64,000 nt of DNA from Rugalucina vietnamica (taxonomy: Eukaryota; Mollusca; Bivalvia; Lucinida; Lucinidae), in assembly GCA_964017185.1 (NCBI GenBank), contig OZ024879.1, positions 22,633,456-22,697,455 on the forward strand, written 5' to 3'. Position 1 is the first letter of the stretch, and each line of letters opens with the position of its first letter. This document shows, one piece after another, positions 1 through 64,000 of this stretch. Position numbers and translations under genes: made by a program. The notes beneath the pieces were generated by a model. It was not told the origin of the DNA and searched no databases. It worked only from the letters and a program-made list of their open reading frames with translations.

Positions 1-153
1 ATATTTTCAAGAACATTTGAATTGATAACGCACGACCAACGGATAACAATAAGGTATGATAAAAACATATTGTAACGGCTGCAGTGAACTTAAAACAGTG
101 CTTAAGCAGAAGAAAAACAAGAAGATGAGTTTGTCTTAAAGAAGAAAACTAGT

Positions 154-228
154 GTTGTTGCTGTTGCTGCTGCTGCTGCTGAAGAAGAAGAAGAAGAAGA
201 AGAAGAAGAAGAAGAAGAAGAAGAAGAA
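154..228. repeat. GCT/GAA compound microsatellite
   Basis: A run of GTT/GCT triplets passes directly into about 15 GAA triplets. It lies in AT-rich sequence with no supported gene, so it is an ordinary trinucleotide repeat. Confidence 0.95.
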
Positions 229-1324
229 TGAGAAGAAAATGAAGGAGGAGTAGGGGATGTACTTCTGGTCTGAAAATACCAAATTCAGCATGTCACTTTT
301 CTATGAGTCGTCTGATATCTGCATTCAACAACTCTTATCCTTGTTCTTAATAGTTTTGCTCAGTATTTCACCGTAATAAATATCTTTTAAGCGTAACTGC
401 AATAATACAATAGCAAATATAAATTACCAGACGTTCTGAAGAAAAACCTCGTTTATTACAATATAAAGTATTCACAAGTAAACTGTGACAAACCAGTTTC
501 TTGTGTATCAGTTTTTTCAACATGAAAAATGTAAAACGAAGTCAATAAGCACGACTTACAACATGAAACCTTGTGTGTTTTGTCACTTAAACGGCTCATT
601 TCAGGTTATTTTAGCTTTTCTTACATTTTGTTCGACGATTGCCATTAGCCGAGTTCAACGACTGCATTCCAATTTATCAAAAGGCGTTCCCGATTGCCAT
701 TTTGATTTTCCCCTTCATTGTTAATCCGTATATTGCTCGGCCAAACTTGCAAAGAGCGTAATGAAACTTTGGTGATGTTTTGGACAGACATTCAAATGTG
801 TTATGCACAAAATGAAATTTAAATGTTGTAATAAATAACTAGATAATAGACATTTTGATGCCGACTTTACCTTGTAAACATTACAAAAAAGAAGGTTCAA
901 AGTGATGTCATGGCATTGATAAATTGAAATGAAAAACACCTATTGCACAGGGCATAGACTAATTCATTCAAGATTAGCTATGTGAAGTCAATTTGTATCA
1001 TACAAAGGTTATTTATTGTAAAAAGATCAATTTAAATGACTTACCAAACGCAGCTGGTCATAAAACTGTGCCGAGTTCAACGATTGTGTGCCGAGTTCGA
1101 AATTGCCGCTAATACGGTGTAGTATCCAATTAAAAACATGAAAAAAAAAAAAAAAAAACAATGTTATACTCAATGGGTGGTTTGCCCTTATTACACCAAG
1201 ATGGACATAAGTCACCAATATGACAGGCATGTATCGACTGAATATTTTGTACGAGATATTTTTTAGACTACCGCAGGTGATATGAGGTAGTTTTGAAGAA
1301 GACAAAAAAAAATAGGCGATTAAA
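229..1324. other. AT-rich stretch without supported gene
   Basis: Only short, low-complexity open frames are present. A segment near 1096-1115 carries a motif (ACACCGTATTAGCGGCA on the minus strand) that recurs in a small inverted-repeat MITE at 44431-44543, so part of this stretch is probably a decayed member of that family. An A16-18 tract lies near 1141. Confidence 0.5.
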
Positions 1325-2049
1325 ACAACACCCAGGGAAGCCGGTTGTTTCGACCTAGGAGGTTGTTCGATATCGGAGGTAAACAAACCTTGTAATGGAG
1401 AAACAGGGTCAGTATGTTTTCATTTTTATCTCGTATATTTTACTTCTTAGGAACACAACCACAGAACAGGTCGTCTGTATAGAGATTGTGTAGGGCTCGC
1501 TGTGCGTTTAATGGTTTGGAACTGTGTCTGTTTGACACAGAGCCACTTTGAATTGACGATTTTCTAATTTTTAACATAAAAACCATTTACATTTGAACTT
1601 ATCTGCGTTATTTCTCACTCTTGGCATAATTTGCCTATGTGGTCATGATTTATCATCATTCTTAATCACAATTCAGACATTAAGTGTTTAAATATCGTGG
1701 GAAAAAACGTAAATATTCGAAATTTGCCAGCACTAGTAGCGTTTTCTGGTGGTTGCAGTGTTCGGAGTAACTTTTTATCTATCATACGCGATGTCGGAGG
1801 AAGGGTGGTTTTGACCTCGGAGGTTCAAAATCAATTGATTTTGAGAATGTCATTTAAAAGGTCGTGAATTTTCATTTCATACGACAATAACTGATCTCTA
1901 TGATGATACCAGTACTTTTCTTGTTTATTCATCGGTAACAATAATGAATGACACTAGTTGAGTGGAATTTGACGGATGCTTTCGATTTCCCAAGAAAAAC
2001 TACAAGTCTGTGCATTGAAACAAACAGACAAGGAATGCTTTAGCATGAG

Positions 2050-2205
2050 AGACTCATTGGCGTAGTCACCCGCAAATGTAAACCAGGCGTCGCGCGTTCG
2101 ATCCCTCGCTTCTCCATTTTTTTCAGATAAGGTCTTTTACCCGACTTCATGACCGAAGCTGTTGATTGGACGTTAAACATGAAAAGAAAGAACGAAAGAG
2201 CATGA
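2050..2205 (+). mobile_element. tRNA-derived SINE
   Basis: The 5' part has a pol III B-box-like GCGTTCGATCCCT near 2096. The 3' part ends with the module GCTGTTGATTGGACGTTAAA followed by an A-rich tail, which recurs in other SINEs in this window. It is nested inside the 2.2-kb TIR element. Confidence 0.65.
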
Positions 2206-2734
2206 TTATTACGATGTGACGACAAGTATCATTGGCCGCGTCCTAGAACCCGTTTTCTTGAGCTGAGGGGGGCGGAAAGTAAATCTGCCATGCGCAGCAA
2301 ATCTGTGTCCTTGTCCTTTTAGCTTCGAGACTACACGATTTGAGTACGATCTGTGTGGCTATTTCGAGTACAGGTCGTCTCACGTACCTTGTTTGTATTA
2401 ATGTACATTTTATAATAAGATTTAGTATTAATTTAACATGTTGTTGTTAAACCTACCTTTTTCTTCTATCAATCCTATTTTATTTGTCTCAATAATCCAG
2501 TTTATCGTGTACCAATATCCAAAACACTCGCGACGAGACACCGCATTCATTATCAATCATGAAGGATTCCACATTATTGCATAAATACCCATGTCACACG
2601 ATATCAACCCTTTTATGACGAATGGATTCACCCATCATTATCATTTGGGCAAGTCCACTTTCATTTTTAGGGGCATTAGGAGTATTTTTTTTTTACTTTT
2701 TATTCAATTTACTGATGAAAATTCTCTTTGAAGC

Positions 2735-2797
2735 AAACAGTATAGCCCCAGATGGGACGCCACGTTGTGCGGCGTCACATCTGGGGCTATGCTGTTT
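2735..2797. repeat. Near-perfect 63-bp hairpin
   Basis: Two arms of about 29 bp (AAACAGTATAGCCCCAGATG and onward) are reverse complements with about three mismatches, separated by a 4-base loop. It lies inside the 2.2-kb TIR element but off its axis, so it is not the element's centre of symmetry. Confidence 0.85.
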
Positions 2798-3571
2798 TGC
2801 CTATGTTAACTTATTTTCTTTATTGTTGTTTATCTTTTAAAGATGATACTGGCTGAAAAACAAAAAATACTGTACTTAGAGACGGTCAGAACTCGATATA
2901 TTCGAGACCATGACAGGTATAATATCAACAAAAAACGTTAATATAGCTTTGTTTCTCCCTTTCTAAACCTGTAGACAATTAACCCCTTGAGGTAGAAAGT
3001 GGTAGACGCTTGTTTACGGCTGTGAGATGCTTTAAAGTGGGCATAGTTGAATTGCATTCCTCCGATATCGACGATAACACCCGAGAGCGGGTCCTCCGAG
3101 GTCTGTGCAACCTACCTCCGAACACTGCAACCACCGTAAATAAGACACCACCGTCAATAAATAACAAAAATCTAAGTGCCAGTGCAAGATATTCTATATG
3201 TCTTCGTCAGACATAATAAAATACAGGTTGAAGATCACAGCAATGCCAATAAACAATATGTAAGATGAATATTAGCACGCACATAAACAAACGTATGTGA
3301 AATATCTGTTGAAGATACTGTTTTCCCCCATTCAAACGTCATTTACGGTCAAACAACTTCTGTCCAAATCCATTTTATGCATCGTGTGCCTATATTGGTG
3401 TGTATGTGAGCGATGTGTTCTTTTTTAACACCCCTAAGCGCATTCCTATTAGAAATAAAAATGAAAAAATACTGACCCTGTTTCTCCATTACAAGGTTTG
3501 TTTACCTCCGATATCGAACAACCTCCTAGGTCGAAACAACCGGCTTCCCTGGGTGACAATTGTAACATATA

Positions 3572-4484
3572 CGAGGGTGGTTCAGAAAGTTCTGTCATAG
3601 GTGTTATAACTTTGTTAATATACATGATAGGTTGCTGTATTATACATTGATTGAAAGGGCTACATTTCTCCTTTATAATGATGCCAAAACAATGCACGAA
3701 CGAAATAAATACTTCGAAATACATGCCTTGAAAGACACCCGGGGTAAAACCACTGGCACGTTTTCTTGAATTTGTGAATATTATTGTGTGCGTTTCATGC
3801 GTTATATCTTTATAACTTCCGATCAAATTTTCTCCAACTTTACAGTTATAAGTAATAATATATTTAGAAAAGCAATGTGACAAAAATTGCCGTTATCAAT
3901 GCTATGCTGACTTTATAATAAAGCGATGTATATGACGTCATTAAAATACGTACCCCTATAGCGTTTCTGGCACCGCTGCACCATTATATGTGTTTGCTTT
4001 TTTATAAGTTTACTATAGAGCACGCTAGGATGAAACAATTAAATGGTAAAATGCATTTTAAGCTCCCTGGACTACGTGTAGATGTCAATAAATGTCATTT
4101 GAATTTAAACCGTATTTTTAATGTATGTACAACAAGCCAATTTCAATATTTCATTTTACTATAACTCAATTAAATTCAGCTGAATGATTTTGATTTTTGC
4201 AGGATATATTCATCTATGTTTCAAAAATATATTACATGGATTATATTTTTTCGATGTCGATTTTCTTTAAATAATATTCACAAATTTAAGAAAATGTGCC
4301 AGTGGTTTACCCCTGGTGTCTTTCAAGGCGTCTATTTCAAAGTATTTATTTCTTTTCGTGCATTGTTTTGGCATCATTATAAAGGAGAAATGTAGCCCTT
4401 TCAATCAAGGTATAATACAGCAACCTATTATGTCTATTAACAAAGTTATAACACCTATGACAAAACTTTCTGAACCCCCCCTCG
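3572..4484. mobile_element. Mariner-like MITE with long TIRs
   Basis: Ends CGAGGGTGGTTCAGAAAGTT and CGAGGGGGGTTCAGAAAGTT (reverse strand) are flanked by TA on both sides (3570-3571, 4485-4486). The inverted repeats run about 212 bp (3572-3783 against 4273-4484) at roughly 90% identity. The CGAGGG...TTCA...AAGTT terminus with a TA duplication matches the Tc1/mariner style. No transposase frame lies between the arms. Confidence 0.85.
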
Positions 4485-4576
4485 TAAATAGCCATGTGCG
4501 TTTGCCTGTTAACTTGGTTTCCTCGTGAAACTTTGGCGCCATGCAGGCCGACCTGGTCTTGCAGGAACCATTGATA

Positions 4577-4600
4577 ATTGCGGGCGTTCACGAACGCCCG
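4577..4600. repeat. 11-bp-stem hairpin
   Basis: TGCGGGCGTTC and GAACGCCCGCA are perfect inverted arms around a 2-base loop. It lies in an unclassified repeat whose segment at 4641-4726 recurs, diverged, at about 6196-6283. Confidence 0.8.
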
Positions 4601-4640
4601 CATATATATACGTTGATGCAAACACGCATCAATCCGGAAA

Positions 4641-4726
4641 TGACGGCAATTAGACCGATCCCACTGTTGCTCCCGCATCATCATAAGTCAGTATCTGGCG
4701 AAAAACGAGTAGGGAACCAACCATAA
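4641..4726. repeat. Unclassified dispersed repeat, copy 1
   Basis: The stretch beginning ATTAGACCGATCCCA and ending near GGGAACCAA is shared, with mismatches, with 6196-6283. It belongs to an unidentified repeat family. No coding signal is convincing. Confidence 0.5.
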
Positions 4727-4949
4727 TGATACATGCTAGGAAAAAAATTAGCCTGCTTTGGCTGAGCGAGTTCATTATCAATCACACGCCAGCTGAACAC
4801 CCACTAATGGCCACTTGTTTACACGCTGTTGCCATGGGGCCAACCAATCAAAAGTTGTTTACATGACCTAGGTCACAGCCGTTACGATAATCGGATTCCT
4901 ATTTTAAGAGAGGCTTCCCCCACTGAATCGACAGCATAGCATAGATATT

Positions 4950-5190
4950 TGAGCCACCTCGTGGGAAAACCAATAATGTGGTTTTTGAACAGGTCCGACA
5001 CAAACCAGCCTGTACAGTCGCAGAAGACAGCTAGAAGCATGGAATTTTGGATTTTAGAAGAAGACGAAATGTGCTATCCGAGAAGCGAAAACAAAGGCGC
5101 TGATCAGCTACGCAGTTACCACAAAGCTGATCTGCGTCTTTGTTTTCGCCTAGTCTACGCAGATTGTTAGTTTTCCAACGAGGCGGCTCA
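4950..5190 (-). mobile_element. M1 MITE (~240 bp, internal cruciform), full copy
   Basis: Termini TGAGCCACCTCGTGGGAAAAC and the inverted AACGAGGCGGCTCA are short inverted repeats, with the dinucleotide TT on both sides. Off-centre is a strong internal palindrome: AAAACAAAGGCGCTGATCAG pairs with CTGATCTGCGTCTTTGTTTT. This is one of at least a dozen copies in the window. The orientation is called relative to the copy at 43960-44196. Confidence 0.85.
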
Positions 5191-5654
5191 TTATTGATGC
5201 TATTGTAACAGCGAATTATGTGTTTGTAGATCATTGGCGGCACGCGGTAAAAGAAAAACAGGCTTGCTTATTAACGGTTTACAATAGTAGTAGAAATAGA
5301 TATATCCACATATTGATATTGAAAAAAATAGCTCATTCGTCTTTTGACCTACGAAGGATTTTTCTGTGTCTTTATTCTGCGGCACAGGTCGGCTTGTACA
5401 CGACCAAATGCCCCTTTTTCTGTGTTTCTTGTCGTGCAACCACAGCGTCTATTAAAATAACACATAAACATGTCATCTCTTAATTACCTGATTCTAAACA
5501 CGCATTAGTTTAAAACGCTTGATTTTCAGAAAATGATGATAACGCTCCATGTAGTGTTAATATGTTCAAATTGATAATTATGTGATTTCAGTGACTTTTC
5601 TAAACTGTTGGCTTTTATAGCTCTAGTTCGAGATGGAGGTTGAGGAAAGTAAGC
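5191..5654. other. No recognised feature
   Basis: AT-rich sequence without a supported gene or repeat match inside this window. Confidence 0.4.
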
Positions 5655-5735
5655 GAAGCTGATCTGCGTCTTTGTTTTCGCATATATATGCAAAACGTTT
5701 GGTTTTTCATGGAACTGCTCAATTATATGTTCAGA
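5655..5735 (-). mobile_element. M1 MITE, partial copy
   Basis: It holds one half of the cruciform (AGCTGATCTGCGTCTTTGTT) followed by the decayed terminus up to GGAACTGCTCA. The other half of the element is missing. Confidence 0.6.
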
Positions 5736-7017
5736 TACGGGTTCGATTATCGAACTTGTTTTTAAAAGTTGTATGCTGCAAACCCTTCATAATTCTATGA
5801 CCAGTTTCTATTATATGTACAGGCTATGTTTAAATCTTCCATCATTTGCAGTAATATCCATTCTACAACTGTAGAATCATAAATTCAACAATTACCGCAC
5901 ACATAATGTTATTAACGAGATCTTTTTTCTGCTGGTAGATTTGTGCTAAAAGAAACAATGAACTGGCTAATTGTTTTCAACACCTGATATGGTTTCATTG
6001 ATAACGACATAGCTACACATCGGCAGCAGACAACAACCAGTATAATTATAGTATTGGGATATCGCAGCTAAAATTATTACATCCACGAATGCTTGGATGT
6101 AAATATTGGCGTGCGGCTGTCTGCTTGTGTTATTGGATTTTCAAATCCGACACATGCAGCAGTCTAAGAAAAAAATAAGATCATGAACGAATTATTTCGG
6201 AATTAGACCGAACCCATCATTGTTTCCGCGTCTTCATCCACAAGTCCACAGATGGCGAATAATGAGTGGGGAACCAAATCAGCTGTTCAAAGAATTGAAC
6301 ATAATGGCAATTGATTCCATGTGTTAACATTATTATTGTGAAAGATGATAAAAAAAAATAATCCAAAATTACTGTTTTGATTTAAAAAAGGCCATTTAAA
6401 AGTTTTATTTTGAATGGTCAGAAAACCATTGCTATCTTGAAGCCCAATATTTTTTTTGATAAAATGATACTTATTTATTTGGAGTTTTTCTGATGATATT
6501 AAAAGCGAAGCATAGTAAGGTCTATCTATGCTGCGAAGATGAAGTTAGCGGAAGCGGGTCAACTCGGCCTGATACCAACTCAGCTCCTGAGTCAACTCGG
6601 TCTTGTGTCTACTTGGCCGGGTCAACTCGGTCTGGTATTGTTTAAGGTAATATGTAATATGATGTTGTGCGTGTTTTTGGCATGCCATAATTTGTCACAA
6701 TTGTCAGAAACCTATAAAAAGTTAAAACCCAGCAATTCATTTTCTAAGTGCGGGAATTTGGGCCAAATGCCTATATGTGTATAATAATTTTTGATATACT
6801 AGTGAGTAAATTATGCTACAATTCTGAGAATTTACTGGGCAGCTGTGCTGTGAGTTGATCAATGAAACATGAAAAGTGTCACAACCCTCAACATTTTGGA
6901 TAGTGGAATTTGGAAATCAGAGTTTCCGTTCTTACTTTGTTGTATGTGGGAGAAAACATGTGAATAAATATCCCGACAGGTTAACTCTAAATCTGGTCAA
7001 AACTGTTTGCCTGAATC
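5736..7017. other. Non-coding stretch with small repeats
   Basis: It contains the second copy of an unclassified repeat (about 6196-6283, matching 4641-4726) and a short tandem repeat of GGTCAACTCGG words near 6555-6635. Nothing else is supported. Confidence 0.4.
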
Positions 7018-7658
7018 TGAATCTGAATAGTTTACTGGTGTAACGCCAAACTGACAATACCTCACCAGGGGGTACGCTTGGGGAAAAATTAGTCCCTGGC
7101 TCTCACAAGAGATGCGAATTTGGACACACAATCATCATTTCAGCAGAGGAAAACAGTGATTCAGGGAGGTTATTCCAGTTCCTGATAGTCTGGGGAAAGA
7201 AACTATATTTGTAGGCATCTTTACTAGCTGAGGGTATCTGAAATGCCAAAGAGTGATGATTTACCCGAGTGAATCTTGTATAAGAAGGTTAAGGAGGACT
7301 GCTCCCTGCAGGCCTCCACGGTTGGCCACTCAAGCTCGTCAAGCAGGTCATCAACGCTGCTTCTGTTCCTCCACCGCCTGCAGATCCACCTGGCAGCTGT
7401 CCTCTGCACCTTCTCTACCTGGTCAATATCAGTATCATTATAGGAATGCCAAATAGGAGCCGCATACTCAAGCTGGGGCCTAACCAATGATTTGTATGCA
7501 ACTTCTTTAGTATGCCGAGGTGCCAAGACCAAATTGCGTCGAAGAAAGCCCAATGTCTTAGTTGCTTTACATGAAATTTCAGAAACATGTTGACCCCATT
7601 CAAGATTATCTGCAATTGTTAAACCAAGGTATATGGCAGACTGAACTGTGATTCTTTA
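7018..7658 (-). mobile_element. 5'-truncated LINE fragment, RT C-terminal part
   Basis: The minus strand encodes the region downstream of the reverse transcriptase: GLTIADNLEWGQHVSEI, then TLGFLRRNLVLAPRHTKEVA, SLVRPQLEYAAPIW and EKVQRTAARWICRRW. One frame is open from about 7655 to 7230. A frameshift then separates the last part (SFFPQTIRNWNNLPESL). The 3' end is a short ATTCAG repeat near 7012-7030. It is a close relative of the LINE at 15058-16277. The 5' truncation is typical of incomplete target-primed reverse transcription. Confidence 0.85.
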
Positions 7659-8059
7659 TGTTGTATGTTTGGTATGTCGACTTCTGTTGTATACGCTTAA
7701 TTTGTTTTTAGTTGAAGCAAGCCGGATGGCTACCTTCCTGGGAAAGAGCTAGTCATCTTGCTCTTCGTGTGTGTTGTCACATTTTCATGTTCAGGCATCC
7801 TGAACCTTCTTTTGAACTATTATGTTTGCCCTTGTTAAGTCTACATCTTTCCCGCTTGGTGTCTGGGTTGGGATTTTAAATTTAATTGCGTCCATTCCGG
7901 TGCTCTCTTTTTTACTTGTTCTAATATTTGACTATCCATTTTTTCTGCACACCAGGAACCAGGAATTAAAGCACATATGTTGAATAGGGTCAGCTTTCAT
8001 CCTATAACTAGGGCTAAACGCCCGCAAGCTTTTTGAAAAAGCTAATACTTGTTTTTTCA

Positions 8060-8160
8060 ATAATCGATATTTTACTGGCAACGCCAGTGGGATTCGAACC
8101 TGTACGGCAGAGGTACATAGCTAGTGAGAAGCCAAACGCGCTACCGACATTTCTATCACG
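8060..8160 (-). mobile_element. tRNA-like SINE head
   Basis: On the minus strand an A-box-like GTCGGTAGCGCGTTTGG is followed by a canonical B box, GGTTCGAATCCCACT, at normal tRNA spacing. The sequences around it do not form a matching acceptor stem, so this looks like a SINE head or tRNA pseudogene and not a working tRNA gene. Confidence 0.5.
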
Positions 8161-8380
8161 ATAACATGTCCATGAAATCTATACCCTTTCATATCGCACT
8201 TTGTACGGTAAAATTGTGGTTTACAGGGGTTTACCTAAATTTGTCATTTTTTATCCAAAACATAGTTGTGGGTAGTTGTTAGAACCGCCTCCCTGAGGCG
8301 GTTCTAACGAGTGCCCACAATCATGCTTTGAACAAAAAATTTAGAAATATCAACATTTTTCTGATGGATTTTTAACATTT
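8160..8380 (+). mobile_element. M2 MITE with central GC-rich hairpin, diverged copy
   Basis: It starts with ATAACATGTCCATG, as other M2 copies do. The core hairpin is GTTAGAACCGCCTC/GAGGCGGTTCTAAC, bounded by TTGTGGGTA and GCCCACAAT. It ends near TTTTTCTGATGG. Confidence 0.75.
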
Positions 8381-8399
8381 GTAAATTATTAGTTGTGTA

Positions 8400-8672
8400 C
8401 ATATTTTTTTAGTTAACTCGTACCTAATCTTTGGTCAACAAGTACCTATTTTGGTCAACTCGTACCTTTTACAATGTATCTAAAAAGTCTTTCTTTCTTT
8501 CTTTATATACTGTAACACCCCCTCGCGAGGATAACGTGCAGGTCAAGTCGTACCTTTTACAATGTATCTAAAAAGTCGTATAGGGATATCTAGGTAAGTA
8601 GGTAGGTAGGTTGGTATTGTAGCTCTGGTACAATATTTGGTCGGAGGTAGCAGCTACGACAGTCAGTCAATA
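8400..8672. repeat. Left arm of a minisatellite inverted repeat
   Basis: GGTCAACTCGTACC units and the following stretch up to CTACGACAGTC are the reverse complement of 9010-9215. The left arm also contains a short TTTC run and a duplicated TTTTACAATGTATCTAAAAA segment. Confidence 0.8.
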
Positions 8673-8755
8673 GGCAGTATGTAACAAAAACATAAAATAG
8701 TAAAAACTATTTTACAGACTAAACATCTTAGTAGCAAATGTAGTCCTAGGTCAAG

Positions 8756-9003
8756 GGTCTAAATCCCCACAAGGCCGCTGATCCACATAAACTAAAGCAT
8801 ATTGTCCTACAGACCATACACAAGGAACTTGCTCCGATTTTACAGCTGATTTACCGAAGATCCCTCGACACTGGAAAGCTCCCTATCATTTGGAAAAAGG
8901 GGATAAAACCGACCCATCCAACTGGAATCTCAAGAAAAATTCACAGACCAAAACATTCTATTCGAGCTACAGCATGGGTTCCGTGAAAAGGATCTCTTAT
9001 AAA
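8756..9003 (+). mobile_element. LINE reverse-transcriptase relic
   Basis: The + strand reads GLNPHKAADPHKLKHIVLQT, then LAPILQLIYRRSLDTGKLP and, after a gap and a frame change, ILFELQHGFREKDLL. These are the N-terminal RT blocks seen intact at 18230-18545, with about 70 codons missing between them. The relic occupies the spacer of the inverted minisatellite. Confidence 0.8.
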
Positions 9004-9009
9004 TTACAT

Positions 9010-9260
9010 ATTGACCGACTGTCGTAGCTGCTACCTCCGACCAAATATTGTACCAGAGCTACTATTCCAACCTATCTACCTACTTACCTAGCTATTCCTC
9101 TACGACTTTTTAGATACATTGTAAAAGGTACGAGTTGACCAAAATAGGTACGAGTTGACCAAAATAGGTACTTGTTGACCAAAGATCAGGTAATATGTAC
9201 GTACAAGTTGCTTAGGGTACGAGCTGACTTAGGTACGAGTCGACTATAGAAACCTTATAC
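9010..9260. repeat. Right arm of minisatellite inverted repeat
   Basis: This arm is the reverse complement of 8400-8672 followed by tandem ~20-bp units (GGTACGAGTTGACCAAAATA and variants). A further unit (TGACTTGGGCACGAGTCGAC) lies at 13529-13548, on the other side of the element at 9271-13511, which suggests that element was inserted into the minisatellite. Confidence 0.7.
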
Positions 9261-10216
9261 GAAAAATTTACGGTAGTACTGAAATGTGAAATCGGCTTGA
9301 TTTCGCAAAATGAAATGCGAAATCGTCCTCTTTTTTAATAATTTAAAGGCAAATTGGTAAACAGAAGACACTATTTCCTTGATAATATGTTTAATTAGTT
9401 ATAGGCCAACATATCGATGTATAAGGTAATAAAATTTGGTAATTGTTAAGTAATAGCCGATTTCGCGCGACAAGCTCAACCAGTTCAATCAGCGAAATCG
9501 CCTCTAATGTTAAATTTTAAAAGCAAATTTACAACCCAGATACATTATTTAAGCACAATTATAATTTGGTTAGTTATAAACCAATATCTTGACATAGAAA
9601 CATGATATATTTGGACTATTGTTATTGATAATCGAGCTTCGGGAGACGATTTCGTCCAACAAGCTTTCCGAAATCGAAGTTCAGTCAGCGAAATCACCTT
9701 ATATTAAATTTTTAAATCAAATTTATAACCCAGATACATTATCTATTCAATAATATATTTAATTAGAAATATACGAACATGTAAACGACAAGAAATTTTG
9801 ACAATAATTCTAGTAATATTCAAGCTTGCTCGTGTTTTTAGCTTCTCGCGCAACAAGCTTGACGAAATCAAAGTTCAATTAGCGAAATCGCCTCTTAAAT
9901 TAACGTAGTTACACACATACAAATTTTACTCAATAAAATAAAATGTTTTAGTAGTAATAATAATCCAACATCTTAAAGTAAAAGATTTTATCTTTTAATT
10001 ATTGTTAAGAGATTCTGCGCGATAATCTTAACCGTTAGTCAAAGTTCAAAGCGAAATCGCTTCTTATACAAACTTAATTTATATAATAAATAATTAATCC
10101 TTTCTCTACATGAAAAAAGTTCAAGAATTAATTACCAAACTTATAACACCGTCATTGTCTCTTTTATTGGAGTTTAAATTCAATTTTACACTACACGATT
10201 CAAGACGAAATCACAT

Positions 10217-10339
10217 AACGAAAACATGCTCATGCAATAAACAGAGAATTTTTGAGCTTTAAAATTTTCAGCTGAAATATTGTGAAAAATAAATTGTGGG
10301 CGGTTCTAACGAGTACCCACAATATATGTTTTGGCGGAC
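10217..10339. mobile_element. M2 MITE, internally deleted copy
   Basis: It has the M2 terminus AAAACATGCTCATGCAATAA and the right half of the hairpin (GCGGTTCTAACGAGTACCCACAAT). The left half of the hairpin is missing. Confidence 0.65.
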
Positions 10340-10383
10340 ATACTTTCGTAACGATTTATAGTGAATAGCGAAATCGAATAATT

Positions 10384-10385
<2 letters not shown>

Positions 10386-10422
<37 letters not shown>
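10386..10422. repeat. (GA)n microsatellite
   Basis: An uninterrupted GA dinucleotide run of about 18 units. Confidence 0.95.
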
Positions 10423-10424
<2 letters not shown>

Positions 10425-10666
10425 CAGGTGTTCCGATGAAATTATCTGCGTCTCTTAGTGATCAGGTACATTAAAGAAATTCGATAACCCTGTCTTGGCC
10501 CTTAATTAGATTAGTTATTGATGTTTACCTTCTGCGCGTGCTTGTTAATTGGATTATCGTCTGAAGTGTCATTTAACACGGAAGGTGTCAATTGGTCTGA
10601 TAATATTATAACAAAGAAAGCGACATTCTTGATCTGGACACAGAAGCATTTTTCCGAAGGCTTGTG

Positions 10667-10760
10667 GGCTAGGGATACGGTACCGTATCCCTAGCCTGGC
10701 GGCTAGAGATACGGTACCGTATCTGTAGCCTATATGTCGGAAATGGCTAAAGGTACGGTA
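10667..10760. repeat. Left array of GGTACC palindromes
   Basis: Two palindromes (GGCTAGGGATACGG mirrored as CCGTATCCCTAGCC, then GGCTAGAGATACGG with CCGTATCTGTAGCC) and a half unit (TGGCTAAAGGTACGGTA) follow each other with only a few bases between them. Confidence 0.9.
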
Positions 10761-10977
10761 TAAATCAAAAATCGATAATATATTCATATAATATTTTCAG
10801 GTGAGTTTTAAGTTGAAGCGTTGCAAGTTTCCTAATGAATCATAAAAATAAACATTTACGGGTGTTTTACTTTTCTCACAGTTTCATGGTTGGGCAAGCT
10901 CTACACATGCACACGAATCTTAACAGTAGTAGCGATAATTGTTTTTAATTGCAGGGGAAATTATGCGCATATATAAC

Positions 10978-11549
10978 GTGACACTTCGCCGAAAACCACT
11001 TTGCCGAAAAGTTCCGACACTTTGCCGAATGCGACACTTCGTCGAAATATTGCCGAAATTCGGCAAAACTGCCGAAAAAGATGTTATTAAGACTATTTCA
11101 TACAATGTGTTTTTTCATAACTTTTACTTAAGTCCACAGCATTATAACGATTAAATTTGTATAAATCTATAAAAAGAGGCATTCTAAATTCATAAGAAAT
11201 TATATGCTTAGGTACATCAATGACCAATTATGGTGAACTGATGAAACTAATTATTACGTATATGACCAATATAAAACATGGCGATAAACCTAATTAATTA
11301 ATCGTATTATTATTTGCATGAACACATGTTACTTCATAAATAAACAAACAAGGTAAAACAAACATAAAGCGTAATTATAGGAACTGATATTAAGTCCCCA
11401 TTAAGACAATTAAGGCTCATAGCATGACTCATTGTTAATCATTTAAAACTTTCGGCGAAGTGTCGCACCAGAGAAGAATTTTCGGCATTGTGTCGTTTCG
11501 GCGAAATGTCTTTTCGGCGAAGTGGTTTTCGGCAAAGTGTCGTGCACCG
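10978..11549. mobile_element. hAT-like MITE, 8-bp duplication
   Basis: The 8-bp word TATATAAC stands at 10970-10977 and 11550-11557. Inside it are inverted repeats made of GACACTTNGCCGAAAACCAC and further CGCCGAAA words. An 8-bp duplication is typical of hAT elements. There is no coding capacity. This is the innermost layer of the nest. Confidence 0.75.
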
Positions 11550-12607
11550 TATATAACAACTAAAAAACGTACGAGACAAAGGCGGTTTGCATGTTTTTCA
11601 AACATATTTTTGGAGTATCAGTTTGGCTAGTCTTGGTCATTAGATCTGGTATAAAAATGTTATATTTCGATTGCATTTTAGGCAATTTATTACTTGATTT
11701 GAATGGAAAATCACTTGTAAACTTTTAAATAAAAAAGCTCCTTAGATAAAGGAACATACATGTATCTCAATCATTTCGACGCAAAAAGAAAAAAAAAAAA
11801 AAAAAAAGATCGACATCTTAAGATAAACAGTAATTGCCAAAGTATCACAACATGATTTCCAACTTAAAACAAGCGCATAAAGAACAATCACGAGAACAAG
11901 AAAACGTGTAAACCTAGCGTAAAATCATATCATAAATCACGGAAAGAGTTCTTTGATAAATTACTTTGTTTTAAATTTTCAAGTAAATGCACTGACGTGG
12001 AGAGCCGCAATTCAAATTTACGCCCTGTCTTTATCTGCATTCTGACGATATGAATCAAGATTTGCATGCATGTTTTAAAATTGTACGGCGATTGAATTGA
12101 GTAATAGCTTAATTGAATGTTTTATATTGCAGTTTCTTACTTAACTATAACAAAAGTTAAAATCATTTGCCGAATAATAATTGGCAGATTAAACAATGCC
12201 AAAGTCTTACTTCAGGGGTTTAGCGGTGGGACAAAATAAATCAACACTTCATTACTGTTTTGTTATTCGCACATTGAGGCGCGGACATCATATTGATGGT
12301 TTAAAGCAACTAATTGAGGCTAATATTATCTTGTTATTATCTTCACGCATCGTTAGAAACTTTCATACTGCTTTATATCCTTTGATGTCGGTCAAATAAT
12401 TGTAGATAATGGTGATATTGCACAAACACACACTCAAATATAACAATTGAAAATTTCGTTCCACGCGGTTAGAAAAAACTTGAAATCTCTCAACTTTATA
12501 CATTAACATTGTTTTCTTAAGTCTGTGTCTTTAGTCTTCCGTACTTTAGCCATTTAAGATACTTTCAGTGATTCAACTTAAAACTCACCATTATCGATTT
12601 TTATCTA

Positions 12608-12735
12608 TACCGTATCTTTAGCCATTTCCGATATATAGGCTACAGATACGGTACCGTATCTTTAGCCTGTGGGCTAGGGATACGGTACCGTATCCCTAGC
12701 CCACAGGCTACAGATACGGTACCGTATCCCTAGCC
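12608..12735. repeat. Right array of GGTACC palindromes
   Basis: A half unit and three full ~30-bp palindromes stand in tandem, with arms that differ by single bases (CTACAGATACGG, CTAGGGATACGG). This is the inverted counterpart of 10667-10760. Confidence 0.9.
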
Positions 12736-12795
12736 ACTACCTTTTCCGAAAGGTATCTACATCACAAGACAGACGTGAGTTTCTGGTCGACAATG

Positions 12796-12987
12796 ACAGA
12801 AGAAAAAAAGACAGAAGAGGACGAAGCGATTTCTGTCAGACTGTGGCAAAGCCAACGCCAACATCGTGGTTTCAACAGACGGTACAAAGACTGCACAGAG
12901 AACGCCATCGGCTGGTCGAAAACCCCATCAAGTGAAGCGAAAACGAGCTGAGAGGTCGGTGACACCATCCGCGAAGAGGAGACTCTA
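12796..12987 (+). CDS. Short open frame for a very basic peptide, unknown
   Basis: A 63-codon frame without an ATG runs from just after a stop to a TAG. It reads QKKKRQKRTKRFLSDCGKAN early and RKPHQVKRKRAERSV late. The composition is unlike the surrounding AT-rich DNA, which suggests a remnant of a basic coding region from a host gene or transposon ORF. The family is not recognised. It lies between the palindrome element and the right end of the Mutator-like element. Confidence 0.25.
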
Positions 12988-13608
12988 GACAACCAATTCC
13001 ATTATCACAATAATGCCGAACAAATAGCAAAGTCGGTACGGGGGACCCTTGGTCCTACCGGGTGTACAACACACCGACATGCAAATCAACGTTATCAACC
13101 ATGGTGACTGCTTATGTAAGAAATGCATTCACCCTCCTTTTGCTATTAAGGGTCATCGGTTTTTACCAACAGAGAAGAAATTTATCAAAGTTAATATTCG
13201 AGCCTAAAATAATCAAGATGTTTCTGTAGCTCTTCAATGTTTATCCTTAATTTGATGTATTAAAAACAGACCTTTTACAAGCGGATTGAGTTCGCCATTC
13301 ACGAGAAATCCCAAGTCATATTTAATTCACCTTTAAGTCCTCACAAAATTTTATTGATTAAAATTTGGTTCTATTGAATAATTGCAAAGTCAAATGTTTT
13401 TGAAAAGTATGTTGAAAATCTAAGGGACGATTACGTTATTCAGTAGAGACGATTTCGCGAAATCAAGACGATTTCGCGAAATCAAGCCGATTTCGCATTT
13501 CAGTACTACCCAAAAATTTAATAGAAATGACTTGGGCACGAGTCGACGTTTAATGAGCGAAACGACTCGACACCACGCTCCCCACTATTATCTCCCTTGT
13601 TCACAAAA

Positions 13609-14629
13609 TGGTTGACGCCACAAAGCAATCGCTTTCCAGTGGTGGCACGGCCAATGTGTGAACCTGACCAGGGAGATATGTGAAATTTTCAGGGTAAAAA
13701 AGTTGCCTTTCAAGTGTCCTTTTTGTATAACTCGTGAATTGAACAGTTTGGATGACCTTCCAGTGGTAGCTGAGAATACTGAAGTCAAGAAACAGCTAAC
13801 AGATTGTCAAGCAGAGAAATCTAGATCTAGCGATGAAAGATCGAGAAAGGACAGATTGACTGTATTGCAAGAAAAATACCAGAAGAAGCTTGAAGAAGAG
13901 AAAGAGACAAATGTCAAAGATACAGAAAGTAAGCATATTGTGATAGTGGATGGTCTAAAGTCACCAAAGGATTTCAAGGACAGTCATGTTTTAAAGAAGG
14001 AGATATACAAGCACAAGAAAGACATTCATCTGAAATACACCTATCCACTGGCCAGGGGAGGAATAGCCATCCATGTGGAGAATGAAAAGGAGATAGAAGA
14101 ATTGCAGAAAGAATGGCCTGCTGAAGCTTTTGGGGACAGTGGCAAGCACCTCTCAGTACATAAAATAGGTCCAGGGCCAAGATGTGTTTTTAAGAATCTT
14201 CAATCATCACTTGGAGAAGAATTCGTAAAAGAGGAAATAAAGAAACAATGTGGTGTTGATGTCAGCATAAGAAGATTGAGGTACAGGGATTCCAAGAAAC
14301 CCTTACCAGTAGCAGTTGTCACTTGTGCAGCACATGAGGGTTTAGCAGCTCTTTTCAAAGCGGACATCACAATAGCCAAGAAGAAGGTAAGGGTGGTACC
14401 ATACAGATCAAAGAGGAATATCCCTGTCAGATGCTACAGATGCCAAGAATACGGACATATTGCAAGCAGCTGTGAGAATGAGGAGAGATGTGAAAAGTGC
14501 TCAGAAAGTCATAAAGGTGGATGCAAAGGAAAGATCAAGTGTTACAACTGTAAGGGAAGTCATGGAGCAGGAGTCAGGGACTGTCCAGTGTATGTTAACC
14601 TCTTTGAGAGGTTAACTTCACGCCAGTAG
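13609..14629 (+). CDS. LINE ORF1 protein with zinc knuckles
   Basis: This is the nucleic-acid-binding ORF1 protein of a non-LTR retrotransposon, which coats the LINE RNA. The long frame is open from 13658 to 14629 (323 codons). A likely ATG at 13609 (MVDATKQSLSSGGTAN) lies in another frame and joins if a duplicated GT at about 13655-13658 is counted as a 2-base insertion, so the copy is probably broken at its N-terminus. Residues below count from 13658: a CPFC pair at about 21-24; a charged, helix-prone stretch at 45-90; a fold resembling an RNA-recognition motif near 94-155 (HIVIVDGLKSPKDF); and CCHC knuckles near the end, CYRCQEYGHIASSC then CEKCSESHKGGC and CYNCKGSHGAGVRDC. It may be the ORF1 partner of the ORF2 at 16280-19699, with an antisense LINE inserted between. 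Confidence 0.75.
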
Positions 14630-15008
14630 TATAAACACTCAGTGATTCATCTAGCTGAGAGATGGTGTTCATTTTTAAAGACTCAGTAACTTATCTTTTT
14701 GTGTACAATATGTTATATGTGAAAAACTTTTATAAACATTTGTATTTTTGAAAATATGAGATCCCCACGTGTGTGCATCCATCATGAGTGAAAGTACCTT
14801 GAGTTTTAAAAATAAGCACAAAGAAGACCAAACAATGTTAAAGCACATGGAGTTCATAGCCAACAATATAATGGCATAAATAGATATACAACAACAACAA
14901 CAATTAATTTAACAGGTACTTTGACTTTATTTCTTGGCCAAGACAAAAACTATATTCTGCAAACAATACAACATCAAACATATTTATATTCTCTTCTTCT
15001 AAAACGAG
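14630..15008. other. Spacer after LINE ORF1
   Basis: AT-rich, with a short ACA repeat near 14890. It could be the inter-ORF region or 3' flank of the + strand LINE. No gene is supported. Confidence 0.35.
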
Positions 15009-15057
15009 GCGGATGCGAGGTAGCCGAGTGGTTGTAGCGCACTGATCTGACAGATAT
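15009..15057 (+). repeat. tRNA-like fragment with A-box
   Basis: GCGAGGTAGCCGAGTGGTT followed by GTAGCGCACTGATCTGACAG resembles the 5' half of a Ser- or Leu-type tRNA. The 3' half is absent because the antisense LINE's GATA tail begins here. It is probably a SINE head cut by that insertion. Confidence 0.45.
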
Positions 15058-16277
15058 ATATCCTATCTATCTATCTATCTTCTGATACTGAGTCGATCAA
15101 TTTCTGATCATCACCTCAGGTGTGGGGTGGGTGGCTAAATTTAGAATTTAGTCAAGGGAAAATTAAACATTTGGGGTGGACCATTAAAACTATTTACAAG
15201 ATATAGATGAGAGGCATACTAAAACGCATGCCTCTGGGCCAATGATTTAAATAGAAGCCTTAAATTCCTCAATGGTCTTAGATAGGACCACTGAAGAAGG
15301 GAGACTATTCCAAACCGGAATAGTTCTGGGGAAAAAGGAATTTTTCAGGGCATCACTATAGGCAAATGGTCTTGTGTATTGTGCTTCATGTGATGCCCGA
15401 GTATGCCTTAGATTGGGTGCCGGGGTCAGGTATTTGTCTTTATCAAGAGACACTGTACCGGAGTGTATCTTGTAGAAGAAGGTTAAGGAGGACCGCTCCC
15501 TGCGAGACTCCAGGGATGGCCACTCAAGTTCGTCTAGCATTTCACCGACGCTACTGGTGTTCCTCCATCGCCTGCAGGTCCACCGGGCAGCAGTCCTCTG
15601 CACCTTCTCCACCATCTCAATCTGAGTTTCATGATAGGGATGCCAAATAGGAGCTGCATACTCAAGTTGAGGCCGAACCAATGTTTTGTATGCAACTTCC
15701 TTAGTATGCCTAGGTGCCAGTGCCAAATTGCGCCGAAGAAAACCCAAAGTCTTAGTTGCCTTGCATGTAATTTCAGAAATGTGTTGACCCCAATCAAGAT
15801 CATCTGTGATAGTTAAACCGAGGTATTTAGCGGACTGAACCTGTTCTAATGTTTGCTGATGCAGTGTGTAATTGAAATCTATATGCCTGCTTGGATGTAG
15901 CCGCGTCACCCTCATTGAATGACATTTGCTAACATTGAATTTCATTTGCCAATCCATTTCCCATTTGGCCAAGCTATTCAGGTCATCTTGTAAAATTTGA
16001 CAATCCAATGGTGACTTGACATTTCTGTATAAAACACAATCATCAGCAAATAGCCGAACAGATGACCTGATGTTGTCAGGAAGATCATTAATGAAAATAA
16101 GAAATAGGACCGGTCCTAAGACCGATCCTTGTGGGACACCAGAAAGAACCGGGACTGGGTCTGAGGCACGGCCATCTAATACCACTTTTTGAGAGCGCTC
16201 AGAGAGCCACGAGTCGATCCACTTATGTGTAGATCCTCTAATCCCGTAGAAGTCAAGTTTGTATAATAACCTTTTAT
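15058..16277 (-). mobile_element. 5'-truncated antisense LINE, RT C-terminal half
   Basis: The minus strand reads from just after RT motif A (PHKRLLYKLDFYGIRGSTHK) through motif B (SGVPQGSVLGPVLFLIFIND), motif C (RLFADDCVLY) and the C-terminal domain (LGFLRRNLALAPRHTKEVAY) to about 15247. A 3' UTR follows and ends in a GATA-repeat tail near 15059-15079. The frame is open over its whole remaining length of over 330 codons, so the copy is younger than the one at 7018-7658, although it lacks the endonuclease and the first RT blocks. It lies between ORF1 and ORF2 of the + strand LINE. Confidence 0.9.
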
Positions 16278-16449
16278 GTGGTCCTACGAGTATGCTTTTT
16301 CACGCTACACAATAATCACGCACCTTTGTTCTCGAGCCTCTCCTGCTGTTTACACAAAAAGTGATGATGTGACACATTTATTTTTAGAGACCACATGCTC
16401 TCTACTGTTGCTCAGGGTTATTAATTGGAAATTAACAAATCTTTTGATT

Positions 16450-17951
16450 AGCCTGCCAATCCAGGCCACGTCAAGCAAGACACACAAACAGAGCTTGAAA
16501 GTTCTAAATATTAACTGTCAATCTATTGTTAACAAAAAAGCAGAGTTTCAAGCCATTATTGACAGTCATAACCCTGACATAATAGTAGGCACGGAGTCCT
16601 GGTTAAACAAAACCCATCTGAGCAGTGAAATATTTCCAAGCTCTCTTGGTTATACCCCATTTAGGCAAGACAGAGAGGCTGATACCTGTGGTGGTGGCGT
16701 TTTTATCCTGGTTAAAAACACACTTATTGCTACAGAGCAAAAACAGCTTATGCACCAGTCATTTGCAACCACGTCCCCCTCGGGGCCGGGGAATAGCGGG
16801 GATATTGACTTTTCTCTTTCCAAAGCCCTGGTATATGCCCGGCACTGCAGGGATACTCTTATGGTCAAAGCTCTGCCAAAGTCCCTGCTCAAATCCCGGC
16901 AGGTAAATGTAAATTTTCATGGCCATTTTGGGACAGGAATCAAAACCCCTGCTATTCCACGGCACTGCGGGGACAATGCTGAAGTCAAAACTCTGCAGTT
17001 AAGCCCGGCTATACCCCCACTATTCCCGGCCCCGAGGGGGCCGTGGTTGCAAATGACTGGTGCATTAAAACAAAATGTGAGCTTATCTGGGTTAAAATTG
17101 AGGTAACGCTAGTCGCGGCAAAACCAATATACATAGCTGCATACTATAGACCCAAGGAGGGAGATATGGAAAGTTTTGCTGAATTAAGGCGTTCTCTTGA
17201 TATGGCTTCACAGCTTAAGGGTACTTTATGGCTTCTTGGGGATTTTAACTATCCTAAATTCTCATGGAGCCATGAACATGTACCCTCAATGAAATCTGGG
17301 CAGGGTTTTCCTACTATTTATGAAGACTTCATCTCCCTTCTTGACGACTTTGATCTTGTCCAAATGGTGAGTGAGCCGACCAGGGGTGAAAATGTCCTTG
17401 ACTTCTTTCTTACCTCAAATCATACACTTGTAGATGAAATAAAAATATCACCCGGTATTGCTGATCATGACATCGTGGTCGCAAAGGTAAATGTCAAACC
17501 AAAGATTACAAAACAAATACCGCGGAAAGTACCCCTCTTTAGAAAAGCAAACTGGTCAGATTTCAAAACATATATGACTGAAAAGAAAAATGAAATCCTT
17601 AATCTTCAACAAAGTAGCGTTGAAGAAATCTGGACTGCTTTTAAAATCGCTCTCCAAAAGGGTATCACACAGTTTGTGCCCATTAAGAAAATTGGTTGTA
17701 AAAAAAGCTTACCCTGGATTACACAAGAAATCAAAAGGCTTATTAGGAAGAGAGACAGTTTATATCAAAAACAGAAAAAGGGGAAATCTAATGATAGGCA
17801 TCACTTTAAACAAGTGAAACACCTCATTCAAAATAAAATCCAGCTGGCTTACAACAACTATATCCAAAATATACTTGGTCTGAGCGAGGAAGGGAGTGAT
17901 ACTGCTGATAATACATCTACTTTCGCACCAAAAAGCTCTTCTCACTCATAA
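16450..17951 (+). CDS. LINE ORF2 N-terminal part: AP-type endonuclease
   Basis: This part encodes the endonuclease that nicks target DNA to prime reverse transcription. Visible motifs are VLNINCQSIVNKKAEF, then DIIVGTESWL with the catalytic Glu, LLGDFNYPKFSW with the Asp-Asn pair, and GIADHDIVVAK with the Asp-His pair. The reading frame is split by a 314-bp MITE at 16751-17064. Without the MITE and one TTA copy the flanking codons read EQKQL then KTKCELIW in one frame, which shows the insertion came later. The frame then runs through a basic linker to a stop at 17949-17951, reached because one base is missing from an A-run near 17930 relative to the downstream RT frame. The true start is not visible. 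Confidence 0.85.
16751..17064. mobile_element. PIF/Harbinger-like MITE inside LINE ORF2
   Basis: TIRs begin TGCACCAGTCATTTGCAACC and extend about 45 bp through CCCCCTCGGGGCCGGG. TTA lies on both sides (16748-16750, 17065-17067), a 3-bp duplication of the PIF/Harbinger type. It is 314 bp long and much more GC-rich than its host. It has no coding capacity. Confidence 0.85.
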
Positions 17952-19699
17952 AAAATGCTAGACAAGATGCACAGGGAGTCTCCACCCTTAAGGACCCTAG
18001 CACAAACATGACCTGTTCCCAAAATAAAGATAAAGCAAACATACTTAATAGTCAGTTCCAGTCCGTGTTCTCACAGCTAGCACCCCTTAAACTTGGCCAG
18101 ATCTGCCTAGACAAACTCCAACATTATTTTAGTGAAAAAATTCCTGAAAAGTTCAAGTGCAACTACCCTCAAATGCCCGAAATAGATATAAACCTAAATG
18201 GTATTATCAAATTGCTCTCAAATTTGCAACCTGACAAAGCTGCTGGTCCAGATGAAATCAAGCCCACTGTGCTTAGGGAACTTAGGATGGAGATAGCCCC
18301 AGTTATCAAAATGATTTTTGAAAAGTCCCTTGCTACAGGCAAACTACCCTCTGACTGGACAAAGGCAAATGTAACCCCCATTTTTAAGAAAGGTGAAAAA
18401 AGTGACCCCTCAAATTACAGACCTATCTCCTTAACATGTATTCTATGCAAAGTAATGGAGCATATAATTGCATCCAACCTCACGGCACATTTAAACAAAC
18501 ACAACATTTTATATGATCTACAACACGGGTTTAGACAAAAACGCTCATGTGAAACACAGTTAATACAGCTAGTCGAAGACCTAGGTAGGCAGCTCACTCA
18601 ACGTAATCAAGTGGACCTTATCCTTTTAGACTTTAGTAAAGCCTTTGACAAAGTGAATCACCTTAAATTATTGTTCAAATTATCTCAGCATGGTGTCAAA
18701 GGAAATACACTTAACTGGATCAGAGCATTCCTTTTGGGTCGAACCCTTGCAGTGGTGCTGGAGGGGGAGAGCTCATCAGAGGTCCCTGTGACATCTGGTG
18801 TGCCGCAGGGTTCTGTGCTTGGGCCTCTCCTCTTCCTGCTCTACATTAATGACTTGCCACAAAATATTCAATCACAGGTAAGGTTGTTTGCCGACGACAC
18901 CGCTGTCTATTTAACAGTGAACTCTCCTGAAAATGCAAAAACACTCCAAGCAGACCTAGACACATTGCAGGAATGGGAGCGAACCTGGGACATGGAGTTC
19001 AATCCAGGAAAGTGTCAAGTACTCCACATTACTAAATCAAAACCACTCCGGTCTCAGTACACTCTTCATGGTCAAATCTTGGAAAGCACTGATAGCGCTA
19101 AATATCTCTGTATCAACATATCTGAAGATCTAAATTGGAACAATCACATTCATGAAATAACTAGTAAAGCAAACAGAACTCTCGGATTTGTCAAAAGAAA
19201 TGTTAAAACCAGGAATGAATCAGTCAAAGAACTTGCTTACAAAACTTTAGTTAGACGACAGGTTGAATATGCCTCTTCGGTCTGGAATCCGCATACAAAA
19301 GAAAATATTTCTAAAATTGAAATGATACAACGACGAGCTGCCAGATGGGTCAAACACGACTACTCCTCATATAGCAGTGTCTCAAACATGCTTGAAGACC
19401 TAGGTTGGCGAGCCCTCCAAAACAGACGCATTGACTCTCAACTAGTCATGCTTTATAAAATCATACATGGCTATGTAGCAATTGAAATACCCCCATATTT
19501 TGAGAAGCCCCAGAGATACACACGTCACATGCACCCTCTCTCATTTAGGCAGATTCACACCTCAGCAACATATTATCAGAAGTCTTTTTATCCAGCTACC
19601 ATTGTTCTTTGGAATAGACTCCCTGCAGATCTTGTTCTTAGAACTGATCTTGACTCCTTCAAAGAAGGAGTCTGCCAGATCAATCATCAGTGCCCATAA
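17931..19699 (+). CDS. LINE ORF2 C-terminal part: reverse transcriptase
   Basis: This is the reverse transcriptase of the LINE. The frame is open from about 17930 (KLFSLIKNARQDAQGV) to a TAA at 19697-19699. It holds the N-terminal blocks (AAGPDEIKPTVLREL, TPIFKKGEKSDPSNYRPISL), motif A (LILLDFSKAFDKVNH), motif B (TSGVPQGSVLGPLLFLLYIN), motif C (LFADDTAVYL) and the C-terminal region (LVRRQVEYASSVWNPH, IQRRAARWVKHDYSS). All three catalytic Asp positions are present. It joins the endonuclease part across the one-base loss near 17930. The family is the jockey/CR1 group of non-LTR elements. Confidence 0.9.
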
Positions 19700-19882
19700 T
19701 TTTAAACACTGTTTTTAACCTGCTTTTAAACCTCTCTCTTCACTAACACTATCAACTTTTAATCATTCTCACTATTTTTACTTTCACATCTGCTAGAATC
19801 TAGCTTTTATCTCTGCACTGACAGCGCAACTGCACATAATACTCGTGAGAGGGTGCTGCAGTATGAAAAGATAGATAGATAG

Positions 19883-20845
19883 TTCATGGTCAAATCATGT
19901 ACATGGGGTCATTTTTGTGACGTTTTTCTTATACCCAAAATTTTGAAACTTAACATAAGACAATAATATTTTTTCCAATCACCCTAAAATTTCGACAGTT
20001 GGTCTGCTGTGTTTGTTAACATCTGGGCTACAGAATCATGTCAACATTTTATGATTACTTGTCCTGTTTAAGAATGTATAGGCAGCCAAACTTACCTTAT
20101 CTCTTATATGAAATCAATCAAAATAATGATAATTTTCCTTGATCACTTTCAGCGAGTTCATCGCAACTAATATTTATCAAGGAACAGGCATGATCAATAA
20201 ATCAGACATGGTAACTTTCCTGAAAAGCCTTATTAACCATTGTTGCCAAATTATTTAATTTTGGTCAGAAAGATACTTCATGATAATGATGGAATGAGCA
20301 GTCATTCACCTTCACGAGTCTCAACCTTGGTTTCACTTTGTGTATTTGCTATGTCTGTGTTGAATGGCCAATTACTTAGAAGATTTAACAGTTGCAAACT
20401 TGAAATTTGGTTCCTGTTTGGCTAAAATACTTAAGTTTTAAAATGCAATGTAGTTCAGACTTGTTGTGCGTTTGTCTGCCCATAGATTCAATTATTTTTG
20501 AAGTGAGTGACTTTTGATGACGTAGACAGCAAGCCACCATATTTTTTTGGGATTTTCCAAAGTCAGATATAGCACGTGAAAAGGTGTTTTTTAAATTTGT
20601 CACTGGACTAAGAGCAAGGACTTGCATGAATGAATGTAAGAATAAAGATAAGTTAATTGGTTGGTCTATGCTTATATTTTAAATGAGCCGGGAAGTGTTA
20701 TGTGCGTGATTATTGCTTACACTAGGATACTAATTGGACTAGCACTTAAACCGGAACCGGATAACGCAAAAAAGTACAGAGAAAAGTAAAGAGAGAGTAT
20801 ACATACAAGTTCCAACGAGCTTTCGCGACTCTTCAAGAATCAAGA
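19883..20845. other. No recognised feature
   Basis: AT-rich sequence between the LINE tail and the nested MITE region. Short frames here lack protein-like composition. Confidence 0.4.
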
Positions 20846-20931
20846 ATCTGACTTCTTGTGCGGTGCGTTCCTTTATGAAATTATGTGGCTTTACTGGAAT
20901 CAAGGACACTCTATCGAGAGGACGACACACT
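20846..20931. repeat. Left arm of a 1.5-kb spaced inverted repeat
   Basis: AAGGACACTCTATCGAGAGG and flanking bases at 20892-20931 recur inverted at 22374-22407, and GTGCGTTCCTTTA just upstream recurs inverted at 22955-22972. The parts are related to the ACCGGAATGGAC element family to the right. Confidence 0.6.
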
Positions 20932-21820
20932 CAATGGAAATCGCTCATGAAATATTGACTATGTACTATGCCACTTTTACCTGTCCGCTAAGCTGCAGCA
21001 GTCAATATTGTCGCCATTTTGAAATAAGATAAATCATACCTGTTCAAGTTTTTATTAAATAACTCCAGAGATTGGTTGCATTCAAATCGATAAATAAATA
21101 AAATTAAGTGCACAAAGTCTACCATCATCATAACAGACAGTTTTAGAACCAATTTTAAACGAAAACCTATCAATTTAGGAAAAAACCTAGGAAAAAGAAA
21201 CCCCTAAAACAAATTTATGAGCCATAAATTTCCCGGAAAAAAATCGTCCTGACAAACTGACAGTATAGCTTGAACTTAGATTTTGCATATATGTTAACAT
21301 AAAGATTTGTCTTTAACATACAAAGTAAACAAAATAATTATTGGTAGAAAGCTCAAATAAAGCTGTAAAGTGTTCCAAAAGCGCCACCGTTGATTTTCGT
21401 TTTCTTAAAACGGTCCGCCATTTTGTCACGCAGACTTTGTAATTTCTAGTAAGTTTACTACTACACATTTCAAAATATCAAACTCTTATATAAAATTTCC
21501 GAAACTTTGATGTATCTGCTTTTCATAAATATTATACATACTAATAGCATGCAGCTTATATCTAAGTAGTCGGTTCCGATTTTTGACGACTGTGTGAAAA
21601 TTGGTCGCCATGACGCCATTTTAAGGTCAAAAATAGAAACAAAATAAGGGTAAAGAAAACCACTAAAATTACTTGTGATAATTAGGGGAAAGATAAATAT
21701 GTCAGATGAAAGATAATTAAAGGGCCTTTAATCTGGTAAATGGATTTAATTGTTAAAAGGTTCTACTTACTGGCTCAGAGAAGATAATTCCATTCAGTTA
21801 ATTCTAATTTTGAAACTACT
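20932..21820. other. No recognised feature
   Basis: AT-rich stretch lying in the spacer of the inverted repeat 20846/22412. No gene or repeat family is recognised. Confidence 0.4.
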
Positions 21821-22062
21821 GCTCACTTGCCGGATCACGCAGGGCAACGGGTCATTTCCAAAATCATGTCACAGTAGATAAAGGCAGGGCTGTGGAAATA
21901 CTACAAAAAATAACTTGTCCAGGGACGAGTAGATTACTACCGCTCACTTGCCGGATCACGCAGGGCAACGGGTCGTTTCCAAAATCATGTCACAGTAGAT
22001 AAAGGCAGGGCTGTGGAAATACTACAAAAAACAACTTGTCCAGGGACGAGTAGATTACTGAA
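21821..22062. repeat. Two-unit tandem duplication, 121-bp period
   Basis: GCTCACTTGCCGGATCACGC and the next ~100 bases occur twice in a row with only a few differences. The unit includes the left end of the hAT-like MITE that follows, so the duplication happened after that insertion. Confidence 0.9.
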
Positions 22063-22354
22063 AATCATTTGTCCGAACAATATTATACTTGTCCGACAAG
22101 GCCACAACTGAACATTATTCCATCAATTTATGAAAGTCTTAACTCATGCTCCTTAACATGTGCTTATGCTTGTCTTTTGAAACCAAATCATTGAAGAAAG
22201 CATGTCACAAACTTTGAATATTACACATTAAAAACAGTTATTATTTTAGGCACTAAGAATATTTTGCTTGTCCAAGCAGATCTTAAAATTCCACTTCTCC
22301 TGTGCTTTCTAGTACCAGGTCGGACAAGTCGGGCATGCTATTTCCACAGGCCTG
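22006..22354. mobile_element. hAT-like MITE
   Basis: The ends CAGGGCTGTGGAAATA and, inverted, CAGGCCTGTGGAAATA form TIRs that continue with ACTTGTCC words. The CAGGG start is typical of hAT. Flanks (GATAAAGG and AAAAAGGG) match imperfectly, so the duplication is not certain. Confidence 0.65.
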
Positions 22355-22415
22355 AAAAAGGGCAAAATAATCAGAGTGTGTTGTCCTCTCGATAGAGTGT
22401 CCTTGCTTCCTTGCT

Positions 22416-22968
22416 GGAATGGACCGGAATGGACGCGATTACCGGAATGGACTACCGGAATGGACATTTATATGTGTCCTTGAGTACTTTTCATTCGGTT
22501 TTTGAGGACATATTGGCCTAGAATATATAGAGACAGTGATTTGTTTGAGAATCATGTGGTTTAAATACAGTTATATATTGTGTTCCGTACGGTCGGGTAG
22601 GGTCAAGTGCTCGTACGCTTATATGAGTCCCTATCAAAGTGCCAGCAAAATTTCTCATTTATACTTCTACTATTCATCCCTGTGTTTGCTATAGAACAAC
22701 CACTAGCGATCTCTATATATTTCAATCAAAGAAACCTCCGAACAGTGGCCCTACTCCAGACCCCACCACTGAGCTACCCTAACCACCATGTCAAGTTTGC
22801 TATACTGAGATGAATTTTATCTTATGCAAACTATTCATATGACTACAGAAGTACATTTTATGCAGATAAAATACATTTAAAGCACACAAAGCCATAGCAC
22901 AATGTCCATTCCGGTAGCCCATTCCGGTAATTATGTCCTTTCCGGTCCATTCTGGTAAAGGAACGCAC
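22416..22968. mobile_element. X1: TIR element built on ACCGGAATGGAC
   Basis: Both ends carry the same ~65-bp inverted module, with GATTACCGGAATGGACTACC on the left and its near-complement on the right. The interior (about 420 bp) is shared in inverted orientation with X2. It is non-coding. The superfamily is not assigned. Confidence 0.7.
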
Positions 22969-22974
22969 CCCTTC

Positions 22975-23170
22975 TTGTGCTAGAGCAGTAGAGGTCACGG
23001 GTTCGATCCCCGCCAGTGGCGAGGAAAATTTGTTGGTCCGGACACGCTTCCCCTCGTGTCATTTGCAGGAACGACATGATACAGTGTACCGTCCTTCGGA
23101 TCGTGACGCTAACTGGAGCACAGGACATTGACGTTTGGTGTGTAGAAGCAGAATAACGAGCCACATATCA
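22975..23170 (+). mobile_element. tRNA-derived SINE with conserved 3' core
   Basis: A B box (GGGTTCGATCCCCGCC) is followed by the module CCGTCCTTCGGAT...GACG and then GACGTTTGGTGTGTAGA. These resemble the widely shared 3' core found in several metazoan SINE families. It sits between X1 and X2. Confidence 0.7.
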
Positions 23171-23230
23171 GATGCCCCCTTTCCGAATCGCTAGGGTGCA
23201 TTCCTTTACCGGAATGGACTACCGGAATGG

Positions 23231-23848
23231 GGTCATAGGATTTGCCGGAATCACCGAAATCACCACTGAAATCACCGGAATCACCACTGAAATCTGACAC
23301 CAAAATCACCCTAAATAAATATACATTTTCACTTAAAAACTATTTAAATTAACTGTATTAAATGTCTAGGATATATAATTTTTCGTAGATTTATCATAGT
23401 ATATTGCACAACTGTCTATACACACAAAAATCACCAAAATTAACTTCAATATAAGGAATTTTGGACTTGAATTGTTGGTTTGGGATCTAAGTTACAGTAG
23501 GTTATGTCGAATGTCTAGGATATATATTTTCTCGATTATACATTGCACATGCGTATAGCTTTAATTTGGTATCTTCAGGTCTGTCAGAAGAAATCACCGG
23601 AATCACCACTGAAATCAACTAAATACCCCTAAATCATCAATGATTGGACTCAGGACAACAGTTAATTAAGGGCTATAGTAGTTAAATGACTAGATAAGGA
23701 GGTTCGATTATTTCGTTCATGAATTTCTATAGATTTATTATTTCATATATTTGTATAATTCTTTTTATTGTTGTTGGAAAACAAGCTGTGCATCTTAATT
23801 TCAGTGGTGATTCTGGTGATTTTGGTGGTTCTGGCAAATTGTGATACC
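23231..23848. mobile_element. X3: TIR element with CACCGGAATCACC repeats
   Basis: Ends ATTTGCCGGAATCACCGAAA and, inverted, ATTTGCCAGAACCACCAAAA are TIRs extended by repeats of ATCACCACTGAAATC. It is nested in X2 and non-coding. Confidence 0.6.
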
Positions 23849-24170
23849 GACCGGAATGGACATTATGCTGTGGCTTTGGGTGCTTTAAATGTATTTCATC
23901 TGCATAGAATTTACTTCTGGAGTCATATAAATAGTTTGCATAGAATAAATTTCATCTAGTATATATATAGCAAAATCGACTTCCCAGGGTGATTAGGGTA
24001 GCCCAGTGGTGGGGTCCGGAATGGGGCCATTGTTCAGAGGTTTCTTTGATTAAAATATGTAGAAATCACCAGTGGATGTTTTACAGCAAATACAGGGATG
24101 AATTGAAGTAGAAAAGAGTAAAATGTGCTGAAACTGTGACAGTGACCTATAAGCACATGTGGGTCCCTGA

Positions 24171-25233
24171 CAGGGTTCAAAGTGCCCATCTCTACCCGGG
24201 TTTACCCATGGGTTTTACCCGGGCAAACCCGGGTTGGGCTTTAAGCCTTATTTTGGAAAAGTGGGTACTTAGTGGGTCTTCAGTATTTTGATGTTCAGAT
24301 TTGTGTATTTTATGGTAATTTGACTTTATTGTTTTAAAAACATAAGCATCAGCCTGATCCTTATTAAGGATATATATACAAAATTAATTCATTTAATACT
24401 ACTAATGTGTACTATATATTATATCCACTAAAATTCCATGGCACCATGAATTTTGAATATTTGTAGAAGCTAATGATAATTATAGAACTGTACTTCAATG
24501 AAAGCTAGCAGTGAAAGTATGTCACCAATCATGTCTTGTTGCATATGACTCTCACATTTAATAGAAAATTGCTTTAATCCTTTGTTTGTGTTTTCATAGG
24601 AAGTGTTGATAACACTTTCATAACAATATCCCATATTACATCTATTTTAAAAGCACTGCTAAAATTATGTGTTAACAATTTGTTTGGTATGTTTGTTTTA
24701 AAATTGTCACTTAGTTGACTGCCTTGTAGGTCTACCTATAATGACATCTGGCATGGTAGTGAAATGATGAATTATAAGTGAAATGTTCTTGATTTTTATG
24801 GCAGTAGAAATTTCTTTTACCCTTCTCTTATCATAAGTCTGTTGATAAAATCCTATCACAGACCAAGTCTTTCTTCTGTGCACGATCAGCCATTTAGTAA
24901 CAAACAAACAAACAAAAAACTCAATGAGAAGTTAAAACATCTGCATACTTCTGTCTAATCATCAAACACCCCTAATGCAATCTTGCCAGCTTGTTTAGAT
25001 AGCTGATTGTTCTTTTGGATTTGCTTCATACAAAACTAAGTAGGTTATTCAAAGGAGAAAAATTTAAATGTCTTGTTACTTGTACACATAATATTTCTAA
25101 TCATCATGAGATATAAAGATCATAAAATTTTTAATACTAAGCACTACCCGCTACCCAGTGGGTATACGGGTTTACCCGCTGAAACCCACTGGGTTGGGTT
25201 TTATGGTTTAATACCCGGGTTTTTCGAACCCTG
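24171..25233. mobile_element. hAT-like element, non-coding
   Basis: Ends CAGGGTTC and GAACCCTG are perfect inverses. They are followed by ACCCGGGTTTACCC-type words near each end. The 1063-bp interior is AT-rich without a transposase frame. The 8-bp flanks GTCCCTGA and GTCCACTC match only partly. It is inserted in X2. Confidence 0.65.
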
Positions 25234-25437
25234 GTCCACTCCCTGACCTGGGCCACCCCACCCTACGGAACACCATTTAACTGTACTTTAACTATATAAT
25301 TCTCGAACTAATCACTGTATGTGTGCATTCTAGGCAAATGTGTCATAAAAACCAAATGGAAAATACTCAAGGACACATATAAATGTCCATTCCGGTAGTC
25401 CATTCCGGTAATCAGGTCCATTCCGGTAAAGGAATGC

Positions 25438-25879
25438 TACGCTCAGCAATTAAGATAAAAGGGGTTTAAGGCAGCTTTCGACCCTTTATGTTGCTTCTGG
25501 ACATTAAACATCAATGTCCTGTGACTGGAGGCCCCCTGTGCAGGGACAGTCACCCCTGTGAAGGTTGAAGATCGCTACACAGGTTCTATCCTCATGCATG
25601 TAGGCTCATCCTGCAAACACACCGGAGTGTACACCACCCAAGAATAATCAGAAATTGATTGATGGGACTAAGAAGAAAACAAAACAAAAGTTTTCTTAAA
25701 GTATCAGTGGGAAGATTTTCTCATGCAGCTCTCATATCACGGGTTCCTCATTATCGCGGTAAGCATACCCATCAGCCACTTTTGCACATAAATGAGAACG
25801 TAAACTTACAATTAACTGCTTAAGTGGATGAAAACATGTTATGTCGACAACAATATCACACCAAGCCCACAAAAAGCAA
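25438..25879. other. No clear feature
   Basis: A short GGACATTAAACATCAATG stretch recalls SINE tails, but nothing is complete enough to call. Confidence 0.35.
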
Positions 25880-27216
25880 AAATTATACTTGAAACTGAAA
25901 CCGCTTGTCCAATCAAAGCCAAACATCATGTGGAGCATCCTTGGGAAGGGGGAACGAAACTTGTATAATTGGTCCAGGGCACACGACCAACATGACCAAG
26001 ATGACCACCATGGCTATAAATAGCAAAAACTAAAAATCTTCTTCTCCAGATACAGAAGGCCTTTGATTTTGAAAGTTGGCATAAAGCATCAGAGAGAGAT
26101 TTTGACCATTGGATAACCTTGACCTATTTTATGGCAAGGTCAACATAGGTCGCCCATGCATTTGAATGGGGAAAATTGTCAAAATGTAATTTGGAGGGAA
26201 AAAATTAAAGGAGATGGGTTAATGGACTTAAGATTTATGATTCTGAAAAAAATTTGGACCCTAGGGCCTGGTTTGCCCCCACCCTGGGCAGTATACATGT
26301 ATATGACCATAATATTCAAAAGTCTTCTTCTCTGAAACCTCGCAGCCAGTCAAAACCAAACTTCATGTGGAGCATCTTTAGGAAAGGGGAATGAAAGTTT
26401 ATACAAATGGTCCACGTCACATGACCAAGATGGCTTCCATGGCTATATATAAATAGAAAAAAAACCTTTAGAAATATTCTCCAGAACCAAAGTTTATATA
26501 AATCATGATCCTGTGATGACATTGACCTATTTTATGGCAAGGTCAACATAGGTATCCCATGCATTTGAATGGGGAAAATTGACATAATGTCATTTGAAGA
26601 GAAAAACTTGAAGGAAATGGACAAATGGACTGAAGACTTATGATTCTGATAAAATTGGACCCAAGGGGTTGGTCTGACCACACCATGTATATCAACATAA
26701 TATTCAAAGATCTTCTTCACTGAAACCGCTTGACCAATCAAAGCCAAATTTGATATGAAGCATCTATAAGAAAGGGGAACCAATGTATACATAAATAATC
26801 TGGGTCACATGACCAAGATGGCTGCAATGTCCATATATAGTAAAAAGCTTCTACAGAACCGGTGGGTCAATTTCAACAAAACTTGGCCTGTAGCATTTTG
26901 GACTATATATTATAGGTTGTCCATGACCATATTACTGTAAATCCGGAAATATTGGAGAGAACTTAATTTTCGCTAATATTCGTGAATGGGTTGCCTTGCG
27001 AATTCAAAGTTCTCGCTAATAAAGAGTCACTGTAAACTTTGTTATAGAATACATGGACACTCACTCGCGAATTCAAGAACTCGCTAATAATTCGGAAATA
27101 GAAAATTTGTGAAATAAAAGTCATGCAAAAATTTCCGAATTTACAGTAGTCAAACAATTTTATTGATATATATCCCAGATCTCAGGTGAGCGTTTACAGT
27201 ACCATTGGCCCTCTAA
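25880..27216 (+). mobile_element. F1 tandem-repeat element, 5'-decayed
   Basis: About 2.7 tandem units of ~420 bp are present (CTTCTCTGAAACCGCTTG, CACATGACCAAGATGGC, GACCTTGACCTATTTT words). The 3' end reads CTCAGGTGAGC, then a weak hairpin ACCATTGGCC, then CTAA before TT, the same order as in the complete copy at 28991-30965. A TA-flanked MITE interrupts it at 26935-27146. Confidence 0.75.
26935..27146. mobile_element. TA-flanked MITE
   Basis: Ends CTGTAAATCCGGAAAT and, inverted, CTGTAAATTCGGAAAT are flanked by TA (26933-26934, 27147-27148). It is 212 bp, with repeated GCGAATTC/CTCGCTAAT words inside. It resembles Tc1/mariner MITEs. Other F1 copies lack it at the equivalent site. Confidence 0.85.
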
Positions 27217-27265
27217 TTAATATGTTAGCTCAAAACATTGAATCCCTGAGGCAATTCTTACTAAT

Positions 27266-27356
27266 TAGTAAAAATAAGAAAAATAGGTATACCCCTATAA
27301 TTACCCCAGTTTTGCTATATAAAAGTGGGGTATTAGGGGGTATATTTTTCTGATGC
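27266..27356. mobile_element. M2 MITE fragment
   Basis: It contains TATACCCCTATAATTACCCC, the AGTTTTGCTATATAAAAGTG segment and TTTTTCTGATG, one half of an M2 element without the hairpin. Confidence 0.6.
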
Positions 27357-27524
27357 AGGCTTCAGTCTTTTTGATGGTACTTAAATTAATATGGCTTGAT
27401 TATAAATTACATTGTACATGTACCGTAAGTTTTATCAAGTCATCAACTGCACCATGACAAAAATGTCAGACTGAGTATTGAATTGATGTGTTGCTTAGTG
27501 TCGTGGATATTCTTGTCTTTTTAG

Positions 27525-27600
27525 AGAACTTTTCAACAGTCCCAGATTCTTGAAGCTACAGTTCTAGGAATTAGATACAAGGTTTCAGAAGTAAATCAAG
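27525..27600 (+). other. Probable 5' UTR of the zinc-finger gene
   Basis: A good acceptor (TCTTGTCTTTTTAG) ends at 27524. An in-frame stop lies 5' of the ATG at 27601, so translation cannot begin upstream in this frame. This suggests a leader that is partly or wholly spliced from further upstream. Confidence 0.5.
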
Positions 27601-27690
27601 ATGCAGTCGGCAGACCTAGCCTTGATCAAAGATATCCCAGGATACAGGATCATCATGAAGGCTGTCCTCAAACACCAGATACAACAACTA
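27601..27690 (+). CDS. Zinc-finger locus, shared coding exon 1
   Basis: First coding exon of the host gene. ATG at 27601 is the first Met after an in-frame stop. It encodes 30 residues starting MQSADLALIKDIPGYRIIMK and ends exactly at a codon boundary before GTAAGG. The product with exons 2 and 3 is the common N-terminal half of a predicted nuclear protein with alternative tails. The segment running through exon 2 recalls the start of uncharacterised bivalve proteins with variable C-termini. That resemblance is from memory and unchecked. An M1 MITE begins only 26 bp past the donor. Confidence 0.75.
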
Positions 27691-27716
27691 GTAAGGATTG
27701 TTTTGTGTGTAGCATA

Positions 27717-27953
27717 TGGGCGGCGATGCGAGAAAACAGGGTTTCAGGGTTTTGGACCAGGTCTGATTCAAAGCGAACTGTACAGCCTCATAAGCAAGTT
27801 AGAATCTTGAAATTTTGGTGGGGTGCAGAGGAGGAATTGTGCTTTCTGAGTAGGGAAAACAATGGTGCTGATCAGCTGTGCAGTTACTGCACAGCTGATC
27901 TGCGTCTTTGTTTTCTCATAGGCAAAAATCCGGTTCTCTCATGACCCGGCTCA
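27717..27953 (-). mobile_element. M1 MITE, full copy in intron 1
   Basis: Ends TGGGCGGCGATGCGAGAAAA and, inverted, TGAGCCGGGTCATGAGAG, with TA on each side. The internal cruciform is GGTGCTGATCAGCTGTGCAG paired with CTGCACAGCTGATCTGCG. Confidence 0.85.
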
Positions 27954-28290
27954 TATTATCATACTTGTATAATTGCGCATGTTTAGTGAACAATAATATT
28001 ACTGAAACCTGGTTACCTTTACGATAAACTGAGACATTTGCATGCCACATGATCAGGTTCTACTTAACAGTATTGCTGTGGTTTACATGTAATCAGATCT
28101 GTCATACATTACTGTCAATCTATGCTTAGGAGGTAGACAATTCAGAGACAAGATTGAGCATGAAAAGTCATGAAACAGCTCCTCGTAAAGAAGGGAAAAA
28201 ATGTTTCGGGGGTTATATGTCACGTGGCCAAAAATATAAATCATGGAAGACACAACTTAAACTATTATGACAAAACCAGACTCTTGCATA

Positions 28291-28363
28291 AGTGAAAACA
28301 AAGAGGCAGGCCAGATGCACAGAAAATGTACAGCAGATCAGCACCTCTGTTTTTGCTACATAG
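28291..28363 (+). mobile_element. M1 MITE, partial copy
   Basis: Only the diverged cruciform (GTGAAAACAAAGAGGCAG ... CAGCACCTCTGTTTTTGC) remains. Confidence 0.6.
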
Positions 28364-28479
28364 TGCTTTTGATATACTTCTTAAATCCAAACTTTCATGT
28401 CCCTAGTATGCTTGTTTATGTTGGACCTAATTTATAATCCCAAGGCAGTTTTTCTCTTTTTTAATCTCATTCACTATAG

Positions 28480-28636
28480 GTTGAGCAGCTCTCAGAGACT
28501 ACAGGAGAAGAGTCCCTCCTCCTGTCGGCATCAGTGTCAGATGGAAGCTTGAGTCATCTGGGATCAGAGTCAGCAAAGAGCTTTCTGGATGGTCATGAGG
28601 AGATCAAGTCACAGTTCCTGGGGCATGTACTGAAAA
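28480..28636 (+). CDS. Zinc-finger locus, shared coding exon 2
   Basis: Encodes 52 residues (VEQLSETTGEESLLLSASVS, then DGSLSHLGSESAKSF and IKSQFLGHVLK) between an acceptor CACTATAG and a donor AAAA/GTAAGT. It enters in phase 0 and leaves in phase 1, matching exons 1 and 3. No standard domain is recognised. It is acidic and rich in Ser and Leu, and could be a small helical interaction module. The intron downstream is 6.6 kb and consists almost wholly of repeats. Confidence 0.8.
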
Positions 28637-28781
28637 GTAAGTCCCATTTGAAAGGAGACAAATTATCAATTACCAGAAACTGACACAATCAGATCCATTT
28701 TCCCTACCGGACATAAAAGTCACAAATAAGTACTAATACACGGAGAGTGGCAGAGTGTGGTGGTGAAGTGTTAGAGCATCA

Positions 28782-28990
28782 CATCATGAATATATGTCCG
28801 TGTAATATATACCCCCTTGAACCCCACTTATAGATAGGAAAACTGGGGTATACAGGGGTATACCTACTTCGTATTTTGTGTATTTTTGCTCCAAAACATA
28901 GATTGTGGGTACTCGTTAGAACTGCATTGGCGAGGCGGTTCTAATGTGTACCCACAATCTATGTTTTCAGCAAAAATAAGAAAAATATCA
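28782..28990 (+). mobile_element. M2 MITE, left part, split by an F1 element
   Basis: It runs from CATCATGAATATATGTCCGT through the central hairpin (GTTAGAACTGCATTGGCGAG...) to AAAAATATCA. The rest of the MITE (TTTTTCTGATGAAA to GCAAATTTTCGTAATG) resumes at 30966-31036. Confidence 0.85.
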
Positions 28991-30965
28991 TTTTTAGCTC
29001 ACCTGAGCCTTTGGCTCACAGGTGAGCTTATAGTATACCCATGCTCCGGCGTCCGTCTGTCGTCCGTCGTCCGTCGTCCACAATTTCAAAGATCTTCTCC
29101 TCTGAAACCGCTTGGCCAATCAAAGCCAAACTTCATGTGGAGAATCCTTAGGAAGGGGGAACAAAAGTTTATATAAATGGTCCAGGTCACATGACCAAGA
29201 TGGCCACCATGGCTATAAATAGCAAAAACCTTTAAAAATCTTCTTCTCCAGAACCAGTGGGCCGATTTCCACGAAACTTGGTATGTAGCATCGGGGACGC
29301 AGGCCCATCATAGTTTATATAAATCATGACCCTAGGATGACCTTGACCTATTTTACGGCAAAGTCAACTTAGGTCTCCAATGCATTTGAATGGGAAAAAA
29401 TGTTAAAATGCTATTTAATGGGTAAAACTTACTGGGAATAGGCAAATGGACAGAAGATTAATGTTAATGGAAAATTTTAGCCCCTGGGGGGTTGTCTGCC
29501 CCTGCCCCGGGGCTATATACATGTATATGACCATAATATTCAAACATCTTCTTCTCTGAAACCGCTAGGCCAATCAAAGCCAAACTTCATGTGGAGCATC
29601 CTTGGGAAGGGGGAATGAAAGTTTATATAAATGGTCAAGGTCACATGACCAAGATGGCTGCCATGGCTATAAATAGCAAAAACGTTTAAAAATCTTCTTC
29701 TTCAGAACCAGAAGGCGTATGATTTTGAAACTTGGTGTGAAGCATCTGAGAATGGAGCTCTACAAAATTTATATAAATCATGACCCTGGGATGACCTTGA
29801 CCTATTTTACGGCAAGGTCAACTTAGGTCTCCCATGCAATATTATGGGACAAAATAGGAAAATGTAATTAAATGGCAGAAAATGTGCTAGAAATGAGCAA
29901 GTGGACAGAAGATTTATGTTTAAGAAAATATTTTGGCCCAGGGTGTTGTCTGCCCCTGCCCCAGGGCTATATACATGTATATGACCATAATATTGAAACA
30001 TCTTCTTCTCCGCTAGGCCAATCAAAGCCAAACTTTTTGTGGAGCATCCTTGGGAAGAGGGAATGAAAGTTTGTATAAATGGTCAAGGTCACATGACCAA
30101 GATGGCTGCCATGGCTATAAATAGCAAAAATGTTTAAAAATCTTCTTCAGAACCAGGAGGCCTATGATTTTTAAACTTGGTATTAAGCATCTGGGAATGG
30201 AGCTCTACAAAGTTTATATAAATCATGACCCGGGGATGACCTTGACCTATTGTACGGCAAGGTCACCTTAGGTCGCCTATGCATTTGAATGGGAAAAAAT
30301 AGAAAAATGTCATGTAATGGCAGAAAACGTGCTAGGAATGAGCAAATGGACAGAAGATTTATGATTATGAAAATATTTTAGGCCCAGGGGTTGTCTGCCC
30401 CTGCCCCTGAGCTATATACATGTAGATGACCATAATATTCAAACCGCTTTTTCTCAGAAACTGTGTAGCCAATCAAAGCCAAACTTTATGTTGAGCATCC
30501 TTAGAAAGAGGAAATGAAAGTTTATATAAATGGTCAAGGTCACATGACCAAGATGGCTGCCATGGCTATAAATAGCAAAATTTTTTAAAAATCTTCTTCT
30601 TCAGAACCAGAAGGCCTATGATTTTGAAACTTGGCATGAAGCATTAAAGAATGGAGGTCTACAAAATTTGTATAAATCATGACACTGGGATGACCTTGAC
30701 CTATTTCACGGCAAGGTCAACTTAGATCGCCCATGCATTTGAATGGAGAAAATTGTTAAAATGTCATTTGAAGGACAAAACTTGCAGTTAATTGGCAAAT
30801 GGACTGAATTTTTATGATTTGAAAAAGACATTGACCCCAGGAGTTATTCTGACCCTGCCCTAGGGTTATATACATGCATTGTACCATTCTAGTCTAACAA
30901 GTTTATTGGTGCATGTATATATCTCAGGTCTCAGGTGAGCGTTTACAGGACCATTGGTCCTCTGG
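28991..30965 (+). mobile_element. F1 element, complete, Helitron-like
   Basis: The start is TTTTTAGCTCACCTGAGCC with a hairpin (AGCTCACCTGAGCC against GGCTCACAGGTGAGCT), then GTCCGTCGTCC repeats, then four tandem units of ~450 bp (starting near 29085, 29534, 29990, 30437). The 3' end is CTCAGGTGAGC, a 6-bp-stem hairpin GGACCATTGGTCC, T, CTGG, then T. The start and end words are inverted copies of each other. It lies cleanly inside an M2 MITE, which fixes both ends to within the T-run. It has no coding capacity. Confidence 0.8.
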
Positions 30966-31036
30966 TTTTTCTGATGAAACTTTCATTTTTTTACAACTGA
31001 AAAAAATCTTTGTATATTGCATGGGCAAATTTTCGT
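30966..31036 (+). mobile_element. M2 MITE, right part
   Basis: Continuation of the MITE begun at 28782, ending with the inverted terminus TATTGCATGGGCAAATTTTC. Confidence 0.85.
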
Positions 31037-31039
31037 AAT

Positions 31040-31190
31040 GAGACTTCGAATTGTGAGGTCCTGGTTTCAATTCCCACAGGCAGCACTGTGTTGTGTCCTT
31101 TGGCAAAGACACATTAACTCACCAGCCTACTGTTTAATACTCAGGAAGCGGTGGCTCTGTCCCAACATGACCGTAAAATTGTTGGCTGGG
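31040..31190 (+). mobile_element. SINE fragment
   Basis: It contains a B-box-like GGTCCTGGTTTCAATTCCC, then the family module CACTGTGTTGTGTCCTTTGG, AGACACATTAACTC and CAGGAAGCGGTGGCTCTG. It matches the SINE at 45066-45290 and breaks off where the F2-type array begins. Confidence 0.75.
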
Positions 31191-31755
31191 GGTGGGGCAG
31201 GAGGTTAAAATCTAGAACACCTTCAAAAATAGCTATTATTGTGTTATTTAAGTTTTCTAGAAGTCCATATCTTGACAACCACTCATCAGAAAGCATTGAT
31301 ACTTGGGCCATTGACACCCTGTAGGGTTGGCTTTCATTCCATGGCATCAGATCCCTGGGTCCATGCCAGGGGGTAGGGCTAGAGGTTAAAATCTAGAACA
31401 CCATTAATAATAATGGCTTTTCTGTGATATAGTATTCTAGAAGTCTATATCTTGAAAACCTTTTATCAGAGGGCTTTTATACTCAGACCATAGGTACCGT
31501 GTAGGGTTGAGTTTCATTTCATGGCATCGGATCTCTGGGTCCATGCCTGGGGGTGGGGTGGGGTGGGGCTAGAGGTTAAAAACTAGAACACTAAAAAGTA
31601 GATGTGCTGCTGTGTAACTTTTACAAGGAGTCCATATCTTGACAACAACTTATCATTAAGCATTCATACTTCATACACTTTAGGTTCCATGACATCGGAC
31701 CTCTGGGTGGGAGTCAGGAGGGCGGGGCTAGAGGTAAAAATCCAGAACTCCCTGA
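31191..31755 (+). repeat. Tandem array, ~185-bp units (F2/F5-type)
   Basis: About three units carry GAGGTTAAAATCTAGAACAC, TCTAGAAGTCCATATCTTGA and CATTCCATGGCATC words. It has no start hairpin of its own and is cut by the F2 start at 31756. Confidence 0.8.
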
Positions 31756-33911
31756 TTTTTAGCTCGACTGCATGAAGTGCATAGAGCTATTGCAGTCACC
31801 CCGGTCGTCCACGTTCCCGTGCGCGTTCCCGTGCGTGTGCGCGTGCGCGTCACACTTGCGTTAAAGTTTTCTAGAAGTCCATATCTTGACAACCACTCAT
31901 CAGAAAGCATTAATTTCATACTTGGACCATAGATACCCTGTAGGGTTAGCTTTCATTCCATGGCATTGGGCCAGGGGGTGGGGCTGGAGGTTAAAATCTA
32001 GAACACCTTCAAAATGGCAATTCTTATGTTAAAGTTTTCTAGAAGTCCATATCTTGACAACCACTCATCAGAAAGCATTGATACTTGGGCCATTGACACC
32101 CTGTAGGGTCGGCTTTCATTCCATGGCATCAGATCCCTGGGTCCATGCCAGGGGGTGGGGCTAGAGGTTAAAATCTAGAACACCATTAATAATAATGGCT
32201 TTTCTGTGATATAGTATTCTAGAAGTCTATATCTTGAAAACTTTTTATCAGAGAGCTTTCATACTCGGACCATAGGTACCCTGTAGGGTTGAGTTTCATT
32301 CCATGGCATCGGGCCCCTGGGTCCATGCCTGGGGGGTGGGACTGGAGGTTAAAAACTAGAACACTAAAAATAGATGTACTGCTGTGTAACTTTTACAAGG
32401 AAGCATATCTTGACAACAACTTATCATAAAGCATTCATACTTCATACACTTTAGGTTCCATGACATCGGACCTCTGGGTCGGAGTCAGGGGGGGGCGGGG
32501 CTAGAGGTCAAAATCTAGAACTCCCCGAATTTTTTTTCTTTTTATTTCTTAATAGAAACAACTTAGGAGGATGGTTGGTCATTCATCTTTTGACTTTGTG
32601 ACACTGACTTGTGTGTCATGACGGTAAGGGTCGGTTGACCTACTTTCCATGGTTCAGTGATTTTGCCTTATATCTTGACACTCAATTAGTATATTTTCTT
32701 ACTTCTTTCAGATTATGAGTTAGTACGACCAGGCCTTTGACCCCAATATACTTATAGGTCACTGTGACCTAATTTCACGGTTCAGTGATTTTGCCTTATA
32801 TCTTGATACTCAATTAGTATATTTTCATACTTTTTTCAGATTATGAGTGAGTATGACCAGACCTTTGATCCCAATATACTTACAGGTCAGTGTGACCTAA
32901 TTTCACGGTTCAGTGATTTTTGCCTTATATCTCGGTACTCAAATGGTTTATGAACAAACTTCTTTCAAAGTATGTTTGCGTATGACAAGACCTTTGACCC
33001 TGAAGTAGTCCTAGGTCACTGTGACCTAATTTCACGGTTCAGTGATTTTGCCTTATATCTTGACACTCAATTAGTATATTTTCATACTTTTTTCAGATTA
33101 TGAATGAGTATGGCCAGACCTTTGACCCCAATATACTTATAGGACACTGTGACCTAATTTCACGGTTCAGTGACTTTGTCTTATATCTCGGCACTCAAGT
33201 GGTTTATGAACAAACTTCTTTCACACTATGTTTGCGTATGACAAGACCTTTGACCCTAAAGTAGTCCTAGGTCAATATGACCTAATTTCACGGTTCAGTG
33301 ATTTTCCTTTATATCTCGGCACTCAATTGGTATATGAACATACTTCTTTCACGATATGTATGAGTATGACAAGACCTTTGACCGTAAAGTATTCCTGGGT
33401 CACTGTGACCTAATTTCATGGTTCAGTGATTTTGCCTTATATCTCGACACTCAGTTGGTATTTTTTCATACTTCTTTATGATTATGAATGAGTATGACCA
33501 CACCTTTAACCCAAACATACTTATAGGTCACTATGACCTAATTTCATGGTTCAGTGATTTTGCTTTATATCTCAACACTGAATGGGTATATGATCATTTT
33601 TCTTTCACATTATGTGTAAGTATCACTAGACCTTTGACCCTGCAATACTTATAGGTCAGTGTGACCTTTTTTCACGGTTCAGTGATTTTGCCTTGTGTCT
33701 TGGCACTCTGTTGGTATATGAACACACTTCTTTCACAATATGAGTGAGACCTTTAGGTAGTTATAGTTAACTTTCATGGTTCAGTGATTTTGCCTTATTG
33801 CATCAAGGCAAAAAGATGTATGAGCATAATGCTTTGGGTTACTGGTCGGGTTTGGCCTTATGTTTGACAAAGTCAGAAGCAGTCGAGCACGCTGTCCTGC
33901 GACAGCTCTTA
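31756..33911 (+). mobile_element. F2 tandem-repeat element with two array types
   Basis: It starts TTTTTAGCTCGACTGC with a hairpin (CTGCATGAAGTGCATAG), then a GTTCCCGTGCG/GCGTGC microsatellite, ~185-bp units to 32520, then about ten ~120-bp units (CACGGTTCAGTGATTTTGCC, TAGGTCACTGTGACC, TATGACCAGACCTTTGACC). The end is GCAGTCGAGC, the inverse of its start, then the hairpin GCTGTCCTGCGACAGC and TCTTA. The plan matches the other families, but the last four bases (CTTA) do not fit CTRR. Confidence 0.7.
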
Positions 33912-35171
33912 TTTTTCTTCTTTTTACTTCATAATAGAAACAACTTAGGAAGATGGTTGGTTATTCATCTTTTGACTTTGTGACACTGACTTGTGTGTCA
34001 TGACGGAAAGGCTCTGTTGACCTACTTTCCACGGTTCAGTGATTTTGCCTTATATCTTGACTCTCAATTTGTATATTTTCTTACTTCTTTTAGATTATGA
34101 GCTAATACGACCAGCCTTTGACCCCAATATACTTATAGGTCACTGTGACCTAATTTCACGGTTCAGTGATTTTGCCTTATATATTGACACTCAATTAGTA
34201 TATTTTCATACTTTTTTCAGATTATGAGTGAGTATGACCAGACCTTTGACCCCAATATACTTATAGGTCACTGTGACCTAATTTCACGGTTCAGTGATTT
34301 TGCCTTATATCTGGGCACTCAAGTAGTTTATGAACAAACTTCTTTCAAAGTATGTTTGCATATGATGAGACCTTTGACCCTGAAGTTGTCCTAGGTCTTT
34401 ATGACCTAATTTCACGGTTCAGTGATTTTGCCTTATATCTCGGCACTCAAATGGTATATGAACATACTGTTTTTATGATATGTTTACATATGACAAGATC
34501 TTTGACCCTGAAGTATTTCTAGGTCACTGTGACCTAATTTCATGGTTCAGTGATTTTCCCTTATATCTGGGCACTCAATTGGTATATGAACATATTTCTT
34601 TAAAGATATGTTTGCGTATGACAAGACCATTGACCATAAAGTATTCCTGGGTAACTGTGACCTAATTTCATGGTTCAGTGATTTTGCCTCATATCTCAAC
34701 ACTCAGTTTGCATTTTTTGATACCTCTTTCTGATTATGAATGAGTATGACCAGACCTTTAATCCAAAAATACTTATAGGTCTCTATGACCTAATTTCATG
34801 GTTCAGTGATTTTGCTTTATATCTCAACACTGAATGGGTATATGATCATATTTGTTTCACATTTTGAGTAAGTATGACTAGACTTTTGACCCTGCAATAC
34901 TTATAGGTCAGTGTGACCTTTTTTCACGGTTCAGTGATTTTGCCTTGTATCTTGGCACTCATTTGGTATATGAACACACTTCTCTCACAATATGAGTGAG
35001 ACCTTTAAATCTTAGTTAGTTATAGTTAACTTCCATGGTTCAGTGATTTTGCCTTATTGCATCAAGGCAAAAAGATGTATGAGCACAATGCTTTGGGTTA
35101 CTCTTGGGGTTTGGCCTTAAGTTTGACAAAGGTCAGAAGCAGTCGAGCACGCTGTCCTGCGACAGCTCTTA
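33912..35171 (+). repeat. Second copy of the F2 3' half
   Basis: From TTTACTTCATAATAGAAACA to the end hairpin it repeats 32531-33911 unit by unit (about nine ~120-bp units). The locus therefore has one F2 start but two F2 ends, by tandem duplication or by recombination between nested copies. Confidence 0.8.
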
Positions 35172-35235
35172 TATTGTTACTTCCTTCATTCACTTAATTT
35201 ACTAAAAAGATTGATGAATATCTATATAATTGTAG

Positions 35236-35904
35236 GCCACCACAGCAAAAAGACAGAGAAACAGTTTGCTGCAGGTCCAGGGAGAAAGTCCAACACCCAA
35301 GGGGTAAAATCCAACCAAGTCTCATATGATGATGAATCAGATGTCGCCTACTCTGACAACAGTTTTTATTCAGAACCTCAGCAAGCACCAGCTGTGCCAG
35401 TGACCTTGACACAAACTGTTGGAAGAAAGAAAAATAAATCAACAAAAACAGCTACTCATAAACCTGCTGACGTTAAACCACGACCTAAAAGGAGTGCCGA
35501 GGCTATGAAAAGCCCTTCAAAATTTGGCATTTACGTTGATGAGATTGATGACACAGAACTGAGTGACACTGATCAGGAACAATTAAAAACTGCAACAGTT
35601 ACTGAATCTAGTTCTGAGGAGACCCCTTCTAGTTACACCGATATTGTTCCTGTCTCAGGTCCCATACCTGTTTTACAAGCTGAGAATCGTGATGAAGGTT
35701 CTGCTGAATTTCATGTGGAAATGGGAGAATTTGGGAATGTAGAAACGTTTGTAGTGAAAAATGAAGGGGGTCAAGATACTGAAGCGGGAACGGTGCTGGA
35801 TGAAGATGACCCAAGCTGGGAACCAGGAACCAAGAAGAGAAGGAAGAGTTCTGGTGCCCGGTCTGTGGGTAGTGTGGGGAATGTGGCAGGGGACCAGGCG
35901 AAAA
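35236..35904 (+). CDS. Zinc-finger locus, shared coding exon 3
   Basis: The largest shared exon (669 bases) lies between the acceptor ATAATTGTAG and the donor AAAA/GTAAGT, phase 1 on both sides. It encodes about 223 residues, mostly disordered and charged: SHHSKKTEKQFAAGPGRKSN, DDESDVAYSDNSFYSEPQQA, an acidic block (YVDEIDDTELSDTDQEQ), a Ser/Glu-rich part, and near the end a likely nuclear signal (PGTKKRRKSSGARS). No folded domain is seen. It probably acts as a flexible regulatory linker carrying the nuclear signal. Reading on past the donor gives a stop after a few codons, so an unspliced form would lack any finger. Confidence 0.8.
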
Positions 35905-36148
35905 GTAAGTACAGTTTAGCGGTGATAGGTTTGGATACCAACTTCTCAGAGTAGGCTGGAGTGTACTGGGATTCCTAAGCTTCTGTTTGTATAGAACTAT
36001 TTTGACAGCACATGCATTTGGTACTGTGCACACTTGAGACGTCTTATCTTTAAAAAAATGTCTCAAAAAGCTTGTACATACTTTTTTTGTTTTGGTAGAT
36101 TTATATTTCTCAATTTGCCGTTTTGTTGTTTGAGATTTTTTGTTTGTT

Positions 36149-36391
36149 TGAGCCATTTCATGAGAAAGTAAAAAATTTGCATAGGCGAAAACAAAGGCAC
36201 AGATCAGCTTTCTAGTAACTGTGAAGCTTATCAGTGTCTTTGTTTTCGCTACACAGATAGTACAATTCCTCTTCCGTAGTAAATCAAAAATTTCCAGTCT
36301 CTAACCATCTTGTGTGCTTGAACAACTCTGTTTGGGACAAAAACTGTTTGGAAACCAAACCATATTGTTAGCTTTCTTGTGATATGGCTCA
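36149..36391 (+). mobile_element. M1 MITE, full copy
   Basis: Ends TGAGCCATTTCATGAGAAAG and, inverted, TGAGCCATATCACAAGAAAG. The cruciform is GCGAAAACAAAGGCACAGAT with CAGTGTCTTTGTTTTCGC. An F3 element begins a few bases after it. Confidence 0.85.
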
Positions 36392-36394
36392 TCA

Positions 36395-37566
36395 TTTTTT
36401 ATGCCCCCAACTAAAAAGTTGGAAGGGCATATTGCTTTCAGCTTGTCTGTCTGTCTGTGCGTGTGTGAGTGGGTGCGTCTGTTAGTCACTTTTTTAAACT
36501 TCTGAATGTTGCATGATAGGGATTTGAAATTTCATGTGTGTATTCCTCATGAAAAAATAGTTGACCCGTATTTTTTTTCTTGTCCGAGTTATGCCCCTTT
36601 TCTGAGTTATTTCCCTTTGAAAACAAAATTTGAAAATCTTGTGTGCAAGATATCTCGAAAAGTATTTAAGCTAGAACCTTCATATTTGGTATACTGGTTG
36701 GGTCTGATGAGTAGATGACCTGATTAACTTTTGAGAACTTTCCGTCAAATTTTGACTTGATTTTTCCACTTTTCGGTGAAATTTGAAACTTTTGAACGGT
36801 GAATGCTAGGGTTTTGAAATTTCATATACAGATTCCTCATGAAAAAATAGTTGACCCATATTTTTTTCATGTCCAAGTTATGCCCCTTTTCTGAGTTATG
36901 TCCCTTTGAAAACAAAATTTGAAAATCTTGTGTGCAAGATATCTCAAAAAGTATTTGAGCTAGAGCCTTCATATTTGGTATAGTGGTTGGGGCTGAGGAG
37001 AAGATAACCTGAATAATTTTTGAGAATGTTCTGTCAAATTTTGACAAAAATACAGAATTTTGAAATTTTGATTAATTTTTGCACTTTTCGGTGAAATATG
37101 AAACTTTTGAACGGTGAATGTTAAGGTTTTGAAATTTCATATACAGATTCCTTATGAAAATATAGTTGACCCATATTTTTGTTTATGTTCAACTTATGTG
37201 CCTTTTTGGAGTTATGTCCCTTTTAAAACAAAATTTGAATATCTTGTGTGCAAGATATCTCAAAAAGTATTTAAGCTAGAGCCTTCATATTTGGTACACT
37301 GGTTGGAGCAGAGAAGAAGATCACCTGATTACATTTTGAAGACTTTACGTCAAATTTTGACAAAATTACTCCATTTTGAAATTTTTACTCCATTTCTAAT
37401 TTATCTGCAAAAAGTTTACATTCTGTTTCTGGATCAAGGTCAAAACAGAGGCTTCAGGAAATAAAATTTCACTTCATTCAAATGAAATAAATGAATCATA
37501 CAAGCTGCCAGTTTAGGGACAAGCATACAGTTGGGGGCATAGTGTTTTACAAACACGCATTTCTAG
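36395..37566 (+). mobile_element. F3 tandem-repeat element, Helitron-like
   Basis: The start ATGCCCCCAACTAAAAAGTT forms a hairpin with GGAAGGGCAT, then come CTGT/GTGTGT microsatellites and three ~305-bp units (GAAATTTCATATACAGATTC, TATGCCCCTTTTCTGAGTTA, TGTGTGCAAGATATCTC). The end is AGTTGGGGGCAT, the inverse of the start, then the hairpin GTGTTTTACAAACAC and CTAG before T. Confidence 0.8.
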
Positions 37567-38502
37567 TTTACATTAAAGTACATGAGTTGCTACATGTACA
37601 TGTAAATGATCATAAAAGTACTTCTATATATATCACAGTGCCATGCAAACAGAGCTTACCGGTAACTCTTAGTATATGTATAAATTGAGCAGTGACTTGA
37701 GAAAATGCTTTTAATTAGATTCAGATCAGCTGCAATGTAATGGAGTTCAGTCCTTCTACTGTCCTTACATCATCCTTTGGAAACCACCGTTCCCCATTTC
37801 CATTGTTCAGAGACACTGTAAGCAAGAGTAATAATTGCCATTCATTCCCAATTCAAAAGTTATTAAAAGTGCTTCTAACATTTTGAATATTGGTTCAATA
37901 ATTGATGAAAATTTCAGCCCAAAATATAATAATGATAATTGAATTGTTGGTTTTCTCTATTTTGAAATTGCAAGCAAGGTCACAACTTTTCTTGAAAAAA
38001 AAAACCAAAAAACAAAACTCTATTTTTCACTTTCTTAACTTGAATCAAACCAACAGGGAATATGTAAGATATCCTTGATTGGGGTCATATAACATCAACA
38101 ATACCCTGATTTTTTTTTTTTTAATACTAATTTCAAGATTACCTCCCCTGTACATGTTAACGTTTTAATACATGTTTTATGTCTTTTGGGATGAAAATGG
38201 AAACTGATTTTGCGGGTGGTCCTACAAGGTCTTGGGTGGAATGCAGTTTGGTGGTTTGCAGAAGCAATTGACTCCTCCGCCAGCAAGGTATAGCCACGCC
38301 CACCCCTATTTCCTTAGACAAACATTGTGTTTTTGCACCTGTATTTACCTGTAAAAAGCACGTGTTGGTTTGTTTGTCTAACCCACGTGTTGTCTAACCG
38401 TCATTGACCGTTAGCTAATGTGCAGATTTTAATGGTCAATATAAAAATGAATATTAATGATGGGTGGTTTTACTGAGGACTCAATTGTAAAGACAGTGCA
38501 TC
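37567..38502. other. Intron, no firm feature
   Basis: No MITE or finger exon is certain here. A weak exon-like stretch near 37722-37833 is discussed among rejected items. A T-run lies near 38108. Confidence 0.4.
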
Positions 38503-38776
38503 AGGAAAACATGTCCATGCAATCAATACCCCCTTAAACCCCACTTTTATATAGTAAAACTGGGGTATGCAGGGGTATACCTATTTTTCTTATTTTTGCT
38601 CCAAAGCATAGATTGTGGGTACTCGTTAGAACCGCCTCGCCGAGGCGGTTCTGACGTGTACCCACAATCTATGTTTTGAGCAAAAATAAGAAAAATATCA
38701 AAATTTTTCTGATGAAAATTTTCGATTTTTGAAACTAAAAAATCTCTGTTTATTGCATGGGCAAGTTTTCGTAATG
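38503..38776 (+). mobile_element. M2 MITE, full copy
   Basis: Ends CATCAGGAAAACATGTCCAT and, inverted, CATTACGAAAACTTGCCCAT. The centre is a long hairpin, CATAGATTGTGGGTACTCG then AGAACCGCCTCG/CGAGGCGGTTCT and back. One side carries the AACTGGGGTATGCAGGGG segment. Confidence 0.9.
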
Positions 38777-38974
38777 GTAGTTCTTAAATCTCAAGGTCAA
38801 ACTTTTGGCCATCTGCTGTGGGTCTGTACAGTCATGCTTGTGTCGGACCTGATCCTAAATTCCAAAGATAGATTCCTCATATCCACTGCTCAATTTCGAG
38901 AAGTTGGTATTTATATTGAAACTAGATATTGGAAGGTATAAAATATATCAGAAATAACTATTACCTATTCTAAA

Positions 38975-39255
38975 CATTATGAAAACTTGTCCATGCAATA
39001 AACAGAGATTTTTTTCACTTGTAAAATTTGAAAAATTCATTCGAAATAATTGGATTTTTTTTCTTATTTTTGCTCAAAACATAGATCGTGGGTACACGTT
39101 AGAACCGCCTCGCCGAGGCGGTTCTAACGAGTACCCACGATCTATGTTTTGGAGCAAAAATAAGAAAAATATGCATACCCCTGCATACCCCAGTTTTGCT
39201 GTATAAAAGTGGGGTTCAAGTGGGTATACATTACACGGACATTTTTTCCTGATGA
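38975..39255 (-). mobile_element. M2 MITE, full copy, opposite orientation
   Basis: The same termini and hairpin as 38503-38776 but reversed, with CATACCCCTGCATACCCCAG on the right. It pairs as an inverted repeat with the copy 200 bp upstream. Confidence 0.9.
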
Positions 39256-39393
39256 GATAGAAATACCTAAAAATGAAATTTTTGCATGTTTTTGAGTTCC
39301 AGGTAACTACCATTATTAAATGTACTATTATAAATACAGTTTGTACCCTCTGTATCTAAACATCTGATGTTAAATCATGGTCAATCTTCTATA

Positions 39394-39630
39394 CATTACC
39401 AAAACTTGCCCAGAGATTTTCTGAGCTTTAAAAATTTGATATTTTTCTTATTTTTGCTCAAAACATAGATTGTGTTTACACGTTAGAACCGCCTCACCGA
39501 GTACCCACAATCTATGTTTTAGAGCAAAAATAAGAAAGATAGGTATACCCCTGCATACCCCAGTTTTGCTATGTAAAAGTGGGGTTCAAGGGGGTATACA
39601 TTACACGGACATGTTTTCATGATGAATGTC
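39394..39630 (-). mobile_element. M2 MITE with shortened hairpin
   Basis: The hairpin is partly deleted (AGAACCGCCTCACCGAGTAC) while the flanks and the right terminus (ACACGGACATGTTTTCATGATG) are kept. Confidence 0.85.
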
Positions 39631-39746
39631 TAATCATGGTCAATCTTCTATAGATGTTTAATCATGGTCAATCTTGTATAGATGCTTTTATTTTCAAGGG
39701 AACTTTTCAGTAGTTGTTTAAAAAATCTGAATGTTGGTTTGTTTTT

Positions 39747-40195
39747 GGCTTAAAATCCCAGTGAACAATTTTCAGTTATGTCATAATGAACACTTCAAGG
39801 GTATTAACTGACTTTAAACTACTACGGGGAACACCAAGTGTCTTGCTCAAGATCAATACAGAGCTGAAGTAGGTGTCAAACTCAGAACCTCTTGCTCCAG
39901 AGTCCTCGTCCAGAGGTTATAAAAGTTTTTCTATGCTCAACTCAGCTGAGCATGAAATTTAAACTGCTTATAAATACTGAAATAGCCCAAATAAGTTGAA
40001 ATAACAGGTTTAGATCACCAAAGTTTGTAATTTGTCCTGCTAATTAATGTTAAAATGCCAACAATTGATGGCATTATAACATTAATAAGCAGGATAAATT
40101 TTAGTCTCAGCTGAGCTGAGCTGAGCATGAAAACAAGTTTTATAACCTCAGGGCCCTGGTCTCCACAACTAGGCCACAGTACTGTTGTGCTCATT
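39747..40195 (-). mobile_element. SINE split by a MITE
   Basis: The minus strand reads an A-box-like GTGGCCTAGTTGTGGAGACC, then after the MITE at 39914-40147 the B-box region (GAGGTTCTGAGTTTGACACC), CTTGAGCAAGACACTTGG and a tail. The order matches other SINEs in the locus once the MITE is taken out. Confidence 0.7.
39914..40147. mobile_element. MITE with AGGTTATAAAA termini
   Basis: TIRs AGGTTATAAAAGTTTTTCTA and, inverted, AGGTTATAAAACTTGTTTTC continue into CTCAGCTGAG words. The centre has a further palindrome (CCTGCTTATTAATGTTATAA type). It is inserted in the SINE; CAG may be the target duplication. Confidence 0.8.
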
Positions 40196-40299
40196 TTGGA
40201 AGCAGCTTCAGCTTAATTTCATGGTCAGATTTTGTGTTGAAATACACCACACAAGCACAACAAAGACATGAGGGTTGACCAGTTACTTAGTTTATCGAT

Positions 40300-40467
40300 T
40301 TGTTTGTTGGCTTAATGTCCCTGTCAACAATGTTTCATTCATGTCAGGATGGTACATAGTTATTAAGCTTATTCTGTGAACCTCAAGAACACAACCCAGT
40401 GTCAGCAAGGATTGAATCCCCAACCTCTGGGTCAGATACTACCATTAGGTCACTCTGCGCCCCAACA
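40300..40467 (-). mobile_element. SINE
   Basis: The minus strand has GTGACCTAATGGTAGTATCT, GGTTGGGGATTCAATCCTT (B box) and a 3' module GTTGACAGGGACATTAAGCC followed by CAAACAAA. Confidence 0.75.
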
Positions 40468-40855
40468 CACATAGTATAGATATACACCATGACCTATTTA
40501 TAACACTATTGCTTGAAGCCAATTTCCGTGTAAGCTATCTAATCTGTGTTATAATGAGAGTAGAATGTATAGACATTATAAGAAAATAGTCTAAAATGAC
40601 CATTTGGGGTCCAACAATGATCAATGTTATATCCAAAATCATGTTATAACTAACCGTGTTGTAAAGAAGTCCAGGTGTATAAAGTTAAGGTAGATAAAGT
40701 CATGTTGAGACCAGCTGAAGGTTTGTCACCTTTCTGTATTATTGTTTCACAGTTTCTTACACTAATTCTGAGTAATTTGTCATTGTTATGTCCCAAAGAA
40801 GATATTTGAGTATAAGAGTATATACAAGTAACTGAAATGAAGCAGTATTGAGATA
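40468..40855. other. No recognised feature
   Basis: Intronic sequence without a supported gene or repeat. Confidence 0.35.
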
Positions 40856-40911
40856 GACTTTGTTTTTCGCATATGCAGATTGTTGTTGGTTTTGTCATGA
40901 TGGGGCTCATT
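40856..40911 (-). mobile_element. M1 MITE, terminal fragment
   Basis: CTTTGTTTTTCGCATATGC and TTGGTTTTGTCATGATGGGG with the end GGCTCA match the right half of M1. Confidence 0.6.
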
Positions 40912-41322
40912 TAATTATAAATCTACTTCTACCTGCACCCATTCTTCCTAATTATCAATTTATGAGTTAATAGTAAAAGCAAATAGAAATGTGCCCAAAG
41001 TACTGGTAATCTGCTTACCAGAGGCTTGCCTAGAACCAGGTTGTTTTGAGTGACTGTTCCAATATGACTTCAGCTTTTGATTATGGATGTTGTACATTAA
41101 AACAATAAAAAATACTGTCCAGATCAGCTAATCCTGATAGTATGGACTGGTAAAAAGGACTGGCCCCTGGTTAACAAGGGTGGCTTAAACACCACAACAA
41201 GCAGATTTCTTAATGAGTTCATTTTCCTTTGTGAGGCATAACAAAACCTGTCTTTGGGAGTTCTGAGGAGGTCCAAGTAGTTTAGATTTGGAACATAGAG
41301 GAATAGTGCTGTGAAAGGAAAA

Positions 41323-41559
41323 TGAGCCTATGCATGAGAAAACCAACAATTTGGGGTGTGGTTGGGGGGTGGACCTGAGGTCCTACACAAACCAAGCTGT
41401 ACAAGCACAGAAGATGGCTAGAGACATGATTTGGATTTAGAAAGTAGAAGAATGGTACAACCATGCAGCAAAAATGAAGGTGCTGATCTGCGAAGTTACT
41501 GCGAAGCTGATTTGTGCCTTTGTTTTCGCATAATGTTCGTTTGCTCATGACGCAGCTCA
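41323..41559 (-). mobile_element. M1 MITE, full copy
   Basis: Ends TGAGCCTATGCATGAGAAAA and, inverted, TGAGCTGCGTCATGAGCAAA, with AA on both sides. The cruciform is decayed in its left half. Confidence 0.8.
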
Positions 41560-41656
41560 AAAAAAGCTGCTAAGCTAGAATATCTTAAAGAATAAATTTT
41601 CCTTGTTAAAAGGAACGCTTGGCTAGTCTGTATATACCATTATTTGTCCGTGTGTT

Positions 41657-42031
41657 GTGGTTTTTCGTAGGTTTGTGGAGTTTTTCGGTAACTCGATTGA
41701 TCGCATCGGTCATGAGCACTTCCTCGCTACGGTGGATTTCAAGCTTTCGTACTTGGTCGGACCTAGGACAAAGTTCCGGGTTTTAGCATTATACGTCCAG
41801 ACGCCAGCTAAGTGTTTAACGTTAGATCCAAGTACGTCATTCTTCCCACAAGTCCTAATAAAAACCGCCGAGAGCAAGTCTGGGTTCCGTCTTCAATTGC
41901 TTTATTATACAAAAAGTGTAGCAAAACATTGCAACTGGAACCAGGCCCCTGGATGTCAAAGGGAAACCCCACAGATTGAAGGAAAAACCCCACGGATTGA
42001 GGAGAAATCCTCGTGTCGCCCCAAGCAATAA
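41657..42031 (+). CDS. Unassigned 124-codon open frame
   Basis: The frame (VGPRTKFRVLALYVQTPAKC, FFPQVLIKTAESKSGFRLQL) has a higher CG content than its surroundings and reads like protein, but the family is not recognised. A possible acceptor (TTTTTCGTAG) lies at its start. The phase does not fit exon 3 of the zinc-finger gene, so it is not placed in that transcript. It could be an exon of a different gene or a relic of a repeat. Confidence 0.25.
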   Translation: MVFRRFVEFFGNSIDRIGHEHFLATVDFKLSYLVGPRTKFRVLALYVQTPAKCLTLDPSTSFFPQVLIKTAESKSGFRLQLLYYTKSVAKHCNWNQAPGCQRETPQIEGKTPRIEEKSSCRPKQ

Positions 42032-42262
42032 CACCTCCTGCAGATTGAGATTGGTGCTCTAAAGAGGTTTTAATGTATTGGGAAGTTAAGAACATTGTAA
42101 GGTCACATTGGCAAGGCTTCTCTGGTATATATGATAATAATTTGATTTCAACCATCATTTCAACAAGCCTTCTCATATTTTACAGTGAATGATTAACTCA
42201 GTCAGACTCTATGATATCAAACTAATGGTTTATGATGATGCTTGATTGTAGTTGAGAAAGAT

Positions 42263-42586
42263 CAGGGGTTAGTAACTCGAAGGTATCGTAAGTTTCCCTT
42301 CTTACGACATACTTACAATGATCTTAAGATGATCACCTTAGAATTTACGCCCTTGCTATTGCAGCTACTCTAAACTATCATATTTTTTTCTTTTAAATGA
42401 AAGGTGCCACTTTGTTAGATGATACGATGCTAAGGTAGCTTGAGTTGATCGTAAAGTTACGATGCTGTTAAGCTATCACTGTGACTTAAGCTCCTTTTTC
42501 AGTTATTCACCATAATCCCTAAGAGATACTTAAGTTGGTCGCAAGATGATCTTAAGCTTAAGATGGCTTTGAGTTACTAACCCCAG
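42263..42586. mobile_element. MITE with GGGGTTAGTAACTC termini
   Basis: GGGGTTAGTAACTCGAAGG at 42265 and its inverse CTTTGAGTTACTAACCCC near 42584 are TIRs. The interior is rich in short palindromes of TAAGATGATC/GATCTTAAG type. Confidence 0.8.
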
Positions 42587-42924
42587 ATTCTTCAAATAAA
42601 AGTGCAGTTACGTTACATGTATGAGAGACATACTAAAATAATGCAGCATTGTCACAAGACTCAAACGAGTGTCTCAATTTAAATGATATTTAAAGCCAAG
42701 CATGCTTTGAATGTATCCAAATATAGACAATATAAAATAATTTGCTTCCTAGAAACGGTTGCTATTGGAGCCATTATTTGATGAAACTTAAGCATTGTCT
42801 GTGTTGTGGGTGGAGCTAGGAGCCGTTTTTTCCTAGAATATACCTAAATTCTTTCTTTAGTTTCTGATTATAAAACCTGACAATTTTCTAATACATGTGG
42901 AACATTGTACAGCACAGCTGTGTA

Positions 42925-43060
42925 AGACAGTACATTGACCTTGAGGTTAGCAAGCATTGAACTCCAGTTGGAATCATCAGGGGTTCCATCCTTACTAGTG
43001 CAGTGTTGTGTCCTTGAGCAAGACACATTAAAGCCCCATAATTTAAACCCAGACTCTGCC
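42925..43060 (+). mobile_element. SINE, diverged
   Basis: It shares GTGCAGTGTTGTGTCCTTGA, GCAAGACACATTAAAGCCCC with other SINEs, and a poor B box lies before it. Confidence 0.55.
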
Positions 43061-43121
43061 CCCGCTTGATTGAAACAGACAAGACAAAACAAATGATCAG
43101 ATTGAAAATTCTTGTGATGCA

Positions 43122-43215
43122 GAGTGGTGTGGTGGCATAGTGGTAGAGTGTAAATCCAGTGGCCCTGAGTTCAAACCACTACCTCTGCTTAGCTGTTTCC
43201 TTTAGTAGTCCCCTT
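43122..43215 (+). mobile_element. SINE head
   Basis: A-box GGTGGCATAGTGGTAGAGTG and B-box-like CTGAGTTCAAACCACTACC are at tRNA spacing. The 3' module is missing. It lies 117 bp upstream of the basic terminal exon. Confidence 0.65.
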
Positions 43216-43331
43216 TAGTAGTCCCCAAAGTGTGGTTAGTAACCAAGAAACATCTGCCGAATTAAATAAATCAAACAGCTGATTTAAACATTTTCTATGT
43301 CAACATCAAGAGGACCAATTGTCTGTTACAG

Positions 43332-43726
43332 TCACAAAACGTAAAGTTGCACAGTCCCCAGCTGAAAGGCAGCGCCACTTCAGAGAAAGGAGAGATGCCG
43401 ACCCTTTGAAAAGACAACAGTACTTGTTGAAGTCAAGGACAAAGTACCAACGTGACAAAGTCGTGGGCAAGAGAAAGCTGGTGAAAGACATGACAAAAGC
43501 AGAGCATAGAAAGAAAAAAGCAGAGTGGAGGCAGTGTAAACGAAGATCCATAGGGAGAGTGAAAATTAAGATGTGTGAAGGGAAAGGTTCAGAAACAGGA
43601 AAAGGTGCTGCTAATGGTGATGTTTATGACACCATAAAAAGGAATGTTGAAGGGTCAAGTGATGCTAAGACACCGAACGAGATTGTAGAAAAAAACACAT
43701 TAGTTATTAAAACTGAAGTTGAATGA
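43332..43726 (+). CDS. Zinc-finger locus, alternative terminal exon D (basic)
   Basis: It has the acceptor TGTCTGTTACAG and a phase-1 start, so exon 3's last A completes an Ile codon. Then 130 residues follow to TGA. The start is strongly basic: QSPAERQRHFRERRDADPLK, then RQQYLLKSRTKYQRDK and a Lys/Arg-rich stretch (HRKKKAEWRQCKRRS). The rest is low-complexity and acidic. The RQR..R.RRDADP.K...YL pattern is, from memory, common in uncharacterised invertebrate proteins. It may bind nucleic acid, which is inference. With exons 1-3 it gives a 436-residue protein without zinc fingers. An AATAAA overlaps the stop (43726-43731). Confidence 0.75.
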
Positions 43727-43959
43727 ATAAATGTGAGAAAATGATTTGAATTTTGTACAAAATGATTTTGAGTTGAAAGAAGGTGAAGATGGATAATATA
43801 TCCTTCTGTCACTATTTAATTCTCTTGATGAGTTTGGAGTTTGCAGTGCCACTGAGTTTATCTTCTGGGCATATTTAGATTGTATATGTATTTCAAAAAC
43901 GAAGGATCATTATTTTGAAATATCAGAGATAATCTGAGGCATTTTAGTCGCTTAACATA

Positions 43960-44196
43960 TGAGCCGCATCGTGAGAAAACCGGATTTTTGCCTAGGCGAA
44001 AACAAAGGCGCAGATCAGCTTCGCGGTAACCGCGAAGCTGATCAGCGCCTTTGTTTTCGCTACTCGGATAGTACGATTCCTCTTCTACTTAAATCCGAAA
44101 TTTCAAGCTTTTAGCTCTTTTCTGAGCTTGTACAGGCCGGTTTGTGTCGGACCTGGTCGGAAACCCCGAAGACCGGTTTTCTCGCGTCGAGGCTCA
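43960..44196 (+). mobile_element. M1 MITE, best-preserved copy
   Basis: Ends TGAGCCGCATCGTGAGAAAA and, inverted, TGAGCCTCGACGCGAGAAAA, flanked by TA on both sides. The cruciform arms are near perfect: GCGAAAACAAAGGCGCAGAT, then CAGCTTCGCGGTAACCGCGA, closing with the inverse. This is the reference copy for the family. Confidence 0.95.
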
Positions 44197-44240
44197 TATA
44201 TCACTGAATCCATATTGACAAGACTTAGCCTTGACATGAC

Positions 44241-44428
44241 TGAGCCTTCACATGAAAAAACCAAGAATTAAGTTTTCCAACCAGTCGGACACAAATGGGT
44301 CTGTACAGTCACAGAAGCAGGCTAGAGTCTTGAAATTTTGGATTTAAGTAGAAGACGATTGTACTATCCATGTGGTGAAACCAAAGGTAACTGCACAGCT
44401 GATCTGCGCCTTTGGTTTCACATATGCA
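44241..44428 (-). mobile_element. M1 MITE, truncated copy
   Basis: TGAGCCTTCACATGAAAAAA starts it, and ACTGCACAGCTGATCTGCGC with the following TTTGGTTTC ends it. It stops where the small MITE at 44431 begins. Confidence 0.75.
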
Positions 44429-44430
44429 TG

Positions 44431-44543
44431 TTCACACCGTATTAGCGGCAGTCGCGAACAACCATTTTGATTTTTTTGGCAGTCGGGAACGCAGTTTTGT
44501 ATAAAGTCACATGTTCCACGTTGCTGCTAATACAGTGTGATGT
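44431..44543. mobile_element. Small 113-bp inverted-repeat MITE
   Basis: TTCACACCGTATTAGCGGCA and, inverted, TCACACTGTATTAGCAGCAA are the ends. A related motif lies at 1096-1115. Confidence 0.65.
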
Positions 44544-44689
44544 TGTCGGTTTTCTTATGTGTCATCACAAGTGTTTTACATGTACTGATGTAGCACAGTT
44601 GCTTTTGTGGAATGGACCTGATCAACTCGACATCATTCTGGTTAATTTCTTTCATGAACAGTTGTCATGAAAATATTTCTCTCTTAACT

Positions 44690-44740
44690 TGATTGAAGAA
44701 TTGTTGACTGGGACATTAAATCTTTAATCAAACAAAAACT
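44690..44740 (+). mobile_element. SINE 3' tail fragment
   Basis: GTTGACTGGGACATTAAATC followed by a CAAACAAA-type tail is the conserved SINE 3' module without its head. Confidence 0.6.
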
Positions 44741-44769
44741 TTAGGTATAACAGAGAAATGACCCAAAAA

Positions 44770-45000
44770 GAGGAGCACAGGTACAGTAGCCTACTGATAG
44801 AGCTTCAGACTCTGAATGTAGAGGTCCTGGCTTCTAACACCACTTTGATTTCATGTTGTGTCCTTGAGCAAGAACTATCAACTCCCCAGTCCCCACATTA
44901 CTGTAAATACCAAGGCAAGGAAGGATGGCACTGTCTCAATATGACTGAAAACAATGTTGACAGGGATGTTAAACTACAACACAAACAATTTCAACAGTAG
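44770..45000 (+). mobile_element. SINE, full length
   Basis: A-box-like CTACTGATAGAGCTTCAGAC, GGTCCTGGCTTCTAACACC, GTTGTGTCCTTGAGCAAG and TGTTGACAGGGATGTTAAAC with an A-rich tail. Confidence 0.75.
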
Positions 45001-45065
45001 AAGATGTTTAACATGTACTTGTAGTTTTAATTTTATACAATAAGTAAAAGTATCATTTCGAGAAA

Positions 45066-45290
45066 CTGGTTATGGGTAGCGTGGTGGTCTAGTGGTAGAG
45101 CGTCGGACTATGAATCAAGAGGTCCTGGGTTTGATACCCACAAGGGTCACTGTGTTGTGTCTTTGAGCTTGACACATTAACTCCTCAATCATGTACTGGT
45201 CAATACCCAGGAAGCGGTGGCTCCATTCACACATGACTGAAAAATTGTTACATGGGACTTTAAACCTCAATACAAACAAACTGGTTACCG
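45066..45290 (+). mobile_element. SINE, full length, best copy
   Basis: A box TGGTCTAGTGGTAGAGCG, B box GGTCCTGGGTTTGATACCC, central CTGTGTTGTGTCTTTGAGC and CCCAGGAAGCGGTGGCTCC, and tail ACATGGGACTTTAAACCTCA with CAAACAAA. It serves as the reference for the SINE calls here. Confidence 0.85.
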
Positions 45291-45322
45291 CTAGCATTTA
45301 TGCATGCAAAGTCTACATTCTC

Positions 45323-45553
45323 ATAGCTGCGTCATGAGAAAACTGGATTTTTGCATATCCAAAAACACAGACGTAGATCAGTTTAATATGCACATGTAAC
45401 TGCACAGCTGATTAGTGGCTTTGTTTTCGCTCATACGATAATTAATCTTATACAAAAAGCTGAAATTTTAAGCTTGTTTGAAGCTGTACAGAGCAGAATG
45501 TGTCAAACTTGTTTGGAAACACCCAATACCTTTTTTTCTGGTGATTCTATTTA
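45323..45553 (+). mobile_element. M1 MITE just upstream of finger exon A
   Basis: It has the left terminus AGCTGCGTCATGAGAAAACT, a decayed cruciform and the right end near CTTTTTTTCTGGTGATTC. It ends about 28 bp before the exon's splice acceptor. Confidence 0.75.
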
Positions 45554-45581
45554 TCTTGACATCTGACTGTTCCTATTTCAG

Positions 45582-45790
45582 TTTCAGGTCCCCTATATCC
45601 ACATCTGCAGGCAAAAGGTCACTGCTGTATCTACTGTAGCAAATTGTTCCCCACCCCATCTGCTTTAGTAAAACATGTTAGAGTGCATACTGGAGAGAAA
45701 CCTTACAGTTGTGACATCTGTGGAAAACTCTTTACAGAGAAGGGACATTTGAAGAGGCATGGGATTACACACATGAATAAAGATTTGTGA
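45582..45790 (+). CDS. Zinc-finger locus, alternative terminal exon A (two C2H2)
   Basis: The acceptor CCTATTTCAG is followed 6 bases later by a second TTTCAG, so two in-frame starts are possible. Phase 1. The 68 complete codons and TGA encode two C2H2 fingers: CIYC...HVRVH with the helix TPSALVK, the linker TGEKPYS, then CDIC...HGITH with the helix EKGHLKR. All zinc ligands and the 12-residue spacing are intact. The fingers should bind DNA with a specificity different from exons B and C because the helix residues differ. With exons 1-3 the product is 374 residues. M1 MITEs lie on both sides. Confidence 0.85.
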
Positions 45791-45811
45791 TAGAAACGTG
45801 TGTGCTTATAT

Positions 45812-46031
45812 CAGTGCAGCCTCACCAGAAAACCAACAATCTACATGCCATGTGCAAAAACAAAGACATAAGCTAATCAGCACCTTTGTTTTGGCAACAT
45901 GGATAGCATAATCACTCTTCTAATTAAATCTGAAATTTCAAGTTTAAACTATTCTCTGTGGCTGTACAGCCTGGTACATGTTTGACCTTGTCTGAAACCA
46001 AGATTCTTGGTTTTCTAGAGCAGTGGCTTAA
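45812..46031 (+). mobile_element. M1 MITE just downstream of finger exon A
   Basis: Diverged copy with CTCACCAGAAAACCAACAAT on the left, CAGCACCTTTGTTTTGGCAA in the core and GATTCTTGGTTTTCTAGAGC on the right. It has the same orientation as the copy before the exon. Confidence 0.7.
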
Positions 46032-46039
46032 TTTAGACT

Positions 46040-46185
46040 TCCGGGTATGTGGACTGTGTTTCTAAATTGTTGTGCATGTTACCAAGAGAGAAGCCATTCT
46101 AGAGAGAAACCATAGTTTTGTGGAATCTGTTGAAGGGGAATTCGGGAAAGCATCCAGTCACACACCATTCGTGAGAGTATTTACT
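46040..46185 (+). pseudogene. Decayed zinc-finger exon
   Basis: CATTCTAGAGAGAAACCATA and GTTTTGTGGAATCTGTTGAA align with the finger-linker segment of exons A-C (CATACTGGAGAGAAACCTTA, GTTGTGAGATCTGTGG). In frame it meets stops and lacks zinc ligands. It looks like a former alternative terminal exon that has lost function. Confidence 0.5.
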
Positions 46186-46780
46186 GTCAAATATGAAGAT
46201 GCTTGATCTCCTCTTGGATAAGTTTTCTTGATAGTTGAGGTGCAGCATCTATTGTTTGAGTGGAATTCAGTTAGAATACATTGACACTGTTAGTTTCTTT
46301 AATTGGTGTACATAGTTTTTAAAGATTAAGCCTGTGCGAATCATGGAAACGGATTGGGTTTAAGAATTTAAATAACAAGCTTACACTGAGAAACTGTATC
46401 ATTTCACTTTCCACTGTCAAAAAGGTGAAGAAAAAAAAAAAAAAAAAAAAGAAATGTAAAGGCCTTGTCACACATAAGCAAAAGTTCCTCAACATAGATT
46501 TGCGTTTAAATGTGAATATGAATTCTTAATTGTTCAAGTACGAGCTGTTGACTGGGATGTAAATCAATCAGACAAAACTATTTTTTTGCCATTGTATGCA
46601 AGTATATGTTGTGGGACTCCCACTTGTATGACAAGACTTTTAGACCTGCAAGTAACAAGCAAATTGTTTAGTTTTTAGAATCAAAGTATGGATCAAAAAC
46701 AGAGTTTAAAAAAATCTGGATCCTTATTCATTGATGATTAGGCATGCATAAATATAGCAGCTTTGTATCTTCCTTAACAA
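46186..46780. other. Intron with A-run and SINE tail fragment
   Basis: A long A-run lies at 46429-46450, and a SINE 3' module (GCTGTTGACTGGGATGTAAA) near 46545-46575. No gene is supported. Confidence 0.45.
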
Positions 46781-46789
46781 AATCCTTGT

Positions 46790-47003
46790 CTTTAATAAGT
46801 TGTCTTTTGTTTGTATTGATGTATAAGGTCCCAGGCAACAATTTTTCAGTCATGTTGGGATGGAGTCACCTCTTCCATGGTATTAACCAGTACCCTGGGG
46901 GGTTAATGTATCTTGCTCAATTTGACGACACAACATGGTGAACTCAGTACCACTCGATTCAGAGTCTGGTGCTCTACCACTATGCCTCCGAGCTCCCCTT
47001 AAT
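46790..47003 (-). mobile_element. SINE
   Basis: The minus strand reads GGCATAGTGGTAGAGCACCA, GAATCGAGTGGTACTGAG, CCAGGGTACTGGTTAATACC and a tail module with CAAACAAA. It is a member of the 45066-45290 family. Confidence 0.75.
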
Positions 47004-47464
47004 AAGTTGTCAGTTACAAAATTTATTATTTGTCTCTAGAAATGAAATGAAAAGTTAACCCATATCTGATGATTGGAGTTGCCCAAAGGGAGTGCACTTA
47101 TTATAACATGTGCACAAATTAGAGTGAATATGGTATATGGAATTCAGACATTTTATGAGTTATTAAGTACAGGGAGTGTACAAAAGAAAATGTTTTATAG
47201 ACCAAAAGAAATGGTGCTGATTAGCTGCAGCTACACAACTTTCAAACACCCTTAAGCCCTGAAAATGATAAAGGATGTGGAATGTGCAATATTGCAAAGC
47301 TATTTTCCTACTGACTGAATTATCTGATTACTGGTCTGAGTCTGCTCAGGAAAGGTGATCAAGTAGAATCATCCATGCATTTCAGTTGGTTTTTTTTCGG
47401 TGTTTGTATTTTGTAGCATATTTTGGATTTCATGACATCGCATTGTTGGGTAGAATTAAGTCCT

Positions 47465-47526
47465 ATGAAATAATGGCAAGCTGTTGACTGGGACATTAAG
47501 CAACAAATCAAACAAACAAACAAAAG
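47465..47526 (+). mobile_element. SINE 3' tail fragment
   Basis: AGCTGTTGACTGGGACATTA followed by (CAAA)n. It abuts an M1 copy. Confidence 0.65.
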
Positions 47527-47733
47527 CTTTTGCCTATACGAAAACAAAGGCACTGATCAGCTGTGCAGTAACTGCACAGCTGATCAGTGCCTTTGTTTTC
47601 ACTACTCAGAAAGGACAATCTCTTTCTTTCTTAAATGTGAAATTTCAAGTTTTTAGCCTTCTTCTTAGACAGAACAGGTTGGTTTGTGTCAAACCTGGTT
47701 GGAAACGGGTTAGATAGGTTTTCTTGCATCACA
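47527..47733 (+). mobile_element. M1 MITE, left end missing
   Basis: A near-perfect cruciform (CAAAGGCACTGATCAGCTGT then GCAGTAACTGC and the inverse) with the M1 right half. The left terminus is replaced by a SINE tail. Confidence 0.85.
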
Positions 47734-47750
47734 TATGAATAATGCAATGT

Positions 47751-48010
47751 TCATCAGGAAAACCTGTCCATGCAATAAATACCCCCTTAAATCCCAGTTT
47801 TATATAGCAAAACTGGGCTGTGCAGGGGTATGCCTACTTCCCTTTTTTTTGCTCCAAAACCGAGATTGTGGGTACACGTTAGAACCACCTCGCCAAGGGG
47901 GTTCTAACATGTTCCCACATTCTATGTTTTAAGCAAAAATATCAGATGAAATTTGCAATTTTTACAGGTGAAAATATCTCTGTATATTGCTTGGGCAAAT
48001 TTTTGTAATG
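47751..48010 (+). mobile_element. M2 MITE abutting the acceptor of finger exon B
   Basis: It has termini TCATCAGGAAAACCTGTCCA and, inverted, CATTACAAAAATTTGCCCAA. It ends at 48010, and exon B's acceptor AG is at 48018-48019, so the MITE supplies nearly all of the sequence just upstream of this splice site. Confidence 0.85.
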
Positions 48011-48019
48011 TCCTTTCAG

Positions 48020-48240
48020 TGCCAACAACACCAAAGCAAGAGAAAGATAAGAAAACATATGGTTGCCATTTCTGTGAGAAGACTTTCTTCAGTCCTTTTC
48101 ATGTGAGAAGACACGAGAGAATCCATACTGGAGAGAAACCTTACAGTTGTGAGATCTGTGGCAAATCATTCAATGATAAAGGGAATTATAGCAAACATGT
48201 GGCAAGACATGCTAAAGATGAAGCCTTAATTTATTGTTGA
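48020..48240 (+). CDS. Zinc-finger locus, alternative terminal exon B (two C2H2)
   Basis: The acceptor TGTCCTTTCAG lies directly after an M2 MITE. Phase 1, with exon 3's A making an ATG codon at the junction. It encodes PTTPKQEKDKKTYG, then CHFC...HERIH with the helix SPFHVRR, TGEKPYS, and CEIC...HVARH with the helix DKGNYSK, ending DEALIYC and TGA. All zinc ligands are present with 12-residue spacing. With exons 1-3 the protein is 378 residues. M2 MITEs in opposite orientation lie on both sides. Confidence 0.85.
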
Positions 48241-48315
48241 GGCTGTAACTGATACTGATACAATGGAATCTTAACTGTTTACAACAACAGAAAAGGTATT
48301 GAGCTCAAAGTAGCC

Positions 48316-48602
48316 ATTACCAAAACATGTCTATGTGATAAACAGATTTTTTTAGGTTGTAAAAAATGAAAACTTTCATGAGAAAATGTTTGATATTTTT
48401 CTTATATTTGTTCAAGTATTGATTGTGGGTACACATTAGTACTGCCTTGCTGAGGCGGTTCTACATTGTAATGGGTACCCTCAATCTACATTGTATGTTT
48501 TGAATCAAAAATGAGAAAAATATGTACACCCCTGTAAACCCCAGTTTTACTTAAAAAGAAGTGCTTAAGGGGGTATACATTTCACAGACATTTTTCATGA
48601 TG
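48316..48602 (-). mobile_element. M2 MITE downstream of exon B, inverted
   Basis: CATTACCAAAACATGTCTAT begins it, the hairpin is partly decayed (GCTGAGGCGGTTCTACATTG), and ACCCCTGTAAACCCCAGTTT with CATTTTTCATGATG ends it. It is opposite in orientation to the copy at 47751-48010. Confidence 0.8.
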
Positions 48603-48680
48603 ATGGCTCCATGTTAGTTGGCTAATAACACTAGGCCACAACAGCTGAAGTGATTTGTAACAGACCTCAGTCCGTTTTAA

Positions 48681-49175
48681 GGTCAGGATGTTGTAAAACA
48701 TTGTTATGCAGTGTTGCGTGCGATGTTGCTTTGCGACACCTAAGCAGAACTAGAATTGACGCTATTATGTCACGCCTTTTTGAAACAGGCGAATGCTGTA
48801 ACTTTTATGTCATTTAGTACAAATTTCTCCATTAAAGGCTGCGACAAATTTTCACCAAAACACAGAAAATCAGAATTTCTGTCGTAAAGGGCATTAATTA
48901 AAATTCTCGCCTCAGTCACACATTGAAATGCGATGCATGTTCGCGCCAAGACGTTATGCATGTTCGCGCCACGACGTTATGTTCCATCGCTGAAAGTACC
49001 AAAAACTAACTACCATACATAGCAAAACCTGAAATAGCACAAAAACGAGCACGGTGTCAAAGAATTTTTTTCAAGCAACCTGTTCCAAAGTGATTCACAC
49101 AGATAATGTCAGTTTTTATATCCCCAGCATTTATGACGACTGGTATATAGTTTTCGCTTTTCCATTCGTATGTTT

Positions 49176-49208
<33 letters not shown>

Positions 49209-50572
49209 CTAGCTAGCTAGCTAGCTCGCTTGCTTGCTCGCTCGCTCGTTTGTTCGTTCGTTCATTCGTTTGTTCGTAACGTTTGTAGAATTTTCATCAA
49301 AGTTTTTGTTAAAGTTTCTCTGGTGGTGTATATCTCATGAACCAGTGGTCAGAAACCATTCATATTTTGGACCATAGGTACCCTATAGGGTTTGCTTTGT
49401 TTCCATGACTTCGGACCCCAGGGTCCATGCCCAGGGGTGGGGCTGGAGGTCAAAATCTAGGTCACCTTTAAAATGTGCTGTTCATAATGTTAATGTTTCT
49501 TCTCCTAGTCCATATCTTAACAAACAATCATTGGGATGTGTTCTTATTTAGTTCATAGATACCCTTTTGGGTTTGCTTTTATATTTCATGTCACCATCCC
49601 CAGAGGTGGGGCTAGAGGTCAAAATCAAGGACACATTTATAATATGATAGATACCATGATAAATGTTCTGTAAGTCTATTTTCTTGACATCTAGGATCAC
49701 AAAGTCTTGTCAGAAAGCATTCATACTTAGACCATAGGTACCATGTAAGGTTCAGACTCTAGGGTCCATGTGTGGGGGTGGGGCTAGAGGTCAAAATCTA
49801 GACCTTCTTTAAATATTTTATTTTCTGTTTTTTTTTTTCTTCACCACCATGTTTAGAAGTCATTCATACTTGCACCATAGGTACTCTATAAGGTTTGCCT
49901 TGTAGACTCTAGGGTCCATACCCAGGGTTGGGTTAGAGGTCAAGATCTAGGACATCTAATTTTTTTTTTATTATTTTTTTTTTTTTTTAATTAATATTAT
50001 TGAAGAATGACATTCTATTTTCCATCTAGGACCGAGGACCTGACCCGCAATATCCGCGATCAAGTCCTAGATTGAGTATACAAGTCAGCTCTGTATACTG
50101 TTATGAAATAGATCTATCATTCTACTACATTACCCCACCCCATGGTTTTAGACAGTGCTTTTGCAAATACAAATTTATAAGTAGTACTTGTTGAGGTTGC
50201 TCTCTTTTATTCGGGAATGCAGGTTCATTGTATTAGGGTCAGTGAGCATGTATGGGGCGGTGGGCCTAGGGGTGTAGGGGAGCTACCAGCCGGGGGTATA
50301 TGTGCCTCTCAAGGAACTTTTTCTAGTTTTTAAAAAATTGTTGTGGAATTTAGGAGAAAAATATGTTTATGTGTGAAATCCGACATCTATTTCCCTTTTC
50401 CCTATTCCATTCAATGGCAAAAATGAAGTTCTTGGATTGCCTGTAGCGCAAAAAATAATCAGATAGTCAAGGAATATTTTTGCATATTCCAATGGTGGAG
50501 CTTTTAATACATTGATATGCAAAGAATAAAAAAAAATCCATCACATGTGGCGTTTTTTACAACACCCTGACC
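48681..50572. mobile_element. TTAA-flanked TIR element (piggyBac-type duplication)
   Basis: TIRs GGTCAGGATGTTGTAAAA and, inverted, GGTCAGGGTGTTGTAAAA are flanked by TTAA at 48677-48680 and 50573-50576. The F5 element fills 49113-50326; without it the element is about 0.68 kb and non-coding. TTAA suggests piggyBac, though other groups also use TTAA. Confidence 0.75.
49113..50326 (+). mobile_element. F5 tandem-repeat element, Helitron-like
   Basis: It starts TTTTTATATCCCCAGC and continues with a long GTTA/GCTA/GCTC/GTTC microsatellite (49170-49270), then about four ~185-bp units (GACCATAGGTACCCTATAGG, GGGGTGGGGCTGGAGGTCAA) related to F2's first array. The end is GCCGGGGGTATAT, a rough inverse of its start, then TTCTAG before T. 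It is nested in the TTAA element. Confidence 0.7.
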
Positions 50573-50576
50573 TTAA

Positions 50577-51212
50577 GCCTCTTCTGATAGCCTGGAATGT
50601 AGGAACTGAAACCCATAACCCTGCTTTTAATGTGTAACTACATGTCCAAAATATATTTTGATTTCTGCATACAAGTATATTTCTATTCCCAGTGTTTAAT
50701 GCAGTATGCCCCTGAAGCACAAAATAATAGTCAGCTTGTATCAGTGTAATACAAAAAGCTTTTACTTATTTTATTGCTGGCTTAAGGTAAAATATAATTC
50801 ATACACACATTAGAAGTGCTGTTGTTTAGTTATTAGCTTATTAAGCTCTTATTACCCACTAAGGATTCCAAATATTCACATTGAACTGCATTGAAGATGA
50901 CACAGGAGATAAAAAATAGAAAATGTTCTGATTTGTCTGTTTGTGTATAACTTTTTTTTTTAATTTTTTGCCTTGTCCTTTATTAGTGATTTGGAGTTAA
51001 GCATCCCACCTAATAGCTCAAGTCATATAAAGAAGGGATCTCAGTTTAATGTCTTATTCGAAAACTGGAGAAGCACAAGAACCCACTACCAGTTTATTAT
51101 GAGGCCAGTGCCCTGATCACATAATGGCCATGGAGGCTTTTGTAGGCAGTAATGTTCTTATATTCTTACTTGTTGTGATTTCAAATTAACAATTAAAACA
51201 TTAACTTTTCAG
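50577..51212. other. Intron upstream of exon C
   Basis: No repeat of the families above is recognised. T-runs lie near 50950. It ends in the acceptor ACATTAACTTTTCAG. Confidence 0.4.
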
Positions 51213-51427
51213 ATGTAGATACCTTCAGCATTTTCCCAAGAGAAAAACAACAATTTATACCATATAGATGCTCCTTCTGTGGGAGGATTTGTCAGTCTAA
51301 TTCACATTTGAGACAACATGAAAGAATTCATACTGGAGAGAAACCTTACAGTTGTGAGATCTGTGGGAAATCATTCTCAAAGAAAAGTTCCTTGACAAGG
51401 CACTTTTTAGCTTTACATAATTCATGA
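51213..51427 (+). CDS. Zinc-finger locus, alternative terminal exon C (two C2H2)
   Basis: The acceptor is TTAACTTTTCAG, phase 1. It encodes [18 protein letters not shown], then CSFC...HERIH with the helix [15 protein letters not shown], and CEIC...HFLALH with the helix KKSSLTR, ending in TGA at 51425-51427. The second finger has four residues between its histidines, an accepted variant. The linker DNA is nearly identical to exons A and B, which points to exon duplication. With exons 1-3 the protein is 376 residues. An AATAAA lies at about 51549, a plausible polyadenylation signal. Confidence 0.85.
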
Positions 51428-51546
51428 TGTGTTCTGTGTATCATTCATAGTAGAGATGTATCCAGTTAATTTCTGAGTTAAGTGATTAAACCCATCATAA
51501 TGTTAATTGTAAAATGTGTGTGTGTGTGGATTCTTGTGTTGAAATT

Positions 51547-51556
51547 GAAATAAACT
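51547..51556 (+). terminator. Candidate polyadenylation signal after exon C
   Basis: AATAAA lies about 120 bp after the stop of exon C. The cleavage site itself cannot be seen. Confidence 0.45.
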
Positions 51557-51814
51557 TGTAGCAATGAGCTTACACAGCAGTCGGAGTGTGTTTAAGGCCA
51601 GTAAAGTGATTCTCCACAGGCATGATTTTATTCTTTCGCAAGGGATGCTAAAGGTTTTGTGAATATGTTATGAAAGAAGGTGATTTTACATGTAAGTAAT
51701 ACCTCAAAATGGAACAACTCACTGGATATTTTACTGGTGACACGCCAAATGACAATATTTCAGCATTTTAACAAAAAATGCAGTGACTTAAATTCTTAAC
51801 AGTGAGTCTATTTA

Positions 51815-52036
51815 TGAGCCACCTCATGAGAAAACCAACAATGTGGTTTCTGAGCAAGTACGACATAAACTGAGCTGTACAAGCACAGAAGTTGGCTAGA
51901 GGCTTGAAATTTTGGATTTAAGAAGATGGATTGTACTATCCCTGTAGCAAAAGCAAAGGGGCTGATCAGCTGGGCAGTTACTGAACAGCTGATCTGCGTC
52001 TTTGTTTTTGCATATGCAGTTTGTTGGTTTTCTGGT
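51815..52036 (-). mobile_element. M1 MITE, nearly full copy
   Basis: TGAGCCACCTCATGAGAAAA begins it. The core is GGGGCTGATCAGCTGGGCAG with CTGATCTGCGTCTTTGTT. The right end decays near TTGGTTTTCTGGTG. Confidence 0.8.
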
Positions 52037-53109
52037 GTACATACAATGTATGTGGGCAGTTACACTTGTACAAGTTACATTTAATACATGTATATAGTAG
52101 ACAGTGAAGTTTCAAAATATCTAACGCTTAAATTGGATAAAATAACACGATTCTCACAAAAAATCTGATTATGCCACTTGTGGATTTTGTACAGTTAATA
52201 CAGTCCCTGAGGGGTCATTCGTGTGCACGAGAGGTCCAGAGAAATTTTTTCCATAAATGGTTAGAGACGTATCTGAGGTGCAAGAAAATCGAGGGTGATC
52301 GGCTGAAAGCATGGTGCGGTCCGAGAAATCCAAGATGGCCGCCAAGATGGCGATTAATTAAGTTGTCACAACTTGCTTCTTATTAGTTATTTTGACATAA
52401 AATGTTTATAATAGGTAAAAAGTGATACAAATACATGCTCTACACAATTTTGGTAAGAGAAATCCAAGATGGCCACCAAGATGGCGGCATATTTTCTTGA
52501 AAATGGCTGTATACATCACATTAGCAACCACAACATAATTTTACTTGGTTTTTGGACTCAAAATAATTATATAAGAAGAGAAAAGATACAAACAAAAGGT
52601 TTTATGTCATTTTATCATGGCTAAACATCAAAAATATTCTCAGGGGCCTGAACACTACACAACATTTGTCAAGTTTTGATGAAAATATGAAGGTGTACAA
52701 CTGTTGCCTTCACTATCACTTATTATTGATATAATGCTTTATTATGCTTAGAAAACACCTTTTAAACCCTTTAAACTTTGATTAGACAGTACTTAGCCTA
52801 TATGATTAATTTCTTTGAATCAATTTATTCTGATCTTGAATTCAGATAAAAGTGCCTTAAAAGTGGGTGGGGTAAACAAACCCTTTCATCAAAAATAAAC
52901 TTTGAACTTAAGTTATCACAACTTGCTTCTACATTTTTATTTTATACAAAATGTATAAAATGGATAAAATGTGTTATAAATGCAAGCTTTCAAGCCACTT
53001 TACCCATCCTTAACATTAAATATCTTAAATTTGTATCAAACAAACGTACGTAATTTGTCCTATTTAATGTAAATTTCACTCAGTATTCAATTTGATATTT
53101 TGCTTGAAG

Positions 53110-53740
53110 AATGCTTGTAAAGGGTCAGATGAAGGTTTGTTACCCCAAATTGTGCAATTTGGTCCATGCCCACTTTCACCCTTTAAATGTCTAACTGCTT
53201 CCAAAAGATCAAATAATTGCATTTTCTTTGGTATTACTGCAACTGGTGTCATGCTATGTGGTGCCCCTAAAAGTCACCCTGTATTTCATCTACAGTGCAG
53301 ATTATAATTTTCTTTAGATCATTTGGGATCGATAAGAATATTTGAATTATTTCAAACAGATATGTTAAGTTACATCTTCGTAACACTATTAATATAATCT
53401 GGTCCCTTTGGGAATATGAGTCTTTGATGTAATTTTTTTTTGAAATCCTGGCTTTTGTTGCCAGTTTTTCAGGGTCATAGATGAATTGATGAGGGTTCAT
53501 TACCCAACATTGTACTTAACCCTTTAAATGGTTTACTGTTTCAAAGGATCTAATCATTCTATGTTATTCTTAAAGTTAAATCGGAAGTATGATTAATATA
53601 TAAGTTCTTTACAAGTCTTATATTGTCGCCAGTTTTAGAAAGGATCACTGATAATGGTTGAGTACCTGAAATTTCGCAATATGGCCCATACTTCCTCCAT
53701 TTGAACGTTTTCATTTCTTCCAAAGGATCAAACTTTTATA
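53110..53740. repeat. Degenerate tandem repeats inside the 5.5-kb element
   Basis: Three diverged units (near 53120, 53472 and 53641) share the order: GGTCA.GATGAA, TTACCC.A.ATTGT, CCCTTTAAATG, then TTCCAAAAGATCAAA or similar. Confidence 0.55.
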
Positions 53741-53904
53741 TTTTATTTATTTTTACAAGTAATGACCATCTTAGTAAAAGAAATATGGTATTTTCCATTT
53801 ATGGTGTTAATTTACCCCACCCATTTAAGACAGTTGAATTGAAATCAAAATAAAAAAATAAAGAAAAAATCATTTGTTTATCATGCTCCTCTTTAAAACT
53901 ATAA

Positions 53905-55020
53905 AGCCTTTTTAGCTTACCTGAACCAAATACTTATCAAGTGAGCTTATAAGATAGCAAGACTCTATGTTCAATCGTTGTCCGTCATAGACTTACATTG
54001 GAAAAACACAAGACCCAGAGCTTCTATATTGTGTATGTAGCAATGTTTGGTAGTTCAAACAAATAAATATCTGCCATATAGGCTTATAATCGGAAAAAGT
54101 CCTCTCTAAAACCACTGAAGCTAGAGCTTGTATATTCAGTATGCTACACTTTTTAGTGGTACCCTACATAAATCGTGCCAATCATAACCCTGGGTCCAAA
54201 CTGACTAAGCACCGAGGGTCATTAGCACCCATAGACTTACAGTAGGAAAGCCATAAAATTTCTCTATGAAATCACAAAGTCCAGGGCTTTTATATTTAGT
54301 GTATAGCAGTGGATAGTAGTTCCCTTTATAAACCCTGCCAACCATGCTCCTTGGGTCTGCGATAGGCTTATAATAAGAAACAAAAAGATGAACATTTTTT
54401 CTTCTCTGAAACCACAATACCCAAAGCAGGGATATCAAGTATGCAGCAAAATTGAGACACAATCAAGCCCATGGGGTCAAATTTGGCCCAATCCTGAGGT
54501 TATATATACTCCCATAGTCTTTCAATGGTAAAACACACAAAAACCTTCTCAGAAACCAGGACGCCTAGAGCTTTTATATTTTGTGTGAGGCAATGTTAAA
54601 GAATCCTATTTATAAGCCCTGCCAACCATGCCCCTGCAGTCCATTCAGACTATGCCACAGGGGCCTCATTATCTGTCATTCATATGCTTATTATAGGAAC
54701 AAATCTTCTTCTCTGGAACTGCAAGGCTCAAAGCTATTATATTAAGTATGCAAAGATCTTGTATGGTGCTTTACGATACATAGATCCAGCAAATGTTGCC
54801 ACTGGGGTTGAAAATGACCCCACCCCGAGGGAACATTAGCTCCCATATACCTACAACGGATAAAGTATATACAAAAAGCTTCTTCTAAAACCATGAGCCT
54901 TAGAGCTTTTATATTGTGTGTAGCAATCTTAAGTTATCCTCTTTGTTAATCTTGTCACCCGTGCTCCTTGGGCCCATGAGGACACATCCCATGGTAAGGG
55001 TCATTAGCTCCCCTTCAAGT
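53905..55020 (+). mobile_element. F6 tandem-repeat element, decayed
   Basis: It starts TTTTTAGCTTACCTGAACC with a hairpin to AGTGAGCTTATAAG, a brief GTTGTCCGTC microsatellite, then about six ~165-bp units (CATAGACTTACA, AGGGCTTTTATATT, AACCCTGCCAACCATGCTCC). The 3' end is not clear. The same unit occurs reversed at 60967-62055. Confidence 0.65.
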
Positions 55021-56270
55021 AAAAAGGTACAGGTAGGCAATGATCAGGAAAAGGCGCAATCAGAAAGAAATTCAAATTCTAAATACTGAGGCGGGAAAAA
55101 ACTAAATTGACAATTAGGTACAAATACATAGAGAACATATCCATAACTGAGTGAGCAGTTATTTCCCAATAGGCGGCCACACAGTTAACCGAACTTAACT
55201 AAAACTATGAAAACGTACATAAGGTTCAAACAGCACAGAAATTCGTCTCCAAAACACACAACAAATAGAAACACAACAGAAGTATCGCCTTGGAAGATCT
55301 GATATATAAAATTACTGGGGGGAGGGGTTTAAATCGATACAGAACTCTGACCTCACCCTCATATTCTGCAGTAGTTCACAACATTTAGTTAGTTGTTCGG
55401 CCCTCATGGTGAATCTCTAACTAGTCAATGAATCATCAAGGACAAACAAATAAATCATGATAACCACCATGATGAATCAAAAATGAGTATTGATATATTC
55501 AGTTAGCTGTCAGACTATGGAGATCCCTAGGCGCCATATAACTTACTGAAATCCGGAGCAAAAGAAAAACACCAGTCAAACCCCTGTTGGCCAAGCAACA
55601 GACAAGAAGCTCTGGCCCCAGCCAACTAAAATGAATAGCTTTATGTCGGTGCCATCATCAGTCATCAGAGTCTGACGCCCGACCCACCTGCGTGCAAATA
55701 AAGAAGTCAGAGCATAGTTATCAAATCATGACTGGGTTAAAAACTTGCATGCAGACTGTCGCATTACATTAAAGTTATAACCTTTATGTGTGTAACGTGT
55801 AATGATTTTTTCTGAACTGAAAACTGTCAAGATCAGGTGAACCTCCTCTGGTCTTAATCATACATGAATAGTGGTAGACGGAATATTTCCATGTCCTTAG
55901 TGCTCCGTTAGACCTCTCCACACGGAATTGGAGCGAGGTCACAAAATGTATCGGAATGCAGGTTAGCCAGCTGATCTAGAATAGTGGGTGACAGTAAAGT
56001 AAATGGCCCTGCTCATTGTTTTGTATTATGTCATCACAATTTGACAGATCCCTGACATTTTTCTGGATCATAGTTTGGTGTTATGCAAAGATGGCATATA
56101 AAGCAAAGATGGCATATAAAGCATGTTTTTATCCCACTGGTGTTACATCAGGCAAAAATTGCACATAACTATGTATTTTTATCTCTTACTTACTATTAAG
56201 AATATAGTATCCAAAATACTAAGCAGACGCAAGTTGTAATAGCTAGCTGAGATTAATAGTCATTGTTTGT
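55021..56270. other. Middle of the 5.5-kb element, no feature seen
   Basis: It holds no open frame of note and no repeat matching other parts of the window, apart from a small duplicated AAAGATGGCATATAAAGCA near 56085-56122. Confidence 0.4.
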
Positions 56271-57826
56271 AAAAGGTGTGCTTATCCCACCCACTTCTAA
56301 GGCAAAGCAAAACCAGAATAAATGCATTCAAAGACCTTTACTATTCAGGCATATTTACCATTTAATTTTGAGAAAGCTGTGATCAAGCAAAAGATGAAAT
56401 AAAAGGAAAACGTTGCACACATTTGTCATATTTTCATTAAAATGTTACAAATTTTGGACATTATTCTGATCCTGGGCTAACATGTTTGGCGTAAAGTTAG
56501 GGTAAAATTGCATGAACTCATGTATTTGATTCACTTTTTATCTATTTTTAATACTTTATGTCAAAATAACTAACTAGAAGCAAGTTGTGACAACTTAATT
56601 AAGAGCTAAATGGTTATTTTTGTCGAAAGGGTCTGTTTACCCCACCCACTTTTGAGGCACTTTTATCAGACATCAGGGTCAGAATAAAGCCATTTAAAGA
56701 ACTTAGTGATTAGCCTAACAACTAATTAAAGTTTAAATGGTGTTTTCTAAGTATTATATCAATAATGAGTGACAGTGAAGAAAACAGTTGTACCCCGTAC
56801 TCATATTTTCATCAAAATTTGACCAATTTTGTATGGTTTTCAGGCCCCTGAAAAATATTTTTGATGTTTAGCCATTATAAAATGACATGAATCTTTCTAT
56901 TTGTATGCATTCTCTTCTAATATAATCATTTTGAGTCGAAAACCAAGTAAAAGCATGTTGTGGTAGCTAATTTTATGTATACAGCCATTTTCAAGAAAAT
57001 ATGCCGCCATCTTGGTGGCCATTTTCGATTTCTCTTACCAAAAATGTGCTAAATTGCATAGAGCATGTATTTGTATCACATTTCACCTATTATAAACATT
57101 CTATGTCAAAATAACTAATTAGAAGCAAGTTGTGACAACTTAATTAAGTTAAATGGTTATTTATGTCGAAAGGGTCTGTTTACCCCACCCACTTTTGAGG
57201 CACTTTTATCAGACATCAGGGTCAAAATAAAGCCTTTTAAAGAACTTAGTCATTTAGCCTAATGACTAATTAATGTTTGAATGGTGTTTTATAAGCGTTT
57301 AATCAATAATGAGTGACAGTGAAGGAAACAATTGTACCCCATCCTCGTATTTTCATAAAAATTTGACCAATTTTCTATGGTTTTCAGGCCCCTGAAAAAT
57401 ATTTTTGATGTTTAGCCATTATAAAATGACATGAAACATTCTATTTGTATGTCTCCTCTTCTAATATAATCATTTTGAGTCCAAAAATCAAGTAAAAGCA
57501 TGTTGTGGTAGCTAATTTTATGTATACAGTCATTTTCAAGAAAATCGCCGCCATCTTGGCGGCCATCTTGGATTTCTCGGACCGCACCATGATTTCAGCC
57601 GATCACCCTCGATTTTCTTGCACCTCAGATATGTCTCTAACCATTTATGGAAAAATTTTCTCTGGACCTCTCGTGCACACGAATGACCCCTCAGGGACTG
57701 GAGTAAGTATTATGATTTCTAAATATTTGTGCTGGGTTATGATTTTGTGTAAATGTACAAAAGATTTTAATCTCAATGATGAAATTAACCATATGAAATA
57801 AGTTTCAATGGCTGTATTAAGCTATT

Positions 57827-59186
57827 TTCATTATGTCTCCCCCCGACAGGGCCGGGAGACATATTGTTTTTCCCCGTGCGTCTGTCCGTCCGTCTGTCTA
57901 TCTGTCTGTCTGTCTGTCTGTCCGTCACAAATCGTGTCAGCTCTATAACTTGAAAACCGTTAAAGATTTTTCAGTGAAACTTGGTACACTTGTAAACCAC
58001 GACGAGACGATGTGTCATGCACAAGAACCATAACTCTAGCTTGAGTATTTTTGGAGTTATTTCCCTTTGATTATTTTCGATACAATTTCGTGTCCGCTGT
58101 ATAACTTGAAAATGGTTAAAGATTTTTCAATGAAACTTGGTACACTTGTAGACCACGACGAGACGATGTGTCATGCACAAGAACCATAACTCTGGCTTGA
58201 GTATTTTTGGAGTTATTTCCCTTTGATTATTTTCGATACAATTTCGTGTCCGCTTTATAACTTGAAAACCGTTTAAGATTTTTCAATAAAACTTGGTACA
58301 CTTAAAGAGCATGACCAGACGATGTGTCATGCACAAGAACCATAACTCTGGCTTGAATATTTTATGAGTTATTTCCCTTTGATTATTTTCCATGCAATTT
58401 CGTGTCCGCTTTATAACTCGAAAATCATAAGAGTTATTTCAATGAAACTTGGTACACTTATAAAGCACAATGAGATTACGTGTCGTGCTAAAGAACCATA
58501 ATTCTTGCTTGCATATCTTTTGAGTAATTTCCCTTTGATTATTTTCCATACAATTTCGTGCCCACCCTATAACTTGAAAACCGTAAGAGAAATTTCAGTG
58601 AAACTTGGTACACTTATAAAGCATGATGAGACGATATGTCATGCACAAGAATTATAACTCTTGCTTTCATATCTTTGGAGTTATTTCCCTTTGATTATTT
58701 TTCCATACAATTTCATGTCCACTCTATAACTTGAAAACTATAAGAAATATTTCAATGAAACTTGGTACCCTTATAAAGCACGATGAGATGATGTGTCATG
58801 CTAAAGAACCATAACTCTTGCTTGCATATCTTTGGAGTTATTTCCCTTTGATTATTTTTCATTCAATTTCGTGTCTGCTCTATAACTCAAAAACCATTAG
58901 AGATTTTTCAATGAATCATGGTACACTTATAAAGCATGATGCACAAGAATCATTACTCTTGCTTTCATATCTTTGGAGTTATTTCCCTTTGATTATTTTC
59001 CAAACACTTTCGTGCCCCCTCTATAACTTGAAAACCGTAAGAGATATTTCAATGAAACTTGGTACACTTATAAAACAGAATGACAGGATATGTGATGCAC
59101 AAGAACTATAACTCTTGCTTGCATATTTTGGACATGCACGTAGAAAGTGGGGAGACATCAGTTTTCACATAGAAAACAAATTCTAG
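57827..59186 (+). mobile_element. F4 tandem-repeat element, Helitron-like
   Basis: The start ATGTCTCCCCCCGACAGGGC forms a hairpin with CGGGAGACAT, then CCGT/CTGT microsatellites, then about seven ~165-bp units (ATAACTTGAAAACCGT, ATGAAACTTGGTACACTT, GAGTTATTTCCCTTTGATTA). The end is GTGGGGAGACAT, the inverse of the start, then the hairpin GTTTTCACATAGAAAAC and CTAG before T. Confidence 0.8.
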
Positions 59187-59448
59187 TTATTCTATAGAAT
59201 TCCTTAATTGGGATCAATCCACAATTAACAAAATGTTAAAGTCTGCTCAGCTCAAACAGTGCTTCCTTTGCCATATTGTTCTGTTGAAGTTTTAAAATGC
59301 AGCACCAATCTGTTTTGATTTGTGATAGTCTATTTTCTGATTCTCATTTTGATGGGAGGCTATTCACTGTAGTTGTATATTCTCTTTCGTACCTGTGCAG
59401 CAAGTGTGTGGACAGGTCTTAATTGGCCTGGTTAGAATGTAATTTATT
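59187..59448. other. Spacer, no feature
   Basis: Short AT-rich spacer between F4 and the F1 cluster. Confidence 0.4.
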
Positions 59449-60111
59449 AGCTCACCTGAGCCGAAGGCTCACAAGGTGAGCTTATAGTATACCAATCAGT
59501 CCGGCGTCCGTCCTTCATCCATCCGTCATCCATCCGTCATCCGTCGTCCACAATTTAAAAGATCTCTGAAACCGCTTGGCCAATCAAAGTGAAATTTTAT
59601 GTGGAGCATCTATGGGTAGGGAGAACGAAAGTGAAAATTATGGATTTTTTGAAAACTATTGCAGCCTGAGAACTAAAAAGTGGTAGATGTAAACAACTAA
59701 TGGAGTAGATGAAGGTATGTGATTAATTTAGGTCAAGGTCATCTCTTGACCTTGGCTGTTCTATCCATACACACTTTTCAAAGATCTTCTTCTCTGAAAC
59801 CGCTTGGCCAATCAAAGTGAAATTTTATGTGGAGCATCCATGGGTAGGGGTTAGGAAAGTTTGATTGCCAAATCCAGGTCACGTGACCAAGATGGCCGCC
59901 ACGCCCATATATGGTAAAAAACACTCAAAAATCTTCTTCTCCTGAACCGGCAGGCTGATTTTCAAGAAACTTGGTATGTAGCATTTGGGACTCCAGCCCA
60001 TCATAATTTGATCAAATGATGACCCTAGGATGACCTTGACCTGTTTAATGCCAAGGTCAGTTTGGGAAACATAGGCTTTTACATGGGAAAAAGTGAAAAT
60101 TATGGATTTTT

Positions 60112-62482
60112 AGCTCACCAGAGCCGAAGGCTCACAGGTGAGCTTATAGTATACCCATGCTCCGGCGTCCGGCATCTGTCCGTTGTCCGTCCACAATTTC
60201 AAAGATCTTCTTCTCTGAAACCGCTAGGCCAATCAAAGCCAAACTTCACATGGAGCATCCTTAGGAAGGGGGAACAAAAGTTAATATAAATGGTCAAGGT
60301 CACATGACCAAGATGGCCACCATGGCTATAAATAGCAAAAACCTTTAAAAATCTTCTTCTCCAGAACCAGGAGGCCTATGATTTTGAAACTTGGCATGAA
60401 GCATCAAGCAATGGAGCTCTACAAAGTTTGTATAAATCATGACCCTGGGATGACCTTGACCTTTTTTACAGCAAGGTCAACTTAGGTTACCCATGCATTT
60501 GAATGAGAAAAAATAGGAAAATGTCATTTAATGGCAAAAAACTTGCTAGGAATGAGCAAATGGACAGAATATTCATGTTATGAATATATTTTGGGCCCAG
60601 AGGGTTGTCTGCCCCTGCCCCGGGGCTATATACATGTGTATGACCATAATATTCAAACATCTTCTCTGAAACCGCTTGGCCAATCAAAGCCAAACTTTAT
60701 GTGGAGCATTTTTAGGAAGAGTGAATGAAAGTTTGTATGAAAGGTCATGGTCAAGGTCACATGACCAAGATGGCCGCCATGGCTATAAATAGCAACAACC
60801 TTTAAAAATCTTCTTCTCCAGAACCAGAAGGCCTATGATTTTGAAACTTGGCATGAAGCATCAGGCAATGGAGCTCTACAGAGTTTGTATAAATCATGAC
60901 CCTAGGATGACCTTTACCTTTTTTACAGCAAGGTCAACTCAGGCAACCATGCATTTGAATGGGAAACTAGAGGACCATTGGTCCTGTAGCTCACCTGAGA
61001 GATTATCACATTGTAAGCTCATGAGATTTAAATTAATTGAGAATCGACCAATGAAAGTTTATGCATGGACACTATTGACCCCCGGGGCATGGCCAAATTT
61101 GACCCAGGGGCATGACTGGCACAATTTATAATGGGGACTACCAAACATTGCTACATACAAAATATAGAAGCTCTGGGCCTTTTGGTTTCAGAGAAGATTT
61201 TTGTTAGTTTTTCCCATTGTAAGTCTATGGAAATTATCTACCCCCGGGGCGTGGCCAAATTTGACCCCAGGGGCATGGCTGGCACAATTTATGTAGAGGA
61301 CCATTAGCCATTGCCACATACAAAATATCAAAGCTGTGTGCCCTGTGGTTTCAGAGAAGAAGATTTTTGAATTTCTTTCCCATAGCAAGTCTATTGAGAC
61401 TATCAACCTCCGGGGCCTGGCCAAATTTGACCCCAGGGGCATGAATGGCACAATTTATGTAGAGGACCATTAGCCATTGCTACATACCAAATATCAAAGC
61501 TGTGGGCCTAGTGGTTTCAGAGAAGAAGATTTTTTAATTTTCTTCCCATAGTAAGTCTATGGAGACTATCAACCCCCGGGGCGTGGCCAAATTTGACCCC
61601 AGGGGCATGAATGGCACAACTTATGTAGAGGGCCATTAGCCATTGCTTCATACGAAATATGAAAGCTGTGGGCCTAGTGGTTTCAGAGAAGAAGATTTTT
61701 TTAGTTTTTCCTATTGTAGGTCTATGGAGACTATCGACCCCCGGGGCGTGGCCAAATTTGACCCCGGGGACATGATTGGCACAATTTATGTAGAGGACCA
61801 TTAGCCATTGCCACATACAAAATATCAAAGCTGTGGGCCCTGTGGTTTCAGAGAAGAAGATTTTTGTTAATTTTTCCCATAGCAAGTCTATGGAGACTAT
61901 CAACCCCCAGGTCGTGGCCAAATTTGACCCCAGGGGCATGAATGGCACAATTTATGTAGAGGACCATTAGCCATTGCTACATACCAAATATCAAGCTGTT
62001 GGCCTAGTGCTTTCAGAGAAGAAGATTTTTTTAGTTTTTTTCCTATTGTAGGTCTATTCAAGGTCACATGACCAAGATGGCCACCATGACTATAAATAGC
62101 AAAAACCTTTAAAAATCTTCTTCTCCAGAACCAGAAGGCCTATGATTTTGAAACTTGGCATGAAGCATCAGGCAATGGAGCTCTACAAAGTTTATATAAA
62201 TCATGACCCTGGGATGACCTTGACCTTTTTTACGGCAATGTCAACTTGGGTTGCCCACACATTTGAATGGGGAAAATTGTTACAATGTCATTTGAAGGTC
62301 AAAACTTGCAGTTAATTGGCAAATGACTGAAACTTTATGATTTAAAAAAGAAATTGACTCCAGAGGTTGCTCTGACCCTGCCCTAGGGTTATATACATGT
62401 ATATTACCATTTTGGTCAAACAAGTTTATTGGTATATATCTCAGGTCTCAGGTGAGCGTTTACAGGACCATTGGTCCTCTGG
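60112..62482 (+). mobile_element. F1 element nested in the outer F1
   Basis: It starts AGCTCACCAGAGCCGAAGGC and ends with CTCAGGTGAGC, GGACCATTGGTCC, CTGG. The host resumes with TTTTGAAAACTATTGCAGCC directly after. It holds two ~450-bp units, then a reversed F6-type element (60967-62055), then the rest of its own array. Confidence 0.8.
60967..62055 (-). mobile_element. F6-type element, reversed, nested in the nested F1
   Basis: On the minus strand it ends with CTCAGGTGAGCTAC, the hairpin GGACCATTGGTCC, T, CTAG and then T. The array is about six ~165-bp units (GTGGCCAAATTTGACCCC, GGTTTCAGAGAAGAAGAT). The 5' start is missing at about 62055. This is a third nesting level. Confidence 0.7.
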
Positions 62483-62940
62483 TTTTGAAAACTATTGCAG
62501 CCTGAGACCTGAAAAGTGGTAGATGCAAAACAACTAATGAAAGTATGTGATAATTTTGGTCAAGGTCATCTCTTGACCTTGACCGGTCTGTCGTCCATAC
62601 GCACTTTTGAAAGATTTTCTTCTCTGAAACCGCATGGCCAATCAAACTGAAATTTTATGTAGAGCATCCATGGGAAGGGGTTGCGAAAGTTTGATCGCCA
62701 AATTAGGGTCACATGACCAAGATGGCCGCCACGCCCATATATGGTAAAAACCACTCAAAAATCTTCTTCACCAGAACTGGCAGGCAGATTTTCACGAAAC
62801 TTTGTATGTAGCATTTGGGACTTCAGCCCAGAATAGTTGATAAAATGATGACCCTAGGATGACCTTGACCTATTTTACAGCAATGTCAATTTTGGAAACA
62901 TAGGCTTTTACATGGGAAAAAGTGAAAACTATGGATTTTT

Positions 62941-64000
62941 AGCTCACCTGAGCCGTCAGGCTCACAAGGTGAGCTTATAGTATACCCATGCTTCGTCGTC
63001 CGTCGTCCGTCCGTCGTCCGTCGTCCGTCGTCCACCATTTTCAAAGATCTTCTTCTCTGAAACAGCTTGGCCAATCAAAGCCAAATTTTACATGAAGCAT
63101 CTATGGGAAGGGGGAACCAATGTGTATATAAATAATCCAGGTCACATGACCAAGATAGCCGCCATGCCCATATATGGTAAAAACCCTTCAAAAATCTTCT
63201 TCTCCAGAACCGGTGGACTGATTTCAACGAAACTTGGCATGAAGCATTGATGGCTCAAGCACTACAATGTGTATATAAATCATGACCCTGTGATGACCTT
63301 GACTTATTTTACAGCAAGGTCAACATAGGTCGCCAATGCATTTGAATGGGGAAAACTTATAAAATGTCATTTAAAGTCATTTAAAGTGAAAGTCTTGCAG
63401 GAAATGGGCAGTAGGACTGAATATTAATGATTTTCAAAAAAATTGGACCCCAGGGGCTCATATGTCCCCACCCGGGGCAATATACATGTATATTACCATA
63501 ATATTCAAACATCATCTCCTCTGAAACCGCTTGGCCAATCAAAGCCAAATTTTATGTGAAGCATCAATAGGAAGGGGTAATCAATGTGTATATAAATAAT
63601 CCAGGTCACATGACCAAGATGGCCGTGATGCCCATATATGGTAAAAACCCTTCAAAAATCTTCTTCTCCAGAACAGGTGGATCGATTTCAAAGAAACTTG
63701 GCATGAAGCATCAATGGCTCAAGCACTCCAGTGTATATAAATCATGACCCTGTGATGACCTTGACTTATTTTACGGCAAGGTCAACATAGGTCGCCAATG
63801 CATTTGAATGGGGAAAACTTTTAAAATGTCATTTAAAGTGAAAGTCTTGCAGGAAATGGGCAGTAGGACTGAATATTAATGAATCTGAAAAAAATTGGAC
63901 CCCAGGGGCTCATATGTCCACACCCCGGGGCAATATACATGTATATTATCATAATATTCAAACATCTTCTCCTCTAAAACCACTTGGCCAATTGAAGCCA
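62941..64000 (+). mobile_element. F1 element, 5' part, running off the window
   Basis: It starts AGCTCACCTGAGCCGTCAGG with a long GTCCGTCGTCC microsatellite and has two ~440-bp units before the window ends. It stands at the same site of the outer repeat as the copy at 60112. Confidence 0.8.

Follow-up and report, generated by a model that had tools for sequence, protein, structure and literature searches.

The three coding exons and four downstream terminal exons listed in Table 1 probably belong to a single animal gene with a layout similar to that of Drosophila lola, in which three shared coding exons would be followed by any one of four or more alternative terminal exons, all on a single strand. 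Exons, phases, stop codons, finger identity, the lack of local starts and a decayed extra copy can be read directly from the 64-kb window, i.e. the whole stretch of DNA that was analysed. Most of the lola-like locus described in the original prediction (a shared part, a common phase, individual stops and no BTB domain) was recovered. A single N-terminal copy and the lack of local starts favour the same reading, and alternative splicing of exon 3 to several of the tails is what we infer from this anatomy.

Table 1 Coding exons of the proposed gene and the decayed exon copy. Positions are those of the window.
Feature	Position	Strand	Characteristics
Exon 1, coding part	27601..27690	+	30 codons, phase 0 at end; donor CTA/GTAAGG
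Exon 2	28480..28636	+	157 nt, phase 0 to phase 1; donor AAA/GTAAGT
Exon 3, last common exon	35236..35904	+	669 nt, phase 1 to phase 1; donor AAA/GTAAGT
Candidate alternative terminal exon A, basic tail	43332..43726	+	131 codons including junction codon; pI 10.3; stop
Candidate alternative terminal exon B, C2H2 finger pair	45582..45790	+	cores 45626-45688, 45710-45772; stop
Decayed fourth finger-exon copy	46083..46165	+	stop codons in finger frame; not counted as exon
Candidate alternative terminal exon C, C2H2 finger pair	48020..48240	+	cores 48064-48126, 48148-48210; stop
Candidate alternative terminal exon D, C2H2 finger pair	51213..51427	+	cores 51269-51331, 51353-51418; stop

The coordinates of the three shared exons, their matching phases and the phase-1 donor at the end of exon 3 were all recovered from the sequence as predicted. 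An in-frame TAA starts 9 bases before the ATG of exon 1, and the joined exons comprise 305 codons and end in phase 1. Exon 3 encodes a Ser/Lys-rich part followed by an acidic stretch with a KKRR cluster at its end, and its base composition varies with codon position (p = 8e-14). Repeat coverage of exons 1-3 and the basic tail in the window was 0 and the finger exons showed repeat-type matches only to one another, so an interpretation of the exons as repeat DNA was rejected. No further copy of the N-terminal exons was found in the window.

The N-terminus had been described as lacking a recognisable BTB domain, which is in line with our Pfam searches: none was detected in the joined 305 amino acids (E up to 1) or in the three forward frames of the upstream region 19701-27600 (E up to 0.05; a BTB domain spread across small exons might escape detection here). 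The best Pfam match of the N-terminus was DUF6910 (E 0.0028, 17.9 bits, cut-off 27), and no family scored above its cut-off. Comparison of the N-terminus with PDB sequences (E up to 10) and of exon 3 with PHROGs revealed 0 matches each. Pattern matches in viral_contigs (83 for the basic tail, 5 for exon 3 and 59 for exon 2) and genome_contigs (37 for exon 3) included no confirmed case; these collections contain viruses, bacteria and archaea and say nothing on animals. No tRNA was found, and Rfam revealed nothing at gathering cut-offs.

Each of the four tails is preceded by an AG, continues in the phase set by the phase-1 donor at the end of exon 3, and closes with its own stop, so that in its sequence anatomy the locus combines one 5' part with several terminal exons of one compatible phase. 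This part of the original prediction held, whereas its wording of good acceptors was generous, as the scores are middling. Among 7239 AGs scored on both strands with an approximate matrix, the share scoring at least as high was 0.041 for 45582, 0.071 for 48020, 0.075 for 43332 and 0.141 for 51213, tail D thus having the lowest acceptor score. Another candidate phase-1 acceptor would place the start of exon B at 45588. No in-frame ATG separates any of the four acceptors from the in-frame stop ahead of it, and each tail therefore needs a spliced start.

We then compared the tails with chance expectation, counting as tail-like all open reading frames (ORFs) with an acceptor score at least about that of the weakest of the four, phase 1, an own stop and at least 65 codons. 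The forward strand of 35905-64000 contains nine, namely the four named tails, a version of the first finger tail with its alternative acceptor, and 4 others; the minus strand of the same region contains four, and 100 first-order shuffles contained a mean of 3.87 (largest 10). Acceptor, phase 1 and stop are thus near chance and weak evidence alone, and matching phase plus stop was rejected as sufficient proof. The finger content of the tails is not due to chance, since C2H2 motifs appeared in the shuffled tails of 0 of 50 shuffles. The same holds for the Lys/Arg density of the basic tail, with 32 such residues in 85, whereas none of 300 second-order shuffles contained more than 22 (0/300 match). 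The length of the ORF holding the basic tail was rejected as proof in its own right, as 20 of 200 shuffles contained a forward-strand ORF at least as long. Base composition by codon position was not significant for the pooled fingers (p 0.076) or the basic tail (p 0.2).

Tails B, C and D each encode two fingers with C2H2 Cys/His spacing and a profile match (39.3, 41.1 and 44.7 bits; PF00096 cut-off 25.2), which bears out the predicted division into three C2H2 pairs and one basic tail. The recognition helices differ, the helix stretches being unlike in every finger tail. All three exons are open over more than 200 nt and have complete Cys/His sets. Over 49 codons, pairwise dN/dS between the copies was 0.40/1.28, 0.43/1.41 and 0.40/0.89, with dN lower than dS in each pair (Fisher p 0.0047, 0.0030 and 0.046). 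The finger linker shows fewer silent differences than the rest of the exon, so that dS is uneven along the exon. The decayed copy was detected by nhmmer (E 9.9e-07) and aligned to exon C with a score of 46, compared to at most 25 in 200 shuffles. It would fit a gain and loss of tails, and our best reading is that tails may have been gained through duplication and lost through decay. Further tails downstream had no support up to the window end at 64000.

By tblastn, the basic tail did not match any of the finger tails, and its best Pfam match (E 0.39) was far under the cut-off. Its six matches to PDB sequences (E up to 10, the lowest being 0.26) are taken as chance, and a single weak PHROGs match (E 0.0023, no function assigned) is attributed to its Lys/Arg-rich composition. 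The structure predicted from the single sequence, mostly helix in the first 63 residues, is too weak to use or to serve as a search query (mean pLDDT 60.3, pTM 0.27). The tail (ERQRHFRERRDADPLKRQQYL...) may resemble an uncharacterised basic motif of other animal proteins.

Potential polyadenylation signals differ between the tails. Tail D is followed by ATTAAA at 58 nt and AATAAA at 122 nt beyond the exon end and is the only one with AATAAA within 200 nt. Tail B is followed by ATTAAA at +133, and within 700 nt of tail A there is only AATATA at +69. Tail C is followed by GATAAA at +97 and, farther on, by ATTAAA at +591 and +657, its nearest poly(A)-like hexamer thus being a weak variant.

In the proposed mechanism, the phase-1 donor of exon 3 would be joined to one tail per pre-mRNA, with cleavage and polyadenylation after that tail. 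The N-terminus would thereby receive either the basic tail or one of three C2H2 pairs that differ in helix sequence, and the choice of tail may be regulated. The N-terminal 84 residues may form a common interaction domain and the acidic stretch of exon 3 an effector region, and the finger pairs may differ in the DNA that they bind. The finger tails could have originated from duplication of one exon with subsequent divergence.

An unlikely alternative is that the region holds at least two adjacent genes, with exons 1-3 and the basic tail forming one and the finger exons ending separate genes, the first exons of which would be short or located elsewhere. The position of the basic tail closest to exon 3 and its dissimilarity to the finger tails would agree with this, as would the stronger phase-0 acceptor at 47968 ahead of tail C. 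However, the three inter-tail intervals contain 0 first-exon look-alikes running from an ATG to a phase-1 GTRAG over at least 30 nt (shuffle means 0.83, 0.60 and 0.83), so that no canonical first exon lies there, though chance expects few. In favour of separate genes, one such look-alike is present at 36401-36464, within 35905-43331, and weaker GTRNG look-alikes of at least 3 nt occur in all intervals (10 before tail A and 1, 2 and 8 between the tails). Against separate genes also speak the single N-terminal copy, the common phase of all four tails and the Pfam searches of the three forward frames (E up to 0.05), which revealed no family in 35905-45581 and, in 45791-55692, none other than zinc-finger families located at exons C and D. 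We also regard it as rather improbable that one or two tails are used and the rest are relics approaching the state of the decayed copy, a scenario that overlaps with both the single-gene model and that of separate genes. Besides the existence of that copy, the low acceptor score of tail D, the weak hexamer after tail C and repeat DNA that extends to at least 48010, shortly ahead of tail C, point in this direction, but the intact reading frames and Cys/His sets of the finger tails and the excess of dS over dN at dS ~1 argue against it.

Tandem finger-pair exons that share a phase can produce long finger arrays, and several tail exons might accordingly be spliced serially into one mRNA, their stops being read in some transcripts only. 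This is very improbable, as each exon has its own stop and the only phase-1 GT beyond the second finger of B, C or D (48236 in C) scores -9.8, so that a six-finger protein would not easily arise by chaining pairs. In C and D, the best phase-1 GT (0.42) falls at the first cysteine of finger 2, and that of B (0.41) precedes finger 1. A basic-plus-finger protein is conceivable, since three weak phase-1 donors in tail A (43605, 43617 and 43659; scores 0 to 1.0, maximum at 43617) may make it an internal exon in some mRNAs.

The preferred single-gene model can be compared with known tail-swapping systems. The genes broad, tramtrack and fruitless encode TTK-type BTB proteins with alternative tails, each with a C2H2 finger pair. 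The locus resembles them in such tails and differs from them in its N-terminus, in which no BTB domain was found and which scores above no Pfam cut-off. In lola, common N-terminal exons are spliced to one out of a large set of C-terminal exons, most of which encode zinc fingers, and at least 20 isoforms result, three of them without fingers (PMC1947980). Common 5' exons and alternative, mostly finger-bearing ends would be shared with our locus, in which the basic tail would correspond to the fingerless isoforms, whereas we found no BTB domain and four tails instead of about 20. The gene mod(mdg4) has a common 5' exon part with variable 3' parts and encodes a BTB domain; its tails are mainly of the FLYWCH type, and some of them derive from the opposite strand (PMC4667647). 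The common 5' part and variable 3' ends are similar here, but a BTB domain was not found, and each tail is either a C2H2 pair or a basic sequence. Since all four are encoded on one strand, ordinary cis-splicing would do.

TTK-type BTB domains are reported from arthropods only, and arthropod swapping of DNA-binding tails accompanies these multimerising domains (PMC11426971). Among the literature matches listed, no title concerned such a layout in a mollusc or tail swapping without BTB; most subscription journals lie outside this coverage. In our best reading, the resemblance of the locus to the arthropod BTB genes is one of analogy, not of homology. We see about an even chance that tail swapping evolved here, outside the arthropods, independently of the TTK-type BTB genes, with an uncharacterised N-terminal domain and with tails arising by exon duplication and disappearing by decay. 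If so, this layout can emerge without BTB, and the locus would offer a second independent case for studying how a single donor selects one out of many terminal acceptors. The joint presence of intact, diverged and decayed tails may illustrate how such a repertoire expands and contracts.

The exons and matching phases of the original prediction were reproduced when the gene was rebuilt from the window sequence. Exons 1-3 join to a shared part of 916 nt (305 codons and one extra base), which is continued by all four candidate terminal exons, one encoding a basic tail (tail A) and three encoding C2H2 finger pairs (tails B, C and D). Among the GTs of the window, 1.1% score as well as or better than the exon-3 donor (AAA/GTAAGT). 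Codon-position base composition is clear for exon 3 (p 8e-14) and not significant for the pooled finger tails (p 0.076) or tail A (p 0.2). The poly(A) signals are convincing at tail D, plausible at B and poor at A and C. We propose that the exon-3 donor of one pre-mRNA would pick one of the four terminal exons, with a separate 3' end coupled to each, and that the product would consist of the 305-residue shared part and one tail. Residues 171-285 of the shared part are acidic overall (net charge -19), closing with a KKRR cluster that may function as a nuclear signal. All Pfam matches in the shared part were sub-threshold (best DUF6910, E 0.0028); by analogy with BTB proteins, one might guess at an interaction domain in the first 84 residues. 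Within intron 2, a 128-bp tandem repeat forms two blocks at 32533-35054, its families comprising 14 and 15 register positions.

Exons, candidate terminal exons and palindromic-element copies in the window
Feature	Position	Strand	Description	Whole protein	Helix stretches
Exon 1	27601-27690	+	Shared part, rebuilt from window sequence
Exon 2	28480-28636	+	Shared part, rebuilt from window sequence
Exon 3	35236-35904	+	Shared part, rebuilt from window sequence
Tail A	43332-43726	+	Continues exon-3 phase	436 aa
Tail B	45582-45790	+	Continues exon-3 phase	374 aa	TPSALVK, EKGHLKR
Tail C	48020-48240	+	Continues exon-3 phase	378 aa	SPFHVRR, DKGNYSK
Tail D	51213-51427	+	Continues exon-3 phase	376 aa	SNSHLRQ, KKSSLTR
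Palindromic copy	5090-5144
Palindromic copy	5657-5676
Palindromic copy	27858-27912
Palindromic copy	36190-36209
Palindromic copy	41505-41524
Palindromic copy	44001-44055
Palindromic copy	44397-44416
Palindromic copy	45871-45890
Palindromic copy	47543-47597
Palindromic copy	51952-52006

The tails had been recognised by an acceptor, entry in phase 1 and an own stop. Counted at ≥65 codons in 35905-64000, this criterion gave nine hits on the plus and four on the minus strand, compared to a mean of 3.87 and a maximum of 10 in 100 first-order shuffles; the criterion is weak alone. The acceptors, which had been called good, are ordinary, a fraction of 0.041-0.141 of all 7239 AGs scoring as well with an approximate splice matrix. 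The case against chance is carried by tail content instead. Pfam detected two C2H2 fingers each in tails B, C and D, a six-frame pattern scan of the whole window found such fingers in these tails only, and no C2H2 motif occurred in the tails of 50 shuffles. Tail A gave no Pfam match better than E 0.39. For either shuffle order, 20 of 200 shuffles contained a plus-strand ORF of ≥147 codons, so that ORF length is not decisive for this tail; its 32 K/R in 85 residues exceed all 300 second-order shuffles (maximum 22).

The seven-residue helix stretches follow the usual -1 to 6 numbering. All six are distinct, with some single positions common to two tails; for example, finger 1 has His at position 3 in both C and D. 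Across 49 codons of the finger cores, the three pairwise comparisons gave dN values of 0.40, 0.43 and 0.40 and dS values of 1.28, 1.41 and 0.89 (dN below dS, Fisher p 0.0047, 0.0030 and 0.046). Silent changes were scarcer in the finger linker than in the rest (p 0.011, 0.069 and 0.17), and dS is therefore uneven along the finger exon. A further match to the profile of the three finger exons, a decayed fourth copy, lies between B and C at 46083-46165 (E 9.9e-07), aligning best to C with a score of 46 versus ≤25 in 200 shuffles. Its finger frame reads QERSHSREKP, a stop, FCGIC and then another stop. Further terminal exons had been considered possible beyond the window; inside it, no convincing additional finger-exon copy was found up to 64000 (next nhmmer match E 0.55). 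Judging by the one relic, duplication seems to add tails and decay to remove them.

Several repeats lie in the window. A short palindromic element containing AACAAAGGCGCAGATCAGCT has 15 matches at ≤3 mismatches versus 0.01 expected, with copies 0.3 kb past the exon-3 donor and ≤0.6 kb from every tail; pairing between copies might, in principle, draw the donor close to the tails. Repeat DNA (47830-48014) extends to at least 48010, about 10 nt from the tail C acceptor, and a phase-0 acceptor at 47968 is stronger than that of tail C. Part of this splice site may stem from a mobile element. The repeat at 45077-45280, possibly a tRNA-derived SINE, includes tRNA-like text gtggtctagtggtagagcgtcggact...gggtttgataccc near 45077-45142, and its stretch 45193-45280 recurs in inverted orientation at 46806-46893; ARAGORN called no tRNA. 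Retroelement remains at 13616-19699 comprise a zinc-knuckle ORF that narrowly misses the Pfam cut-off, another ORF that is endonuclease-like, and two reverse transcriptases, one on each strand. Four of five ORFs tested matched at E ≤ 0.001, the one without a match being 7224-7655. Tandem arrays at 57776-59153 and 61081-62160 have steps of ~156 and ~166 bp.

The tails might instead belong to separate genes with their own starts. Between its acceptor and the closest in-frame stop upstream, no tail offers an in-frame ATG. Each must therefore be spliced to a preceding coding exon that ends in phase 1, a site of the kind that the exon-3 donor provides. Stretches from an ATG to a phase-1 GTRAG donor (≥30 nt), resembling first coding exons, numbered 0, 0 and 0 in the three between-tail intervals (shuffle means 0.83, 0.60 and 0.83) in a scan for starts contained in a single exon. 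One such look-alike occurs in 35905-43331, at 36401-36464 (shuffle mean 2.0), and with looser donors (GTRNG, ≥3 nt) there are 10 ahead of tail A and 1, 2 and 8 in the between-tail intervals. On this sequence evidence, separate starts are unlikely. The N-terminal exons are single copy in the window. Serial joining of finger pairs is also unlikely, since the sole phase-1 GT beyond the second finger in B, C and D is that of C at 48236, scoring -9.8. Tail A contains three weak phase-1 donors at 43605, 43617 and 43659 (scores 0.57, 1.01 and 0.02), which makes a basic-plus-finger mRNA conceivable. From the sequence, it appears reasonably probable that exon 3 is joined to two or more of the tails.

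According to PMC1947980, lola joins a common N-terminal part to C-terminal exons, most with and some without fingers. The locus studied here, known from its sequence anatomy, resembles this layout in that one N-terminal part would be combined with fingered or fingerless tails. The expectation that the N-terminus lacks a recognisable BTB domain was borne out, as Pfam found none in the shared part or in the three plus-strand frames of 19701-27600. The lola-like reading fits the layout; on present evidence the locus is not a member of that family. PMC11426971 reports TTK-type BTB domains in arthropods only and states that, in many factors bearing such domains, it is typically the DNA-binding domain that varies among isoforms. 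If the host is a mollusc, the tail-swapping layout would be convergent with that of the arthropod genes.
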